Source of the DNA: Pycnococcus provasolii
Lineage: Eukaryota > Chlorophyta > Pseudoscourfieldiophyceae > Pseudoscourfieldiales > Pycnococcaceae
NCBI GenBank assembly: GCA_938743325.2
Contig: OW568870.1
Location: forward strand, 806,001-870,000
DNA: 64,000 bases
Direction of reading: 5' to 3'
Part shown: in pieces, positions 1-64,000 of the stretch
Position numbering within the stretch: position 1 is the first letter of the stretch
Layout of the letters: each line of letters begins with the position of its first letter
Translations under genes and position numbers: made by a program
Notes under the pieces: model-generated
Told to the model about the DNA's origin: nothing
Database searches by the model: none
The model's input: the letters and a program-made list of their open reading frames with translations, nothing else

Positions 1-286
1 GCACCGTGTATAAGTCTGCGCAGACATACTTAAGTCCGTTCTGAAATGCACACTTTCTTTCTCACCCGCTAAAAGCCATTCCAACCACCACCACCACCAT
101 CACCACCACCACCACCCTCCGCCGATAAGCCTCACAGAACGCAGATCACGGATTTTGTGATCAAAACAAACAACACACGAAAAGGCGCAAAATCAAACGA
201 AAACACGAATAAGCAAAACGGAAAAGGAAGCAAGGAAAGATTCCTCCACAACAGGAAGAACAAGAAGAGACAACAGGTAAACGTAC

Positions 287-358
287 CGTGTCGCAGAAGT
301 CCGGGTTGAGTCCATACGCGAGCTTGGATATGCGCGAGGTGATCTTGTCGAAGAGCAC
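287..358 (-). CDS. RNR1: Ribonucleotide reductase large subunit, one internal exon (partial gene)
   Basis: A 24-codon minus-strand exon bounded by a clean acceptor (CAG before 358) and a donor reading G|GTACGTTT just after 287. It encodes VLFDKITSRISKLAYGLN followed by PDFCDT. This matches the N-terminal ATP-cone region of eukaryotic class I ribonucleotide reductase large subunits (from family knowledge, RRM1/RNR1 have V-x-FDKIT-x-R-I-x-KL-x-YGLN near residues 12-35). The enzyme reduces ribonucleotides to deoxyribonucleotides in the cytosol. The exon is in phase 0 on both sides. The next intron starts at 286 and runs to the window edge, so the rest of the gene lies to the left. The first coding exon with the start codon should lie at higher coordinates, but I could not find a convincing KRDGR-type peptide before 950. 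The exon identity is fairly firm; the gene structure is not. Confidence 0.72.
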
Positions 359-947
359 CTGCTCGTGTAATGGCGAATGGAATGGCGAGGGGAAGGGAAG
401 GCACGCGGCAGAAGGGGCAGGGTAACGCGCCCTCCCCAGTGCCCCTCCCCCCTGTTGCGATAACCTAGGGTAGGGTTCGACGTATCGGAGGGAGACGTCC
501 CAACGGTACACTGCTAGGGTTATTGCTAGGTCACGTTGATAAAACTGGGTCCCCTAGAGACGGAGGGCCCGCCCTTCGTCTAGTCCCAGTGTTACTCCGT
601 AATATGCTTTGCCCCGCGGCCAGTTTGGGTAAACCTGGATAGTTACAGAAATCCGGGGATTGAAGAAAACGAAAAGAAAAGAGGGGAGGAGAGGAGAGTT
701 TGTTTGGGGGTTTCGTCCCGCAAGTCCGTTCCGTTCCCGGGAAGGGGGACGCAAAAGGAACCAACCCCTAAAGTTATATTAGGAAACCAACCCCCAACTT
801 CAACTTCAACTTCAACTTCAACGGAACTCGTGAAATCCGGCGCCATTCTGCCATTGGATTCTGGCGAGCTCCATATCAAACAACACACATACGCATCGCA
901 TCGCATCGCATCGCATACCTTAGCTGGGTAGACAAGTAAAGTTACAT
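359..947. other. Intergenic or intronic stretch, no gene recognised
   Basis: No coding region can be supported here. It probably holds the first intron, 5' exon and promoter of the ribonucleotide reductase gene reading left, and the promoter of the small membrane-protein gene reading right. Simple repeats are visible: CAACTT/ACTTCA-like copies around 797-822 and GCATC-rich repeats at 893-915. Confidence 0.5.
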
Positions 948-1223
948 ATGTCGTGCGCCACCGCGTGTTCCGTGTTCAGCGCCTTCTGCGCAGCCGCGCT
1001 CTTCTTCGTCGCGCGCATGGTGCAAACGGGATACCGATTCACGGGCGAATTCATGCCCGAATACCCGCCAGGAACGGAAGAAGGAACGCCGTGGACGCCA
1101 GAGACCGCCGCGACGTACCGAAAAGACGCCGCTAACAACGTGTACGCCGTCGCGGCAACATACGTCTTCATCGCGGTCATCAGCGCCGCGGCCACATGCC
1201 TAAACAGGTCCAGAACGGCATGA
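948..1223 (+). CDS. Small two-helix membrane protein, unknown
   Basis: An ATG-initiated 91-residue frame. It has two hydrophobic segments, roughly residues 5-23 (VFSAFCAAALFFVAR) and 67-84 (VYAVAATYVFIAVISAAAT). Between them is a polar loop rich in Pro and Glu (EYPPGTEEGTPWTPE). This fits a small hairpin membrane protein of an organelle or the ER. I do not recognise the family and assign no function. The frame ends 74 bp before the convergent kinase gene. TGTAA, the polyadenylation word used in chlorophytes, occurs about 14 bp after the stop, which supports the plus-strand reading. A frame of similar length exists on the opposite strand but lacks membrane-protein character as clear as this. 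Coding status is plausible, not certain. Confidence 0.5.
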   Translation: MSCATACSVFSAFCAAALFFVARMVQTGYRFTGEFMPEYPPGTEEGTPWTPETAATYRKDAANNVYAVAATYVFIAVISAAATCLNRSRTA

Positions 1224-1296
1224 ATAACGTCGACGAATGTAATTGTACTTTACACGATTTTCTCTGTTACACTTGTACTGTACCCACTATACCAAA

Positions 1297-2511
1297 CTAC
1301 AGAGGAAGACTGAGGGTGTCACACCTCGTGCGCACATCACGCGCCGCACTATACCAGCGCTCACGCAACTTGTCACCCGCTGCGCCGCGCTCAGCCGGAA
1401 CGTGCGTTCCCTCTCGCGACACCACCTCGCTGGCCACCACCACCCCAAGCGCGAGGCCGTCGAGCACGTCGTCTGGCGTCCAAGGGGCCGAGCGCTGCGA
1501 TAGCACCGCCAGTGCACCCGCGGCTAAGGCATCTCCAGCACCACTCACACCCACGACGCGACTTACCGGCACAGCGGGCACGTGATAGCAACGCAGTGGA
1601 GGCGCCGAAGTCGTGCTAGAGTACGACGAGGCGTAGAGCAGCACGCCGTCGGCACCGATCGTCACGACGACGTACGACACTCCTGCGCGCAGAAGCGTGC
1701 GAGCACCTCCCGCCAGACGTCGTGCAGTCTCTTGCATATCGCCGCCGCCGCCGCCGCCACTGCCGTCGTAGGCTGATCCTCCGAGTGACGCCGCGAGCGC
1801 GTGAAGCTCATCCTCGTTCGGGCTTACCACCGTCACGTGCGGCAGAATCGCGGTGGCACGGCGGCACTTTGCCATTGACGTTGGCTCAAGCCAGAGCCGA
1901 CCTCGAGGTGCGGTGGTGGCAATCGCCTGCAGCGCAAGCGGCGTGATGTTGCAGTCACAGATCACGGCGCCGGCGATTCGAAGCGACGGCGCAAAGCGCT
2001 CGATCCACGCAGGTGTCACCGCGGCGGCGGCGGCATCCGCGTCGGCGACGCATGCGACGAGTTCGCCGTCTGCCGAGAACACGGCGCTTACTGTGGCGGT
2101 CGGCGTGTTGTCTTCTGTGCATCGCCTGATCGCCTGCGTGTCGTCGTCCGCGAGTTGCGCCCAGTGCGACGTTATCGCGCGTCCCGCCGCGTCGTCGCCG
2201 ACCGCGCTAACGAGCAGCGGCACTTCGTGTGCGAGCCTCGCCACCCCGTCTGCGACGTTGCGCGCGACGCCTCCCATAGCCTGCGTGACATGTCCAGGCA
2301 CGCTTCCTCCTTGTATAAGTCTGTGCCCGTCGAGTGCCTTGGCATTCACGTCAAGCACGCACGCGCCGATGGAAACGACACGTTGATTTTGACCACCACC
2401 AGCATCGTGAGGCAGAGTGGAGCTTGTTTGTTTTGCTTCGACCCTTGTTATCGCGCACGAGTCTGACGATGAAAGGCGAAGGTGGCTGTTTAATATACTT
2501 AAACGCTTCAT
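1297..2511 (-). CDS. PUKI: Pseudouridine kinase, PfkB family, with peroxisomal PTS2 signal
   Basis: A PfkB/ribokinase-fold kinase of about 404 residues. The first signature is a GGVARNVADG-type segment near residue 80; the second is the GVSGAGDALAAG anion-hole and catalytic-base segment near residue 325, whose Asp is the base. GGVARNVA is typical of the pseudouridine kinases that phosphorylate pseudouridine for cleavage to uracil and ribose-5-phosphate. I chose the ATG at 2511 because MKRLSILNSHL places RLSILNSHL, an exact R-L-x5-H-L peroxisomal PTS2 nonapeptide, at residues 3-11; an upstream in-frame ATG at 2565 would add 18 residues. The C-terminus is SLPL, so there is no PTS1. Plants run pseudouridine breakdown in peroxisomes (known from Arabidopsis), so the signal fits the predicted function. 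The frame has no intron. Another PfkB nucleoside kinase is the main alternative. Confidence 0.8.
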   Translation of the reverse strand: MKRLSILNSHLRLSSSDSCAITRVEAKQTSSTLPHDAGGGQNQRVVSIGACVLDVNAKALDGHRLIQGGSVPGHVTQAMGGVARNVADGVARLAHEVPLLVSAVGDDAAGRAITSHWAQLADDDTQAIRRCTEDNTPTATVSAVFSADGELVACVADADAAAAAVTPAWIERFAPSLRIAGAVICDCNITPLALQAIATTAPRGRLWLEPTSMAKCRRATAILPHVTVVSPNEDELHALAASLGGSAYDGSGGGGGGDMQETARRLAGGARTLLRAGVSYVVVTIGADGVLLYASSYSSTTSAPPLRCYHVPAVPVSRVVGVSGAGDALAAGALAVLSQRSAPWTPDDVLDGLALGVVVASEVVSREGTHVPAERGAAGDKLRERWYSAARDVRTRCDTLSLPL

Positions 2512-2995
2512 GGAAACTGAACTTACACGAACGCCATGAACGCCATCACCAGTGGGTTCACGCATGCGAAAAGATTTGTGGTGCGAGGTGAGAAATTTAG
2601 TCTATGAACAGAGCAAGTTGCCGACGATCTCGTCGACGATGGCGATCAAGCAGGCGATGGACGTCGTGAAGAATGGCAGAATGGGCACGTTGGGTTCGAA
2701 AGTACGTTTGTCAAGGTGGTCAACAATCTCCTGCCACCTTGCCTTTCACAGAGTCGCAGCAGGTCGTTTGGATCGTGTCTTGCGGCACTGAAGAAATACA
2801 GTAGTCGGTAGTGGTAAGTGGTAAAGTTTACACATTGCTGTCCACGTCGCGTGGTGCTCTCCCACAGTCTCATCCCACCTCTCACGTGTGTTGTCAGTCA
2901 CGACATCCCGTGATTGTTGCCATCACATACACATCCATCCCATTCCCGCCACGAATTACATTCGTCGACGCGCACGTACAATAATCAAGCGTAGG
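2512..2995. promoter_or_regulatory. Divergent intergenic region between kinase and AlkB-fusion genes
   Basis: About 480 bp between two start codons that point away from each other, so it should hold both promoters. No TATA box, telomere-type box or RNA gene stands out. Open frames inside it are short and unconvincing. Confidence 0.45.
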
Positions 2996-4810
2996 ATGGT
3001 GCCGCTTCGACCCATGAAGCCATCGATGACACGCTACGACGACAACAGCGATTCGGAGGAGGAGGTAGAACGTATACCTCCTCCGCCGAAGATGCGTCGG
3101 TATGCGTCGGTGGGACTTAAGGTCATGCCCGTGGCTTCCATGCACGACGACGACGCCCCTGCGACTGTCACCCGCACGTTCTCCGTCGGCGATCGTTTGC
3201 AGAAGCAATTCGAAGACGGTACGTGGTACGAGGGCATTATCACCAAGGTTGATGACATGCCGGAGGCGAGGTACCCGTTCACCGTGAAATTCAATGACGG
3301 CGACGTCGAAACGTTCACCGCCGACCAGCTCGCGGATCAAACAAAGCATGTGTCAATTCCATGCTTAACGCCAACCCCGCCGGCCACACCGTCGCCGTTG
3401 AAGCCGTCGAGGTTTGTGAGCACAAGCTCTCTGCTGTTTTTAACCAACGAAGGCGATGATGATGCCGCCGGCGACGCCAATGAAGATGACAATGCCGCCG
3501 CCAATGAAGATGAAAGCACGAATGCGCAAGAACGTCGGTCTCTTCGAAAGAGGAAAAAACCGGACATCTTGACGTACACGCGCCGGGTGCCGACAGAAAG
3601 CAACGTTTTCTCGTGCGACCCACTGCATTTCGTCGGCAAGCGCGTCGCGCGGAGCTTCGACGGCACGCTATTTGGAGGTGAGGTCATCTCGTACGATCCA
3701 AATACTGGGTGGTGGAAGATCAGGTACGACGACGGAGATATGGAGGATCGAAATTGTTCCGAGTTGCTGAAGTTGTTTTCGAACCGTCATGAGTGCAACT
3801 ACTGCACAGAAGTGGTTCTAGGTGGAGCACTGGTTGGTTGCAATTTGTGCAAGCCGCCGGGTACCTATGCACACCCATGGTGTGTGCCAAAGGAGCGATT
3901 GCTTAGCGGTTCATCATCAGCATCTTCATCATCAGCATCATCGGTTCTTGCATGGACTTGTGTCCAGTGCGCGGGAAACACGGGGGAAGCACAGATTCGC
4001 TACCCTCGAGTCACGACGGAGGAGTTGCAGGACGTCACGAAGATGCGCGCGATAGCAAGCTTATCGTCAAAGAAGCTCGTCGTCGTGGAGGACTTTTCTC
4101 GAGACCACCACGGTCAATTGACCAAGAGATGGACTTGGCACTTCGCGTCCAACGGCCTTTTTTCTGGCATCACACAGTATCCTGCCATGCTTTCTGAATC
4201 AGAGCAGAGCAGTGTCAACACTGCTGTGCAAGACACGGAGCGGGACGCGCGCGCGGTGCTCGCGACTGGCGTGACGACGGGAACCGTGACCAGGGAACAA
4301 GTGGACGCGGTGACAAGTGGACGAATCAAGGTGTTTTGGCGTCGGCGGTACGAGAACTATGCGGCTGGCGGCAAGGTGCCAAATCTTACTAAGATGCTGC
4401 CAAGTGAGTTGCCTGCACGCTTCGAAGAGTTGCGGCTTGCGGCCGAGCACTTGCTCGGTGGGAATTCTGATATGGTCGTGATGAACATGTATGACGCAGG
4501 CGCAGGAATCGGCGTGCACGTCGATTCGCGCGAGCTATTTGCGCGTCCGATCGTTTCGTATCGCGCACTTTCCGACAGCAAACTTGACTTTGGGAGTTGC
4601 GGCTTAGGAAAGGTGAACAAGTTGTTTGATATCCCCCTTCCGATGGGCTGCTTCACGGTAATGGAGGGCGTCGCGGCGGACGTCATTTCGCACTCTATCA
4701 AAACGCACGAGTCAGCAAGCGCAAGCGTGATGTTTCGGCGGCTGACTGGGGAGGGGCGCAAGGAGGCGGCGCAGCGTGACCGCGACGCGGCTTCTTCTTC
4801 TTGTAGGTAA
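2996..4810 (+). CDS. Tudor-Tudor-PHD-AlkB fusion protein (2OG/Fe(II) dioxygenase with chromatin-reader domains)
   Basis: About 604 residues from the ATG at 2996; the frame is open further upstream but only with a GTG. Order of domains: an acidic N-terminus; a Tudor-like barrel at about 62-114 (GTWYEGIITKVDD, FTVKFNDGDVETF); an acidic linker; a second Tudor/Agenet-like barrel at about 210-260 (GGEVISYDPNTGWWKIRYDD); a PHD finger at about 265-325 with ligands C267, C270, C282, C285, H293, C296, C322 and C325; and an AlkB-type dioxygenase at about 444-584. The last carries NMYDAGAGIGVHVD, giving the H508-x-D510 iron ligands, the distal H566 in ISHSIK, and the R581/R582 that would bind 2-oxoglutarate in VMFRR. 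All catalytic residues are present. Inference: a nuclear enzyme recruited to marked histones that demethylates or oxidises DNA, RNA or protein. The substrate is unknown, and I know of no named family with this exact order. Confidence 0.8.
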   Translation: MVPLRPMKPSMTRYDDNSDSEEEVERIPPPPKMRRYASVGLKVMPVASMHDDDAPATVTRTFSVGDRLQKQFEDGTWYEGIITKVDDMPEARYPFTVKFNDGDVETFTADQLADQTKHVSIPCLTPTPPATPSPLKPSRFVSTSSLLFLTNEGDDDAAGDANEDDNAAANEDESTNAQERRSLRKRKKPDILTYTRRVPTESNVFSCDPLHFVGKRVARSFDGTLFGGEVISYDPNTGWWKIRYDDGDMEDRNCSELLKLFSNRHECNYCTEVVLGGALVGCNLCKPPGTYAHPWCVPKERLLSGSSSASSSSASSVLAWTCVQCAGNTGEAQIRYPRVTTEELQDVTKMRAIASLSSKKLVVVEDFSRDHHGQLTKRWTWHFASNGLFSGITQYPAMLSESEQSSVNTAVQDTERDARAVLATGVTTGTVTREQVDAVTSGRIKVFWRRRYENYAAGGKVPNLTKMLPSELPARFEELRLAAEHLLGGNSDMVVMNMYDAGAGIGVHVDSRELFARPIVSYRALSDSKLDFGSCGLGKVNKLFDIPLPMGCFTVMEGVAADVISHSIKTHESASASVMFRRLTGEGRKEAAQRDRDAASSSCR

Positions 4811-5123
4811 CAACACCACGAACTCTAAGTGAGGCCTCAATCAAGTAGTCTATCTGTTGTTATAATTGCTTCATATTTGCTTTCGTGTAAGTACTATGTG
4901 TATATTTAATGATCAAATACTTCTTACATGTAAGAATATCGGCCAGCACCCCACACCAACACCAAGTTATCCCATCCCCAACTTTGCTGTGTTCGCCGAC
5001 TATGTGTAAATTCATAGATCATGTATAGTACAAATACCTAGCTGTACAATTGTCCAAGCTCCATGAAGCCTGTCGTAATTTGTTTGTTTCTTTTATTTGC
5101 TCAGCTCACCACACACCTTATCC
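4811..5123. other. Convergent 3' intergenic region
   Basis: About 310 bp of AT-richer sequence between two convergent genes, expected to hold both 3' UTRs. TGTAA words occur near 4886 and 4928, as expected for chlorophyte polyadenylation on the plus strand. Nothing else was recognised. Confidence 0.5.
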
Positions 5124-8100
5124 TCACTCTTCAGGAGCGAAAAAGTCGAATCGTCCAGGCGATGTGCTCGGCCGACTCGTGGACGAGTACGTTTGACGCA
5201 TGATGTCCGCCGTAGAAGGACGTGAAACCGCACCACCTGTCGTCTGAAGGTATGGCTCGAACATTGCGTTTCGGTGCACCTCATAAAGCTCGCGATTGAC
5301 ACGTTGGCGCCGTTCCGGGCTCATGACCCTTGGAGGCGGAGAGCTAATCTCACGCCTTACCACACCGTGTATGGCCAGCTGCTCGGCGGAATCGTTAGCA
5401 GACCAAGCCTCTCGGACTTCAGGAATTGTCGCAAGCGAATAGTCGTGCTCCGCTTGACTGCCATGAAGCTCGAGCGATAGCTGTTCATTTTCCCTTCTCA
5501 GCCTCTCCACCATCAGCTGCGTAGAGGCGCCGCTCGCGCTCAAGCGCGAGCTCAGCTCTGCCGCGCCCGAGTCCATCGACGGGCGCTGCGACGATGTTGT
5601 GAGATCCATTGTCTCGCGGTCAACTGCAAGTCGTGCCACCTTCTGCTCGAGCTCGGCGCATTCGCTCAGCACATCTTGGTACGCCTGTGCGAGCAGGCTA
5701 CGTCCCACGGGCCCATCTGTCATCGGCGGCCCATCGTGAAGTGCCGGAGTGTCAAATGCGGCGTACGGATCGTACGAAGGCGGGGGAAGCTCAGAGAATG
5801 TCGCCGGCGCAGGTGCCGGAGCAGGTGCCGGCTCCAGGCCGTGCAGGAATTCCTGCTCAACTCCTGCAACATAGTCGTGCGAGGCATCACCGTTGCCGCT
5901 GAAGCCAGAGCCAAGGTCCAGGCGCCAATCACGAAGCGCCTCGAGTGCCATCTCGCGGTCACGCAGCATGTCTGCACTCTCCGCGTCGAGGTTGTATCGC
6001 GCACGCTTGTCGTGAATGACGAACGTTCGCCAACCGATAAAGTGCCGCATGATTACCCGCATGCTCGCGAAGCGCACGATGCGCTGTAGACGAGTGCGAC
6101 GGGCAACAATGACACGAACAATTTCGCGCCAGCACAGGAAGCCGGCAGCCGCGAGTCTCTGCGACCGGCGCTCCACGCTCTTGAAGACGAGTCGTACCTG
6201 CGCCTTGAGCATGCTGGCGTAAAGCTTCCACGATTCAAATGCTGCGGAAAGCAGAGAGTTCGTCGCCTTGAGAATCACACGACGCGCCGCGGATCGTCGT
6301 TGGCGAAGATTGGCAACCTCTTCACGCCAGCACGCAAAACTGGCGAAAAGAGTTCCATGCTGCATTCGAGCAATGCTTCGAGAGCACAGCGATCTCACAC
6401 GCTTTCGGTACTGGTAGTGCTCCTTCCACGCCTCGAAACCCTGGCTCACAAGCCGATTCAGCATGCGGTACAGCGCACTGCTCAACTTCAACCGCGTATT
6501 TGTGGCTGTCTGCCACTGCTCCAACCATTGGCTGAATGCCATGTGCACCGAGCGGTAGACAAAGGCTGCCGCCGCGCGGCGTAGGAGCGCACGACCGTCC
6601 ATGATCTTTGCATGATACTCATACCACGCCTCCCAAGCCGAGCTCAGAGTACGGTGGACGAATCGCGCAAGCGCGCGGAAGGCAAGCTCCCGACCACTGC
6701 GATTCATTTCCACATAATCAAGCCACGAGTTGAAGCCCCCAATCAGTGCATTGTTCAGCATTCTGTTCAGGATCTTGACGCACATCTGCCTTTGCTTCAC
6801 TTGCGTAGTCCGGTAGTCGTACCACGCCACGAATGCAACTGAGGCTTCTCGATTTTTCATACGCTGAATGACGTTGTGCACCTTGCGCAGCTGGGCCTGC
6901 TGCGTTCGCTTGTGCTCGACGTAGTAGACCCAGGCACCGAAGCCCTGCGCCATCTCTCGTCTCGCAATCTTCCCCACCACGCGGAGCACGACAATTCTCT
7001 GCGATCGCAGCATCTCGTACGTCGCACGCCATCCGAAGAATGCGGCGCTAAGACCCGCGTTTCGCATGAAGCGAAGCGCGCGATCCATCTTCGCCTCGCG
7101 CTCCGCCTCCGCCGCACGCTCCGCCTTCTCCGCAGCCAGCCAGTCCACCCAAATGTCGAAGCCCTGCGCCATCTCGCGCTTCAGCACGCGAGCCATCACG
7201 CGAGTCACCACGGTGCGCTGGTGCTTCGTCGTCGCGCAGAGCTCCTGCCACTGCGCAAATGCTAGACGCTGCTGCCGGAACATGATACGGCCAGCCGCCT
7301 TGCGCAGAAGCGCGCGCTGAGCCCTGTCGCCCACCACCACCTCGCGCCAGCGGCTGAATGCCGCGAAGGCAGCCATCAGCGAGATGCGACCCACAGCCTT
7401 GGAGAGCAAAGCGCGCTGATCTCGCAACTCCTTCGTAGCTTCCGCCCATCGCACCCACGCCATGTGAAGCTGTCGATTGACCAACGAAGCTGCCGCCTTG
7501 AACGACACCATGCGCGCACGCTTCAGGTCGCTCGCGGCGTCCGCCCATGAGCTGAACGCCATGAAAACGACGCGGTTCGTCATGCGAGTCACGGCGCGCG
7601 TCAGCTTCGCGCGCTGCGTCTTTCGCGTCGACCAGACGTCGTGCCACTGGTCGAATGCCATGCTGAGACCCCGGTTGATCATGTGGCGCAGCGCGCGATT
7701 CTTCTTCGCCGTGCGCTCCGCCTCCGCCGCACGCTCCACCTTCTCGGCGGCGAGCCACGCGACCCACGCATCGAAGCCCTGCGACATCTCGCGCTTCACC
7801 ACCTTCATCAGCGTGCGTCGCACAACCAAACGCTGCGATCGCAGCATCTCGTACGTCGCACGCCATCCGAAGAATGCGGCGCTAAGACCCGCGTTTCGCA
7901 TGAAGCGAAGCGCGCGATCCATCTTCGCCTCGCGCTCCGCCTCCGCCGCACGCTCCGCCTTCTCCGCAGCCAGCCAGTCCACCCAAATGTCGAAGCCCTG
8001 CGCCATCTCGCGCTTCAGCACGCGAGCCATCACGCGAGTCACCACGGTGCGCTGGTGCTTCGTCGTCGCGCAGAGCTCCTGCCACTGCGCAAATGCTAGA

Positions 8101-11100
8101 CGCTGCTGCCGGAACATGATACGGCCAGCCGCCTTGCGCAGAAGCGCGCGCTGAGCCCTGTCGCCCACCACCACCTCGCGCCAGCGGCTGAATGCCGCGA
8201 AGGCAGCCATCAGCGAGATGCGACCCACAGCCTTGGAGAGCAAAGCGCGCTGATCTCGCAACTCCTTCGTAGCTTCCGCCCATCGCACCCACGCCATGTG
8301 AAGCTGTCGATTGACCAACGAAGCTGCCGCCTTGAACGACACCATGCGCGCACGCTTCAGGTCGCTCGCGGCGTCCGCCCACGAGCTGAACGCCATGAAA
8401 ACGACGCGGTTCGTCATGCGAGTCACGGCGCGCGTCAGCTTCGCGCGCTGCGTCTTTCGCGTCGACCAGACGTCGTGCCACTGGTCGAATGCCATGCTGA
8501 GACCCCGGTTGATCATGTGGCGCAGCGCGCGATTCTTCTTCGCCGTGCGCTCCGCCTCCGCCGCACGCTCCACCTTCTCGGCGGCGAGCCACGCGACCCA
8601 CGCATCGAAGCCCTGCGACATCTCGCGCTTCACCACCTTCATCAGCGTGCGTCGCACAACCAAACGCTGCGATCGCAGCATCTCGTACGTCGCACGCCAT
8701 CCGAAGAATGCGGCGCTAAGACCCGCGTTTCGCATGAAGCGAAGCGCGCGATCCATCTTCGCCTCGCGCTCCGCCTCCGCCGCACGCTCCGCCTTCTCCG
8801 CAGCCAGCCAGTCCACCCAAATGTCGAAGCCCTGCGCCATCTCGCGCTTCAGCACGCGAGCCATCACGCGAGTCACCACGGTGCGCTGGTGCTTCGTCGT
8901 CGCGCAGAGCTCCTGCCACTGCGCAAATGCTAGACGCTGCTGCCGGAACATGATACGGCCAGCCGCCTTGCGCAGAAGCGCGCGCTGAGCCCTGTCGCCC
9001 ACCACCACCTCGCGCCAGCGGCTGAATGCCGCGAAGGCAGCCATCAGCGAGATGCGACCCACAGCCTTGGAGAGCAAAGCGCGCTGATCTCGCAACTCCT
9101 TCGCAGCTTCCGCCCATCGCACCCACGCCATGTGAAGCTGTCGATTGACCAACGAAGCTGCCGCCTTGAACGACACCATGCGCGCACGCTTCAGGTCGCT
9201 CGCGGCGTCCGCCCACGAGCTGAACGCCATGAAAACGACGCGGTTCGTCATGCGAGTCACGGCGCGCGTCAGCTTCGCGCGCTGCGTCTTTCGCGTCGAC
9301 CAGACGTCGTGCCACTGGTCGAATGCCATGCTGAGACCCCGGTTGATCATGTGGCGCAGCGCGCGATTCTTCTTCGCCGTGCGCTCCGCCTCCGCCGTGC
9401 GCTCCGCCTTCTCTGCAACCAGCCAGTCCAGCCACATGTCGAAGCCCTGCGCCATCTCGCGCTTCAGCACGCGGCCCATCACGCGAGTCACCACGTTACG
9501 CTGCCGACGAGTGGTTGCACATATATCAAGCCACTGTGCAAAGGCCATTCGCTGGTGGCGGAACATGATACGGCCAGCCGCCTTGCGCAGAAGTGCACGC
9601 TGCACTTTTGTCTCCTGCACAAGTTCGCACCATTGATTCAGCGCAGCGTACACATTGACTAGCTTGATTCGAGCGATTGCCTTGTAGAGCTTGGCACGTT
9701 CAACGCGTTGCGCTTCAGCCATTTCGACCCATCGACCCCATGCCGTGAAGAGCGAACGATTCATCATCGACAGGATTGCCTTTGAAGACATGTAGCGCAT
9801 TCGTTTTGACTCCTCAGCAAAAGATTTCCACGACATATATGCCGCATCGATGACACGATTCCGCATCCGTTGGAGTACACGTGACACCTTTGCACGCTGT
9901 GCCTTGTTCGTTTCATAAACATCTTGCCACTGTCCAAATGCGCTGCTAAGCCCGCGCTGCATCATATGCCGCAGTGCACGGTTTTTAGCAGCCTCCTGTT
10001 CCTCCTTCAGCAACCGTTCCTCCTTAAGTTCCATCAGCCACTCCACCCACTGCTCGAAACCGTGTGCCATTTCCCTCTGCGTAACCTTCATGAGCACACG
10101 ACGTACCACAATGCGCTGACGCTTGTGTGTTTTCCAGATGTCCGACCAACGCTGGAACGGAAGCGCGAGAGCACGGTTCAGCATGTGACGCAGCGCCTTG
10201 TTCTTCTGAGCACGGCGCTTCTCCTCCGCCACGCGGTGCGCCTTCAATGACTCGATATACTCCGTCCACAGCTCGAAGCCCTGCGCCATCTCGCGCTTGA
10301 GCACCTTAGACATCACCTTACTCACCACCGCGCGCTGGCGCTTCGTCGTCACAAGCATGTCGTACCACTGCGCGAACGCGAGACGCTGGTGGCGGTACAA
10401 CAGACGCCCCGCCGCCTTGCGAAGCAGAGCCTTACATGCTTTGTTCTCCTCGATCACCGAGCGCCACTGGTTGAATCCCGCGAAGATCGCCACGAGCTTG
10501 ATACGTCCAACCGCCTTGGTCAGCTTCGTGCGCTGCTCTTGCATTGCGGACTTCGCCTCGACCCAGCGCGCCCATGCCATGTGCAACTGGCGATTCATGA
10601 GTGAACCGAGTGCCTTGTGCGAGAGATGGCGAGATCGGTTCATGTCAGCAACACACTGCTGCCACGCCGCGTACGCTCCATACATCGCGCCATTCTTCAT
10701 TCGAAGGAGACATCGCTCCACCTTCGTGCGCTGCTCACGCAATTGCTGGGTAGCTGTTTGCCACGCACCCCATGCGCCGTAAAGCGCCCGATTATTAAGA
10801 CGAAGAATAGTCTTCTCCACCTTTGCTCGCTGTTGACGCAGTGATGTCGCCGCCTCGTACCAGCGACCGAAGGCCATACTGAGACCACGATTAATCATAT
10901 AACGCAGCGCACGATTTTTCTTTGCCGCACGCTCAGCCTCCGCGGCACGCTCAGCCTTCAGTGACTCGATATACTCCGTCCACAGCTCGAAGCCCTGCGC
11001 CATCTCGCGCTTCACCACCTTCATCAGTGTGCGCTGCACGACCATGCGCTGACGCTTGTGTGTTTTCCAGATGTCCGACCAACGCTGGAACGGAAGCGCG

Positions 11101-14100
11101 AGAGCACGGTTCAGCATGTGACGCAGCGCCTTGTTCTTCTGAGCACGGCGCTTCTCCTCCGCCACGCGGTGCGCCTTCAATGACTCGATATACTCCATCC
11201 ACAGCTCGAAGCCCTGCGCCATCTCGCGCTTCACCACCTTCATCAGTGTGCGCTGCACGACCATGCGCTGACGCTTGTGTGTTTTCCAGATGTCCGACCA
11301 ACGCTGGAACGGAAGCGCGAGAGCACGGTTCAGCATGTGACGCAGCGCCTTGTTCTTCTGAGCACGGCGCTTCTCCTCCGCCACGCGGTGCGCCTTCAAT
11401 GACTCGATATACTCCGTCCACAGCTCGAAGCCCTGCGCCATCTCGCGCTTGAGCACCTTAGACATCACCTTACTCACCACCGCGCGCTGGCGCTTCGTCG
11501 TCACAAGCATGTCGTACCACTGCGCGAACGCGAGACGCTGGTGGCGGTACAACAGACGCCCCGCCGCCTTGCGAAGCAGAGCCTTGCGCGATTTGTTCTC
11601 CTCGATCACCGAGCGCCACTGGTTGAATCCCGCGAAGATCGCCACGAGCTTGATACGTCCAACCGCCTTGGTCAGCTTCGTGCGCTGCTCTTGCATTGCG
11701 GACTTCGCCTCGACCCAGCGCGCCCATGCCATGTGCAACTGGCGATTCATGAGTGAACCGAGTGCCTTGTGCGAGAGATGGCGAGATCGGTTCATGTCAG
11801 CAACACACTGCTGCCACGCCGCGTACGCTCCGTACATCGCGCCATTCTTCATTCGAAGGAGACATCGCTCCACCTTCGTGCGCTGCTGGATGCTTTCGCT
11901 GGTAACTTCACACCAGCGCAGCATAGCTGCAGATAGTGCACGATTTGCCATGCGGCGTAAGGCTCGGCCAACGCGAGAGCGCTGGGCTTTGCGATCTTCC
12001 ACGAAGAACAGCCATGCGGAAAGTGCCAAGCTAAGCTCGCGCTTAAGCACTTTGAGAAGCACTTTGGCAGCCTTTTGACGGTTGCGCTGCTTCTGGTGGT
12101 GCATGATGACAAGCACTTGCCAAGCTGCGAAGCCATCAGCCATTTCCCTCTGCGTAACCTTCATCAACACGCGACGCACAAGCGAGCGCTTGGCCTTGAG
12201 GGAAGTGTACGTGTCGTGCCAGCTTGTAAATGCGACAGCGGCACAGCGATAGATGAGATGGCGAATCGCACGCTCGGAGAGCTGCCTCTTGCGATCCGCC
12301 TCCGCCTCATCGGCCTTGCGGTCTTCGACGACGCTGACCCAGCTTTCAAAGGCAACTGAGACAGCCTGCTGAAGGTGGCGCATCAGCGCCTTTCGCAAAA
12401 GCATCCGCTTGTGACACATGTCATGATATGTGGACAACCACGAATTCCAAGCCTTTACGAGCTTCACCTTAGCCATCCTGTGCAGCACTCCCTTGAGAGC
12501 GGCACGCCTTGACTTGCTATCCGCCGCATTAATACGCATCTCGTCAAAACAACGCACAAGATTCCCCTGCTGCGCACGTATTAAGAATTTGCGAAGTTTT
12601 CGTCCCTTCGTACGCTCAAAGTGAACGTGGCTTACCCAGCCGCGAACGCACGTCGTCAATAGTCTCGTTACCACAAGTCGATCGAATCCTCGGATCAATT
12701 CATCGTTCGACTCCCGTGTTGTGATGTAGAACAATCTCCAGTCAAGGAATGATCTCACTGCAACGCTTTTCATAAGCCGCTGCCGCTTTAGCTTGACAAA
12801 CGCGTTCTTACGATACGCGTCGCTCCAGGTTTCAAAGGCGCGAGCTGTAGTGGCGTTGACAAAGCGTGCAAGGCCACGGTGCATAAGTTTGTCCAGGCGG
12901 CGCCTTTCCTCAATTAGACCGCACCACGATTCGAATGCAGATGCCATCTCCCGTTTGAGCACTTTCATCAGACTTCGTCGGATAGCAGTTCTCTGTCGCC
13001 TCGCAAGAGTCGCTTGCGATTCCCACTGATTGTATGCCGAAGCTAACGCCCGATTCACAAGATGGCGAAGTGCCTTGGCAGCCTGTATTCGCGATTCCTT
13101 CATGACACTCGCAGTCTGCTCCCAATTACGGAAAGCCTTGGCATATGTGCGGTTCAAGGCATACTTGATGACGCGAGCCATCTTTGCCTCATTTGACGCT
13201 TTTGTTGCCTTCTGCTCATACAGTTCATCGATAAACCCGATCCAAGATGTAAACGCACCGCCAAGGGAGCGATTTTTAGCCATTCCCAGGGAGCGCTGCA
13301 AAAGACTTCGCTGTCGCTTCAAAGTACTCCAAGCATCTTCCCAACGTGCAAACGCAAGCCGTTGCTGACGGAACACAAGTCTGCCCGCAGCCTTGCGAAG
13401 AAGTGATCGCTTCGTAGCGTTGTCGTCAACAACATCACGCCAACGATTCAACGCCGCGTACGCTCCCACGAGCGCAATCCGACTAATCGCCTTTTCGAGC
13501 TTCGAGCGTTCTTCACGACGCACAGCAACAACTTCCACCCATCGCATCCAAGACATATTGAGCTGACGATTGATCATGCTGCGCGCAGCTTTTGCCGTGA
13601 GCATACGCGCATGACGTAATTGAGCCGACTGCTCCACCCAAGCTCCCCACGCGCCGTACATCTCTCGATTCTTCAGGCGAAGAAGAGACTTTTCCACCTT
13701 GGCGCGTTGCTGGCGCAGCGCGGATGCCGCGTCGTACCAGCGACCGAACGACATGCTCAACGCGCGGTTCAGCATGTGACGCAGCGCCTTGTTCTTCTGA
13801 GCACGGCGCTTCTCCTCAGCGACACGGAACTCCTTCAGGTCGATCAGCCACTCCACCCACTGCTCGAAACCGTGCGCCATCTCGCGCTTTGCCACCTTCA
13901 TCAGCGTACGCTGCACAACCAAGCGCTGACGCTTATGCTGTACGTAGATGTCGTGCCAGCGGAAGAACGCTGCACTCTGACCACGATATATGATGTGACG
14001 AAGTGCCTTGTCCTTCTTCGCGCGGCGATCAGCCTCCGCGATGCGGTACTCCTTCAGGTCGATCAACCACTCCATCCACAGCTCGAAGCCCTGTGCCATC

Positions 14101-17100
14101 TCGCGCTTAAGCACCTTTGACAGCACCTTGCTCACCACCGCCTTCTGGCGCTTCACTGTCGTCCAGAGCTCGTACCACTTCGCGAACGCGAGACGCTGCT
14201 GGCGGTACAGCAGACGACCCGCCGCCTTGCGAAGCAGCGTGCGTCGGTTGTTGTTCGTCGCGACCACCTCGCGCCAGCGCGTCATTGCGGCATACGCCGC
14301 CACGAGAGCGATACGCGCGATGGCCTTGGTCAGCTTCGCGCGTTGCTCGCGCAGCTTCTCGGTGGCAGACAGCCACGCGCTCCACGCGCCGTACAACGCA
14401 CGGTTCTTGAGACGACGCAGCGACTTGTCCACCTTGGCGCGTTGCTGGCGTAGCGCGGATGCCGCATCGTTCCAGCGGCCGAACGACATGCTCAACGCGC
14501 GGTTCAGCATGTGACGCAGCGCCTTGTTCTTCTGAGCACGGCGCTTCTCCTCAGCGACACGGAACTCCCTCAGGTCGATCAGCCACTCCACCCACTGCTC
14601 GAAACCGTGCGCCATCTCGCGCTTTGCCACCTTCATCAGCGTACGCTGCACAACCAAGCGCTGACGCTTATGCTGTACGTAGATGTCGTGCCAGCGGAAG
14701 AACGCTGCACTCTGACCACGATATATGATGTGACGAAGTGCCTTGTCCTTCTTCGCGCGGCGATCAGCCTCCGCGATGCGGTACTCCTTCAGGTCGATCA
14801 ACCACTCCATCCACAGCTCGAAGCCCTGTGCCATCTCGCGCTTAAGCACCTTTGACAGCACCTTGCTCGCCACCGCCTTCTGGCGCTTCACTGTCGTCCA
14901 GAGCTCGTACCACTTCGCGAACGCGAGACGCTGCTGGCGGTACAGCAGACGACCCGCCGCCTTGCGAAGCAGCGTGCGTCGGTTGTTGTTCGTCGCGACC
15001 ACCTCGCGCCAGCGCGTCATTGCGGCATACGCCGCCACGAGAGCGATACGCGCGACGGCCTTGGTCAGCTTCGCGCGTTGCTCGCGCAGCTTCTCGGTGG
15101 CAGACAGCCACGCGCTCCACGCGCCGTACATCTCTCGATTCTTCAGGCGAAGAAGAGACTTGTTCACCTTGGCGCGTTGCTGGCGCAGCGCGGATGCCGC
15201 GTCGTACCAGCGACCGAACGGCATGCTCAACGCGCGGTTCAGCATGTGACGCAGCGCCTTGTTCTTCTGAGCACGGCGCTTCTCCTCAGCGACACGGAAC
15301 TCCTTCACGTCGATCAGCCACTCCACCCACTGCTCGAAACCGTGTGCCATTTCCCTCTGCGTAACCTTCATGAGCACACGACGTACCACAAGGCGCTGGC
15401 GCTTTTGCGTTTTCCAGATGTCCGACCAACGCTGGAACGGAAGCGCAAGAGCACGGTTCAGCATGTGACGCAGCGCCTTGTTCTTCTGAGCACGGCGCTT
15501 CTCCTCCGCCACGCGGTGCGCCTTCAATGACTCGATATACTCCGTCCACAGCTCGAAGCCCTGCGCCATCTCGCGCTTCACCACCTTCATCAGTGTGCGC
15601 TGCACGACCATGCGCTGACGCTTGTGTGTTTTCCAGATGTCCGACCAACGCTGGAACGGAAGCGCGAGAGCACGGTTCAGCATGTGACGCAGCGCCTTGT
15701 TCTTCTGAGCACGGCGCTTCTCCTCCGCCACGCGGTGCGCCTTCAATGACTCGATATACTCCGTCCACAGCTCGAAGCCCTGCGCCATCTCGCGCTTCAC
15801 CACCTTCATCAGTGTGCGCTGCACGACCATGCGCTGACGCTTGTGTGTTTTCCAGATGTCCGACCAACGCTGGAACGGAAGCGCGAGAGCACGGTTCAGC
15901 ATGTGACGCAGCGCCTTGTTCTTCTGAGCACGGCGCTTCTCCTCCGCCACGCGGTGCGCCTTCAATGACTCGATATACTCCGTCCACAGCTCGAAGCCCT
16001 GCGCCATCTCGCGCTTGAGCACCTTAGACATCACCTTACTCACCACCGCGCGCTGGCGCTTCGTCGTCACAAGCATGTCGTACCACTGCGCGAACGCGAG
16101 ACGCTGGTGACGGTACAGCAGACGCCCCGCCGCCTTGCGAAGCAGAGCCTTACGTGCTTTGTTCTCCTCGATCACCGAGCGCCACTGGTTGAATCCCGCG
16201 AAGATCGCCACGAGCTTGATACGTCCAATCGCCTTGGTCAGCTTCGTGCGCTGCTCTTGCATTGCGGACTTCGCCTCGACCCAGCGCGCCCATGCCATGT
16301 GCAACTGACGATTGATGAATGCACCAGCTGCTTTATACGAAAGTTGGCGCATATGCGCGAGTCGATTGATTTCTTCGAGCCATGAAGAAAAGGTGGAAGA
16401 CAATATTCGATTTTGCATACGCTTTAGTGCTCGATACGCCACGGCACGGTGCTTTTTATTACGCTGCCATTCACCATGCCATTGCTGATATGCCACGCTT
16501 GTGCATCGGTTGATCATATGGCGTATGGCACGTTCCATGGTGGCTGCACGCTCCTCTTCGATCATGCGCCATTCTTTGAGCTCGATGAGCCAAGTTGTCC
16601 ATCGTTCAAAACTTTCAGCTATCTCGCGAGATAAGACGCGTGCAAGATGACGACGTACGAGTGCACGTTGCCGCTTCGTGGTTGCAATCAAATCCTTCCA
16701 TTGCGAAAAAGCCGCACTTACCTTCCGATTCCTCATCTTTCCTGCAACCTTGCGCATAATGACGCGCCGGTCTTTGCTCACTTGCACAAACTCTGTCCAG
16801 GAGCGCCATGCAGCAGCGGCTGCGAGACTTGCGATACGTCCTAAAGCCTTGCCAAGGAGCGCGCGCTGCTCATTGCTCCGTTTGACAATGCCGAACCACT
16901 GCTTGTATGCTCTTGCCAAACAACCGTTCGTCAGGGTATAAGCGGCTTTTTTGAGGAGACCGCGATGGCGCTTCGCGTCCTCCGATTTCTGTATCCACTG
17001 AAGAAATGCATTTGCAAGGCTTCTGTTTGTCATACGCGCCAGCGCTCTTGACGCCTTTGCTCGAGACTGTTTGGTGTTCGATACTGCCTCGAACCAACTT

Positions 17101-20100
17101 CCAAAGGCGGTTGCAAGTGCAAGCTTTCCAAATCGAATAATGATTTTTCGCAGTAGATTCTTTTTTGCGACCCGATCTTGAGCATAGAAAAGCCACTGGT
17201 TGAAGGCTGACATGAGAACGGAATTTAGAATGTTGTATAGGATTTGTGACGCGCGCTGACGTTGCAACCTCTTCTTTCGAAGCAAGTCGATATAGTACAA
17301 CCAAGAGTCAAATGCCCGAGACAAGCAGCCATTCATTATTTTGCCTAAAATTTTCTGCGCAATAACTTTGCTTCTCTTTGCCTCGTGCGCATGCATTTGC
17401 CAAGAAACAAATGCCATTCCGATGCAACGGTTGAACATGTGACGGAGCGCTCGCTCCTTCTTTCGCTTTTTCTCTGCTGCCGCGATACGTGCAAGACGCA
17501 GATCATCCACCAACACAACCCAAGATTCGTAGGCATGTGCCATTTCGCGTTGAGTAACCTTCATGAGCGATCGACGTAGAATTGATCGATCACGATTCAT
17601 TTTTCTCGTGATCAGATTCCACTGCACGAAGCACAGTGAAATGCGGCGATTCAGCATATGCAATATCACTCTCTGACGATGCGCCTTGACCTGTTCTTTC
17701 CTCAAGCCTCGCATTCTAATTTCCTCAAGCCAATCCTGCCAAGCCATGAACGCACCTCCTACGATGCGATTCAACATTCGGCCGAGACTTCTCGCCACTG
17801 CAAGACGTTGATGCTTTGCTGTCGTCCAGAGCTCGTACCACTTCGCGAACGCGAGACGCTGCTGGCGGTACAGCAGACGTCCCGCCGCCTTGCGAAGCAG
17901 CGTGCGTCGGTTGTTGTTCGTCGCGACCACCTCACACCAACGCGTCATTGCGGCATACGCCGCCACGAGAGCGATACGTGCGATGGCCTTGGTCAGCTTT
18001 GCACGCTGCTCGCGGAGGGCCATGGTCGCCTCGTACCAGCGGCCGAACGACATGCTCAACGCGCGGTTCAGCATGTGACGCAACGCCTTGTTCTTCTTCG
18101 CGCGGCGATCGGCCTTAGCGATGCGGTACTCCTTCAGATCTGTGAGCCACTCCACCCACGCCTCGAAGCCCTGCGCCATCTCGCGCTTAGCCACCTTCAC
18201 AAGAGCACGCTGCAGAATCAGGCGCTGACGCTTCAGAGCTGACGCCGCCTCGTACCACCGGCCGAACGACATGCTCAACGCGCGGTTCAGCATGTGACGC
18301 AACGCCTTGTTCTTCTTCGCGCGGCGATCAGCCTCAGCGATGCGGTACTCCCTCAGGTCGACCAGCCATTCCACCCACGCCTCGAAGCCCTGCGCCATCT
18401 CGCGCTTAGCCACCTTCACAAGAGCACGCTGCAGAATCAGGCGCTGACGCTTCAGAGCTGACGCCGCCTCGTACCACCGGCCGAACGACATGCTCAACGC
18501 GCGGTTCAGCATGTGACGCAACGCCTTGTTCTTCTTCGCGCGGCGATCAGCCTCAGCGATGCGGTACTCCCTCAGATCTGTGAGCCACTCCACCCACGCC
18601 TCGTAGCCCTGAGCCATCTCGCGCTTAGCCACCTTCACAAGAGCACGCTGCAGAATCAGGCGCTGACGCTTCAGAGCTGACGCCGCCTCGTACCACCGGC
18701 CGAACGACATGCTCAACGCGCGGTTCAGCATGTGACGCAACGCCTTGTTCTTCTTCGCGCGGCGATCAGCCTCAGCGATGCGGTACTCCTTCAGATCTGT
18801 GAGCCACTCCACCCACGCCTCGTAGCCCTGCGCCATCTCGCGCTTAGCCACCTTCACAAGAGCACGCTGCAGAATCAGGCGCTGACGCTTCAGAGCTGAC
18901 GCCGCCTCGTACCACCGGCCGAACGACATGCTCAACGCGCGGTTCAGCATGTAACGCAACGCCTTGTTCTTCTTCGCGCGGCGATCGGCCTCAGCGATGC
19001 GGTACTCCCTCAGATCTGTGAGCCACTCCACCCACGCCTCGTAGCCCTGCGCCATCTCGCGCTTAGCCACCTTCACAAGGGCACGCTGCAGAATCAGGCG
19101 CTGACGCTTCAGAGCTGACGCCGCCTCGTACCACCGGCCGAACGACATGCTCAACGCGCGGTTCAGCATGTGACGCAACGCCTTGTTCTTCTTCGCGCGG
19201 CGATCAGCCTCAGCGATGCGGTACTCCTTCAGATCTGTGAGCCACTCCACCCACGCCTCGTAGCCCTGAGCCATCTCGCGCTTAGCCACCTTCACAAGAG
19301 CACGCTGCAGAATCAGGCGCTGACGCTTCAGAGCTGACGCCGCCTCGTACCACCGGCCGAACGACATGCTCAACGCGCGGTTCAGCATGTGACGCAACGC
19401 CTTGTTCTTCTTCGCTCGGCGATCGGCCTCAGCGATGCGGTACTCCTTCAGATCTGTGAGCCACTCCACCCACGCCTCGTAGCCCTGAGCCATCTCGCGC
19501 TTAGCCACCTTCACAAGAGCACGCTGCAGAATCAGGCGCTGACGCTTCAGAGCTGACGCCGCCTCGTACCAGCGGCCGAACGACATGCTCAACGCGCGGT
19601 TCAGCATGTAACGCAACGCCTTGTTCTTCTTCGCGCGGCGATCGGCCTCAGCGATGCGGTACTCCTTCAGGTCGACCAGCCACTCCACCCACGCCTCGTA
19701 GCCCTGCGCCATCTCGCGCTTAGCCACCTTCACAAGAGCACGCTGCAGAATCAGGCGCTGACGCTTCAGAGCTGACGCCGCCTCGTACCACCGGCCGAAC
19801 GACATGCTCAACGCGCGGTTCAGCATGTGACGCAACGCCTTGTTCTTCTTCGCGCGGCGATCAGCCTCAGCGATGCGGTACTCCTTCAGATCTGTGAGCC
19901 ACTCCACCCACGCCTCGTAGCCCTGCGCCATCTCGCGCTTAGCCACCTTCACAAGAGCACGCTGCAGAATCAGGCGCTGACGCTTCAGAGCTGACGCCGC
20001 CTCGTACCACCGGCCGAACGACATGCTCAACGCGCGGTTCAGCATGTGACGCAACGCCTTGTTCTTCTTCGCGCGGCGATCAGCCTCAGCGATGCGGTAC

Positions 20101-23100
20101 TCCTTCAGATCTGTGAGCCACTCCACCCACGCCTCGTAGCCCTGAGCCATTTGTCGCTTCATTACTCGAGCTAATGCTTTCGTGACAACAAGTCGTTGAT
20201 GTTTGAGCATAGTCCAAACGTGTTGCCATTGTGCAAATGCCATCCGTTGCTGACGGAACACAATTCGACCTGCCGCTTTGCGCAACAGAGATCGTTGTGT
20301 TTTCATTGTGGTCCACACTTCGCGCCAACGATTCAACGCCGCGTACGCTCCCACAAGCGCAATCCGACTAATCGCCTTTTCGAGCTTCGAGCGTTCTTCA
20401 CGACGCACAGCAACAACTTCCACCCATCGCATCCAAGACATATTGAGCTGACGATTGATCAAGGAACGCAAAGCCCTGCCGGACATCAACCGTGAACGAC
20501 GTAATTGAGCCGACTGCTCCACCCAAGCTCCCCACGCGCCGTACATCGCACGGTTCTTGAGACGACGCAACGACTTGTCCACCTTGGCGCGTTGCTGGCG
20601 CAGCGCGGATGCCGCGTCGTACCAGCGACCGAACGACATGCTCAACGCGCGGTTCAGCATGTGACGCAGCGCCTTGTTCTTCTGAGCACGGCGCTTCTCT
20701 TCAGCGACACGGAACTCCCTCAGGTCGATCAGCCACTCCACCCACGCCTCGTAGCCCTGCGCCATCTCGCGCTTTGCCACCTTCATCAGCGTACGCTGCA
20801 CAACCAAGCGCTGACGCTTATGCTGTACGTAGATGTCGTGCCAGCGGAAGAACGCTGCACTCTGACCACGATATATGATGTGACGAAGTGCCTTGTCCTT
20901 CTTCGCGCGGCGATCAGCCTCCGCGATGCGGTACTCCTTCAGGTCGATCAACCACTCCATCCACAGCTCGAAGCCCTGTGCCATCTCGCGCTTAAGCACC
21001 TTTGACAGCACCTTGCTCGCCACCGCCTTCTGGCGCTTCACTGTCGTCCAGAGCTCGTACCACTTCGCGAACGCGAGACGCTGCTGGCGGTACAGCAGAC
21101 GACCCGCCGCCTTGCGAAGCAGCGTGCGTCGGTTGTTGTTCGTCGCGACCACCTCGCGCCAGCGCGTCATTGCGGCATACGCCGCCACGAGAGCGATACG
21201 CGCGATGGCCTTGGTCAGCTTCGCGCGTTGCTCGCGCAGCTTCTCGGTGGCAGACAGCCACGCGCTCCACGCGCCGTACAACGCACGGTTCTTGAGACGA
21301 CGCAGCGACTTGTCCACCTTGGCGCGTTGCTGGCGTAGCGCGGATGCCGCATCGTTCCAGCGGCCGAAAGCCATACTGAGACCACGGTTGATCATATGAC
21401 GGAGAGCCTTGTTCTTCTGTCGGCGTCTGTGCTCTTTTTGCTCGCGAGCTGCACAAACTATCTCGACATATTTGATCCACGATACCACACTTTCGCTTAG
21501 TTCTCGATTAGTCACCTTGAGCAAAACACGTCTAACAATCGCCCTATGATTGCGCATTCTGTCGTACACGTGATACCAATTGACGAAAGCAATCGAAATG
21601 AAACGATTCTGCATGTGCAACACAATTCGTTCCATTTTCACGAGTTTTCTTTCTTTTTCAGCTCGGATATCCTTTAATGCCTGTATAAAGTCAACCCATG
21701 TCTCGAATCCCTGCGCCATCTCGCGCTTAGCCACCTTCATCAGTGTGCGCTGCACAACCAAGCGCTGTCGCTTGTGTGTTTTCCAGATATCCGACCATCG
21801 CTGGAACGGAAGGGCGAGAGCACGGTTCAGCATGTGACGCAGCGCCTTGTTCTTCTGAGCACGGCGCTTCTCCTCAGCCTCTTGGTATTCCCTCAAGTCG
21901 ATCAGCCACTCCACCCACGCCTCGTAGCCCTGCGCCATCTCGCGCTTTGCCACCTTCATCAGCGTACGCTGCACAACCAAGCGCTGACGCTTATGCTGTA
22001 CGTAGATGTCGTGCCAGCGGAAGAACGCTGCACTCTGACCACGATATATGATGTGACGAAGTGCCTTGTCCTTCTTCGCGCGGCGATCAGCCTCCGCGAT
22101 GCGGTACTCCTTCAGGTCGATCAACCACTCCATCCACAGCTCGAAGCCCTGTGCCATCTCGCGCTTAAGCACCTTTGACAGCACCTTGCTCACCACCGCC
22201 TTCTGGCGCTTCACTGTCGTCCAGAGCTCGTACCACTTCGCGAACGCGAGACGCTGCTGGCGGTACAGCAGACGACCCGCCGCCTTGCGAAGCAGCGTGC
22301 GTCGGTTGTTGTTCGTCGCGACCACCTCACGCCAGCGCGTCATTGCGGCATACGCCGCCACGAGAGCGATACGCGCGACGGCCTTGGTCAGCTTCGCGCG
22401 TTGCTCGCGCAGCTTCTCGGTGGCAGACAGCCACGCGCTCCACGCGCCGTACAACGCACGGTTCTTGAGACGACGCAGCGACTTGTCCACCTTGGCGCGT
22501 TGCTGGCGTAGCGCGGATGCCGCATCGTACCAGCGGCGGAACGACATGCTCAACGCACGGTTCAGCATGTGACGCAGTGCCTTGTTTTTTCTCGCTCGGC
22601 GATTCTCTCTTGTTTGCAAAGCTGCCTGCAGCATCAGAATGTACTCAAGCCATGCTTCGAAGCCCTGCGCCATCTCCCTCTTGAGCACCTTTGATAGCAC
22701 TTTTCTCACAACCGCGCGTTGGTGTTTAACTCTAATCCACATATGATGCCATTGCGCGAACGCGAGACGCTGGTGACGGTACAGCAGACGTCCTGCCGCC
22801 TTCCGCAGAAGGGCTCGGCGGTCATTGTTCGTCGCGACCACCTCGCGCCAGCGCGTCATTGCGGCATACGCCGCCACGAGAGCGATGCGTGCGATGGCCT
22901 TGGTCAGCTTCGCGCGTTGCTCGCGCAGCTTCTCGGTGGCAGACAGCCACGCGCTCCACGCGCCGTACATCGCACGGTTCTTCAGACGACGCAGCGACTT
23001 GTCTACCTTTGCTCGCTGCTCACGTAAAGCAGTCGCCGCTTCGTACCAGCGGCCGAACGACATGCTCAACGCGCGGTTTAGCATGTAACGCAGCGCCTTG

Positions 23101-26100
23101 TTCTTCTTCGCACGGCGCTCAGCTTTTGCAATGCGATACTCATTCAGGTTGACCAAATACTCCATCCACAGCTCGAAGCCCTGCGCCATCTCGCGCTTCA
23201 CCACCTTCATCAGTGTGCGCTGCACGACCATGCGCTGACGCTTGTGTGTTTTCCAGATGTCCGACCAACGCTGGAACGGAAGCGCGAGAGCACGGTTCAG
23301 CATGTGACGCAGCGCCTTGTTCTTCTGAGCACGGCGCTTCTCCTCCGCCACGCGGTGCGCCTTCAATGACTCGATATACTCCGTCCACAGCTCGAAGCCC
23401 TGCGCCATCTCGCGCTTCACCACCTTCGACAGCACCTTGCTCACCACCGCGCGCTGGCGCTTCGTCGTCACAAGCATGTCATACCACTGCGCGAACGCGA
23501 GACGCTGGTGACGGTGCAATAGACGCCCCGCCGCCTTCCGCAGAAGGGCTCGGCGGTCATTGTTCGTCGCGACCACCTCGCGCCAGCGCGTCATTGCGGC
23601 ATACGCCGCCACGAGAGCGATACGTGCGATGGCCTTGGTCAGCTTCGCACGCTGCTCGCGGAGCGCCATGGTCGCCTCGTACCAGCGGCCGAACGACATG
23701 CTCAACGCGCTGTTCAGCATGTGACGCAGCGCCTTGTTCTTCTTCGCGCGACGCTCAGCCTTAGCGATGCGGTACTCCTTCAGGTTGACCAAATACTCCA
23801 TCCACAGCTCGAAGCCCTGCGCCATCTCGCGCTTCACCACCTTCATCAGTGTGCGCTGCACGACCATGCGCTGACGCTTGTGTGTTTTCCAGATGTCCGA
23901 CCAACGCTGGAACGGAAGCGCGAGAGCACGGTTCAGCATGTGACGCAGCGCCTTGTTCTTCTGAGCACGGCGCTTCTCCTCCGCCACGCGGTGCGCCTTC
24001 AATGACTCGATATACTCCGTCCACAGCTCGAAGCCCTGCGCCATCTCGCGCTTCACCACCTTCGACAGCACCTTGCTCACCACCGCGCGCTGGCGCTTCG
24101 TCGTCACAAGCATGTCATGCCACTGCGCGAACGCGAGACGCTGGTGACGGTGCAATAGACGCCCCGCCGCCTTCCGCAGAAGGGCTCGGCGGTCATTGTT
24201 CGTCGCGACCACCTCGCGCCAGCGCGTCATTGCGGCATACGCCGCCACGAGAGCGATGCGTGCGACGGCCTTGGTCAGCTTCGCGCGTTGCTCGCGTAGC
24301 TGCTCGGTCGCTGATTGCCACGCGCCCCACGCGCCGTACATCGCACGGTTCTTGAGACGACGCAGCGACTTGTCCACCTTTGCTCGCTGCTGACGCAAAG
24401 CAGTCGCCGCTTCGTTCCAGCGACGGAAAGCCATACTGAGACCACGGTTGATCATATGGCGAAGAGCCTTGTTCTTCTGAGCACGGCGCTCTGACTCCGC
24501 TTGCCGTGCCGCCTGAAGCAGAAGAACATACTCCAGCCATAGCTCGAAGCCCTGCGCCATCTCGCGCTTAAGCACCTTCGACAGCACCTTGCTCACGACT
24601 GCCCGCTGGCGCTTCGTCGTCACAAGCATGTCGTACCACTGGGCGAACGCGAGACGCTGCTGACGGTACAGCAGACGCCCCGCCGCCTTGCGAAGCAGAG
24701 CCTTGCGCGATTTATCCGCCTCGATCACCGAGCGCCACTGGTTGAATCCCGCGAAGATCGCCACGAGCTTGATACGTCCAATCGCCTTGGTCAGCTTCGC
24801 GCGTTGCTCGCGTAGCTGCACGGTGGCAGACAGCCACGCGCCCCACGCGCCGTACAACGCACGGTTCTTGAGACGACGCAGCGACTTGTCCACCTTTGCT
24901 CGCTGCTGACGCAAAGCAGTCGCCGCTTCGTTCCAGCGACGGAAAGCCATACTGAGACCACGGTTGATCATATGGCGAAGAGCCTTGTTCTTCTGAGCAC
25001 GGCGCTCTGACTCCGCTTGCCGTGCCGCCTGAAGCAGAAGAACATACTCCAGCCATAGCTCGAAGCCCTGCGCCATCTCGCGCTTAAGCACCTTCGACAG
25101 CACCTTGCTCACGACTGCCCGCTGGCGCTTCGTCGTCACAAGCATGTCGTACCACTGCGCAAACGCGAGACGCTGCTGACGGTACAGCAGACGCCCCGCC
25201 GCCTTGCGAAGCAGAGCCTTGCGCGATTTATCCGCCTCGATCACCGAGCGCCACTGGTTGAATCCCGCGAAGATCGCCACGAGCTTGATACGTCCAATCG
25301 CCTTGGTCAGCTTCGCGCGTTGCTCGCGCAGCTGCACGGTCGCTGATTGCCACGCGCCCCACGCGCCGTACAGCGCACGGTTCTTGAGACGACGCAGCGA
25401 CTTGTCCACCTTTGCTCGCTGCTCACTCAGATGCTGCACATTCACGAACCAGCCTGTGAAGGCTAGGCTTGTCTCGCGATTCAGAACCTTCATCAACATT
25501 TTGCGCACGATCTCTCGACGCCTAGTCGATTCGATGTAGGTTTCCATCCAAGACATGAATGCTATACTCAATTTCCTGTTCATCATTTTTCTCAATGCCT
25601 TGTTCTTCCTCGCGCGGCGCTTCTCCTCCGCCACGCGGTGCGCCTTCAATGACTCGATCCACTGCATCCACAGCTCGAAGCCCTGCGCCATCTCGCGCTT
25701 AAGCACCTTCGACAGCACCTTGCTCACGACTGCCCGCTGGCGCTTCGTCGTCACAAGCATGTCGTACCACTGCGCAAACGCGAGACGCTGCTGACGGTAC
25801 AGCAGACGCCCCGCCGCCTTGCGAAGCAGAGCCTTGCGCGATTTATCCGCCTCGATCACCGAGCGCCACTGGTTGAATCCCGCGAAGATCGCCACGAGCT
25901 TGATACGTCCAATCGCCTTGGTCAGCTTCGCGCGTTGCTCGCGCAGCTGCACGGTCGCTGATTGCCACGCGCCCCACGCGCCGTACAACGCACGGTTCTT
26001 GAGACGACGCAGCGACTTGTCCACCCTCGCTCGTTGATTACGCAGCTTCTCGGTGGCAGACAGCCACGCGCTCCATGCGCCGTACATCTCTCGATTCTTC

Positions 26101-29100
26101 AGGCGAAGAAGAGACTTTTCCACCTTGGCGCGTTGCTGGCGCAGCGCGGATGCCGCGTCGTACCAGCGACCGAACGACATGCTCAACGCGCGGTTCAGCA
26201 TGTGACGCAGCGCCTTGTTCTTCTGAGCACGGCGCTTCTCCTCAGCCTCTTGGTATTCCCTCAAGTCGATCAGCCACTCCACCCACTGCTCGAAACCGTG
26301 CGCCATCTCGCGCTTTGCCACCTTCATCAGCGTACGCTGCACAACCAAGCGCTGACGCTTATGCTGTACGTAGATGTCGTGCCAGCGGAAGAACGCCGCA
26401 CCCTGACCACGATATATGATGTGACGAAGTGCCTTGTCCTTCTTCGCGCGGCGATCAGCCTCCGCGATGCGGTACTCCTTCAGGTCGATCAACCACTCCA
26501 TCCACAGCTCGAAGCCCTGTGCCATCTCGCGCTTAAGCACCTTTGACAGCACCTTGCTCGCCACCGCCTTCTGGCGCTTCACTGTCGTCCAGAGCTCGTA
26601 CCACTTCGCGAACGCGAGACGCTGCTGGCGGTACAGCAGACGACCCGCCGCCTTGCGAAGCAGCGTGCGTCGGTTGTTGTTCGTCGCGACCACCTCACGC
26701 CAGCGCGTCATTGCGGCATACGCCGCCACGAGAGCGATACGTGCGATGGCCTTGGTCAGCTTCGCGCGTTGGTCTTCCATCTGCTGCACAACCTCAAGCC
26801 AGCGGCGGAACGCCATTCGGCTCGTGCGATTCGCGAAGGCGGCCGCCGCCTTGCGGCCAGCGAAGCGCTGGAAGCGGAGACGGTTGCTCTGCGCAACCCA
26901 CGCGTCAAACGCGAAGGCTTGAGCACGTTTCATCATGCGCAATGCAGCCTGTCTAAGACGTGCACGCTGCGATCGAAGCACCTGCGTCGCCTCCCACCAG
27001 CGCTCATATGCTGCGCCAGCAAGCCGATTCCGCATGCGCCGCAGAGCCTTGTCAAGTTTTCTTCGACGAGCCTCCTTCTCGGCGCGCGCCTCCTTCGCGA
27101 GCGATACATACGTCATCCACGTCGAAAAGCCCAGTGACATGCTACGCTGCATGACCTTGCCGAGCACGCGACGAACGAGCGCCTTCTGCCGCCTCACCGT
27201 TGACCACACGTCATACCACTGACCGAACGCGCGACTTATATTCTGGTTCAACATGTGGCGCATCGCCTTGTCAGCCTTCACGCGCTCCTTCGCCTGCTCA
27301 CGACAGTCCATCACGTAGTCGACCCAGCTGAGGAAGCCCATGCTCAACACGCGATTTCCGATGCGACCGAGCACGCGCTCGACCACCTCGCGCTCGCGTC
27401 GCACTGTGCGCCAAGCTTCTTCCCATCGTGCAAAGCTCATGTGTAACCGACGATTGCGCAATCGGCCCATCACCTTGCGCGCCATCGCACGCTTACTTGC
27501 ACGCTCCTCCATGTAGTCTTGCCATCGGCGCAGAGACGCAGCACACGCCACGATGCGCATGCGCGACACCGCCTTGACGAGTAAGCGACGCTGATCTTCC
27601 ATCCGCTGCGCAACCTCAAGCCAGCGGCGGAACGCCATTCGGCTCGTGCGATTCGCGAAGGCGGCCGCCGCCTTGCGGCCAGCGAAGCGCTGGAAGCGGA
27701 GACGGTTGCTCTGCGCAACCCACGCGTCAAACGCGAAGGCTTGTACTCGATTAATGAGACGCATCAATGCCTGCTTAAGACGTGCACGCTGCGATCGAAG
27801 CACCTGCGTCGCCTCCCACCAGCGCTCATATGCTGCGCCAGCAAGCCGATTCCGCATGCGCCGCAGAGCCTTGTCAAGTTTTCTTCGACGAGCCTCCTTC
27901 TCGGCGCGCGCCTCCTTCGCGAGCGATACATACGTCATCCACGTCGAAAAGCCCAGTGACATGCTACGCTGCATGACCTTGCCGAGCACGCGACGAACGA
28001 GCGCCTTCTGCCGCCTCACCGTTGACCACACGTCATACCACTGACCGAACGCGCGACTTATATTCTGGTTCAACATGTGGCGCATCGCCTTGTCAGCCTT
28101 CACGCGCTCCTTCGCCTGCTCACGACAGTCCATCACGTAGTCGACCCAGCTGAGGAAGCCCATGCTCAACACGCGATTTCCGATGCGACCGAGCACGCGC
28201 TCGACCACCTCGCGCTCGCGTCGCACTGCGCGACAAGCTTCTTCCCATCGTGCAAAGCTCATGTGTAGCCGACGATTGCGCAATCGGCCCATCACCTTGC
28301 GCGCCATCGCACGCTTACTTGCACGCTCCTCCATGTAGTCTTGCCATCGGCGCAGAGACGCAGCACACGCTACGATGCGCATGCGCGACACCGCCTTGAC
28401 GAGTAAGCGACGCTGATCTTCCATCCGCTGCGCAACCTCAAGCCAGCGGCGGAACGCCATTCGGCTCGTGCGATTCGCGAAGGCGGCCGCCGCCTTGCGG
28501 CCAGCGAAGCGCTGGAAGCGGAGACGGTTGCTCTGCGCAACCCACGCGTCAAACGCGAAGGCTTGTACTCGATTAATGAGACGCATCAATGCCTGCTTAA
28601 GACGTGCACGCTGCGATCGAAGCACCTGCGTCGCCTCCCACCAGCGCTCATATGCTGCGCCAGCAAGCCGATTCCGCATGCGCCGCAGAGCCTTGTCAAG
28701 TTTTCTTCGACGAGCCTCCTTCTCGGCGCGCGCCTCCTTCGCGAGCGATACATACGTCATCCACGTCGAAAAGCCCAGTGACATGCTACGCTGCATGACC
28801 TTGCCGAGCACGCGACGAACGAGCGCCTTCTGCCGCCTCACCGTTGACCACACGTCATACCACTGACCGAACGCGCGACTTATATTCTGGTTCAACATGT
28901 GGCGCATCGCCTTGTCAGCCTTCACGCGCTCCTTCGCCTGCTCACGACAGTCCATCACGTAGTCGACCCAGCTGAGGAAGCCCATGCTCAACACGCGATT
29001 TCCGATGCGACCGAGCACGCGCTCGACCACCTCGCGCTCGCGTCGCACTGTGCGCCAAGCTTCTTCCCATCGTGCAAAGCTCATGTGTAGCCGACGATTG

Positions 29101-31550
29101 CGCAATCGGCCCATCACCTTGCGCGCCATCGCACGCTTACTTGCACGCTCCTCCATGTAGTATTGCCATCGGCGTAGAGACGCAGCACACGCCACGATGC
29201 GCATGCGCGACACCGCCTTGACGAGTAAGCGACGCTGATCTTCCGTCTGCTTCACAACCTCAAGCCAGCGGCGGAACGCCATTCGGCTCGTGCGATTCGC
29301 GAAGGCGGCCGCCGCCTTGCGGCCAGCGAAGCGCTGGAAGCGAATATGGGCAGTCCAATCGAGCCATGTGTGATATGCTGCAAAGGCGACGCGATTTCTT
29401 ATCGATAGTACGGCGCGCTCGAGTAGCACGCCTTTTCGCTTTAGATCAAGCGTTCGTTCTCGCCAGAGCAGGAAGAGCATGCTCAACTTCGCATGTAGCA
29501 TGCGCATTAAGACTCGACGACTGAGGTCTCGATGGCGACGCATTTCTGTCGCTGAATCAAACCACGATGCGAATGCCATCTGAATGCTCCGATTCGCCAT
29601 GCGACCTACCGCCTTACGCAGGATTCCGCGCTGATACACGATACCATTAATCGCATCAACCCAGCTATTCCAAGCCGCCAATACGTTCATTCTTCGAATT
29701 TTCTCCATCGTTCTCGCGAGCAGGGCGCGTTGTGCCGTCATGTGCAATACAGTTTCATGCCATGTCGCCATCGCCCTGAATATGGTACGGTTATGCAATG
29801 CCGATAGCGCACGAGCCAACAGTGTGCGACGATGCTTTATGAGATACAGCCAAGTTTGCCAGTTGTCGAGTGCTTGTACAAGCACGCGCTGGACGACGCG
29901 AAGGGCTATTTGGCGATTTCGACGCATTCGGAGGAAGTTTGCGCGCCAGCCTCCAAGAGCTGCCGTTAGCGTCTGGTTTCTCATTCGTGTGATGGCAGCG
30001 CGAAGTACACCTCGTCTTCGTTTTGTATCTCTCCATGCGCTGGCCCATGAAGAAAATGCGAAAGATAGGCTGCGATTCATCATGTGCCGGAGTGCGCGTT
30101 CCATCCGTGCACGCCGTGCGCGGCTCGCGCGAAGATTTTCTTTTTTCCTTTCGATGCTCTCGAGCCAAGCGTCAAATGACTGTGCCATGCCGCGTTTCGT
30201 CATGCGCGCAAGTGCCGCACCGAGCACTGCACGGCGACGTCGAGCCTCAAAGACGACGTCGAGCCAAGCATTCCACGCAAGGTGTGCCGCGCGCAGTCGC
30301 ATACGAGACAGCACGCGCATGGCCTTTTGCTTTTCCATGGCTCGAGCGGCTATCTGCGCTTGCCATTGTGCAAAGGCAAGGCGTGCAAGGCGATTGCGCA
30401 TACGCGCAATAGCGCGACGCATTGTTCTCGCGCGCGCCCTGCGCTCCGCGACTGCACCGCGCCAGCGATCTAGAGCCTTCGCCGCGTGCAGCTGGGCGAT
30501 GCGGGCTGCCGCACGACCAAAAGACGAGAGGCCTCGGCGCGACAATCGCACCTCTTCCTTCCATGCGTCCATCACCGCGCGTCGTCGTCGGCGGCGAAGG
30601 AGCCTGCTGCGTTGGCGTGCGCGCCTTGCCTCCATTGCGACCCCGCGACGCCAAGCACTTACAGCCTGCGTGAGCAGCGAGGATTCCAGCCGCACGATGG
30701 CGCGGTTCAGTAGTGTCGCGTGCTCTCCTTGGCTCGCGTCGATCGCCGCGGCGCTGGCGTGTCCCGTCTGCCCGATAGTATTTGCGGTGTAGCGTGTGGC
30801 AAAACCTCTCAGCAAGTTCATCGAGAGCTCGAGAGGTTCCGCGCCGTCGCGCGGTGGGCTGGGCTGTTCCGGCGCTGTTCTTATTCTGATCTGCTCAGGC
30901 GCCGGCTGCAGCTCCACACGCCTTCGTGGCGGTGGCGGGCTCGGCGTTCGTGCCGGCGGCACAGGCGCGGCGTCGTATTCGATTCGATTCACACGGTGCC
31001 GTTCGTCGTCGTCGTCGGCATAACGCAAGGCTGGCGGCGGGGACGCTCTTCGTGGACTGCTTAGCAGCGAGTCGGGCACAAACAGCAGATCCACCTTCAG
31101 CTTGGCCTGCGGCAGTCTTCGTGGCGACAGCTCGACGGCACTAGGTCCAGCCCCTCGTATGTGGCGCACCTCCCACTGCTCCCACACGCCGCACAGGCGG
31201 CTGTAGAAGGCGATGCGCGCATGTGGCGACGACAGGTGCCTTGCGCCTTGCAGATATCTGCCGTACGCGTGTTCGCTGTAGAATCCAAAGAACTGGCCGC
31301 GCGCAACCACGACGAGGTGACACGCCGGGTCCTCGAGAGCTGCGTATCCGCCACCGTCAGCAGTCGACGCGGGCCCCAGCTCGAGCACGGGTGCGGCAGC
31401 GTCGTCTTCGTCGCCCCCCCTTGGCGACGCCGCCGACTCCCCAGCTGGCCGGCGCACGCGATACACGCGTCCACCAGCGCCGCGCAGCGCGACGACGGCG
31501 CCTTCGCGCAGCAGGCCTCCCGACGCAGGCACGGGCGGAGTGTCCACCAT
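5124..31550 (-). CDS. Giant Sfi1-type centrin-binding repeat protein, about 8,800 residues
   Basis: One uninterrupted frame covering over 40% of the window, taken from the ATG at 31550 (an upstream in-frame codon at 31739 would add 63 residues). Residues 1 to about 270 form an N-terminal region with a possible fascin-like beta-trefoil (GFYSEHAYGRYLQG, then WEQWEV), followed by a Pro-rich linker. From about 30,720 down to about 6,030 the protein is built of Sfi1 repeats: amphipathic helices with a Trp (types AFxxWxE, AxxRWREV, GFELWxEW) every 33 residues, or alternating 33 and 40, rich in Arg and Lys. By length I estimate about 240 repeats; I did not count each one. The last 300 or so residues hold an Ala-Pro stretch, two short coiled coils and a Ser/Pro-rich tail. 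Known Sfi1 proteins are near 1,000 residues; only ciliate contractile-fibre proteins approach this size. Likely role: a long centrin-decorated fibre at basal bodies or flagellar roots. Confidence 0.88.
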   Translation of the reverse strand: MVDTPPVPASGGLLREGAVVALRGAGGRVYRVRRPAGESAASPRGGDEDDAAAPVLELGPASTADGGGYAALEDPACHLVVVARGQFFGFYSEHAYGRYLQGARHLSSPHARIAFYSRLCGVWEQWEVRHIRGAGPSAVELSPRRLPQAKLKVDLLFVPDSLLSSPRRASPPPALRYADDDDERHRVNRIEYDAAPVPPARTPSPPPPRRRVELQPAPEQIRIRTAPEQPSPPRDGAEPLELSMNLLRGFATRYTANTIGQTGHASAAAIDASQGEHATLLNRAIVRLESSLLTQAVSAWRRGVAMEARRARQRSRLLRRRRRRAVMDAWKEEVRLSRRGLSSFGRAAARIAQLHAAKALDRWRGAVAERRARARTMRRAIARMRNRLARLAFAQWQAQIAARAMEKQKAMRVLSRMRLRAAHLAWNAWLDVVFEARRRRAVLGAALARMTKRGMAQSFDAWLESIERKKENLRASRARRARMERALRHMMNRSLSFAFSSWASAWRDTKRRRGVLRAAITRMRNQTLTAALGGWRANFLRMRRNRQIALRVVQRVLVQALDNWQTWLYLIKHRRTLLARALSALHNRTIFRAMATWHETVLHMTAQRALLARTMEKIRRMNVLAAWNSWVDAINGIVYQRGILRKAVGRMANRSIQMAFASWFDSATEMRRHRDLSRRVLMRMLHAKLSMLFLLWRERTLDLKRKGVLLERAVLSIRNRVAFAAYHTWLDWTAHIRFQRFAGRKAAAAFANRTSRMAFRRWLEVVKQTEDQRRLLVKAVSRMRIVACAASLRRWQYYMEERASKRAMARKVMGRLRNRRLHMSFARWEEAWRTVRREREVVERVLGRIGNRVLSMGFLSWVDYVMDCREQAKERVKADKAMRHMLNQNISRAFGQWYDVWSTVRRQKALVRRVLGKVMQRSMSLGFSTWMTYVSLAKEARAEKEARRRKLDKALRRMRNRLAGAAYERWWEATQVLRSQRARLKQALMRLINRVQAFAFDAWVAQSNRLRFQRFAGRKAAAAFANRTSRMAFRRWLEVAQRMEDQRRLLVKAVSRMRIVACAASLRRWQDYMEERASKRAMARKVMGRLRNRRLHMSFARWEEACRAVRREREVVERVLGRIGNRVLSMGFLSWVDYVMDCREQAKERVKADKAMRHMLNQNISRAFGQWYDVWSTVRRQKALVRRVLGKVMQRSMSLGFSTWMTYVSLAKEARAEKEARRRKLDKALRRMRNRLAGAAYERWWEATQVLRSQRARLKQALMRLINRVQAFAFDAWVAQSNRLRFQRFAGRKAAAAFANRTSRMAFRRWLEVAQRMEDQRRLLVKAVSRMRIVACAASLRRWQDYMEERASKRAMARKVMGRLRNRRLHMSFARWEEAWRTVRREREVVERVLGRIGNRVLSMGFLSWVDYVMDCREQAKERVKADKAMRHMLNQNISRAFGQWYDVWSTVRRQKALVRRVLGKVMQRSMSLGFSTWMTYVSLAKEARAEKEARRRKLDKALRRMRNRLAGAAYERWWEATQVLRSQRARLRQAALRMMKRAQAFAFDAWVAQSNRLRFQRFAGRKAAAAFANRTSRMAFRRWLEVVQQMEDQRAKLTKAIARIALVAAYAAMTRWREVVATNNNRRTLLRKAAGRLLYRQQRLAFAKWYELWTTVKRQKAVASKVLSKVLKREMAQGFELWMEWLIDLKEYRIAEADRRAKKDKALRHIIYRGQGAAFFRWHDIYVQHKRQRLVVQRTLMKVAKREMAHGFEQWVEWLIDLREYQEAEEKRRAQKNKALRHMLNRALSMSFGRWYDAASALRQQRAKVEKSLLRLKNREMYGAWSAWLSATEKLRNQRARVDKSLRRLKNRALYGAWGAWQSATVQLREQRAKLTKAIGRIKLVAIFAGFNQWRSVIEADKSRKALLRKAAGRLLYRQQRLAFAQWYDMLVTTKRQRAVVSKVLSKVLKREMAQGFELWMQWIESLKAHRVAEEKRRARKNKALRKMMNRKLSIAFMSWMETYIESTRRREIVRKMLMKVLNRETSLAFTGWFVNVQHLSEQRAKVDKSLRRLKNRALYGAWGAWQSATVQLREQRAKLTKAIGRIKLVAIFAGFNQWRSVIEADKSRKALLRKAAGRLLYRQQRLAFAQWYDMLVTTKRQRAVVSKVLSKVLKREMAQGFELWLEYVLLLQAARQAESERRAQKNKALRHMINRGLSMAFRRWNEAATALRQQRAKVDKSLRRLKNRALYGAWGAWLSATVQLREQRAKLTKAIGRIKLVAIFAGFNQWRSVIEADKSRKALLRKAAGRLLYRQQRLAFAQWYDMLVTTKRQRAVVSKVLSKVLKREMAQGFELWLEYVLLLQAARQAESERRAQKNKALRHMINRGLSMAFRRWNEAATALRQQRAKVDKSLRRLKNRAMYGAWGAWQSATEQLREQRAKLTKAVARIALVAAYAAMTRWREVVATNNDRRALLRKAAGRLLHRHQRLAFAQWHDMLVTTKRQRAVVSKVLSKVVKREMAQGFELWTEYIESLKAHRVAEEKRRAQKNKALRHMLNRALALPFQRWSDIWKTHKRQRMVVQRTLMKVVKREMAQGFELWMEYLVNLKEYRIAKAERRAKKNKALRHMLNSALSMSFGRWYEATMALREQRAKLTKAIARIALVAAYAAMTRWREVVATNNDRRALLRKAAGRLLHRHQRLAFAQWYDMLVTTKRQRAVVSKVLSKVVKREMAQGFELWTEYIESLKAHRVAEEKRRAQKNKALRHMLNRALALPFQRWSDIWKTHKRQRMVVQRTLMKVVKREMAQGFELWMEYLVNLNEYRIAKAERRAKKNKALRYMLNRALSMSFGRWYEAATALREQRAKVDKSLRRLKNRAMYGAWSAWLSATEKLREQRAKLTKAIARIALVAAYAAMTRWREVVATNNDRRALLRKAAGRLLYRHQRLAFAQWHHMWIRVKHQRAVVRKVLSKVLKREMAQGFEAWLEYILMLQAALQTRENRRARKNKALRHMLNRALSMSFRRWYDAASALRQQRAKVDKSLRRLKNRALYGAWSAWLSATEKLREQRAKLTKAVARIALVAAYAAMTRWREVVATNNNRRTLLRKAAGRLLYRQQRLAFAKWYELWTTVKRQKAVVSKVLSKVLKREMAQGFELWMEWLIDLKEYRIAEADRRAKKDKALRHIIYRGQSAAFFRWHDIYVQHKRQRLVVQRTLMKVAKREMAQGYEAWVEWLIDLREYQEAEEKRRAQKNKALRHMLNRALALPFQRWSDIWKTHKRQRLVVQRTLMKVAKREMAQGFETWVDFIQALKDIRAEKERKLVKMERIVLHMQNRFISIAFVNWYHVYDRMRNHRAIVRRVLLKVTNRELSESVVSWIKYVEIVCAAREQKEHRRRQKNKALRHMINRGLSMAFGRWNDAASALRQQRAKVDKSLRRLKNRALYGAWSAWLSATEKLREQRAKLTKAIARIALVAAYAAMTRWREVVATNNNRRTLLRKAAGRLLYRQQRLAFAKWYELWTTVKRQKAVASKVLSKVLKREMAQGFELWMEWLIDLKEYRIAEADRRAKKDKALRHIIYRGQSAAFFRWHDIYVQHKRQRLVVQRTLMKVAKREMAQGYEAWVEWLIDLREFRVAEEKRRAQKNKALRHMLNRALSMSFGRWYDAASALRQQRAKVDKSLRRLKNRAMYGAWGAWVEQSAQLRRSRLMSGRALRSLINRQLNMSWMRWVEVVAVRREERSKLEKAISRIALVGAYAALNRWREVWTTMKTQRSLLRKAAGRIVFRQQRMAFAQWQHVWTMLKHQRLVVTKALARVMKRQMAQGYEAWVEWLTDLKEYRIAEADRRAKKNKALRHMLNRALSMSFGRWYEAASALKRQRLILQRALVKVAKREMAQGYEAWVEWLTDLKEYRIAEADRRAKKNKALRHMLNRALSMSFGRWYEAASALKRQRLILQRALVKVAKREMAQGYEAWVEWLVDLKEYRIAEADRRAKKNKALRYMLNRALSMSFGRWYEAASALKRQRLILQRALVKVAKREMAQGYEAWVEWLTDLKEYRIAEADRRAKKNKALRHMLNRALSMSFGRWYEAASALKRQRLILQRALVKVAKREMAQGYEAWVEWLTDLKEYRIAEADRRAKKNKALRHMLNRALSMSFGRWYEAASALKRQRLILQRALVKVAKREMAQGYEAWVEWLTDLREYRIAEADRRAKKNKALRYMLNRALSMSFGRWYEAASALKRQRLILQRALVKVAKREMAQGYEAWVEWLTDLKEYRIAEADRRAKKNKALRHMLNRALSMSFGRWYEAASALKRQRLILQRALVKVAKREMAQGYEAWVEWLTDLREYRIAEADRRAKKNKALRHMLNRALSMSFGRWYEAASALKRQRLILQRALVKVAKREMAQGFEAWVEWLVDLREYRIAEADRRAKKNKALRHMLNRALSMSFGRWYEAASALKRQRLILQRALVKVAKREMAQGFEAWVEWLTDLKEYRIAKADRRAKKNKALRHMLNRALSMSFGRWYEATMALREQRAKLTKAIARIALVAAYAAMTRWCEVVATNNNRRTLLRKAAGRLLYRQQRLAFAKWYELWTTAKHQRLAVARSLGRMLNRIVGGAFMAWQDWLEEIRMRGLRKEQVKAHRQRVILHMLNRRISLCFVQWNLITRKMNRDRSILRRSLMKVTQREMAHAYESWVVLVDDLRLARIAAAEKKRKKERALRHMFNRCIGMAFVSWQMHAHEAKRSKVIAQKILGKIMNGCLSRAFDSWLYYIDLLRKKRLQRQRASQILYNILNSVLMSAFNQWLFYAQDRVAKKNLLRKIIIRFGKLALATAFGSWFEAVSNTKQSRAKASRALARMTNRSLANAFLQWIQKSEDAKRHRGLLKKAAYTLTNGCLARAYKQWFGIVKRSNEQRALLGKALGRIASLAAAAAWRSWTEFVQVSKDRRVIMRKVAGKMRNRKVSAAFSQWKDLIATTKRQRALVRRHLARVLSREIAESFERWTTWLIELKEWRMIEEERAATMERAIRHMINRCTSVAYQQWHGEWQRNKKHRAVAYRALKRMQNRILSSTFSSWLEEINRLAHMRQLSYKAAGAFINRQLHMAWARWVEAKSAMQEQRTKLTKAIGRIKLVAIFAGFNQWRSVIEENKARKALLRKAAGRLLYRHQRLAFAQWYDMLVTTKRQRAVVSKVMSKVLKREMAQGFELWTEYIESLKAHRVAEEKRRAQKNKALRHMLNRALALPFQRWSDIWKTHKRQRMVVQRTLMKVVKREMAQGFELWTEYIESLKAHRVAEEKRRAQKNKALRHMLNRALALPFQRWSDIWKTHKRQRMVVQRTLMKVVKREMAQGFELWTEYIESLKAHRVAEEKRRAQKNKALRHMLNRALALPFQRWSDIWKTQKRQRLVVRRVLMKVTQREMAHGFEQWVEWLIDVKEFRVAEEKRRAQKNKALRHMLNRALSMPFGRWYDAASALRQQRAKVNKSLLRLKNREMYGAWSAWLSATEKLREQRAKLTKAVARIALVAAYAAMTRWREVVATNNNRRTLLRKAAGRLLYRQQRLAFAKWYELWTTVKRQKAVASKVLSKVLKREMAQGFELWMEWLIDLKEYRIAEADRRAKKDKALRHIIYRGQSAAFFRWHDIYVQHKRQRLVVQRTLMKVAKREMAHGFEQWVEWLIDLREFRVAEEKRRAQKNKALRHMLNRALSMSFGRWNDAASALRQQRAKVDKSLRRLKNRALYGAWSAWLSATEKLREQRAKLTKAIARIALVAAYAAMTRWREVVATNNNRRTLLRKAAGRLLYRQQRLAFAKWYELWTTVKRQKAVVSKVLSKVLKREMAQGFELWMEWLIDLKEYRIAEADRRAKKDKALRHIIYRGQSAAFFRWHDIYVQHKRQRLVVQRTLMKVAKREMAHGFEQWVEWLIDLKEFRVAEEKRRAQKNKALRHMLNRALSMSFGRWYDAASALRQQRAKVEKSLLRLKNREMYGAWGAWVEQSAQLRHARMLTAKAARSMINRQLNMSWMRWVEVVAVRREERSKLEKAISRIALVGAYAALNRWRDVVDDNATKRSLLRKAAGRLVFRQQRLAFARWEDAWSTLKRQRSLLQRSLGMAKNRSLGGAFTSWIGFIDELYEQKATKASNEAKMARVIKYALNRTYAKAFRNWEQTASVMKESRIQAAKALRHLVNRALASAYNQWESQATLARRQRTAIRRSLMKVLKREMASAFESWCGLIEERRRLDKLMHRGLARFVNATTARAFETWSDAYRKNAFVKLKRQRLMKSVAVRSFLDWRLFYITTRESNDELIRGFDRLVVTRLLTTCVRGWVSHVHFERTKGRKLRKFLIRAQQGNLVRCFDEMRINAADSKSRRAALKGVLHRMAKVKLVKAWNSWLSTYHDMCHKRMLLRKALMRHLQQAVSVAFESWVSVVEDRKADEAEADRKRQLSERAIRHLIYRCAAVAFTSWHDTYTSLKAKRSLVRRVLMKVTQREMADGFAAWQVLVIMHHQKQRNRQKAAKVLLKVLKRELSLALSAWLFFVEDRKAQRSRVGRALRRMANRALSAAMLRWCEVTSESIQQRTKVERCLLRMKNGAMYGAYAAWQQCVADMNRSRHLSHKALGSLMNRQLHMAWARWVEAKSAMQEQRTKLTKAVGRIKLVAIFAGFNQWRSVIEENKSRKALLRKAAGRLLYRHQRLAFAQWYDMLVTTKRQRAVVSKVMSKVLKREMAQGFELWTEYIESLKAHRVAEEKRRAQKNKALRHMLNRALALPFQRWSDIWKTHKRQRMVVQRTLMKVVKREMAQGFELWMEYIESLKAHRVAEEKRRAQKNKALRHMLNRALALPFQRWSDIWKTHKRQRMVVQRTLMKVVKREMAQGFELWTEYIESLKAERAAEAERAAKKNRALRYMINRGLSMAFGRWYEAATSLRQQRAKVEKTILRLNNRALYGAWGAWQTATQQLREQRTKVERCLLRMKNGAMYGAYAAWQQCVADMNRSRHLSHKALGSLMNRQLHMAWARWVEAKSAMQEQRTKLTKAVGRIKLVAIFAGFNQWRSVIEENKACKALLRKAAGRLLYRHQRLAFAQWYDMLVTTKRQRAVVSKVMSKVLKREMAQGFELWTEYIESLKAHRVAEEKRRAQKNKALRHMLNRALALPFQRWSDIWKTHKRQRIVVRRVLMKVTQREMAHGFEQWVEWLMELKEERLLKEEQEAAKNRALRHMMQRGLSSAFGQWQDVYETNKAQRAKVSRVLQRMRNRVIDAAYMSWKSFAEESKRMRYMSSKAILSMMNRSLFTAWGRWVEMAEAQRVERAKLYKAIARIKLVNVYAALNQWCELVQETKVQRALLRKAAGRIMFRHQRMAFAQWLDICATTRRQRNVVTRVMGRVLKREMAQGFDMWLDWLVAEKAERTAEAERTAKKNRALRHMINRGLSMAFDQWHDVWSTRKTQRAKLTRAVTRMTNRVVFMAFSSWADAASDLKRARMVSFKAAASLVNRQLHMAWVRWAEAAKELRDQRALLSKAVGRISLMAAFAAFSRWREVVVGDRAQRALLRKAAGRIMFRQQRLAFAQWQELCATTKHQRTVVTRVMARVLKREMAQGFDIWVDWLAAEKAERAAEAEREAKMDRALRFMRNAGLSAAFFGWRATYEMLRSQRLVVRRTLMKVVKREMSQGFDAWVAWLAAEKVERAAEAERTAKKNRALRHMINRGLSMAFDQWHDVWSTRKTQRAKLTRAVTRMTNRVVFMAFSSWADAASDLKRARMVSFKAAASLVNRQLHMAWVRWAEATKELRDQRALLSKAVGRISLMAAFAAFSRWREVVVGDRAQRALLRKAAGRIMFRQQRLAFAQWQELCATTKHQRTVVTRVMARVLKREMAQGFDIWVDWLAAEKAERAAEAEREAKMDRALRFMRNAGLSAAFFGWRATYEMLRSQRLVVRRTLMKVVKREMSQGFDAWVAWLAAEKVERAAEAERTAKKNRALRHMINRGLSMAFDQWHDVWSTRKTQRAKLTRAVTRMTNRVVFMAFSSWADAASDLKRARMVSFKAAASLVNRQLHMAWVRWAEATKELRDQRALLSKAVGRISLMAAFAAFSRWREVVVGDRAQRALLRKAAGRIMFRQQRLAFAQWQELCATTKHQRTVVTRVMARVLKREMAQGFDIWVDWLAAEKAERAAEAEREAKMDRALRFMRNAGLSAAFFGWRATYEMLRSQRIVVLRVVGKIARREMAQGFGAWVYYVEHKRTQQAQLRKVHNVIQRMKNREASVAFVAWYDYRTTQVKQRQMCVKILNRMLNNALIGGFNSWLDYVEMNRSGRELAFRALARFVHRTLSSAWEAWYEYHAKIMDGRALLRRAAAAFVYRSVHMAFSQWLEQWQTATNTRLKLSSALYRMLNRLVSQGFEAWKEHYQYRKRVRSLCSRSIARMQHGTLFASFACWREEVANLRQRRSAARRVILKATNSLLSAAFESWKLYASMLKAQVRLVFKSVERRSQRLAAAGFLCWREIVRVIVARRTRLQRIVRFASMRVIMRHFIGWRTFVIHDKRARYNLDAESADMLRDREMALEALRDWRLDLGSGFSGNGDASHDYVAGVEQEFLHGLEPAPAPAPAPATFSELPPPSYDPYAAFDTPALHDGPPMTDGPVGRSLLAQAYQDVLSECAELEQKVARLAVDRETMDLTTSSQRPSMDSGAAELSSRLSASGASTQLMVERLRRENEQLSLELHGSQAEHDYSLATIPEVREAWSANDSAEQLAIHGVVRREISSPPPRVMSPERRQRVNRELYEVHRNAMFEPYLQTTGGAVSRPSTADIMRQTYSSTSRPSTSPGRFDFFAPEE
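6985..9410 (-). repeat. Three tandem copies of an 834-bp (278-aa) Sfi1 supra-repeat
   Basis: Within the giant gene, blocks beginning near 7048, 7882 and 8716 repeat with a period of 834 bp. They are identical apart from scattered single-base differences (for example gcccatgagc against gcccacgagc). Each block holds about eight Trp repeats. The period is a multiple of three, so the frame is kept. This is recent in-frame segmental duplication or gene conversion. Confidence 0.85.
10250..11900 (-). repeat. 1,152-bp duplication and embedded 219-bp repeats
   Basis: The block around 10,250-10,740 recurs near 11,400-11,890, 1,152 bp away. Between them, 219-bp (73-aa) units start near 10,965, 11,184 and 11,403, each carrying GACTCGATATACTCC. 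The same 73-aa unit recurs near 15,529, 15,748 and 15,967 and again around 23.3-24.0 kb. Confidence 0.75.
13620..15430 (-). repeat. 735-bp tandem duplication inside the giant gene
   Basis: A 245-aa segment (ending in the EMYGAW/ALYGAW-type helices and the IYVQHKRQ helix) is repeated with a 735-bp offset, for example from 14,008 to 14,743. Highly similar copies of the same segment recur near 20.9, 22.1 and 26.4 kb, so the duplications are both tandem and dispersed within the gene. Confidence 0.75.
18160..20140 (-). repeat. Nine near-identical 219-bp (73-aa) Sfi1 units in tandem
   Basis: The most homogeneous array in the gene. GCCTCGTACCACCGGCCGAA recurs every 219 bp, and I count nine copies of the SALKRQRLILQRAL helix. 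Copies differ mainly at Y/F in GYEAW or GFEAW, T/V in WLTDL or WLVDL, and K/R in DLKEY or DLREY. Each unit has two Trp positions spaced 33 and 40 residues apart. Confidence 0.88.
23150..25440 (-). repeat. 636-bp and 516-bp tandem duplications inside the giant gene
   Basis: A block at about 23.2-23.8 kb recurs 636 bp later (about 23.85-24.35 kb). A block at about 24.2-24.7 kb recurs 516 bp later (about 24.7-25.25 kb) and partly again near 25.8 kb. All offsets are multiples of three. Confidence 0.7.
26820..29345 (-). repeat. Three tandem copies of an 822-bp (274-aa) Sfi1 supra-repeat
   Basis: The segment beginning LRFQRFAGRKAAAAFANRT recurs with an 822-bp period, with a fourth partial copy at the N-terminal end. 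Copies are almost identical; one differs by CRAVRR in place of WRTVRR, which loses a Trp. This is a different supra-repeat from the 834-bp set, so two independent amplifications have occurred near the two ends of the gene. Confidence 0.85.
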
Positions 31551-32646
31551 GACTACAGGGGCCACTCGCCACTCCCCGAGGTTTGCCCTAATAAGTGCAG
31601 GCCGGGACGGGACCACCAGCGGGGCACGACGTGATGGCGGAGATAATAAGGCTCCAAGGGACTCGCGTGTGTATCTACAAGGTGGTGTTTGTTGTACACG
31701 CAACGCAGTAACTGGGAAGGGCCCAAGAACAGCTTTCAAGCAAGAAAACTGGGCAAGGGGCCGGCCTCGAGTATGTAGGTGTCGAAACCTTCGCTCGAAC
31801 CGTCCCTTGGCGCCTTAAGCTGCGGTTTTCGTTCGACGGACGGAATCCTCGATCGTTTTCGTTTTTGCTCGAGGAGTTGTCGGGATCGTCATCGTCGCGT
31901 TTGTTTGAGCGATGTTTGAGCGACGGAGACGTAGTTCCTAGCGCACGCAACCTCCAATGGGAGGGCGATGCGTTGCGATGATGTGGGTTGGTTAGGGCGG
32001 GACCCGTGCGTGGGTCGGCCGCGATGCATGGGAGGGACGAGGGTCTCCGTGTGCTGTGGTGGTGGCGATGATGCATGTCGGTGACTCGGTGGCATCTCGA
32101 TCTCGCGAGCGTCAAAGCATCAAGCTTGCGTCTCGAATCTCAATCGCCATCGCCATCGGCAATCGTAAGAAAATGCGAAAATGCGCCATCATCGATCGAT
32201 ATCGATAGTCTATCGAACGGCGACGAGAAGGCGCGAACTCGCAGGATAAAATGCATGCAGAGGATTTTCAGATTTCCTTGCTGCGCCGCCGACCTGCTGC
32301 GCCTCTTTAATCTTTAATCTAGGGACGCTTCTCGTCGTAAGTCCTTCGTCAAGCTCAGATTTTTGCAACGCAAAAAAACCATTTTTTTCATGTTTTTTTC
32401 ATGTTTTTTCATGTTTTTTTTTCATGTTTTCAGGAGTTGTGTTTTGGCGCATTTTTTTTTCACAAAAACAACACAATACACAACACAGTGCAGTGCACAC
32501 TTTACTTTTACTGCCTGCAAGCAATTCAAACAGATCACGAGGGCACAGTTTGGATCATATGTTAGGGTTTCTCTGTAACCCTAGATTTTGATTTCGTTTC
32601 CCCTCCTCCCTCCCCCCCCCCCATTTTCCACATTCTTCCCGTCATC
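31551..32646. promoter_or_regulatory. Divergent intergenic region with telomere-type box
   Basis: About 1.1 kb between the giant gene and the NUDX23 gene, with no supported coding region. A short inverted pair, TTAGGGTTT and TAACCCTAG, lies at 32562-32584, about 60 bp before the NUDX23 ATG. A T-rich stretch at 32,375-32,430 repeats CATGTTTTTT, and GATCGATATCGATAGTC at 32,196-32,212 is partly palindromic. Confidence 0.5.
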
Positions 32647-33558
32647 ATGATGCTCGCGCGCCATCTGGATCCGCACCACCACGCCCGTCTGGGTAGGCTC
32701 ATGAAGCTGAAAACACCATGTGCGGGCTGGGCCTCACGTGGTGGTCTCCCACCTGGGAGAGACCCTTTATCACATAGTACTATTAATAGTACGTGTGTGC
32801 AGCATTTGTGTGGTGACAGAAGAAGACGCACAGTAACATATCATGGTGGTGGTAATGGTACATTTAGGCGGTCCTGTGTCGTGTCGGCATCCTCCTCCTC
32901 CTCATCATCCTCGACGCGGGATAAAGGTACGCCTTGGGTGAAATTCTGCTCGTCATGTGGCGCACCCACTATGCAAGCCATCCCGCCGACGGAGGATCGA
33001 CTAAGGGCGGTATGCACGAACTCCGCGTGTGCGCAAGTGCACTACGTCAACCCGAAAATGGTCGTCGGAACCATCGTCGCATGTGACGACTCGTACGAAA
33101 AGATCCTATTGGTCAAGCGCGCCAACGAACCATGCAAGGGGCTCTGGACGGTACCCGCCGGATTCATGGAGCTCGGTGAGTCGACAGCGGACGGGGCAAG
33201 AAGGGAGACGGCAGAAGAAGCGCTGTGCGACGTGGACATAGTCGCGCCGTTCATACACCTCGACTTGCCTGCCATAGGTCAGAGCTACGTGCTGTTCAGG
33301 GCTCAGCCGGCAGACACGACAGCGCCTTTCAGCTTCGGGAACGGAAGTGAGACAGAGGAGTCGAAAATCGTTCACATAGACGACCTGCATCAGTACACGC
33401 TCGCGTTCACCGCCGTCTCCGTCGCACTGGAAAAGTATGCAGAGGACGTGCGCAACGAGACGAAGTTTCGCGTCCACCACGGAACCATCACGAAGCGTCC
33501 GGGCGCATTACCTTCCGACATGTCAGCATTCAAGCTCGAAAAGTATATATGTACCTAA
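32647..33558 (+). CDS. NUDT23: NUDX23-type plastid Nudix hydrolase (FAD/ADP-ribose pyrophosphatase)
   Basis: 303 residues. The first 95 or so are basic and Ser-rich, consistent with a chloroplast transit peptide. Then comes a zinc ribbon FCSSCGAPT...CTNSAC, the YVNPKMVVG strand, and the Nudix fold with LWTVPAGFMELGES. The order, the ribbon and the closing HHGTITKRPGALPSDMSAF segment match plant NUDX23, a plastid hydrolase of FAD and ADP-ribose linked to flavin homeostasis (family knowledge). The Nudix box G-x5-E-x7-RE-x2-EE-x-G is intact except that the last Gly is Leu (EEALCDV in place of EEAG). The metal-binding Glu residues of RETAEE are all present. A 3' UTR element shared with other genes lies between it and the convergent BCD1 gene. 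Confidence 0.85.
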   Translation: MMLARHLDPHHHARLGRLMKLKTPCAGWASRGGLPPGRDPLSHSTINSTCVQHLCGDRRRRTVTYHGGGNGTFRRSCVVSASSSSSSSSTRDKGTPWVKFCSSCGAPTMQAIPPTEDRLRAVCTNSACAQVHYVNPKMVVGTIVACDDSYEKILLVKRANEPCKGLWTVPAGFMELGESTADGARRETAEEALCDVDIVAPFIHLDLPAIGQSYVLFRAQPADTTAPFSFGNGSETEESKIVHIDDLHQYTLAFTAVSVALEKYAEDVRNETKFRVHHGTITKRPGALPSDMSAFKLEKYICT

Positions 33559-33605
33559 ATAGTTACGCCAGTAAATAATAACCCTTCTTCTCCTTTGGGT
33601 AAATG

Positions 33606-33651
33606 CTGAATGGTCAAACTAGACGACCGTTGGACAAGGTAAAGTAATGTA
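33606..33651 (-). promoter_or_regulatory. Conserved 3' UTR element, copy A (BCD1)
   Basis: Read on the minus strand it holds CTTGTCCAACGGTCGTC and ends with ACCATTCA. It starts about 25 bp after the BCD1 stop codon. It is the most diverged of the four copies in its distal half. Confidence 0.6.
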
Positions 33652-33675
33652 CAAGCAATTACTCATTGAACGGTC

Positions 33676-34737
33676 TTAGTCCTGAGGAGACGTGTCTCGC
33701 TCAACGGAGACGAAAAAGACGGGATGTTCGACGATGCGGTGGCCACTCAGCGCGTCGCGCAGCGTTCGCGTCTCGTCGACGGGCGACGACAAAACGGGTC
33801 CTCCAGGAGTCGCGACGTGAACGTCTGCGGAAGGCGCGTCGAGCAGACCCTCAAGCAGAAGGCGCACGTTTCGTTTCTCGCCGGCGTACGACTTGAGCTC
33901 CGCGCGCGCAGCGGCACCTTGAACCCGTGCGTCGTCCGTGCCGCTCGATACGTGCGCGTTCAGTGCCGATAACATGGTTGTGTTTTCGGGCACGGCGTTG
34001 TCGACGCGTACGACGACGTCTCCATTTGTGTCCTTGACGTCCTGGAATCGCCACTCGACGTGCCACTCGATTCGCGCGGAATCCGAAGCGTCTGCAGCTC
34101 GTCCCGCCCGTCCGCCACTTCCACGTCCACGTCCCCCGCCTCTCCCTCCGCGACGTCCACCGCCACCCCCACTGGAATTGTTGTATACACGCGTCGAGTT
34201 ATTTTTTCTCCGCGACATGCCCGGCTGCATGAAGCACAGGTCGACACCGTGTTTTTCCGCTGTTTTTTGCAGGTGGTGCAGCGCGGGTGGTAGCGTGGGT
34301 CTGGGCGCGCTTGCAGCCATCGCCGACGCTGTCCGCCTGGCTCTCTGCGCGGCCCTCGCGGACTCTTCAAGTAGTGCGTAGTCACTAAGGAGTGTTGTTG
34401 TATTCATGGATTCCATGGGTGCATATTCTGCTCGATTTCTCTTGCCGTTGCATTTCGTCGTTGCTTTGTGAGCGTTGATGCACGTCAGACAGCACGTTTT
34501 AATTAAGCACGCGGGACATGTGTACTTGTATGTTTCCAATCGGCATATTTCGCATAGAGGTTTAATCTGTGGTTGTGATAAGAAACATGCTGGTTGTCCT
34601 TCTGAAGGATCATCGTCCAGGGCATCTTCATCCTCCTCCTTGTTGTTTTCAACATCAACTACGTCAAGGTTTTTGTCCACTACAGCAGCTACTACAGGGA
34701 CCCCAGGAGACACATCATGAATGTTGTTGTCGTCCAT
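33676..34737 (-). CDS. BCD1: Box C/D snoRNP assembly factor BCD1/ZNHIT6 (HIT zinc finger)
   Basis: 353 residues from the ATG at 34737. Upstream in-frame codons reach 34914 but encode a low-complexity Gly/Trp stretch and are unlikely to be coding. A HIT-type zinc finger lies at residues 62-96 with ligands C62, C65, C74, C77, C82, C86, H90 and C96 (CEIC, CPAC, CCLTC, then H and C). It is followed by KRNRAEYAPM and TTLLSDYALLEES, which are typical of BCD1. An RGG-rich basic segment follows (about 190-215), and the C-terminal strand EHPVFFVSV ends the BCD1 domain. BCD1 acts in the nucleus to assemble box C/D snoRNPs that guide rRNA 2'-O-methylation. The RGG stretch probably aids RNA binding. An Asp/Glu-rich segment precedes the finger. 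Confidence 0.85.
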   Translation of the reverse strand: MDDNNIHDVSPGVPVVAAVVDKNLDVVDVENNKEEDEDALDDDPSEGQPACFLSQPQIKPLCEICRLETYKYTCPACLIKTCCLTCINAHKATTKCNGKRNRAEYAPMESMNTTTLLSDYALLEESARAAQRARRTASAMAASAPRPTLPPALHHLQKTAEKHGVDLCFMQPGMSRRKNNSTRVYNNSSGGGGGRRGGRGGGRGRGSGGRAGRAADASDSARIEWHVEWRFQDVKDTNGDVVVRVDNAVPENTTMLSALNAHVSSGTDDARVQGAAARAELKSYAGEKRNVRLLLEGLLDAPSADVHVATPGGPVLSSPVDETRTLRDALSGHRIVEHPVFFVSVERDTSPQD

Positions 34738-34837
34738 TGCTTGACGTACTTTTGTGAAATACAATAAATGAAACTGCGGAAATGTTGAAATGGACGTCGG
34801 CGCCGCAACCCAGAGCCACTGAGGAAGGAAAATCCCA

Positions 34838-34918
34838 AACCCCAATCCCAACCCCCAAACAAACCCAACCCCCAAACAAGCCCAACCCCCAAACCACCAA
34901 ACCCAAACCCCCAAAAGA
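34838..34918 (-). repeat. G-rich direct repeats upstream of BCD1
   Basis: On the minus strand, runs of five and three G recur as TTTGGGGGTTGGG at about 15-16 bp spacing, three to four times. The tract is 100-180 bp upstream of the BCD1 start, in the 180-350 bp divergent promoter shared with NDUFS1. The sequence has G-quadruplex potential. Confidence 0.6.
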
Positions 34919-35091
34919 CAGGTTTTTCAAGAGTGTTTTTCCCTAGTTATGTTTTTCCGTTTCAGAGTGGATCCCGAAGAAGCCTTGCATCCATCCATGG
35001 GATCCCTCCTGAGGCCAAGGCCCCAGGTGGAGGTGGGTGACGACGCCGACGCAACATCATTCCAAGAGGGTTTTTCTCACGCGTCAGCGTC

Positions 35092-37798
35092 ATGTCCGTC
35101 GCCTTAGGGTCCATGTGGTGTCGTGCATCATGTCGTGCATCCCTTGCGTCCCTCCTTGTTGGAGGATCCACAGCACCTCTTCTTGGGGGGATCCATAATC
35201 ATGCACTTGTGCGTACGTTGTCTTCGTCAGCGTCGTCCTCGGCGTCGTCAGCGACACCTGCAGCTGCTGCAGCGGTCGCACCGGAAGAACCACCGCCGGT
35301 TGAGGTACGTTCACGTTCACGTTGGCTTGTGGTTTGTGGCTTGTTTTCTTGTTGTATTGGGCTTGGGTTGTTGGGTTGGGTTGGGCCTACTTGCTTTGCG
35401 TTGCGTTGGCTTTGCGTCTTCCTGCGTCTTCTTGGGGCGACGGGACTTTAAATGGGCCGGCGAGGGAGGGGGTGTTGAGTTGAGTGTCTGCTTGTGGTAA
35501 GTGCGGACGCGCTGGCGTGACGTAAACAAAGGCATTCAGGAATACCTGGACAATTCTTTTGGGACTTCACTCAGACACGAGAGAGAGAGAGAGAGAGAAA
35601 AAAAAACAAAAAAAAATAGCGACGCCGTTTCAAAGCCTTCTTCGCTCACACCACTTCAACTCAACCCCTTTTTGTTTCTCCACCAATAGGTGTTCGTCAA
35701 CGGTGAGAGCGTGCAAGTGCCCAAGGGTGTCAGCGTCATGCAGGCGTGCGACGCCGCGGGAGTGGACGTGCCGCGATTCTGCTACCACCAGCGACTCTCC
35801 ATCGCAGGAAACTGCCGCATGTGCCTCGTCGAGGTGACGAAAAGCCCAAAGCCCGTCGCCAGCTGCGCGATGCCCATCATGCCAGGTATGCAAATCCACA
35901 CGGAAACACCGCTCGTCAAGAAGGCGCGAGAGGGCGTCATGGAGTTCCTCCTCGCGAACCACCCTCTCGACTGCCCCATCTGCGACCAAGGTGGTGAGTG
36001 CGACCTTCAGGACATGTCCATGGCGTACGGAAGTGATCGTGGGCGCTTCGTCGAGGAGAAGCGTGCCGTCGAGGACAAGAACCTCGGACCTCTCGTCAAG
36101 ACGGTCATGACGCGGTGCATCCACTGCACGCGCTGCGTGCGCTTTGCCACGGAGGTGGCAGGTGTGCACGACCTCGGCGTGACTGGGCGTGGAGGAAGCG
36201 CGGAGATCGGCACGTACCTCGAAAAGGCGCTGACGAGCGAGATGAGCGGGAACGTTATCGACCTCTGCCCCGTCGGCGCGCTCACGTCAAAGCCGTACGC
36301 ATTCACCGCGCGCTCGTGGGAGCTGCGTCCGACGGAGTCCGTCGACGCCACCGACGGCATTGGCGCGTCCATCCGCGTCGATGCGAGAGGGCACGAGGTG
36401 ATGCGTATCGTGCCTCGCCTCAACGAGTCCGTGAACGAGGAGTGGATCGGAGACCGAGGACGCTTCTCGTACGACGGCCTGAGGCGGCAGCGTCTCGACG
36501 CACCGTACGTTCGCGGCGAGAAGGGTGCACCCCTGCGCAAGGCGACGTGGAAGGATGCGCTCGAGGCGGCCGCGCATGGCCTTCGCTCGACGCCGTCGAC
36601 GAAGCTCATGGCAGTGGCGGGCAAGCTCGCGGACGCCGAGAGCATCTGCGCGCTCAAGGACCTCATGGCAATGTACGACGGGCAGAACCTTCAGGTTGAG
36701 GGTGTCACCCCGAGCAGCGACGCTGCCGACGTTCGCAGCAGCTATGTATTCAACTCCACGCTCGAGCGCATCGAGGAGGCTGACGCAATTCTGCTCGTCG
36801 GCACGGACTTGAGAAAGGAGGCGCCGCTGCTGAACTCTAGGCTGCGCCGCTCCGCCGTGTACGACTGCGTGCCCGTGGCCTCCGTGGGACCTGACGTTGA
36901 CCTGACGTACCCAAAGAAGGACCTTGGCGACTCCGCGAAGGCTATCGACGACCTGCTGTCGGGCGCGAGTGCGTTCCGCGCCGTTCTCGATGGCGCGTCG
37001 AAGCCTGCCATCATCGTTGGCGCTCACGTGCTCTCACGGCCCGACGCGTACGGCGTGCTGTCGAAGTGCGTGCAGCTGGCAAACGACGTGGGATGTGTTT
37101 CGGGAGATTGGAATGGGTACAACGTGCTTCACGAGTGCGCGGGGCGGGTTGCCGCACTCGACCTTGGCTTCGTTCCGGGACCCAAGGCTGACATCGCCAC
37201 GGCTCCTGGATTCGTCTACCTTATGAATGCCGACGACGAGGCGACGCTCGCGTCCATCCCCGAGGATGCATTTGTCGTTTACCAGGGCCACCACGGCGAC
37301 GCCGGAGCAGCCCGCGCGAACGTGGTGCTGCCTGGCGCCGCGTACACGGAGAAGGGTGCAACGTACGTCAATACCGAGGGACGCGTGCAGAGGACGAAGC
37401 GTGCAGTGCCGCCGCCGGGAAGTGCGCGGGAGGACTGGGAGGTTGTGCGTGCTCTGAGCGAGGTTGCTGGACTTGCCCTTCCCTACGACGACGTCGACGG
37501 CCTTCGCGTCCGTATGGCCGAGGTTTCGCCTACGTTCGCCTCCGTGGACTCCGTTCAGCAGTCAACCATCTGGCTGAATGGCAGCACGTACGCCGCCAGC
37601 AAGGGATCTAGCAAGGCGTCGACTGCGCCCTTCACGTCGAGCATCTCGAATTACTTCCAGGCTGACGTGATTGGTCGTTCGTCGAAGACGATGGCCCGTT
37701 GCTCGGAGACTCGCGGTGAGATGTACGCGAAGACGCACGACGTGGGCTCAACGCTGGGCGAGCTGGGCGAGCCGTCCGCTCATCCGCTTGGGGACTAA
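35092..37798 (+). CDS. NDUFS1: NADH:ubiquinone oxidoreductase 75 kDa subunit, two exons
   Basis: Exon 1 (35092-35304) encodes 71 residues with an Arg/Ser-rich mitochondrial presequence. The intron (35305-35689, GTACGTTC...AATAG) is in phase 0. Exon 2 continues to 37798, giving about 773 residues. The junction restores PPPVEVFVNG, as in other NDUFS1 proteins. Cluster ligands are visible: FCYHQ...GNCRMC and later SCAMP for the 2Fe-2S N1b; H-x3-C-x2-C-x5-C (HPLDCPICDQGGEC) for N5; and RCIHCTRC with DLCPVGALTSKP for N4. The molybdopterin-oxidoreductase-like second half follows. This subunit is the NADH-proximal arm protein of mitochondrial complex I. The length is slightly above the usual 720-750. 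The intron holds a GA/A-rich microsatellite at 35,580-35,618. It shares a short divergent promoter with BCD1. Confidence 0.93.
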
Positions 37799-37934
37799 GG
37801 AATAGCTTAAGAAAAAAATACCATGTAAGTAACGACTGGAATCTCCGCAAACCTTTTCCTTTTTTATAAATAAATTCAAAAAAAGGCAAGTTCTCGTATC
37901 CTATAGAATAGATCAGTATAGATTAGGTCGTGTG

Positions 37935-37966
37935 TTAGGGTTAGGGTTAGGGTTCGGGTTAGGGGT
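37935..37966 (+). promoter_or_regulatory. TTAGGG telomere-type repeats upstream of NIT1-like gene
   Basis: Three perfect TTAGGG units, one TTCGGG and another TTAGGG(G), ending about 117 bp before the downstream ATG. Confidence 0.7.
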
Positions 37967-38082
37967 TCTGTTGGCTGTTACTCGTGTTATTTATTTTCGA
38001 ACCTCTTTTGTTTCCCTTCCTCCGCCATCCGACGGTTACGAATCCTTTGGGGCATCCTTTCCCATCCGATGCCTGGTCAAAT

Positions 38083-39078
38083 ATGGCAATGACTCAAGTC
38101 GCCATCTGCCAGCTGCGCACGACGTGCTCAGCGTCGGAGAATCTGCGCGCGTCATCGTCTTTAGTCGCGAAGTGCGCTCATCTCGGCTCTCAGATCATCT
38201 TCCTCCCCGAGAATTGCTGCTTCATGGGAACCTTCCCGGGCGAGTCGAACGGACACGCGACGTCCATGTCCGCGAGCGACCCGGCGTCGCTCGTCGCGCC
38301 GTACGCGTCGTTGGCGAAGGAGCACGGCGTCTGGCTGTCGCTGGGAGGCGTGCAGGAGGACAGCGGTGTTCCGATGGAAGGCTCTGACCCGCCGAAAAAC
38401 AAGGTGAACAACAGCCACGTGCTCATCGACCCACAAGGACAGGTGGCTTCCGTTTACCGCAAGATTCACCTATTCGATGTCGACCTCAGCGCCACCGGCG
38501 GGCCAAAGCTTCTCGAGAGCTCTTTCACAAATCCTGGTGATCCTAACCAGGCGAACGTCGTACCCGAAACCCCCATGGGAAGTCTGGGACTCGCCATCTG
38601 CTATGATATGCGATTCCCGTACCTGTTCCAGCGCCTTCGCTTCGAGAAAGGTGCGGACGTGCTCACGGCGCCGTCCGCGTACACGGTGCCGACGGGACGC
38701 GCACACTGGCACGCCCTGCTGCGCAGCCGTGCGATCGAAAATCAGTGCTTCATGGTCGCCGCGGCTCAGGTTGGGAGGCACTGGCCGGGCAAGCGACTCA
38801 GCTACGGACACTCGATCATCATCGATCCGTGGGGTGCCGTTGTCGCGGACCTGGGCGGCGCATCAAACAAGACTCCGGTGGTGCCAGAAGATGCGACGCT
38901 CGTACCACTCGAAGAGGACATGCTCACGGCGCCAACGCCTGATGCGGAGAAGGTGAACGACGAGGAGAGCGTCGAAGGCGCCTTCGTCGGAGCGGTGGTG
39001 GTGAACCTTACACCTGAAACACTCGCATCGACGCGCGCCAAGATGCCAGTCGCATCTCACAGGAGACCAATCGCATAA
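38083..39078 (+). CDS. NIT1: NIT1-type amidase (deaminated glutathione amidase), nitrilase superfamily
   Basis: 331 residues from the ATG at 38083; the frame is open further upstream only from a GTG. The catalytic triad of the nitrilase superfamily is present: E43 (FLPENCCF), K127 (VYRKIHLFDVD) and C173 (AICYDMRFPY). YDMRFP, SYGHSIIIDPWG and AHWHALLRSRAIENQC match NIT1 rather than plant auxin nitrilases. NIT1 hydrolyses deaminated glutathione, a by-product of transaminases, back to alpha-ketoglutarate and Cys-Gly (family knowledge). About 55 extra residues after the canonical domain are of unknown role. No clear targeting sequence is visible from this start; ER, plastid or mitochondrial forms would need another start. 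Telomere-type repeats lie just upstream. Confidence 0.85.
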   Translation: MAMTQVAICQLRTTCSASENLRASSSLVAKCAHLGSQIIFLPENCCFMGTFPGESNGHATSMSASDPASLVAPYASLAKEHGVWLSLGGVQEDSGVPMEGSDPPKNKVNNSHVLIDPQGQVASVYRKIHLFDVDLSATGGPKLLESSFTNPGDPNQANVVPETPMGSLGLAICYDMRFPYLFQRLRFEKGADVLTAPSAYTVPTGRAHWHALLRSRAIENQCFMVAAAQVGRHWPGKRLSYGHSIIIDPWGAVVADLGGASNKTPVVPEDATLVPLEEDMLTAPTPDAEKVNDEESVEGAFVGAVVVNLTPETLASTRAKMPVASHRRPIA

Positions 39079-39181
39079 GTTAAATTATGTATTAATTTAT
39101 CATTTTTAATTCATTTCCACAAGTAAAAATCTGGTTACATTCATGAAACAAACATCGCACCACCGTGCGTAGGTGCTACCT

Positions 39182-40535
39182 TCACTCAAGAGCACCAACT
39201 TCGGCGAGATAATATATAAGCGGACTTAGGTGGGCGAAGCCTAGCGCACCGCCCGTGCCAGCAATTCTACCACCTTCGTCCTCATTGACAAGCGAGCGAA
39301 GTGCTGCAAGCCACAGTGCTTGACCCTCCTCTGATGGACTGAATCCGAGATCTTCATCTCCCGTTGGCACTGGCGTCTCCGGAAGTGCGCTGAAAACCAA
39401 GCGAGACAGGGCATTGCTGCAAGTCGCCTTCTTCGTCTTCAACGACTGCTGTTTTGCAGCATTCGCATTCTTGCTGATTCCCATAGGTCTTGCGACAATC
39501 CAGTAGCCACGCTCAACCTCGCCAAGCAGCTGTCCAGGGCGCCACTCGGCGGTGTTCTCGTAGAAGGAGAAATCGGCCATATGCGCCTTGGAGTTCTGGA
39601 CAAGCTTCGCCGCCTCAGCAAGATCGCCGCCGATGTAAACGCCTGTGCCATCGCCAAGCTCACGACCCGTCGCAAGTTTGTGCGATGTCAAGTAGTTCAA
39701 CCGCATGTCCCTGACAGGCCCGCCGTTGTGGATGGGTGCATCCCCGAACACCGAGTAGACAAGATCCACATTATTGTCCGGTACCTTCTCGTCGCGTGTC
39801 GTCGCCTTCTCACCGCCACCCTTCTTCCGCCCTCGCTTCGACGACAACGAGGCTCGCCTCTGACCACCCGCAGCCTCCTCATCGTCGCAATCCTCCTCCG
39901 ATATTGTATCTTGCACCATGTTGCCTCTCCTTTTGCGCCAGTGTGCGAGCGTGTCCGCATCTGCATCACGATAGTTCAGCAGAAGGGCAGAAGACGATAC
40001 ACCAGGCTTATGCTCGAGGATCACAGACACGCTGCGAAAAAATGTCATCTGCGGTCCAGTCCTCCTTGGCCGATCCGCCATGACCCCGACGAAGCCACCT
40101 TGACGGCGGTCATCCCAGAGCTGCCACCCTGCTCTCTGCTCTGAACTGCCCGCTATTGCCGGGGCAGCCATCATCATGCCCATCAGTTTCGGCAGAGGCT
40201 GAGGTGAGCCGGAGTTTTGGCTATCTTCAATCCACCGCTTCACCATCTTAATCATCTTCCTGGCATTGTCCATCTCGCGCAGTGATTCCTCGTTCTGCGC
40301 GTCATCACCATCGAAACCGCCTCTCTTTTCTTGCAGTTTCTTTGTGATTGCCAAAAGTCTCTTTTCAAATGCTTTCGCGTCCATATTATGCAATTCGGAT
40401 TCCAGATTCTCTAAGTCTTTCTCGTCGGCGAACAGAAATGGGTCGTCGTCATCATCATCATCGTCGTCGTCGTCGTCATCGTCGTCGTCGTCGTCTTCAT
40501 CGTCATCGTCATCGAAGTCGTCGTCATCGTCGTCA

Positions 40536-40575
<40 letters not shown>

Positions 40576-41539
40576 CGCTCAAGCTTAAGTACGAATCTCC
40601 ATCCTCATCCGTCTTCACAACGAAGGAAAGGTCGTCCATATGGTCACGCGAGAAGATGCTTTTTTGCTGACGTATAAAAGACTTGCCAAATTCGCCAGGC
40701 AAGTTCATCAACGCTGAGTCGAACGACTCCGAAGGGTCGACGTGAGCCGGGTGCGCTAGGAGTAGGTCTCCAACCTGTATGTCCTCCTCGCGCGTCACGC
40801 GTACCAGCTGCAGAGGCGGGAAGTCGCCACTTCCGTCCAACTTTCTGCTGTTTTCGACATGTCTGACCACATCCCCTGCACTGTCAGGTTGTTCTTTCCG
40901 GATAGCTGCCCCGTTTCTGGCGACAAGACCCGTCTCCACAGCGGCGTTGCGTGCTTTGGTCAGCAGACGTATTGCCGCCATGCCGACGTCGATGCGCTGA
41001 TCAAAGTCAAGGCCCATAGCCCACGAGGGCGTATCCTCGTGACCAAGCTGCGCATTGATCGGCGCTCGGAATGCCGACGCGACGAATGCGCGCATGGACG
41101 CGGAGCCGGGTACGTAGTACTCTCTTTCGTTTAGGAAAGCGCGACTGATGCGCCAGAGCGCGCACTGACCGACGCCCAGCTTGTCGTGCGCTTGATGGTT
41201 CGCTTGGTGACGAGGTGTTGACGTCAAGGATGACTGTTGAAGTCCGCCTGCACCTGAATGACCCCCCACGCCAGGTGGAGACGGTGCCACACTCATCCCA
41301 GGAGACACCCCACCACCAAAATCACCAGCAGAATTACCAGCGTGAGAAACTACAAAAGCCCCCCCCGAAGGAGGAGGAGCAGGAGTAGGGGCCCATGATC
41401 CCTGGCTCCCCGGGAATCCACCGCTAGGCGCGACAATGAGAGCTTTCAGGCAAGGCTCGTCGTCGAACTCGCGTCCCATGCGCAGGAGGCGTCTTTGAAT
41501 AGCACGGGAGACGCGGCCCATGGATTCGCGTGTGGCCAT
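39182..41539 (-). CDS. AlgH/UPF0301 (DUF179) domain protein with long poly-Asp insertion
   Basis: 785 residues from an ATG. The C-terminal half matches the AlgH/UPF0301 fold: FFRSVSVILEH...LLLNYR, then IHNGGPVRDMRLNYL, TGVYIGGDL and ENTAEWRPGQL...GYWIVARP. These are the family's G-GPV, W-x-PGQL and W-V-A elements. An earlier segment near residue 260 (VGDLLLAHPAHVDP) resembles the first strand of the same fold. That suggests the domain is split by about 230 residues, including an Asp tract (about 321-365, over 40 acidic residues with one Phe and one Glu) and a charged helix. Plant members are plastid proteins of unknown function. The N-terminus is Gly/Pro/Ser-rich from about residue 35. The function is unknown in all lineages. 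It lies convergent with the NIT1-like gene and divergent from a small TM protein. Confidence 0.68.
40444..40576. repeat. GTC/ATC trinucleotide microsatellite encoding poly-Asp
   Basis: On the minus strand these are GAC and GAT codons. The mixture of the two codons argues for an established coding tract rather than a fresh expansion. Confidence 0.85.
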
Positions 41540-41639
41540 GATGCGCGTTCCGGATGAAGCGACTTTCTCGCTTGCTCGGGGGGGGCGGGGAACCGGTAAA
41601 AATGAACCGGATGCGAGGCGGTTCGCCCTTCGTAACCCT

Positions 41640-41860
41640 AAAATTCTAAAAAGTAGGGTTTCCCTTTGTAAGGAACCCTCGTGCTCTCCAAACCCTAAAC
41701 AATAACTCCTCGTAGTTGGTAGGCCATTGGTAGGCCGTAGGGTAGGGAACCTAATTAATGGGAACCTGCGATACCCCCCCTTGGTAGGTAAAATTTACCT
41801 ACCAAATCGTCCGGTTAGGGTTAGGGTTAGGGTTAGGGTTAGGGTTAGGGTTAGGGTTAG
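41640..41860 (+). promoter_or_regulatory. Telomere-type array and AACCCTA boxes in a divergent promoter
   Basis: Seven perfect TTAGGG units and a partial eighth occupy 41815-41860, about 100 bp before the ATG of the small TM protein. AACCCTAAA-type boxes (about 41634 and 41693) and TAGGGTTT (about 41654) lie toward the AlgH gene. CCTACCAA/TTGGTAGG inverted words lie between. This is the cleanest array in the window. Confidence 0.75.
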
Positions 41861-41962
41861 AGCGCCCTTGTTTTCTTTCCCTTCGCCGTCCCATCCATAA
41901 TCTCTTCCATCTTCATCTTTCGTCTCTCGGCATCCTTCGAAGCTATCAGGTAAGGTACCATC

Positions 41963-42193
41963 ATGGGTGTCCATCAGCATCAGCAGCAGTGGACTCTCGC
42001 GAGTGAAAGTCTTTTGTATGTTTTGTATCACATGAACACCATCCTGTACCTCCTATTGACCGCGCTTTTCGTCGCGTTCGTCGTCAACGTCGTCTTCCAG
42101 GGAAAGAAAGGTGTGCAAAAACTTAACACGCGTGTCTCAGGTGTCAAAGACGCGATTTCGAACCTAAGTCAAGAAAAGAAGAAAAAGTCCTGA
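41963..42193 (+). CDS. Small single-pass membrane protein, unknown
   Basis: 76 residues from an ATG. One strong hydrophobic segment (about 26-45, ILYLLLTALFVAFVVNVVF) is followed by a basic, helix-forming C-terminus ending KKKKS. A TGTAA word follows the stop by about 5 bp. The shape suggests an ER or organelle membrane anchor with a C-terminal Lys-rich tail. I recognise no family. Its promoter region carries the strongest TTAGGG array of the window, which supports a real gene. It is convergent with the next gene, 54 bp away. Confidence 0.6.
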   Translation: MGVHQHQQQWTLASESLLYVLYHMNTILYLLLTALFVAFVVNVVFQGKKGVQKLNTRVSGVKDAISNLSQEKKKKS

Positions 42194-42246
42194 GATTCTG
42201 TAAGACTTTGTCTTGTGAATTTAGTTTTTGTAACATAAGCATCACA

Positions 42247-43194
42247 TCAAGTTGTTGTCTCTGGTGTAGGAGGAGGTGAAGGTGATGGTGGCGTAGGCGT
42301 AGGCGTTGGTGTTGGTGATAGAGTCGCCTCCTCCTCCTCCTCCTCCTCCTCTTCCGCATCCTCCTCGAACCACGCGTCGTCAAAAGCCGACTCGTCCAAG
42401 CCCACAAAGGCGCCGCGAACCAAGTCCAGTATGTCCAAACGCGTATCCTCGTCGCTCGGAACCTCCTGAGTTGTGCAGAGCAAGCTGAGCAAAGTCGCCG
42501 CAACCTGTGCCTTCTCGGTCTGAGAAGCTCGAGGGCGTTCGCCGCGTCTCGCCTTGAGCGCCTCGTCGCGCTCTTGCTCGAAGTTCAAGATCTCGTACTC
42601 CAGATCGAGCGAGATGGAAACGCGACGCGCACCCTTTTCAACTTCCGAGACGATCTCTGTGTACCCCGCCCCTGACTCTGCTACCCAGCAGCAGAAGACG
42701 AGGTTTCGAAAGTTGGCACCTTTGCCGTATCTCTCCGAAAGGCTCGCGCACGCCCCACCGAATCCCGGCGGCGCGTTGCTGTAGAGCGTTCGCGAGTACT
42801 CCGAGTATCCGATTTCGCCCAGCACTCCCCCTTCCGGCGCGGTGAGTGCGCTGACGAGTCCTACGACGGGTAGGTTTGCGCGTATGCTTTTGAGGATACC
42901 TGACAGGCCTTCCGACGGGTCTTCTGGTCCTCCAGAAGATGACGAGGTCGCAGAAACGAGATGAATGTGTCTACGACATTGACGCATGGAAGACCTTGAT
43001 GAGAATGGAAGATACACATGTCTTTGTCTTTGTCTTTGTAGATTCCGATTCCTTCGAGCCTGAGATGAGAACCTGAGAGGGCACGATACAGATGGACTCA
43101 TGGATGAGGAGGTGGAGGCCATTGAGACACCAGATGAATGCGTGGATGAATATCGATAGAAAGGAGACATCAACGCAGGCATTATAGGCGCCAT
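42247..43194 (-). CDS. Probable plastid protein, possibly a photosystem I assembly factor
   Basis: 315 residues. The first 80 are rich in Ser, Arg and Gln, with few acidic residues, like a chloroplast transit peptide. The conserved-looking core (about 90-230) has GLVSALTAPEGG, YSEYSRTLYSNAPPGFGGA and LVFCCWVAESGAG. It then becomes helical and charged (LDLEYEILNFEQERDEALK). The C-terminus is an acidic Glu run followed by Pro-Thr repeats. The core reminds me of the plant photosystem I assembly factor PSA3, but that is from memory and not checked; treat the product as unknown. It shares a 300-500 bp divergent promoter with the decarboxylase gene. Confidence 0.55.
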   Translation of the reverse strand: MAPIMPALMSPFYRYSSTHSSGVSMASTSSSMSPSVSCPLRFSSQARRNRNLQRQRQRHVYLPFSSRSSMRQCRRHIHLVSATSSSSGGPEDPSEGLSGILKSIRANLPVVGLVSALTAPEGGVLGEIGYSEYSRTLYSNAPPGFGGACASLSERYGKGANFRNLVFCCWVAESGAGYTEIVSEVEKGARRVSISLDLEYEILNFEQERDEALKARRGERPRASQTEKAQVAATLLSLLCTTQEVPSDEDTRLDILDLVRGAFVGLDESAFDDAWFEEDAEEEEEEEEEATLSPTPTPTPTPPSPSPPPTPETTT

Positions 43195-43347
43195 ACACTG
43201 CAGTATTCTTCACTTGTTGTGAGCCTGGAAAGAATGAACAGATGAGGCGCGACCACGGGAGGGAGGGAGAGGGAGCCAGGGAGGGAGGCTTATCCAAAAT
43301 CTCAGACCAGTGGTCGGATCCCTCGCCTGTGCCAGTATGGAGTAGGG

Positions 43348-43442
43348 GTTACATGGGTTAGGTTAGGGGTTACATGGGTTAGGGTTTTAGGTTTTTTTCC
43401 TGTTTAGGTTTAGGTTAGGGTTACAGGTTATTTAGGGGTTTG
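43348..43442 (+). promoter_or_regulatory. Degenerate TTAGGG/TTTAGG repeats in a divergent promoter
   Basis: Repeated GGGTTACATGGGTTAGG and TTTAGGTTTAGGTTAGGG motifs, more degenerate than the neighbouring arrays. They lie between the plastid-type unknown gene and the decarboxylase gene. Confidence 0.6.
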
Positions 43443-43686
43443 GACTTCCGGTCTGGCCATTTGCCACCTGGGTGACCTGGCATTTTTTAATCTTTTATTC
43501 TTCTCGATGCCCGTGGTTCCCGTGGTGGTGGATGTTCCCGTGGTGGTGCGCGTGCGTGTGAATGTTTCATCATGTTCATGTTCATGTTCACGCAACAGGT
43601 CAAGGTCAAGCACATGGTCACGTCAGAATCCTACTCCTACCCTTAATAAGAATAAGAATAAGAATCCTTCGCGTATTACTCATAGT

Positions 43687-45405
43687 ATGACTGAGTGGGG
43701 TGGTGTGCGTTCTTTCTCGTCGTCTTCTTCTTTTTGTAAGCAGTCACCTACTCTTAGTAGGTGGTGGTGTACGTGTTTCCCGTCGTCGTTATCGTCGTCG
43801 TCATCACCATTCTTGTCGTCGTCGTCATCTTCAGCTTTGAGAGCACACTCGGAGGAGGCTTGGGACACTTTCGATAGGGACGCTGACGCGGACTTAAAGC
43901 TAGGTTTTGGGACGCCTTTATTAACCGCGCTCACAGAACGCGCATCTTCACTTCATTTCCATTCGGGGTCATCAGACGACGAAAAAGCAGATATGGATGA
44001 AGTGCCGTTCTACACGCCTGGACACAAACGTGGAAATCTAAATTTGCACGACGATGAGAGACAAACTCACGTCAATGCCAGCCTGCACCCACTCCTTGCA
44101 CTCGACGTGCCCGAGCTCGAGGAAGTCGACAACCTCTTCGCACCAACCGGGGTCATCAAACAAGCGCAGCAGCTTACCGCACGACTCTATGGAGCAGCCA
44201 CCACCATGTTCTCTGTCAACGGGTCCACCGCGGGAGTTGCGGCAGCCATCCTCGCGACGTGCGACGAAAAACGGGCACTCGTCCTTCCGAGGGATGCGCA
44301 CCAGTCAGCGCTGAATGGACTCGTGCTATCTGGAGCGAAGCCTGTGTACCTACCAGCGCACCTCGTGCACGGTGGCGACGTCAGCAACGGCACCAACGCC
44401 GAGGATGTCGAACAAGCCCTTGCCACAAATCAAGGTGACGTGGGTGCAGTGCTTGTCGTGTCGCCGACGTACCATGGCATGTGCGCAGATGTCAAGGCGA
44501 TTGCACAGGTGTGTCAACGTCACGGTGTTCCACTGCTCGTCGACGAGGCGCACGGCGCGCACCTAGGACTCTGCGACTTGCTTCCCGCATCTGCGCTGCA
44601 GTGCGGTGCGGATGTCGCTGTGCAGTCCACGCACAAGGCACTCGGGGCGCTCAGCCAGTGCGCAGTGGTACATCTGGCGCACGATGCGCGCGTCTCCGAG
44701 GACACGCTCAGACAAGCACTGCTGATGCTGACGTCCACGAGCCCAAACTACACGCTGCTCGCCTCCATCGACAGTGCAAGGGCAGCCGTAGATGGCGACC
44801 GTGGAAAGCGCGTCATCACACGTGCGACGGAACTTGCGATTGACACGCGGCGGCGTATCATCGACGACGTGGCATGGCGGTGTCTGCCTTCTGACGACCC
44901 TTGGAAAATCACCGTGCTGCTTGAGGATGCAGATAGCTGGTGCGGCGATACGCTCGACGACTTTTTATGCGACGATCACGGCGTCGTGTGCGAGCTAGCA
45001 CGGAACAAGTCCGTGCTCTTCGCGTGGGGCATTGGAAGCACGCAAGAACATGCGAATCGTCTCGTAGACGCGCTTGGTCTTGCACGTGAGGCGATGCTCA
45101 GCTCCTCGAGTGCATATCGTCAAGCGACGGCGACGGCAGCAATGCCTCCCCTCTCGTCAGCCAATTTCTCCATGACTCCTCGCGCTGCATTCTTCGCACG
45201 CAAGGAGCGAATTCCCCTGGAACAGGCGGTGGGTCGCGTGAGCGCAGAATCACTCGCGCCGTATCCGCCTGGCATCCCGCTTGTTCTGCCAGGAGAGACG
45301 CTCACCGCGGACATGCTCGACGCTTTGAAGGCGTTCGCGCGTCAAGGCGGTGCCATCAGCGGCGCAAGCGATCCAAGCATGTGCACGGTACGCGTCTTGT
45401 TGTAG
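43687..45405 (+). CDS. Orn/Lys/Arg decarboxylase, fold-type I (bacterial-type group III)
   Basis: 572 residues from the ATG at 43687. An in-frame ATG at 43507 would add a Val/Ser/Asn low-complexity leader that looks non-coding. Residues 1-58 are Ser-rich with a likely transit-peptide cut near ALRAHSEE. The enzyme core follows: PFYTPGHKRG, DVPELEEVDNLFAPTGVI, FSVNGSTAGV, VVSPTYHGMCAD, LLVDEAHGAH and the PLP lysine in QSTHKALGAL (about residue 317). The C-terminal domain has AYPPGIP-type APYPPGIPLVLPGE. This is the bacterial and cyanobacterial aspartate-aminotransferase-fold decarboxylase, not the eukaryotic ODC fold. It would make agmatine, cadaverine or putrescine from arginine, lysine or ornithine, in the plastid if the leader is a transit peptide. 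The substrate cannot be read from the sequence. Confidence 0.85.
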   Translation: MTEWGGVRSFSSSSSFCKQSPTLSRWWCTCFPSSLSSSSSPFLSSSSSSALRAHSEEAWDTFDRDADADLKLGFGTPLLTALTERASSLHFHSGSSDDEKADMDEVPFYTPGHKRGNLNLHDDERQTHVNASLHPLLALDVPELEEVDNLFAPTGVIKQAQQLTARLYGAATTMFSVNGSTAGVAAAILATCDEKRALVLPRDAHQSALNGLVLSGAKPVYLPAHLVHGGDVSNGTNAEDVEQALATNQGDVGAVLVVSPTYHGMCADVKAIAQVCQRHGVPLLVDEAHGAHLGLCDLLPASALQCGADVAVQSTHKALGALSQCAVVHLAHDARVSEDTLRQALLMLTSTSPNYTLLASIDSARAAVDGDRGKRVITRATELAIDTRRRIIDDVAWRCLPSDDPWKITVLLEDADSWCGDTLDDFLCDDHGVVCELARNKSVLFAWGIGSTQEHANRLVDALGLAREAMLSSSSAYRQATATAAMPPLSSANFSMTPRAAFFARKERIPLEQAVGRVSAESLAPYPPGIPLVLPGETLTADMLDALKAFARQGGAISGASDPSMCTVRVLL

Positions 45406-45473
45406 TATAAGAATTAATTTGTAATTAGATAGAATTTATATTACTTTCTTACTGTAGACTTGTTGAATTACCT

Positions 45474-47135
45474 TCACAGACATAGAAATTGTACTCGGCG
45501 ATTGCGCGTTCGTCCGTCGCGGCAGTCATTGCTGTCTACTGGCAGCTTGCTTCCATAACCTACGACTCTCAGATTCATGTCGCCGCATCCGAGCTGCTTT
45601 AGAAACTTTTCCACCGATTCCGCCCTTTCCTCGGACAATTCTTGATTGAAGTTGTCAGGACCTTGGTCGCACGTGTGTCCCTCGATTGTGAGACGTTGCA
45701 GGCGGTGCTCTTTTGCACACATTGCCACCGCGCGAAGCGTCTCCTCGCTTTGTGATGTCAGCTCCGACGAGGAAGGTCCAAAGCAGACCATGTCTCGTAT
45801 TCTAATTTCAGCAACAACGTTGAACTTGATGTGCCAGAATTTGCTCTCAATCAGCTCGGAGCTCGTCGCCTTGCGTCGACCGCCGGCTGAGGTTCCGTTC
45901 GGCTCCATCGTCGTCGCGCGAAGACGTCCCATGGTCATGCCACAGCCGTTGCTCACGAGCCACTTGCACACAGCCTCCGCGCGCTCTGCGCTCAGCTTAA
46001 CACAATACTCCTTGTCTTCGGAATCTCTCGGGTCAGGTCGTCCGACCACCTCCAGCACGGGACACGTGGGAAAGTCCTTGAGAACTTCCACCACCGCAAG
46101 GAGAGCTGGAATGTTGGCATCCGTGACAGTCCCCTTTCCTTTCTCGAACGTCACTTTCTGCTTCACCACCACGTCGACGTGCGCGATTTCAGCAGCCTCG
46201 ACGGGCGGCGGTGGGGGAGGAGGTGCACGTGCAGGCGGCGGCGATGAGGAGTACGCCTTGACCTCGTCACTGAGCGAGAGGCGAGGCGGCGGCCGTGGTC
46301 GTGGCTGTTGAGGCGGCGTCGGAGGGATTTCCACAACGTCTTCCACCTCCTCCTGTTCCATCTTCTTTGCTTCCTCTTCTTGCAGTGCGATAGCTTCTTT
46401 GACAGTGGTCACGCACCAGTCGAAGAGAGGCGCACATGCCTTGCTTGCGAATGCGACGCTTGCGCGCGTGAGAGGCACAGGTGCAAGAGGCACTTTGAGG
46501 TCGTGTCCAATGGCTGAGTTTGCGGCTCTTCTCCACGCCGTTCTCGCCGCGTGCGCCTCTTCTTTCATCTCCTCCTCCAGTCCGGTCGCCGCCGCTCCGA
46601 GGCATTCTGCGGACTTGAGCAGTTCGAGTGCGTTAGATTGTGTGCTTAAGACACGTGCGTCAACATCTAAGATACGTTTCACAAAGTCTTTTTCAAGCAT
46701 GGTTTGACAAGATGTCCATGATGGTAATTTCACACGCGAGGACTTCTTTGAGGTTGAGGTTGAGACCTCTGTTGAAGTAGAAGTACCACCAGAAGCACAT
46801 GATAAAATCACAAAGCACGATGAGAGCACTCGACGCACTGCGAGAGGTGGTTGTTTCAATGACCGTACTTCGGTCAATGCGACTTCAAGTTCAATGACGA
46901 CGTCATCATTGTCATCCAAGACAAGCTCACCATGGTGGTGTTCACCAAGACTTGTCACTTCTTCTGTAGAGGTAGGAGACATGAGGGACATGAATGATTC
47001 GCCAACGGGAACGATGAAAAGAACATCGATGATGAAGGGATGGGAGAGGGGACCATAGACTAGGAAGCATATGGTGTACTTTATGGTGGACGTCATATGC
47101 CGAAGAACGTCATAAGGCGTGAGGCATAGGCTCAT
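45474..47135 (-). CDS. Protein with two tandem OmpA-like domains
   Basis: Up to 553 residues from the ATG at 47135; later ATGs near 47096 and 46991 are also possible, so the hydrophobic N-terminus is uncertain. A helical, charged middle region and a Pro-rich linker (PPPPPPP) lead to an OmpA-like domain at about 318-430 (VTFEKGKGTVTD, VVGRPDPRD, LSAERAEAVCKWL). A second, more canonical one lies at about 443-553 (IEGHTCDQGPDNFNQ, LSEERAESVEKFL, VVGYGSKLP, RNRRVQF). The second keeps the Asp and Arg positions that hold peptidoglycan meso-diaminopimelate in bacterial OmpA, Pal and MotB (family knowledge; here by motif). Codon use and neighbours are those of the host. Inference: it could bind plastid peptidoglycan, or the fold could serve another purpose. 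Confidence 0.75.
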   Translation of the reverse strand: MSLCLTPYDVLRHMTSTIKYTICFLVYGPLSHPFIIDVLFIVPVGESFMSLMSPTSTEEVTSLGEHHHGELVLDDNDDVVIELEVALTEVRSLKQPPLAVRRVLSSCFVILSCASGGTSTSTEVSTSTSKKSSRVKLPSWTSCQTMLEKDFVKRILDVDARVLSTQSNALELLKSAECLGAAATGLEEEMKEEAHAARTAWRRAANSAIGHDLKVPLAPVPLTRASVAFASKACAPLFDWCVTTVKEAIALQEEEAKKMEQEEVEDVVEIPPTPPQQPRPRPPPRLSLSDEVKAYSSSPPPARAPPPPPPPVEAAEIAHVDVVVKQKVTFEKGKGTVTDANIPALLAVVEVLKDFPTCPVLEVVGRPDPRDSEDKEYCVKLSAERAEAVCKWLVSNGCGMTMGRLRATTMEPNGTSAGGRRKATSSELIESKFWHIKFNVVAEIRIRDMVCFGPSSSELTSQSEETLRAVAMCAKEHRLQRLTIEGHTCDQGPDNFNQELSEERAESVEKFLKQLGCGDMNLRVVGYGSKLPVDSNDCRDGRTRNRRVQFLCL

Positions 47136-47481
47136 CAACGACGAGCCATGCAACAAGGCTCCCAATAATTGAATAAGGACAGCACGGGACCACCTTGACC
47201 ACCTCAGTGCACTTGTAAATTACAGTACACCATTGGATGAGCCGATGAGCCTATTAGCCTCCCTTGCTCCTGTGAGGAGGCGGTGACCACCTCAGTGAAC
47301 TTGATTGAACATACGCGCTGCTAACCTTAAGTTGCGCTATTGAATGGACTGGGCGTTGCATGTGAATTGTGTGATTGATGGACGACCGTTGGACGAAGTA
47401 AAGTACATTCAATTACTAAAAAGCAACACAACAAAACACAACAAAGCATTCAAAAACAATTCACAGCTCGTAATCGAGTGC
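47136..47481. other. Intergenic region between OmpA-like and GST genes
   Basis: About 350 bp. It contains the upstream region of the OmpA-like gene and the 3' UTR of the next gene. GACCACCTCAGTG occurs twice (about 47,193 and 47,285) with a GATGAGCC-rich spacer. Copy B of the 3' UTR element occupies the right part. Confidence 0.5.
47363..47412 (-). promoter_or_regulatory. Conserved 3' UTR element, copy B (GST gene)
   Basis: On the minus strand the core reads GTCCAACGGTCGTCCATC, preceded by GTACTTTACTTC. It lies about 70 bp after the stop codon of the glutathionyl-hydroquinone reductase gene, in the sense orientation of that gene. Confidence 0.65.
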
Positions 47482-48729
47482 TCAGTCACGAGTGTGCAGC
47501 GCGCTAACGCCCACGGCCAATCGCTCGCGTTTTGCAGGATCGGAGCGAGACAACCATTGAGCCACGAGTTCTTTCGTCGAACGACCACCTGCGGGAATGA
47601 TGCCGCTCGGATTCAGAGGGAAGAGCTGTCCGAAGTACGACGACCGGGCTGACGCAGCGTCGTATGTGTCCGCAATCACACTAAGTCGCATCATGTCCGC
47701 GAGCCATCCCGAGAGGTTGGGCAGGTCTGCAATTCTCCGTCCACTGCATTTGAAGAGAACGCTGTAGACGTCATCGAAGCGGCAGATGGTGGGAAGCAAG
47801 ACAACATCCGCCTCCGTCACCGAGCCACCGCAGAGGAAGCGTCTTGTTTCGAGGTGCTGATCCAATTCATCCAGAAGCCGATAGAGTGGCAAAGCTGCGG
47901 CATCGTGAGCCGTTTGGCTCGTCGCAAAACCCGCACGGTACACTCCGTTGTTCACCTCGGACGTGATTCTCTCGACCCACTTGTCAACCTCTGCCGCGAG
48001 TGCCGCCGGACGTAGCGTGACGTCGTCACCAGGAAGTGCGTCTATTGACCGGACGATTTCCGCCGAGTCGTTTGCGACGACGACTTTCTGTGCGTCGCTC
48101 ACAAGCAGTGGTGCCGTGCACCGTCCAAAATACTGACCGCCTGCTGCGCTATCGTAGATTTCCCTCAGGTCTTTTGCGCCAAAGAGCGGGTCTCTCCCAC
48201 TTTCGACGATCCATCCTCCCCGACTCGCCCGCTCAGCGTCATCTACGAGTTTGACTATGCGCAGAGACTCGGCGGGCACACCTCTCAACGCCGCGGCGAT
48301 GGCGACTCGATGGCACCACGGGCATGCGTTTCCGATGTACAGGGTGTACGACGAGGAGGCGGGGAACGAGGGTGTCACCCCCACGACTGAAGTGTACGCT
48401 GCGGGTGGTCTTGTGTACGCGCCCGATTGATCTTGCGGAGCGAGTTCAGACATGAGCGTTTTCCACATCGTGTTCCACGCGAACTTCGTCGAGCTGACGA
48501 TGGGTCCTTGAGGAATGAACGTCGAACCTGCCCAGTCGAGTAGCCCGAAATTCGACCTCGAGGAGGAAGGTGTGTTCTTCGACGACGACGATGAGCACTT
48601 CCAGGTGCTCGTCAAGGGACGACTTCCAGAGAAGCGCCGAGCACTGGAGCCTGGAGCTGTAGGATGACGATGACGTCGCGCTTGTGCTTGTGCTTGTGCT
48701 GCACACGTCATCGAAACCACCACCGGCAT
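47482..48729 (-). CDS. Glutathionyl-hydroquinone reductase (Xi-class GST, ECM4/YqjG type)
   Basis: 415 residues from the ATG at 48729. The first 60 or so are Ala/Arg/Ser-rich, a likely plastid or mitochondrial leader. The thioredoxin-fold active site is CPWCHR at about residue 137 (GNACPWCHRVAIAAALRG); the first Cys is the catalytic one in this class. Diagnostic Xi-class elements follow: GWIVESGRDPLFGAKDLREIY, PLLVSDAQKVVVANDSAEI, NNGVYRAGFATSQ and the helical domain ending in the F.LNP-type FPLNPSGIIPAG. The enzyme reduces glutathionyl-hydroquinones to free hydroquinones and glutathione, recycling quinone adducts. The second Cys of CPWC is unusual, since most relatives have CPWA; it could allow a disulfide mechanism. 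It is divergent from the GT29 gene across a telomere-type promoter. Confidence 0.86.
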   Translation of the reverse strand: MPVVVSMTCAAQAQAQARRHRHPTAPGSSARRFSGSRPLTSTWKCSSSSSKNTPSSSRSNFGLLDWAGSTFIPQGPIVSSTKFAWNTMWKTLMSELAPQDQSGAYTRPPAAYTSVVGVTPSFPASSSYTLYIGNACPWCHRVAIAAALRGVPAESLRIVKLVDDAERASRGGWIVESGRDPLFGAKDLREIYDSAAGGQYFGRCTAPLLVSDAQKVVVANDSAEIVRSIDALPGDDVTLRPAALAAEVDKWVERITSEVNNGVYRAGFATSQTAHDAAALPLYRLLDELDQHLETRRFLCGGSVTEADVVLLPTICRFDDVYSVLFKCSGRRIADLPNLSGWLADMMRLSVIADTYDAASARSSYFGQLFPLNPSGIIPAGGRSTKELVAQWLSRSDPAKRERLAVGVSALHTRD

Positions 48730-48833
48730 GGTCGCAAACACACTTTTGCGAATGAGAATGAGGCGGCGATGGGCCTCCGGAGTCCGGAGGGGAAGGGGAG
48801 AGAGACTCCGGAGGAGAAGGGGAGGAGAAGGCG

Positions 48834-48928
48834 TTAGGGTTTCGAGTTCGGGTTAGGGTTACCAAACTAGGGTTAGGAATCGTAGGGCTACCATTAGGGT
48901 TTCGAGTTAGGGTTAGGGTTAGGGTTAC
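48834..48928 (+). promoter_or_regulatory. Telomere-type repeats in the GST/GT29 divergent promoter
   Basis: GGGTTAGGGTTA and TTAGGGTTTCGAGTT are each repeated, ending in three clean TTAGGG units. The array lies about 105 bp from both divergent start codons, that is, centred in the shared promoter. Confidence 0.7.
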
Positions 48929-49036
48929 ACACTACACTGTCTTTGAGTTCCTTGTACAAGTCAGTACTTAGGGTAGACTTGTGTTGACTTAAGTGCCAAA
49001 GACTTGAGCCTGCACCATCATATCATATCACGCGTG

Positions 49037-50758
49037 ATGGCCTACCTCTTCACTGGTGGTCGTGGGACTTCTGTTATGTTATTTGCTCTCCTATTAACGA
49101 CGCCGTCGCTTCTAATGCTCATGGTCAGATCGCCGCACCTCCCTTCGTCGCTTCATGCTCAAAGATCTCTATGGACGAAACATACTGGCCTTAAGGAGGC
49201 TTTCAGGAAACATACGGCGGTAAGTGGTTCGCAAGGGAAAACGCAGACGGCTTCCGCAGCTGTTCTCACGAGGTCGCTCGCAAACCGATGGGAAAAAAGG
49301 GAAATCTCAAAAGATGATCAGTCGAAACTCTATTTAAGGAGACACGACACAGCCAAAGACGACGACGCCTTTTCGGACCACCTCGTCTCTGCGACGACAC
49401 AGGCGACGACGCACGGGGCACAGAGGACGAAAACCGGACCAAAGAACTGCAAAGGTGATGACATCACGCCGACGCCTGAAGAAGCCGAGACTATTGGCGC
49501 GCTCAGGGCTGTGTGGGCGGCGATGCACCGCGCTCGCATGCGCGTGCGCGTCACGCCGCCGCTCCTTAACGACACCGTGCGCGACACGGTCCCGCTACTG
49601 CTCAACCGCAAGCAATTCAAGTTCGAGACGGAGAGCGGCATGCCGAGCGCGTCAAACACGCTGCTGGTGCGCCCAACGACGCTCGTGGGAGGGCCAAAGG
49701 CCTGGCCTGAATTTCGAATCACGTTCGAGGAGGGTGCGATATCCGTGCTCCCAGAGGACGACCTGGGTGCCATCAGGGAGCCCACCTCCGCCGCATTCCG
49801 ATACGGCACGTGCGCTGTCGTCGGCAACTCAGGGCGACTTCTGCACTCGAGCTTGGGTGAGCAGATCGACTCGCATGACGCCGTCTTTCGCATCAACTAC
49901 GCGCCCACCGCCGGCTACGAAGAGCACGTTGGCAAGCGCACGTCGTTCGACGTGTGCAATCACCAGCATGCGCGTGCCTTCCTCTATTCAGACGACCAAC
50001 GACGAAACTCAACGACGGCGGATCTCGATGCTCTCCCTTGGGATGGCGAGGATACGGAGGAGCACGTGGAAAAAACGACGACGACGACGAATGAAACGGC
50101 GTCGCAGCTCCGGCAGAGGCACCGAGATGCCTTTCCGAGTAAGCGGAGCTCGTACCGTCCTAGCACGGTGTTGCTATTCGAGGTGCTTGAATTCTACGGC
50201 AAGAATGTGTACGGCCGACTGAAGCGCAAGCTGGCGCATCTCTCGCGCTTGGCTGGCAACCCCACGCAGACGGCACGGAAGGAGCGCCTGTTGATTTTCT
50301 CGCCGCAGCTTGCCATGCATGCGAAATCGTTGTGGACGACGGTTCGATCGCAGTTGCTGAGATGGCAGGCACCATCCGTCGTGGCTCCTCTTGCTAGGAG
50401 GAGAGCGACGACGAGGAGGAGGAGGAGGAGGGTGCTGTTAGGTTCGACTTCGAATCTTCTGAACAAGATGCTTGCAGATGCAAAATCGAAAGATAACACT
50501 TTTCACAGCAAGGTGAAGGCGACGAGTGGTTGGTATGCGATGTTCTTTGCGGCGCAGGTTTGCGAGACGGTGCGCCTGTACGGAATGAGTGGTTACTCTG
50601 GAAAGGAGAAGCACTGGGATGACAAGGCGCACTACCACTACTTTGATAACGCGAAGGCTGTTTTCACCGCGCATAGCTTTGACATATCGTTTGGAGCGCT
50701 TCGAGCACTAAGTGAGTACCCTTGTGCGGATGGCTATCGTATGGAGATTGTGGAGTGA
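49037..50758 (+). CDS. Sialyltransferase-like enzyme (GT29), Golgi type II membrane protein
   Basis: 573 residues from the ATG at 49037. An N-terminal anchor (about 8-25, MLFALLLTTPSLLMLMV) gives type II topology. The GT29 sialylmotifs are present. Motif L, about 256-300, reads CAVVGNSGRLLHSSLGEQID, then SHDAVFRIN and GYEEHVGKRTSFDV. Motif S, about 494-518, includes TSGWYAMFFAAQVCETVRL and YGMSG. The very-short motif HYHYFD, about 531-536, holds the catalytic His. A variable Arg-rich insertion (RRRATTRRRRRR) lies before motif S. GT29 enzymes move sialic acid or a related nonulosonic acid from a CMP donor to glycans. Green-lineage members may use Kdo or unknown donors, so the donor is not settled here. 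Confidence 0.85.
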   Translation: MAYLFTGGRGTSVMLFALLLTTPSLLMLMVRSPHLPSSLHAQRSLWTKHTGLKEAFRKHTAVSGSQGKTQTASAAVLTRSLANRWEKREISKDDQSKLYLRRHDTAKDDDAFSDHLVSATTQATTHGAQRTKTGPKNCKGDDITPTPEEAETIGALRAVWAAMHRARMRVRVTPPLLNDTVRDTVPLLLNRKQFKFETESGMPSASNTLLVRPTTLVGGPKAWPEFRITFEEGAISVLPEDDLGAIREPTSAAFRYGTCAVVGNSGRLLHSSLGEQIDSHDAVFRINYAPTAGYEEHVGKRTSFDVCNHQHARAFLYSDDQRRNSTTADLDALPWDGEDTEEHVEKTTTTTNETASQLRQRHRDAFPSKRSSYRPSTVLLFEVLEFYGKNVYGRLKRKLAHLSRLAGNPTQTARKERLLIFSPQLAMHAKSLWTTVRSQLLRWQAPSVVAPLARRRATTRRRRRRVLLGSTSNLLNKMLADAKSKDNTFHSKVKATSGWYAMFFAAQVCETVRLYGMSGYSGKEKHWDDKAHYHYFDNAKAVFTAHSFDISFGALRALSEYPCADGYRMEIVE

Positions 50759-50948
50759 TGTTTGACGTAAGACTACTACTGTGTGTGATGATGTGTACTT
50801 GTGTATTATGTATATGTTTTGGGAAACTTTTCGTGCTACACAACAGCAGAAGACCATTGTTGTCCTTTGTTTGTCTCCCTATCCCTTTGTCTTCCCTAAC
50901 CTATCCTTCCAAACCTAAGCTATTCCTACGAGATCGCAGGTGTGTTGC

Positions 50949-51854
50949 TTAGTAGAGGTTCTCCTCCTGGTGCGTGACGATCGTGCAGTCCGAGGTCGGG
51001 TACACGACGCACGTGAGCACGAAGCCGGCGCCCATCTGGTCGTCGTCGAGGAAGGACTGGTCGGACTGGTCGATGGTTCCGGCCGTCACCTTTCCGGCGC
51101 ACGAGGAGCACGCTCCCGCGCGGCACGAGTAGGGCAGGTCGATGCCCTCCTCCTCAGCCTTGTCGAGCACGTACTGTTTTTGTTTGTTTGTTTGTTTGTA
51201 TTTATGGTTGTTTGCGTTAGTGACGGGGTTATATATATATATTTATTTTTTTTTCTAGAAGTGATCTTTTTATTTTTCCAACAACAACTCTTGAAAAAAC
51301 AAAAAAAAAAGAATGACAAAAAGCTATCTTGTACATAGAATAGATGGCCTGCGAAACAAGACACACTATATATGTATACATATATCCCTCGATCGCGATC
51401 GTCCATAACGCGATAAACGAAACGTGATTTTCTTATATTTATACATAAGCCCATCCTTATAAACCCAACTACAACTAAAAAAAGCTGCAAAGTCCCTCAC
51501 AAGGTTGATCACCACACGCACACACACACACACACACACACATATATAGAACAGAACCATGTGTAGTCCCAAAAAACCCACAAACAAGAAGAACAACCAT
51601 TACCACCACCACCCACAAAACACAACCCAAAAGAAATGAACAACCACTACTAAAACAAGGAGGAAACAGAGGTAATAAAACAAGGAGGAACGTACCACGT
51701 CATCGGGGCACTCGATGGTTTGGGTACCATCGGGCGTTTCCAGCGTGACGGTGAACGCCTTCGCCGCAACACTGCGACGAGCAGAAGAGCGGTAAAGAGC
51801 GGAACGCGTCGTGGTTGCCTTGACGGCCTTGCCCATGCGGATCGACTTCATCAT
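50949..51854 (-). CDS. PETF: Plant-type [2Fe-2S] ferredoxin, chloroplast, two exons
   Basis: Exon 1 is 51696-51854 (53 codons), the intron is 51174-51695 (GTACGTTC...CAG, phase 0), and exon 2 is 50949-51173, for 127 residues. The join gives [19 protein letters not shown], an exact plant-ferredoxin sequence. The cluster ligands are C-x4-C-x2-C-x29-C ([16 protein letters not shown], then LTCVVYP), and the C-terminus EENLY is typical. Residues 1-32 (basic, Ser/Ala-rich, [16 protein letters not shown]) form the transit peptide and mature protein begins near KAFTVTLE. It carries electrons from photosystem I to FNR and other stromal enzymes. The intron splits the gene before the cluster loop and contains a (CA)n tract near 51,515-51,550. 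A T-run with AG just before the ATG may be an acceptor of a 5' UTR intron. Confidence 0.94.
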
Positions 51855-52504
51855 AGTTGCTAAAAAAAGAGGAGTTGTTGTTGGTGATAAGAATGAAACC
51901 CAGTAAAAGTAGGAACAGGGGGAGCGAGAACTGGGGAGGGAAGCTCGCCGTCAAAATCTCCCCTAGAATTGTGGCTCCTGAGGAGATAAGACAAAACCAG
52001 CGCTGACAAACTGACCTGTCGAATCTGAGCCGCTTGATTTCCCCTGGGGTTCCCGGGGGGCTGCCGGGGATCCCGGTTCACCTCCCTCCCTGTTCCCCCA
52101 CCTCGGGGGGTCAGCACCCCGAGCGCCGCCACAGCTCTGGTGACCTGGTCTGGTGGGATGTCTGGTCACTGGTGGTCCTCTAGGTGGTCTTCTGGTTGTT
52201 TTGGGGATACACTCATGGACTGTGTGTTGTGAATGTGTTTCTGTCCGTGCATAGTCCGTTAAGGTTAGGTTCGGTCTTCATTCGGGGTTCCAGACTTCCA
52301 GTAGTTGGGGTTTCCGTTTTCTTCTTCTTTTGACTTTGAGATTCTTTTTTTTCATTTTTTTTAGGGGTTCCATTTGCTGTTCGAGAGTTGGAAATTGAGA
52401 AATTCTGTCGCCTTCATTTTTGCTTTCCGTCATTCTTCTTCCAATTCTCGCTCAGGGAGGGAGTGTTTTGTTAAGCTTACCGTAGTTGTTGCTTTCGCCA
52501 TACC
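51855..52504. promoter_or_regulatory. Divergent intergenic region, ferredoxin and uL16m
   Basis: About 650 bp with no supported coding frame. It should hold both promoters. A G/C-rich stretch near 52,038-52,080 has overlapping inverted words (CCCCTGGGG, CCCGGGGG, GGGATCCC) that could fold. Confidence 0.45.
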
Positions 52505-53353
52505 ATGGCGTTTCCCAGAAGCTGCTCGGTGGTGACAATGACAACAACATGTTGGTGCATGAGCAGCAAACAGGCAGCAGCAGCAGCAGCACTCAATCAT
52601 ATGTACACAACATCGATGACTCAACCCTTGAAGAGTGGTGTAGTAGTGACTTCTGCACTTACAGGAAAGAGAAGAGAGACAACTCGTTCTCCTTCTTTCT
52701 TTGGTTACGCGCACAGTGGTGGGGGCACCCAATATAACACTCTCCATACGTTAACCTCAAGAGGAGGACTCGTGTACCCTGCGTCGTCGTCACCCTTGTC
52801 GGCATACTCACTCCCTTCCTCGCCATCTTCTTCAGCGATGATCACGCCCGGTTTGGGTGGTTTGGGTTTGGGTTTCACACGCACGGGTGGAGGTGGTGGT
52901 TTGTTCAGCATGCAGCAGATTCGAACCAACTGGCTCGAACCCAAGCGGCTGCCGTACAGAAAGGCGCCCAAGGCGATCCCGAAAGGACAGCAGGGGAACA
53001 TGGAACTGCTCGGGTTTGGAAAGTACGGCATACAAACGCTCGAGGCGGGAAGACTCAAGGCGATTCACCTCGAAGGGGCAAGGCGTGTGCTCGTACGCCA
53101 CATGAAAAGGAAAGGACAAATATGGCCACGGGTGGCATGCAGTCACCCTGTGACGCGCAAACCTGCAGAGGTGCGTATGGGAAAGGGAAAGGGGTCGGTC
53201 GACCACTATGTCGCTCGATGCAAAATGGGACAGGTCATATTCGAAATTGACGGCGTGCCTCTCGCAGAAGTGCAAGACGCATTCAAGGAAATCAAAAGTC
53301 GGATGCCACTTGACATACGGCTTATACAGCGCGACGCGTGGCCGCAAGCATAG
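52505..53353 (+). CDS. Mitochondrial ribosomal protein uL16, nuclear-encoded, with long leader
   Basis: 282 residues from an ATG. The last 145 match bacterial-type L16: LGFGKYGIQTLEAGRLKAIH, LEGARRVLVRHMKRKGQIW, HPVTRKPAEVRMGKGKGSVD, GQVIFEIDGVPL and MPLDIRLIQRD. uL16 sits near the peptidyl-transferase centre of the large subunit. Plastid L16 is normally plastid-encoded in green algae, and the sequence here is diverged, so I infer the mitochondrial copy moved to the nucleus. The leader of about 135 residues is unusually long and Ser/Gly/Thr-rich, with a Pro/Ser low-complexity part; it may include a targeting peptide plus an extension. No intron was seen. A copy of the shared 3' UTR element lies 62 bp after the stop. 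Confidence 0.88.
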   Translation: MAFPRSCSVVTMTTTCWCMSSKQAAAAAALNHMYTTSMTQPLKSGVVVTSALTGKRRETTRSPSFFGYAHSGGGTQYNTLHTLTSRGGLVYPASSSPLSAYSLPSSPSSSAMITPGLGGLGLGFTRTGGGGGLFSMQQIRTNWLEPKRLPYRKAPKAIPKGQQGNMELLGFGKYGIQTLEAGRLKAIHLEGARRVLVRHMKRKGQIWPRVACSHPVTRKPAEVRMGKGKGSVDHYVARCKMGQVIFEIDGVPLAEVQDAFKEIKSRMPLDIRLIQRDAWPQA

Positions 53354-54166
53354 CAAAAGATTATTCACTCAGTAATAGAACGAACGTGACTAAGATCCCT
53401 CATTCCGTAATGAAGTGTGCTTTACTCTGTCCAACGGTCGTCCATTCACACCATTCACCATTCAGCCCATTTCAGCGGTGCCATCAGCAGAATCCCTCGC
53501 GTTCCCCCTGACGGCCGATTTTCCGGGATTTTCGGGGACTGGGTTGTCCGGGGACACCTCGTTGGTGCATCACGGGAGTCGGTGAATCATGCCGGGTGCC
53601 CGTTTGGGATCCCGGTCTCTTACAGTCTTACTGACTCCCCGTTGGTGCAAAACTTCAATGGCGTCGGAGTCTCCGAGAAGTAGTCCCCGACGTTTGCTTT
53701 TTGTGGGTGGGTTATAGAGGTCCAATGACGATGTTAGTCTATCGGGTCCGCGGTGGCCGCGGCCGTGGCCACCCTCAGCCACCACCACTCCACCAGCTCC
53801 TCCTCAAGCTCCTCCTCAGTCCTCAACCTCAAGCTCTCTCTACCTCATGGTGATCAAGCTCACGCAACTCAGCCCCACGAAACGCCTGCAAGGCCCGCGA
53901 AAAAAAGCCAGGCTAAGTTGGGGCAAGGGACGCGACACGGAACATGCGTACACGCTGATAAGGCTGATTCTTCTCAAACATTTGGAAATGAAAAAAACAA
54001 AAAAGTAAGCTTGCAAAAAGGAAACATTTTTTGTGAGATATTCTTTACATATGTACACGGATTACAATCTCTGAGACTATTTTGTATGCTGCATCTAAAC
54101 AATAATTAACATTATACATTATGGTTTTCGTTTTGGTTTTATTTCGTCGTATCTGATATACTCGTT
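53354..54166. other. Intergenic region with 3' UTR element and T-rich tail
   Basis: About 810 bp between convergent genes. It contains the 3' UTR element near its left end. Direct words GTTGGTGCA occur near 53,561 and 53,642, and CCGGGATTTTCGGGG-type words occur near 53,522. A 118-codon frame at 53,753-54,109 is Ser/His-rich and not convincing as a gene. Confidence 0.45.
53416..53457 (+). promoter_or_regulatory. Conserved 3' UTR element, copy C (uL16m)
   Basis: Core GTCCAACGGTCGTCCATTC followed by ACACCATTCA. The plus strand is the sense strand of the uL16m transcript. It matches copy D almost completely in its 3' half. Confidence 0.68.
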
Positions 54167-55669
54167 CTATTCATTCTCGTGGGTGACTTCACCCGTGTCG
54201 CCCTTGCCGCTGAAGTCGGCAGTATCCGACATTTCACAAGCATTGCGACTCGCCATTATGCTACGCACAATCCCGCCAACATCGTTATCGCCAAGTCTCT
54301 GCGAGTTGTCTCCGCTGTCAAGTTGGTCGAAGTACTCGTGCCTCAACGCGCCGAATGCTGTTCCACGACGCTCGGGCTGCACATTCATGATGATCTCCAA
54401 CAGCTTGGTCGCCTCGACGGTGATGTTTGGAATGTCGTGCAGGCGGCTTGGATACTTCTTCGTCAACGTCCAGAGCAACTTGTCGTTTTTGAGGTTGATT
54501 TTCTCCGCATAGCCTTCCTCCCAACTGCCGCACAGCTGCAGCAGCCTGTGGATCTGCTCCACCTCATTATGGCCCTTTATGATGGGGCGCTTCGCGTACA
54601 GCTCGCCAATCAAGCAGCCGCAGCTGAACAGGTCCACAGTTTCGGTGTATGTCGTCACACCTAGCAGTAGCTCGAGCGGACGGTACCACAGCGTAACCAC
54701 CTGCTTGTGTATTTTGTCGCTCGCGATGCTGTCGATGCGACATGCCATCCCGAAGTCCGCGAGCTTGATCTGCCCGCGCAGGTTGATCAACACGTTCGAA
54801 GGCTTCAGGTCGCGGTGCACCATGCCGCTGGAATGCATGTAGTCGAGCCCACCGAGAACGCTTCGAGCGATAACCTTGTTCTGCCGGTCCGTGAACGCGA
54901 TGCTGTCCTCCTGAATAAGTGCGTTCAAGTCGCACTCGAGGTACTCGAGGCAGATGTACATGATGTTGTGCGTCGAAACAGCGCATCCCATGAACCGAAC
55001 GATGTTTGGGTGGTTAAGGCTTGCAAGCGTGTCCACCTCTCGCGCGGTGACCTTTGATATTACGTTCGTGGTGGTCGTAGAGATGTGCATCTTCTTCATC
55101 GCCACGAACTTACCTTCGCCGAGGTCCAGGCCAAGGTAAACGGTGCTGTACGCCCCGCGCCCGATGCGCCTCACCTTCTTGAAATCCTTGATATGTCGCG
55201 GAGCTCCATGCCTGCTGATGTCCTGACTCTCCTTCTCAAACCATTCCGGCCATCTCAAGCCGACTTGTACTTGTGTAAACGACGAATGTACTGGAGCGTG
55301 CGCGTTCGTCCTGCTGAACTCCGCTCTGCTAGCCAGGCTATCGCGGTCGAGCGCGGAGTCGTCGTTCGGTAAGGATGAGCCGATCTTACTCACGCCCACT
55401 TCTCGTAGCACGTTTTCCTCAACTCCTGGCTCCATCAAGGCCGTAGCCGTGTTCGCCATCTTTATCTCCCTTTGATCTCTTCTGCTCCCTGTCGTCCCTG
55501 CCTTGTCACCGCTGTCTTTTGTGCCTTGTCCCGCCGGCGTATGTCGCCCGTCCGGGCCATGAGTCAGGTACCTGAGTCCGGTAGTCCTGTTGCCTATTCC
55601 ATCGGTTGAGTCGGCCAGAGACGCGTCCGGCGTCACCGTCTTCGACTCTTGACTTGTGATACACCCCAT
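54167..55669 (-). CDS. CDK-like protein kinase with N-myristoylation/palmitoylation motif
   Basis: 500 residues. The N-terminus MGCITSQ has Gly2, Cys3 and Ser6, an N-myristoylation site with a palmitoylatable Cys. A disordered region follows to about 160. The kinase domain spans about 163-460: glycine loop GRGAYSTVYLG (170-180), Lys192, alpha-C Glu211, HRDLKPSN (285-292), DFG (305-307) and the CDK-type activation segment VVTLWYRPLELLLG (324-337). The activation Thr is present. The PSTAIRE-position helix reads NVISKVTAREV, so it is not a canonical cell-cycle CDK. MGC-anchored CDK-like kinases with an AREI/AREV helix are known in plants (CRK1/IBS1 group), the most likely family. Likely membrane-bound signalling or growth control. 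PPEL is changed to PLEL here. Confidence 0.85.
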   Translation of the reverse strand: MGCITSQESKTVTPDASLADSTDGIGNRTTGLRYLTHGPDGRHTPAGQGTKDSGDKAGTTGSRRDQREIKMANTATALMEPGVEENVLREVGVSKIGSSLPNDDSALDRDSLASRAEFSRTNAHAPVHSSFTQVQVGLRWPEWFEKESQDISRHGAPRHIKDFKKVRRIGRGAYSTVYLGLDLGEGKFVAMKKMHISTTTTNVISKVTAREVDTLASLNHPNIVRFMGCAVSTHNIMYICLEYLECDLNALIQEDSIAFTDRQNKVIARSVLGGLDYMHSSGMVHRDLKPSNVLINLRGQIKLADFGMACRIDSIASDKIHKQVVTLWYRPLELLLGVTTYTETVDLFSCGCLIGELYAKRPIIKGHNEVEQIHRLLQLCGSWEEGYAEKINLKNDKLLWTLTKKYPSRLHDIPNITVEATKLLEIIMNVQPERRGTAFGALRHEYFDQLDSGDNSQRLGDNDVGGIVRSIMASRNACEMSDTADFSGKGDTGEVTHENE

Positions 55670-57025
55670 TTATCCTGCACGCCTCTCAAGACGAACCAAG
55701 TAAGCCTTACGTTCACGCCAAGTAAGCCTTACGCCGGGATGAGCGAACGTTAAGGCGAGGCGGCCTTACGCACGACTTCCACGACTTCCACGACTTGACG
55801 TGCGCAGCACCACCACCACCCAAAGCAGCGTGACCAACCAACGTAAGAACTATCTATGGCAACGTATCTCTGGAATAGTACCTATTAAGGTAAGATTTTG
55901 CACCGGCCACCAGCACCGGCGTTCGACGACCAATCTTCCTCGAGAAGGCTTACTTAGGCGCCACGAAGCCCAGCACCTCAGATGGCGCGCGCCCAACACC
56001 AAGAAACACACCTGCGAGGATGACGCCGGATTCGAAGGTTTCTTGGTTCACCTGATGAAGCGTCAAAAAGCGGGGAGAAAGCGGAAAAGAGCGGTTCGTA
56101 CAGTAGTTCTATACGCGTTGGACGGATGCTATGACGGTTCCTGTGACTCACGTGATGAACCCTAGACTAAAAGTCTCTCTCGAGCAGATTTCAACTTTAG
56201 CGAGCGTCGAGGGAGGCGCGTGGCCCCTTGAACATCCGCTACTTGAACATTTCTTATTACAACTTTCAACGTGTTCATGCCTTCTTTCACGAGGAGGCTC
56301 GTGAGGCTCGTGGTAAATAAAAGTTATTGTTTACCAGACCTCTTCTTTGGGAGTGGTGTGGTTCCTTTTGGTGGTCGTGCTGTGAGGCTCGTGGGTTGCG
56401 AGCGACGGAGCGAGCGGGGAGTTGAGCCTCAGCGTTGCTCCACCAGGTGGGGGAAACATACATAAGTGTGCCGGTTCACCTTGCCGGTGAGCGTTGTTCC
56501 ACCAGCGGGTTGAGGGATTATATACCGTTGCCTGGCTGGTTGTTGCACACCCTTGTTACATATTTGATCAAGATCAATCACGGAATTTGATCACGTTGAA
56601 TCACGTTGATCAATCTTGGAAGATTCAACAATCAACATAAAGGCTTCGAAAGAAAAGCCTTTTTACCAACTACTCCGTCCTACCGTAAATTAAAACAGGC
56701 TGGAAAACCCGAAAACTTCTCCACCTGTGTTTTCGCAAGAGGCAATACGGGCGACCCGGGCGGGTGGGTGGTACTGTGCACACTTCAAAAGCGAACGTGA
56801 CTCACTGTCACACTCGGTCGCAAAAGGGCAAGGGCAGAGTGAGTGATATACTGGCTGCGTCAGCGAAGTGGCTAAGCACCATCAGGTCCACAGCTGGCGA
56901 CAATGCAATCAAAATGTGGAACAACGACGACGATGGGAGCACGGCCGCGGACGTGGACGAGAATGGTGTGAATGGACGACCACTGGACAAAGTAAAGTAC
57001 ATTTACTGTATGAGCGATCTTAGCT
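55670..57025. other. Gene-poor intergenic region
   Basis: About 1.35 kb upstream of the CDK-like gene and downstream of the next gene. CAAGTAAGCCTTACG occurs twice (about 55,696 and 55,719). GGCTCGTG and GTT(G/C)TTCCACCAGC-type words repeat at 56,286-56,510. TTGATCA/GATCAA-rich sequence lies at 56,555-56,620. These could be remnants of mobile DNA but no family is recognisable. No coding frame is convincing. The right end carries 3' UTR element copy D. Confidence 0.45.
56961..57008 (-). promoter_or_regulatory. Conserved 3' UTR element, copy D (DUF6492-like gene)
   Basis: On the minus strand: TACTTTACTTTGTCCAGTGG, then TCGTCCATTCACACCATTC. It starts about 18 bp after the stop codon of the glycosyltransferase-like gene. 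Confidence 0.68.
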
Positions 57026-58294
57026 TCAGCCGAACCGACGCGCACGAGCGCGCTCGGCGCTTCCCGGTTGACTGCGCGCAAATACCGCATCCGGCTTGCC
57101 GTCCGCAGCGCTTCGCCTACGAGCCAGCGCCGTGCCGACGCCAACCCACTGCACGTGCGACACGACGAGATCCGCATCCAACCCGCTTCCGGTTTGGATC
57201 TCGTCGGCGCGCTGATCCACGACAACTAGCTCGCGAGGCACGGCAGGAAACTGGCTCGCGTTCACAAATCGCGCCATGAGCTCGTACTCCGACGCGCATC
57301 CATGCTTGATGCTATGCGCGCCACAGCTCGCCGCTGCGCTCAGAAAGGCTTTCCACAGTCCATGTTCCGGGTCGACATAGCATGCGCGAAGAGCCGTGGT
57401 AGCACCAGGTGGTATTGGCATGTGGTGGCAGACGCACCCGCGGTCGCTATTCACAGCAGGCCAATCGTTTTCTCGAGAGTGCTGCGGCGACATGGCTTGA
57501 AGTAGCTTTAAGCGATGTTCTCGGTACCGCTCGTGTAGTGCGTCGTTCGCCGTCCCCGGTGGCTGCATAGGTACGAGTGCCTCGTTGTCGTCGCCGAAGA
57601 ATCGCAACGGTCCTCGGTGGACAGCAACGTCGGCGTCCATCCACACGACGTGGTCACGCAGGTTCGTGTCCAGCTTTGGTACAAGCTCGTCGTCCTCCTC
57701 CTGTGAGCTCTTTGCGTCGAATCGCTCGGCTGCGACGTCAGCGTACAATTTTAGCATCTGCTGGTGGTACCATCCTGCTCCAACGCCTTCGTCGAGTGCC
57801 CTCTTCAGGTCGGGCGTGGGTGCTAGGAGTGGCAGACAGGCGTCGTCCCATGACGTCACCGCTGGCGTGCCTGCTGATGTTGAGATTCCCTCTCCGTGCT
57901 CCACGGCAAGCTCCGAGGACTCCGAGGAGTGTGCTGCTGCTGCTGAAGCTGCTGAGTGGGTCTCCTGAACACCACCTGTGATGCAACACCACGGCCAGTG
58001 CGTCCCTGTCTCCGGCAACCATCTCAACGCAAAGGAGTACGAGGAGTACGAGACTGATGATAGTGACGTGACACGAACATCGTGATCGCCGTATCTTTGT
58101 AATTTCAACGCCGAGATTAACAAACCATAAGTTGAATACGACGATATGACGATGACGCGAGTGCGATTGCGATTGCGAGCCTGAGTACTTGGTTTCCACA
58201 AATGTTTTTCAAAACTCCATAACAAAGAAAGTAGGTTGTATATGTCTTTATCGTGGAGAGGAACGAGAACATCAACGTCGACATCCATGTCCAT
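57026..58294 (-). CDS. Putative glycosyltransferase, DUF6492-like (GT-A fold)
   Basis: 422 residues from an ATG followed by a second at codon 3. It starts directly with a GT-A-like first strand (VLVPLHDKDIYNLLSLLWSF). Then come GAGWYHQQMLKLYA (about 175-187), typical of DUF6492 proteins, and a D-x-D metal site in VVWMDADVAVHRGPLRFF (about residue 216). A CHHMPIPPG segment and a VNASQFP-type stretch follow, as in the same family. Activity is inferred: a nucleotide-sugar transferase of unknown donor and acceptor. A Ser/Ala/Glu-rich low-complexity insert lies at about 110-140. No signal anchor is visible at this start; a missed upstream exon is possible. Telomere-type repeats lie about 345 bp upstream and 3' UTR element copy D lies just after the stop. 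Confidence 0.65.
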   Translation of the reverse strand: MDMDVDVDVLVPLHDKDIYNLLSLLWSFEKHLWKPSTQARNRNRTRVIVISSYSTYGLLISALKLQRYGDHDVRVTSLSSVSYSSYSFALRWLPETGTHWPWCCITGGVQETHSAASAAAAHSSESSELAVEHGEGISTSAGTPAVTSWDDACLPLLAPTPDLKRALDEGVGAGWYHQQMLKLYADVAAERFDAKSSQEEDDELVPKLDTNLRDHVVWMDADVAVHRGPLRFFGDDNEALVPMQPPGTANDALHERYREHRLKLLQAMSPQHSRENDWPAVNSDRGCVCHHMPIPPGATTALRACYVDPEHGLWKAFLSAAASCGAHSIKHGCASEYELMARFVNASQFPAVPRELVVVDQRADEIQTGSGLDADLVVSHVQWVGVGTALARRRSAADGKPDAVFARSQPGSAERARARRFG

Positions 58295-58830
58295 GTCTAA
58301 GAGTAAGAGTAACCCCCCCCACCTAACCCAACCGCCTCAGGTGGTGTCTGTGAACTCACTAAAAACACAAGCAGCAACGGCAACGCACAAGCAAGTGACC
58401 GTTAACGCACAAGCAAGTGACTAACGGTCACCAATGAGAATAGGCTAATGCGAGTGTGAGTGCACTGGAGGCGCGTCTAATGACGTCAGAACAGCATTTG
58501 TCGACAGTGCGAGACAAGACACACGCCACAAATGCCACGCCGTACACACGTCGTGAATGCCAATAATGCCAATGACGAAAACGGAAAAGGGAAAGGGAAA
58601 GGGAAGGCTCTATCGTAGAGAGACAACGGGACGGCGGGTTAGGGTTAGGGTTACGGTTAGGGTTACGGTTACGGTTAGGGTTACATTCCTTCCTTTAGGG
58701 TCTCTTCAGCTCTTCAGGTTGCTTGAATCCACTTGATGGGCGACGAAAGTGCAAGGTCACCAAGGTGCGTCCTATTTTTATAAAATAATGAGCGATGGTC
58801 ATGGAGTGTTTCTTGACGGAAAAATTCACT
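58295..58830. promoter_or_regulatory. Upstream region of glycosyltransferase-like gene with TTAGGG/TTACGG repeats
   Basis: A mixed array of TTAGGG and TTACGG units lies at 58,638-58,684. Short words GGAAAAGGGAAAGGGAAAGGG (purine-rich) and ACAAGCAAGTGACC repeats lie to its left. No coding frame was recognised. Confidence 0.55.
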
Positions 58831-59013
58831 AAACCCCGCTATTTTGGGGATTCGACCCCGTTGGGCTTGGCGGGGTCATTTCCTAAAACGGGCCCTCAGG
58901 TCCACGATTTCTGGCAAGTCGAGCGTCACCACTTTAAGGGAAATGACCCCGCCCACGGGCCATCTACTCGGGAATTCAGACACTATGCGTTGTTACTTCA
59001 AATAGCGGGGTGG
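58831..59013. repeat. Snap-back inverted repeat, MITE-like
   Basis: Outer arms ACCCCGCTATTT (58833) and AAATAGCGGGGT (ending 59011) pair perfectly. Inner arms GGCGGGGTCATTTCC (58869-58883) and GGAAATGACCCCGCC (58939-58953) are a perfect 15-bp inverted repeat. The sequence between the outer and inner arms is not complementary. No coding capacity. This could be a MITE, a hairpin RNA or a structured regulatory site; no clear target-site duplication was seen. Confidence 0.55.
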
Positions 59014-59541
59014 GGGCTCATGCTTCGTGCTATTCCATTACGTCTGCCGCACTGAACATTGGAGTGTTGGCCGGAGTGCTGGCCACGTCTGCCGCACTGT
59101 GACGTCACGGCCTTGGTGGCCGCTGGCGGCACGGCGGAGGTTGCAAACCCCGCGGTCGGGTCTTGCATGGATGCAAACCCCTGGCCAGCCTTGCATGGAT
59201 GCATGGCCGGATCAGGGGATGGATCAGGGGATGAGGTTAGATTCGGTACGGTCTCTCTAGACCTATTTGGCGGCCTTCCATGCCGTGCTTTGCCCCCCGG
59301 GGAGGGCGACCTTAAGGCTCGGGTCTCTCTGGTGTGTGACCCCCCCCTAGTAACGATTCATTAATTACATCAACTGGTGTTACATAGTACTCGTGTAACT
59401 GGAACTTAACCGTTATCCTCACACCGATCGGTGGAGCTAGAGTGAAACGGTCTTCCCAGTGGTACACACACCAGTTGTGTATAAGTTGTGCAGTATCTGC
59501 AAAGGAACACCGTAGAAAAGGCCGCAAGTCAGCACCTCGCA
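59014..59541. other. Non-coding region left of the gag-like fossil
   Basis: GTCTGCCGCACTG occurs twice (about 59,040 and 59,086), TTGCATGGATGCA occurs twice (about 59,163 and 59,193), and GGGGATGGATCA words repeat near 59,216-59,240. The last 190 bp before the gag-like frame may be the element's own leader or terminal repeat, but no matching second copy is in the window. Confidence 0.4.
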
Positions 59542-60330
59542 ATGGAGGAAAATCCGGAAAACGACCAGCCAGAACCCATCAACGTCACAGGTGAACTGAC
59601 AATCCAAGACCGTATGAAGCTTGTTAGCGGAATCTCACGCGAAATCAAGCATCAAGTCAAACCGGAATCCGCTGGAGAACACCTCTACGACGGAGGTACA
59701 GCTGACTACCACAACTGGTGGAGGGCCACCCTCAACCAACTGAGCGGCATCTACATGGACGGCATCGAAAACCTCGTCAAGCTTCCGAACTTCCGCGCGA
59801 CAACCGAAGAGCAGTGGGAAGCACGCATCTCACAGGCCGACAGGCAGTTTATCTACCAAGTATCGACAGCCTCGATCACGCAGCTTCAGCTGGACGTGGT
59901 GGAAGACGTACACAAAAACGGACTGAAAGTCTTGAAGCACTACTACGAGTTATGGGGAGCGCCGACACTCCCAAACACGATCAAAGCGATGTCCGAACTG
60001 ATGACACTGAAGGTGCCACGACACGATGACCCTTCATCAAGCTTCAAACGCCTCGAGAAAATATTCAGCGAGTTCTTCCCGAACGCGGAGACAGTCAAGC
60101 TCGCGGTCATGTTCCAAATGCTCGACGAACAGAAATACAAAACCATCCTGGACACGCTCGAGCAGCGGATCGAAGTGCCGGACTACTCAGAACTGAAAGC
60201 ACAGATCCTGACGTACTTCAATCGCAAACGCGCTATGCATCAAGCCAACCAAGGATCGATAAATAGGGTGAGAACGCCAAAAGCTATGTACGGCAAGTCG
60301 ATCAACCCCGGAGACGAACATTCCATGCCT
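59542..60330 (+). mobile_element. Gag-like fossil of an LTR retrotransposon (partial, broken)
   Basis: The encoded protein starts MEENPENDQPEP and has a helical gag-type core with WWRATLNQLSGIY, FIYQVSTASITQL and LKHYYELWGAP. It then has a repeated-helix stretch (FKRLEKIFSEFFP, MFQMLDEQKYKTILDTLE) resembling copia-group gag (UBN2-type) proteins. Only this part of an element is recognised; no reverse transcriptase, integrase or paired terminal repeats are seen, so the copy is a broken fragment. Similarity ends where the next, oppositely oriented gene begins. The age cannot be set without a second copy. Confidence 0.6.
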
Positions 60331-60343
60331 AGTAGGCACACCA

Positions 60344-61069
60344 CTACACGTTGGACCTCTTCATGTTGCTGGGGAGAAAGCCGACGACAGCCCAGAGCTC
60401 GAACTCTTGGATGATGTCCCCATCCTCATGCACCCCTCCTGCGCCGCTCACTTTCCACAAGCGGCCGGGATGCTGCTTCAGCTCATTGTGAACGCCCTTC
60501 TCCACTTCGTTGGCGTTGATGGCATTGTTGGTCGTGAAGATGCGGTGCGCCTCGAAGCCTGCGTCTTTCAAGGCCTTCCTCGTCACGGTGGTGCCATCCG
60601 CGTATGTGATCGTGGGACGAATCCTGGTGACGAAGCGCCACATCTCCCCATCCACCCGGTGCGTATACTCGCGGCCATTGGCGACGTAGACAACAAGCTG
60701 CTGCTGATGATGATGGGGCTCCTTAGCCTTCTTCTCGAGGATCTTGTTGAGCACGCCCGTCGTCGACGCGATCGCCGCGTTGCACGCCGCCTCGCCCGGC
60801 GAGAGAGCCGCCTCGCGCACCAACCCCCTCTCGCGAGCCTCCTTGTCCTTCGCGATGGCGTTCTTGCGGCGCTCCTCCACCCTCTTTGGGTTCGAGATCG
60901 GGTTCGAGCGAGCGTGAGCCACCCCTAGTGCGGCTTTCGCCTGCTTGCATCGCGATACCCCCCTTGGGTAACACTTCACCGAACAATAGGCACGACCGTC
61001 CGTGCCTTTGGCAAAGGTTTGGGATGGTTTTGTGCACATGCAGCACCGCGAGCGAGCGTGAGCCACCAT
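60344..61069 (-). CDS. Unknown protein with N-terminal Cys cluster
   Basis: 241 residues from an ATG. The N-terminus has CCMCTK...YCSVKCYPRGVSRC, a likely zinc-binding ribbon. A Lys/Arg/Glu-rich helix follows, then a folded-looking C-terminal part (REYTHRVDGEMWRFVTRIRP, AHRIFTTNNAINANEVEKGV, LWKVSGAGG, EFELWAVVGF). I do not recognise the family. It abuts the gag-like fossil in opposite orientation in a gene-poor, repeat-rich stretch, so it may belong to a mobile element or be a lineage-specific host gene. A direct repeat of GAGCGAGCGTGAGCCACC occurs at its start codon and again about 140 bp inside the frame (VAHARS occurs twice in the protein). No function is assigned. Confidence 0.5.
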   Translation of the reverse strand: MVAHARSRCCMCTKPSQTFAKGTDGRAYCSVKCYPRGVSRCKQAKAALGVAHARSNPISNPKRVEERRKNAIAKDKEARERGLVREAALSPGEAACNAAIASTTGVLNKILEKKAKEPHHHQQQLVVYVANGREYTHRVDGEMWRFVTRIRPTITYADGTTVTRKALKDAGFEAHRIFTTNNAINANEVEKGVHNELKQHPGRLWKVSGAGGVHEDGDIIQEFELWAVVGFLPSNMKRSNV

Positions 61070-61227
61070 GAAGATAGTATGGAGGAGGACGAGGATGAAG
61101 CAGTGGATAATTCTGCGGCGGCGGTGTTGGTGTGCTCCTCCTAGGGTTTTTTTTTCAGAAGGTTAGTCAAGTAGGTTATTAGTGCAGTCAATTCTCGCCC
61201 CTTCGTTAAGCCTGCTCCCTCTCCCTC

Positions 61228-61228
<1 letters not shown>

Positions 61229-61266
<38 letters not shown>
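61229..61266. repeat. Homopolymer of about 38 C
   Basis: An unbroken C run flanked by CCCTCTCCCTCTCC. The exact length is unreliable in any sequencing method. Confidence 0.85.
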
Positions 61267-61267
<1 letters not shown>

Positions 61268-61269
61268 CC

Positions 61270-62092
61270 CATCTCCCCTCCACTCCTCGAAGCAGCAGGC
61301 GGACGAGAAACAGACTGAGGAACGCATGACGGCGAAGCGTCAGCAAGGTGAGGCAGAAGCGATGGCCTGCACATGTGCCGCAGCAAACCGACGAACAGGC
61401 AAGACGCGCCGAGGCGGCGAAGCAAGCCGAAGAGCGTGCAAAGGCATTCGCGGCGGCGAAGGCGACTGCCACGCCCGCCAGTGTGCCCGCATCACCGCCG
61501 GCGCCCGCTCCTCGCATGCATCCGCAGCAGGATGATCAGGCGCGACGCGAGGCGGAGGCGAAAGCACTTGCGGATGCGAAAGCGCGCGAGCAGCTCGACA
61601 TGCAGCGTAAGAAGCAGGCGGAGGAACGTGCGAAGGCGTACGCGCAGGCCACCGCCGGCGCCCGCTCCTCGCATGCGTTCGCAGCAGGATGGTCAGGCGC
61701 GACGCGAGGCGGAGGCGAAAGCACTTGCGGATGCGAAAGCGCGCGAGCAGCTCGACATGCAGCGTAAGAAGCAGGCGGAGGAACGTGCGAAGGCGTACGC
61801 GCAGGCCAAGTCCGAGGAACCCACGCCTGTCGCTCCGCCTGCACATGTGCCGCAGCAAACCGACGAACAGGCAAGACGCGCCGAGGCGGCGAAGCAAGCC
61901 GAAGAGCGTGCAAAGGCATTCGCGGCGGCGAAGGCGACTGCCACGCCCGCCAGTGTGCCCGCATCACCGCCGGCGCCCGCTCCTCGCATGCGTTCGCAGC
62001 AGGATGGTCAGGCGCGACGCGAGGCGGAGGCGAAAGCACTTGCGGATGCGAAAGCGCGCGAGCAGCTCGACATGCAGCGTAAGAAGCAAGAA
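61270..62092 (+). pseudogene. Scrambled coiled-coil repeat gene or gene fragment (Ala/Lys/Glu/Arg-rich)
   Basis: Two nested repeat blocks encode a TolA-like helical protein: DEQARRAEAAKQAEERAKAF and QARREAEAKALADAKAREQL with a Pro-rich hinge (PASPPAPAPR). The first block is at about 61,370-61,650 and the second at about 61,655-62,090; shared stretches are nearly identical. The reading frame changes where blocks join (near 61,350 and near 61,650), at short shared words such as CCTGCACATGTGCCGCAG and CCGCCGGCGCCCGCTCCTCG, as expected of unequal exchange. The stretch after 62,090 is CCCCA-rich and non-coding in appearance. I cannot tell if it is a decayed copy, an assembly collapse, or exons of a larger gene with introns at the junctions. 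No start codon or promoter is convincing. Confidence 0.5.
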
Positions 62093-62162
62093 CGACACCC
62101 CACCCCACCCCACCCCACCCACTCCACCGCCCACTCCATCACCCCACTCTCCTCCACGTACC

Positions 62163-62202
<40 letters not shown>

Positions 62203-62210
62203 GCTGTTCG
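62092..62210. repeat. CCCCA-rich repeats and (TTG)n microsatellite
   Basis: Tandem ACCCC/CACCC words at about 62,096-62,135 are followed by about 13 units of TTG at 62,164-62,203. Confidence 0.85.
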
Positions 62211-63812
62211 TTCGTAGATACTGGTGACGTCAAGGAAATGGTTTTTGAAATGTACAATTTTCGGGCGGGGGACGAGGCGGGGAAAGGGAAACCTGGTGGT
62301 GGGATCGACGAGAGAGGGAAAGATAGGAGGAGGAGGAAGAAGAAGCGGCGGCCTGGTCCAAAACAAATGGTCCGAGGCGAGGATCCGTCTCGTCAACGGC
62401 TAGATTTTCGCGCGCATTTCTCAGGAGGATTTCGGGGTTTTGATTTTGCATCATGGCGGATTGTAAATTGTTGATTGGGGTTTCCAAACCCGACGCACGT
62501 CTTCCAGCAGGGACTTCCTCCTGTCTTGGGTGCAGTAGCAATTTGCAGCGCGGCGAATGACCAGAGATGAAGACAACAAACTTGCCTTGACCACCACATC
62601 AATGATGTCTCCATCATTACTTCTATGTTGTTTAAACAATGTTGTCCCTACCAACTACGAGTAACGAGTAACGAATCCAGACATCAATGTCAATGGCGTC
62701 ACTTTTTTTATAAAAAAGTTCACGCACGGCCTTTTTTAAAAAAAGTGTCATGCTGTGCGCCACATATGACAGTCCTATTACCCGTAGGTTATTATGACGA
62801 TAGCGTGACAAATAACTAGACTATAGACTATCCCAAATGGGGCGAAGCATTTCAGGGGAAGGAATTCTCACGGTAAAATTACCTTAAGTGTAGTCATGCA
62901 TGGGTTCGGGGTTTTTGTCTGGGTCCCCATTATTCGGGTTTTATTTATCAAGGGCATATTAAGTTAGTAACCTGCAACCCTCAGGGAGCTTAACCCTATT
63001 CTATTTTATTACCTGTTTGGTCGACAAAAGCTTCGAAGAGTCGTTCCCAATTTCAATGGCAGCAGACAATGGCGCCTCTGGCAGTCTCTGGCAGTCATAG
63101 TTCTCTGACAGAACAGTCTGACAGGTTTTGCAAGATCAGTCGATGCAAGAAGGTCGATCCTCCCCTCCGTCCCACCCATGGGACCCATGCCAACCCGATG
63201 TTGTTCTCGCTCCACCCCTGTCACTTGTGTGGCACGCTTAGACTAAACTTGCCGTTGTATTGTGAAAAGGCATCGATCGGCCAATTATTTTTGCTTGCAA
63301 AAATAGTAGGCCGACCTGTTGTGACATCCAAAAAAAAAAAGCTGAATACGGGGGAAAAGATATTGACGTAACGTTACGTAACGTTACGTCACATTACGTC
63401 ACATTACGTCACATTTCATATGTATTTCCTATTGACACAACAACTTAGGTTATAAACTATTGTTTAATACTGTATGTACAATCTTTATTTTCAAGATCCT
63501 GTTCCAGATATTAAAATAAGGTTAGGTACAGTAGTACTGTACGATATTACAATCCGTATCGACATATGACACGTGGTTACCATGTTAGTTAAGAAGACCC
63601 TGACGACCCCTGAGAACGTATCACCTCATGAATGTATGTAATATTACATACTGCACAGGGCCCTCCCTTTCCGTAAGGTAACGAGAACTCGCGCCGCCAC
63701 TTTTATTCCCATGCTGAAAGATGGTTCCTGAAGGTACTTCAGGCTTTCGTCGTTCAACAGGCTCGTCATAACATTCACAGGCTCGTCATTATTCAACACA
63801 ACATAACATAAC
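62211..63812. other. Gene-poor region; A/T hairpins and ACGT array
   Basis: About 1.6 kb without a convincing coding frame. ACTTTTTTTATAAAAAAGT at 62,701-62,719 is a near-perfect palindrome and TTTTTTAAAAAAAGTG follows at 62,732-62,747. The right part should contain the promoter of the partial gene at 63,813, including the ACGT array listed separately. Confidence 0.45.
63364..63416 (+). promoter_or_regulatory. Ten-base tandem repeats of ACGT bZIP-type sites
   Basis: Five 10-bp units: TGACGTA, ACGTTACGTA, ACGTTACGTC, then ACATTACGTC twice. They give about seven ACGT cores, several as TTACGTAA or TTACGTCA, which are classic bZIP (CREB/TGA) half- and full sites. The array is about 400 bp upstream of the partial gene. 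Confidence 0.55.
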
Positions 63813-64000
63813 ATGGGGTACTCAAAGCTCGTTTCCGGGCTCGCTTTCGGGTGGGCGCTGGCGACGCTGACGCCCCTGGAAACCAAAGCCGAAGATGTGG
63901 CGTTGACGAATTGCAAGACGATGGAGTTGGACTTCATCGTGCTGGAAGGCGACGCGACGTCAAAGGCGATCGAGGATGATATCGCCAGTGACTTGAAGAA
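63813..64000 (+). CDS. N-terminus of a secreted or targeted protein, cut by the window edge
   Basis: An ATG opens a frame that stays open to the last base, about 62 codons. It begins MGYSKLVSGLAFGWALATL and continues TPLETKAEDVALTNCK, MELDFIVLEGDATSKAIEDD and IASDLKK. The first 26 residues fit a signal peptide (basic residue, hydrophobic core, Ala-x-Ala-like cut near ETKA|ED), or a thylakoid-type leader. The downstream part is acidic and helical. I do not recognise the family from this fragment. The ATG context (CATAACATG) and Ala/Gly/Leu codon use resemble host genes. Confidence 0.5.
   Translation, partial: MGYSKLVSGLAFGWALATLTPLETKAEDVALTNCKTMELDFIVLEGDATSKAIEDDIASDLK

Follow-up and report, generated by a model that had tools for sequence, protein, structure and literature searches.

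Giant Sfi1-like scaffolds, such as the GSBP proteins of Spirostomum, occur in contractile ciliates. The Sfi1/SFI1 proteins of yeast and human and the SFR proteins of Tetrahymena are built of repeats 33 residues long that share a conserved Trp triad, each repeat binding one centrin along a long helix. The Sfi1 motif is described as Ax7LLx3F/Lx2WK/R with a period of 33 residues (PMC5112337; PMC8622359), and [FLW]xxW[KR] is its minimal form (PMC10180636). In human SFI1, regular gaps of 10 residues are reported between the repeats (PMC8622359). Among the ciliates, PtCenBP1 of the Paramecium infraciliary lattice carries repeated centrin-binding motifs in filaments that are thought to shorten with calcium (PMC6189993), and the myoneme scaffolds of contractile ciliates are credited with hundreds of binding sites (PMC12661445). 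Rhizoplasts, which are found in some prasinophyte green algae, were the first source of isolated centrin, and Sfi1p is described as a partner often met in centrin fibres generally; the excerpted text of that source names no scaffold for the algal rhizoplast (PMC6070942). Among the literature matches listed, the coverage of which leaves out most subscription papers, none describes a giant Sfi1-like protein in a green alga.

The minus strand of the window (the whole stretch of DNA analysed, 64,000 nucleotides without any N) contains an open frame of 8,871 codons in the ORF list, running from TTG to the stop (5124..31739). Residues are numbered from this TTG codon, with the first ATG as residue 64 at window position 31550, which is exactly the upper coordinate of the single frame of about 8,800 codons in the original prediction. 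The product from this ATG has 8,808 residues, a mass of 1,039 kDa and a pI of 11.5, and the gene seems to be intron-free. PfSlp, the Sfi1-like protein of Plasmodium, has a mass of 407 kDa and is a centrin interactor by experiment, whereas the window protein is a predicted one.

Residues 439 to 8549 (6093..30425, minus strand) comprise 231 strict Trp-centred Sfi1-like repeats, as detected with an iterated position-specific score matrix. The matrix was seeded with 222 Trp windows, selected because both -3 and -16 were hydrophobic, and the threshold was the top score from 20 shuffles of the whole protein. The central Trp is present in all 231 repeats (Trp 459 to Trp 8537), and the 230 neighbour spacings are mostly 33 (168) or 40 (54) residues, the others being 36 (6), 29 (1) and 129 (1). 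HMMER with a model built from the seed windows gave 235 domains, the first one negative in score, and a Trp-Trp separation of 33 was seen 175 times among all 336 Trp residues, which involves no seed selection. By eye, a few degenerate repeats exist beyond the strict count. The earlier estimate of about 240 Trp-centred repeats, every 33 or alternating 33/40 residues, is thus a fair one. Yeast Sfi1 is reported to carry about 20 centrins and human SFI1 25 (PMC8622359), whereas the window protein has about 230 repeats. Within the array, 9.7 tandem copies of a 219-nt unit (73 residues, 33+40) with 97% matches are a recent expansion (18027..20150, minus strand), and a segmental duplication of 834 nt (278 residues) is located at 7048..8802 (minus strand).

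The repeats were compared with the Sfi1 consensus position by position. The triad of Trp, a hydrophobic residue at -3 and an aliphatic residue at -7 is present in 167 of the 231 repeats, whereas 200 within-repeat shuffles gave 19.0 on average and 30 at most; since the seeding drew on -3 and -16, though not on -7, the enrichment is partly built in. With the same reservation for the seeded positions, Ala at -16, an aliphatic residue at -7 and Phe/Leu at -3 occur together in 64/231 repeats (shuffled mean 1.1, maximum 4), and individually in 144, 167 and 171 repeats, respectively. Two consensus positions are not conserved, namely the aliphatic residue at -8 (21/231) and Lys/Arg at +1 (30/231), and a single repeat of the 231 fits all six positions. 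When unselected Trp sites are taken, 125 of 336 (37%) in the window protein fit at least three of the five other consensus positions, versus 7.5% after shuffling. The pattern [FLW]xxW occurs 241 times in the window protein (mean 56.4, maximum 75 in 200 shuffles) and the minimal motif [FLW]xxW[KR] 27 times in the window frame (shuffled mean 12.2, maximum 23).

The composition and geometry of the array are compatible with a long helix. Pro is nearly absent (10 in 8,162 residues), and the hydrophobic moment peaks at 95 degrees per residue (0.314 vs 0.173 shuffled), with 0.226 vs 0.165 at 100 degrees and a second peak at 115. The differences between the spacings 29, 33, 36 and 40 amount to roughly whole turns of a helix, which is what an unbroken helix requires, and we predict such continuity along the array. 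The computed rotation of the binding face per 33-residue step is 60 degrees, not far from the 65 degrees given for Cdc31 along yeast Sfi1 (PMC4564689).

The array is flanked by a C-terminal tail (5124..5882, minus strand; border set by eye) and an N-terminal module (residues 79-257; 30969..31505, minus strand). No Pfam family was found in the tail region (5127-5999), which has Ser/Thr-Pro sites at residues 8664, 8800, 8807 and 8860, nor in residues 64-260. In the own-genome search, residues 64-260 matched two relatives (E 3.3e-5 and 1.4e-4), i.e., the N-terminus of a Trp-repeat paralogue on contig C11 and the C-terminal part of a CtBP-like ORF on contig C16 (2-hydroxyacid dehydrogenase fold; Pfam 2-Hacid_dh_C, 7.1e-11), each with 31% identity to the window module in the three-way alignment. 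By eye, the module presumably resembles the C-terminal part of plant ANGUSTIFOLIA, the test having covered the NAD domain of the relative only. Compared with Sfi1/SFI1, the window protein differs in an N-terminal module without Pfam family, in the -8 and +1 positions and in the absence of a match to PF08457 (see below).

The gene was originally predicted as a single one. This holds for the frame but is too narrow as to uniqueness: twelve further loci in the same genome have such repeats, giving at least 13 loci with the window gene, a set of the same order as the 13 Sfi1-repeat proteins described for Tetrahymena (PMC5112337). The paralogue frames reach 7,042 codons, with another of 5,463 codons. 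Among neighbour spacings of 25 to 45 in the 12 paralogue frames, 33 accounts for 152 of 180, followed by 29 (13), 44 (6) and 40 (5), steps that again differ by roughly whole turns. Over about 400 residues, the paralogue L064 can be aligned with the window repeats, for the most part with Trp opposite Trp (21% identity, E 3e-23). The unselected consensus test is positive in the window protein and four of six paralogue frames, with no signal in the other two, L062 (7% vs 5.4% shuffled) and L066 (3% vs 7.4%), and [FLW]xxW[KR] exceeds every shuffle in just three of the 12 paralogue frames.

The host genome contains genes for SF-assemblin (E 3.3e-42), PACRG (E 6e-81) and SAS-6 (E 2.8e-31), which together with 18S and Lhca3 point to a flagellated green-lineage alga. 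The retrieved 18S, which is missing its 5' portion, contains the target of the green-algal probe CHLO02 with 0 mismatches; this match and Lhca3 outweigh a stramenopile assignment of the 18S made by eye, while a chlorarachniophyte is a conceivable host. SF-assemblin forms the striated flagellar-root fibres of green algae. It is itself described as a coiled-coil rod with 29-residue motifs (PMC8435291), unlike the 33/40 Trp repeats of the window protein. A centrin exon is present on contig C6, with best matches named caltractin/centrin, and a second centrin on contig C24. The centrin expansion that the original prediction proposed to look for is not visible, and only these two genes stand out. 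The comparison with PtCenBP1 and the giant ciliate scaffolds extends to the repeated centrin sites, which would be shared, but not to the host, which is of the green lineage and shows no large contractile centrin family; in Paramecium, 38 of 50 centrin genes are attributed to the contractile lattice (PMC5483020).

We consider the window protein probably to be an Sfi1-like, calcium-responsive centrin scaffold of megadalton size in the fibres of the flagellar base. One long, Pro-poor, very basic helix would be made up of about 230 amphipathic segments, mostly of 33 or 40 residues, and each segment would present a triad of the Trp/Phe/Leu type to an acidic centrin, which would hold it with its C-lobe. 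One molecule could then bear some 230 centrins over up to about 1.2 micrometres. Calcium would alter the grip of the centrins on the helix and on each other, and the filament would shorten or stiffen. Together with twelve or more shorter paralogues, the protein may form the backbone of flagellar-base centrin fibres, of the rhizoplast or nucleus-basal-body connector type. We infer centrin binding, which would be shared with the Sfi1 family, as well as calcium response, localisation and contraction; the rhizoplast and ruler roles are putative in the same sense.

An unlikely but serious alternative is that the protein is a structural centrin scaffold without calcium-driven shortening. Like Sfi1 in the yeast half-bridge, it would act as a ruler or a tether and determine how long the basal-body linkers are or how they are spaced. 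Cdc31-Sfi1 binding in yeast is described as seemingly calcium-independent (PMC8622359), and the two centrin genes that stand out imply no ciliate-like contractile centrin repertoire. The 97% tandem copies suggest a drifting length, which argues against an exact ruler, not against a tether. On the other side, triad position 4 is Phe or Trp in 189/231 repeats. In Toxoplasma SFI1, peptides with Phe/Trp at position 4 and Leu at position 8 (R17, R24, R31) are reported to bind centrin only with calcium, while R5 and R12 (Val or Ile at position 8) showed weaker binding without calcium (PMC9406199). Extrapolated across species, this pattern would favour calcium-sensitive occupancy of the window repeats, with the qualification that position 8 (-7) is Leu in just 81/231 of them.

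Profile searches bear on a second, quite improbable explanation, namely a protein of helical repeats to which centrin does not bind. It would be either an alpha-solenoid of the HAT/TPR kind (cf. Pfam Suf) or a scaffold for different partners, e.g., calmodulin, actin or microtubules. None of ten window pieces matched Pfam Sfi1 (PF08457) at E up to 1, nor did any of three pieces in another search, which included one of 4,480 residues at E up to 10, or two window pieces in a further search. The profile also matched none of 14 control genomes, so its reach is uncheckable from the controls. One of seven paralogue pieces scanned, L064, passed the cut-off (23.3 bits against 22, E 2.8e-5, six stretches). 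This match is weak alone, since unrelated Pfam families outscore Sfi1 on such repeats: P22_AR_C (2.9e-17, L062), HypF_C_2 (5.7e-15, window) and Suf (4.8e-10). Among solved structures, a profile of 51 non-overlapping window repeat pairs retrieved seven chains with E values up to 10, and Sfi1 is not among their names.

Suf, which we take to represent HAT repeats, scores above its cut-off on some window pieces (up to 39 bits versus 24.7), with best stretches of about 65 of the 532 profile positions. It is one among several unrelated families in this position: HypF_C_2, P22_AR_C, Suf, H-NS, Clat_adaptor and others vary by piece and pass their cut-offs over best stretches of about 30 to 65 residues, and we set them aside as repeat-inflated matches, with HAT/Suf retained as a rival reading. 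HAT/Suf helical repeats are helix-turn-helix units of about 34 residues with breaks between the helices. The near absence of helix-breaking Pro and the enrichment of the Sfi1 triad argue against a non-centrin helical repeat, while the missing Pfam Sfi1 match of the window protein and the negative consensus tests of L062 and L066 argue for it. The Sfi1-type reading of the original prediction, which had named the absence of a profile match as refuting, is thus upheld in part. In its favour are the 33-residue period, the triad enrichment, the few Pro, the L064 match (which softens the missing match of the window protein), the two centrins and the algal host; against it are the miss by PF08457, the unconserved -8 and +1 positions and the centrins, which are not visibly expanded. 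Given the miss, the single passing paralogue piece and the 0/14 control genomes, we call the window protein Sfi1-like and do not file it under PF08457.

It is very unlikely that mis-assembly has inflated or deflated the repeat number to such an extent that the true protein is much shorter or much longer, or is divided among several genes. Of the 26,616 bases of the frame, 9,924 fall in exact repeats of 300 nt or longer, and the exact copy number therefore depends on the assembly. The longest exact repeat is 721 nt (starts at 7549 and 8383) and none reaches 1,000 nt, a length that long reads can span; moreover, the frame is open throughout, and frames of thousands of codons recur at the other loci.

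The frame is protein-coding, with selection acting on the protein, as shown by the dN/dS among internal copies (0.31 in frame versus 1.14 and 1.70 in the shifted frames) and by the codon usage, which correlates at 0.84 with that of eight neighbouring ORFs (the other five frames give 0.30 to 0.57). Differences among internal copies are most common at the third codon position (3,343/6,327), and the remaining five frames contain 121 to 421 stops each across 5124..31739. The large tandem arrays could be cited for non-coding or decaying repeat DNA whose composition happens to leave a frame open, a reading that is hardly credible in the light of these values. Nine of ten scanned neighbouring ORFs belong to Pfam families (e.g., PfkB, Nudix, NADH dehydrogenase subunit, Orn/Lys/Arg decarboxylase, GST) and one to none. 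A viral origin was rejected, as a 400-residue piece (six peptide patterns) had no match in viral contigs and the neighbours are in such families.

Starting from the calcium-responsive centrin scaffold as the preferred reading, a wider proposal is tentative, and we regard it as possible rather than probable. The 13 or more loci might constitute one expanded set of giant centrin scaffolds, with helices differing in length up to about 1.2 micrometres, and serve the green flagellates as backbone of their contractile rhizoplast or nucleus-basal-body connector. Single molecules would then determine by their length how long the organelle is, and its shortening with calcium would arise from the hundreds of centrins that one basic helix carries. 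The giant Sfi1-like family of this green flagellate provides candidate scaffolds for the contractile fibres at the algal flagellar base. If this is true, centrins would follow one another at intervals of 5 to 6 nm on a single molecule that exceeds a micrometre in length, and megadalton Sfi1-like scaffolds would not be confined to contractile ciliates.

The minus strand of the window contains a single open frame from 31739 to 5124, with a length of 8,871 codons plus stop. Its first ATG is found at residue 64 (window 31550), which is the upper coordinate that the original prediction had proposed for a long intronless frame, and the product from this ATG comprises 8,808 residues (1,039 kDa, pI 11.5). 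The five alternative frames of the same stretch contain between 121 and 421 stops and their codon usage correlates at 0.30 to 0.57 with that of eight neighbouring ORFs, versus 0.84 for the giant frame. Two-repeat segments were compared in 269 pairs that are 80 to 97% identical at the DNA level and non-independent because the copies share ancestry; dN/dS is 0.31 in frame versus 1.14 and 1.70 for pairs picked under the identical rule with a shift of one or two bases, and third codon positions take 3,343 of the 6,327 in-frame differences. The giant frame is a real, very large protein-coding gene. Since other genes of the genome have introns, specifically the centrin gene on contig C6 (whose intron borders, judged by eye, are GT and AG), the single unbroken 26-kb frame is notable and not owed to an intron-free genome.

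An iterated score matrix, with the top score among 20 shuffles as threshold, identified 231 repeats with a central Trp between residues 459 and 8537. The 230 intervals measure 33 (168), 40 (54), 36 (6), 29 (1) or 129 residues (1), and 158 of the 231 33-mers are distinct. Duplication is nested inside this array: a 219-nt unit (33+40 residues) is repeated in tandem at 18027-20150 (9.7 copies, 97% matches), and 834-nt copies are located near 7-9 kb of the window. The window is free of N. Of the 26,616 bases of the giant frame, 9,924 fall in exact repeats 300 nt or longer (longest 721 nt, none reaching 1,000 nt), and the copy number of the repeats may therefore be wrong. Elsewhere in the window we found short interstitial GGTTAG-type arrays, some telomere-like (37934-37964, 41813-41860, and 58636-58683), and a 157-nt unit of 3.8 copies that overlaps two ORFs (61493-62088).

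The published Sfi1 motif is Ax7LLx3F/Lx2WK/R with a 33-residue period (PMC5112337; PMC9406199). Counted from the central Trp, the window repeats resemble it at position -3 (Phe 162, Trp 27, Tyr 21, Met 11, Leu 9, Val 1), at -7 (aliphatic in 167 of 231, with Leu 81 and Met 60) and at -16 (Ala in 144), but differ at two positions, as aliphatic -8 and Lys/Arg +1 are rare (21 and 30 of 231); a single repeat matches all six consensus positions. The triad of Trp, hydrophobic -3 and aliphatic -7 occurs in 167 repeats, whereas 200 rounds of shuffling within the repeats gave 19.0 on average and 30 at most. This enrichment is partly circular because the search seed required hydrophobic -3 and -16, with -7 left free. 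Among unselected Trp sites, 125 of 336 (37%) fit at least three of the five other consensus positions, versus 7.5% after shuffling. The motif [FLW]xxW is found 241 times in the giant frame (shuffled mean 56.4, maximum 75). Its extension [FLW]xxW[KR], the minimal motif applied to a Plasmodium Sfi1-like protein (PMC10180636), is found 27 times (shuffled mean 12.2, maximum 23).

The repeat region contains only 10 Pro among 8,162 residues. The mean hydrophobic moment of the repeats peaks at 90-95 degrees per residue, where it reaches 0.297 and 0.314 (versus 0.165 and 0.173 shuffled), with 0.226 versus 0.165 at 100 degrees and a second peak at 115 degrees (0.275 versus 0.174). The spacings of 29, 33, 36, and 40 residues differ from each other by approximately whole helical turns. 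At a helix rise of 0.15 nm per residue, the predicted helix would measure 1,217 nm if straight. The computed rotation per 33-residue step is 60 degrees, compared to 65 degrees reported for Cdc31 on Sfi1 (PMC4564689).

The Pfam Sfi1 profile (PF08457) matched none of 10 pieces covering the giant frame at E up to 1. Three more giant-protein pieces, scanned at E up to 10, gave no match to it, and two further window pieces gave none. A PF08457 search of the own genome gave zero matches, and the profile was equally silent in the control genomes (0 of 14). With E up to 10 allowed, a profile of 51 repeat pairs retrieved no Sfi1 chain from the PDB. We therefore name the giant protein Sfi1-like and keep it out of PF08457. 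Among seven paralogue pieces scanned, one (L064, contig C8) matches Pfam Sfi1 in six stretches (23.3 bits, cut-off 22; E 2.8e-5). Unrelated families obtain far better E-values on such repeats, and this match is thus support rather than proof. The original prediction of an Sfi1-type centrin-binding protein is partly supported: the 33-residue period and the enriched triad speak for it, positions -8 and +1 against it, and a profile match is found in a paralogue instead of the giant protein. On the Trp repeats (window 5124-31739 and paralogue stretch L062), unrelated Pfam domains reach E-values as good as 2.9e-17, the value of P22_AR_C on L062; automatic annotation of giant Trp-repeat proteins may mislead.

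The giant gene is not alone, so that its description as a single gene was too narrow: the family counts 13 loci or more. A 400-residue array query matched at least 12 further loci in the 32.3-Mb genome, with open frames of 7,042 (C44), 5,463 (C5), 3,973 (C13), 3,247 (C8), 2,548 (C40), 2,473 (C31), 2,139 (C20), 1,989 (C16), 1,770 (C11), 1,755 and 1,531 (both C1), and 573 codons (C12). The tests covered part of each of the 12 loci, in stretches chosen by query match, three of them below 2 kb. Trp pairs 33 residues apart exceed all of 50 shuffles in 12 of 12 stretches, including the weakest initial match (C13, E 6.7e-4), where the kilobase examined has nine such pairs versus at most two shuffled. 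With the window matrix, each stretch yields between 6 and 57 repeats; of the total of 338, 319 are Trp-centred. Neighbour spacings between 25 and 45 residues in the 12 frames are 33 in 152 of 180 cases, followed by 29 (13), 44 (6), and 40 (5). The unselected consensus test, applied to six frames, shows an excess in L063 (35%), L064 (39%), L065 (38%), and L067 (25%) versus 6.0 to 8.6% shuffled, and none in L062 (7% versus 5.4%) and L066 (3% versus 7.4%). In 11 of the 12 paralogue frames, [FLW]xxW is more frequent than in any shuffle; for [FLW]xxW[KR], the same is true of only three.

For the N-terminal module (residues 64-260), a Pfam scan at E up to 10 was empty, and no PDB entry scored better than E 1.1. 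The module is found again at the N-terminus of the C11 paralogue (E 3.3e-5), and a relative (E 1.4e-4) is present in the C-terminal part of a CtBP-like ORF (L082, C16:421116-421448). This ORF carries a 2-hydroxyacid dehydrogenase NAD domain as well (Pfam, 7.1e-11; PDB matches too), a combination that may correspond to the architecture of plant ANGUSTIFOLIA. In a three-way alignment, the C11 and C16 modules each share 31% identity with the window module, with an invariant G.WE. This suggests that module plus Trp array is an inherited architecture.

The 18S sequence, examined without its 5' part, is assigned to Rfam SSU eukarya and has no mismatch to the Chlorophyta probe CHLO02, versus two to seven mismatches to seven other clade probes. 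An LHC ORF, one of 51 LHC matches, is Lhca3 by best matches (E 4e-88). PACRG, SAS-6, and SF-assemblin genes are present, suggesting centrioles, axonemes, and striated roots. Together, these markers indicate a flagellated green-lineage alga. The 18S gene (C2) contains a group I intron (L045:810-1155; RF00028, 71.5 bits), and an 18S 3' word occurs in two copies of opposite orientation, approximately 16.5 kb apart. Twelve equal-score LHC matches lie in two blocks of six (C31:133072-142609 and 360395-366434), a likely sign of recent amplification or large duplication.

Expanded centrins, which the original prediction suggested looking for, did not appear: with one 93-residue query, no expansion like that of contractile ciliates was seen in the own genome. 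There are two centrins, on C6 (exon closest to caltractin and centrin-2 among solved structures, E 6e-54) and C24 (by best matches, E 2.5e-43). C1 contributes two ORFs labelled calmodulin-like by eye (51% identity); the next match has 42% identity over 67 residues. Separately, five EF-hand pair matches with 465-nt spacing, four of identical score, lie at C2:1190324-1192414 in a 1,285-codon frame, a predicted tandem EF-hand repeat protein.

The giant protein is Sfi1-like by repeat anatomy, with putative centrin binding. Most likely, each repeat would hold one centrin via the triad, and acidic centrins would neutralise the basic helix of the array (1,821 Lys+Arg versus 681 Asp+Glu). For Toxoplasma SFI1, PMC9406199 describes peptides combining Phe/Trp at position 4 of the triad with Leu at 8 that bound centrin only with calcium, W-L-L type peptides that also bound without calcium, and peptides with Val or Ile at 8 that bound more weakly without it. 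Here, position 4 is Phe/Trp in 189 and position 8 is Leu in 81 of 231 repeats, which hints at calcium-sensitive centrin occupancy. Sfi1 fibres decorated with centrin are believed to coil up and become shorter when calcium is high (PMC6070942). From the organism and the kind of protein, we infer that this Sfi1-like family would be located in flagellar-base fibres. Contractile protists provide precedents for giant Sfi1-like scaffolds that bear hundreds of sites (PMC12661445); compared to these, what stands out in the giant gene is its lineage, its size, and the expansion of its family.
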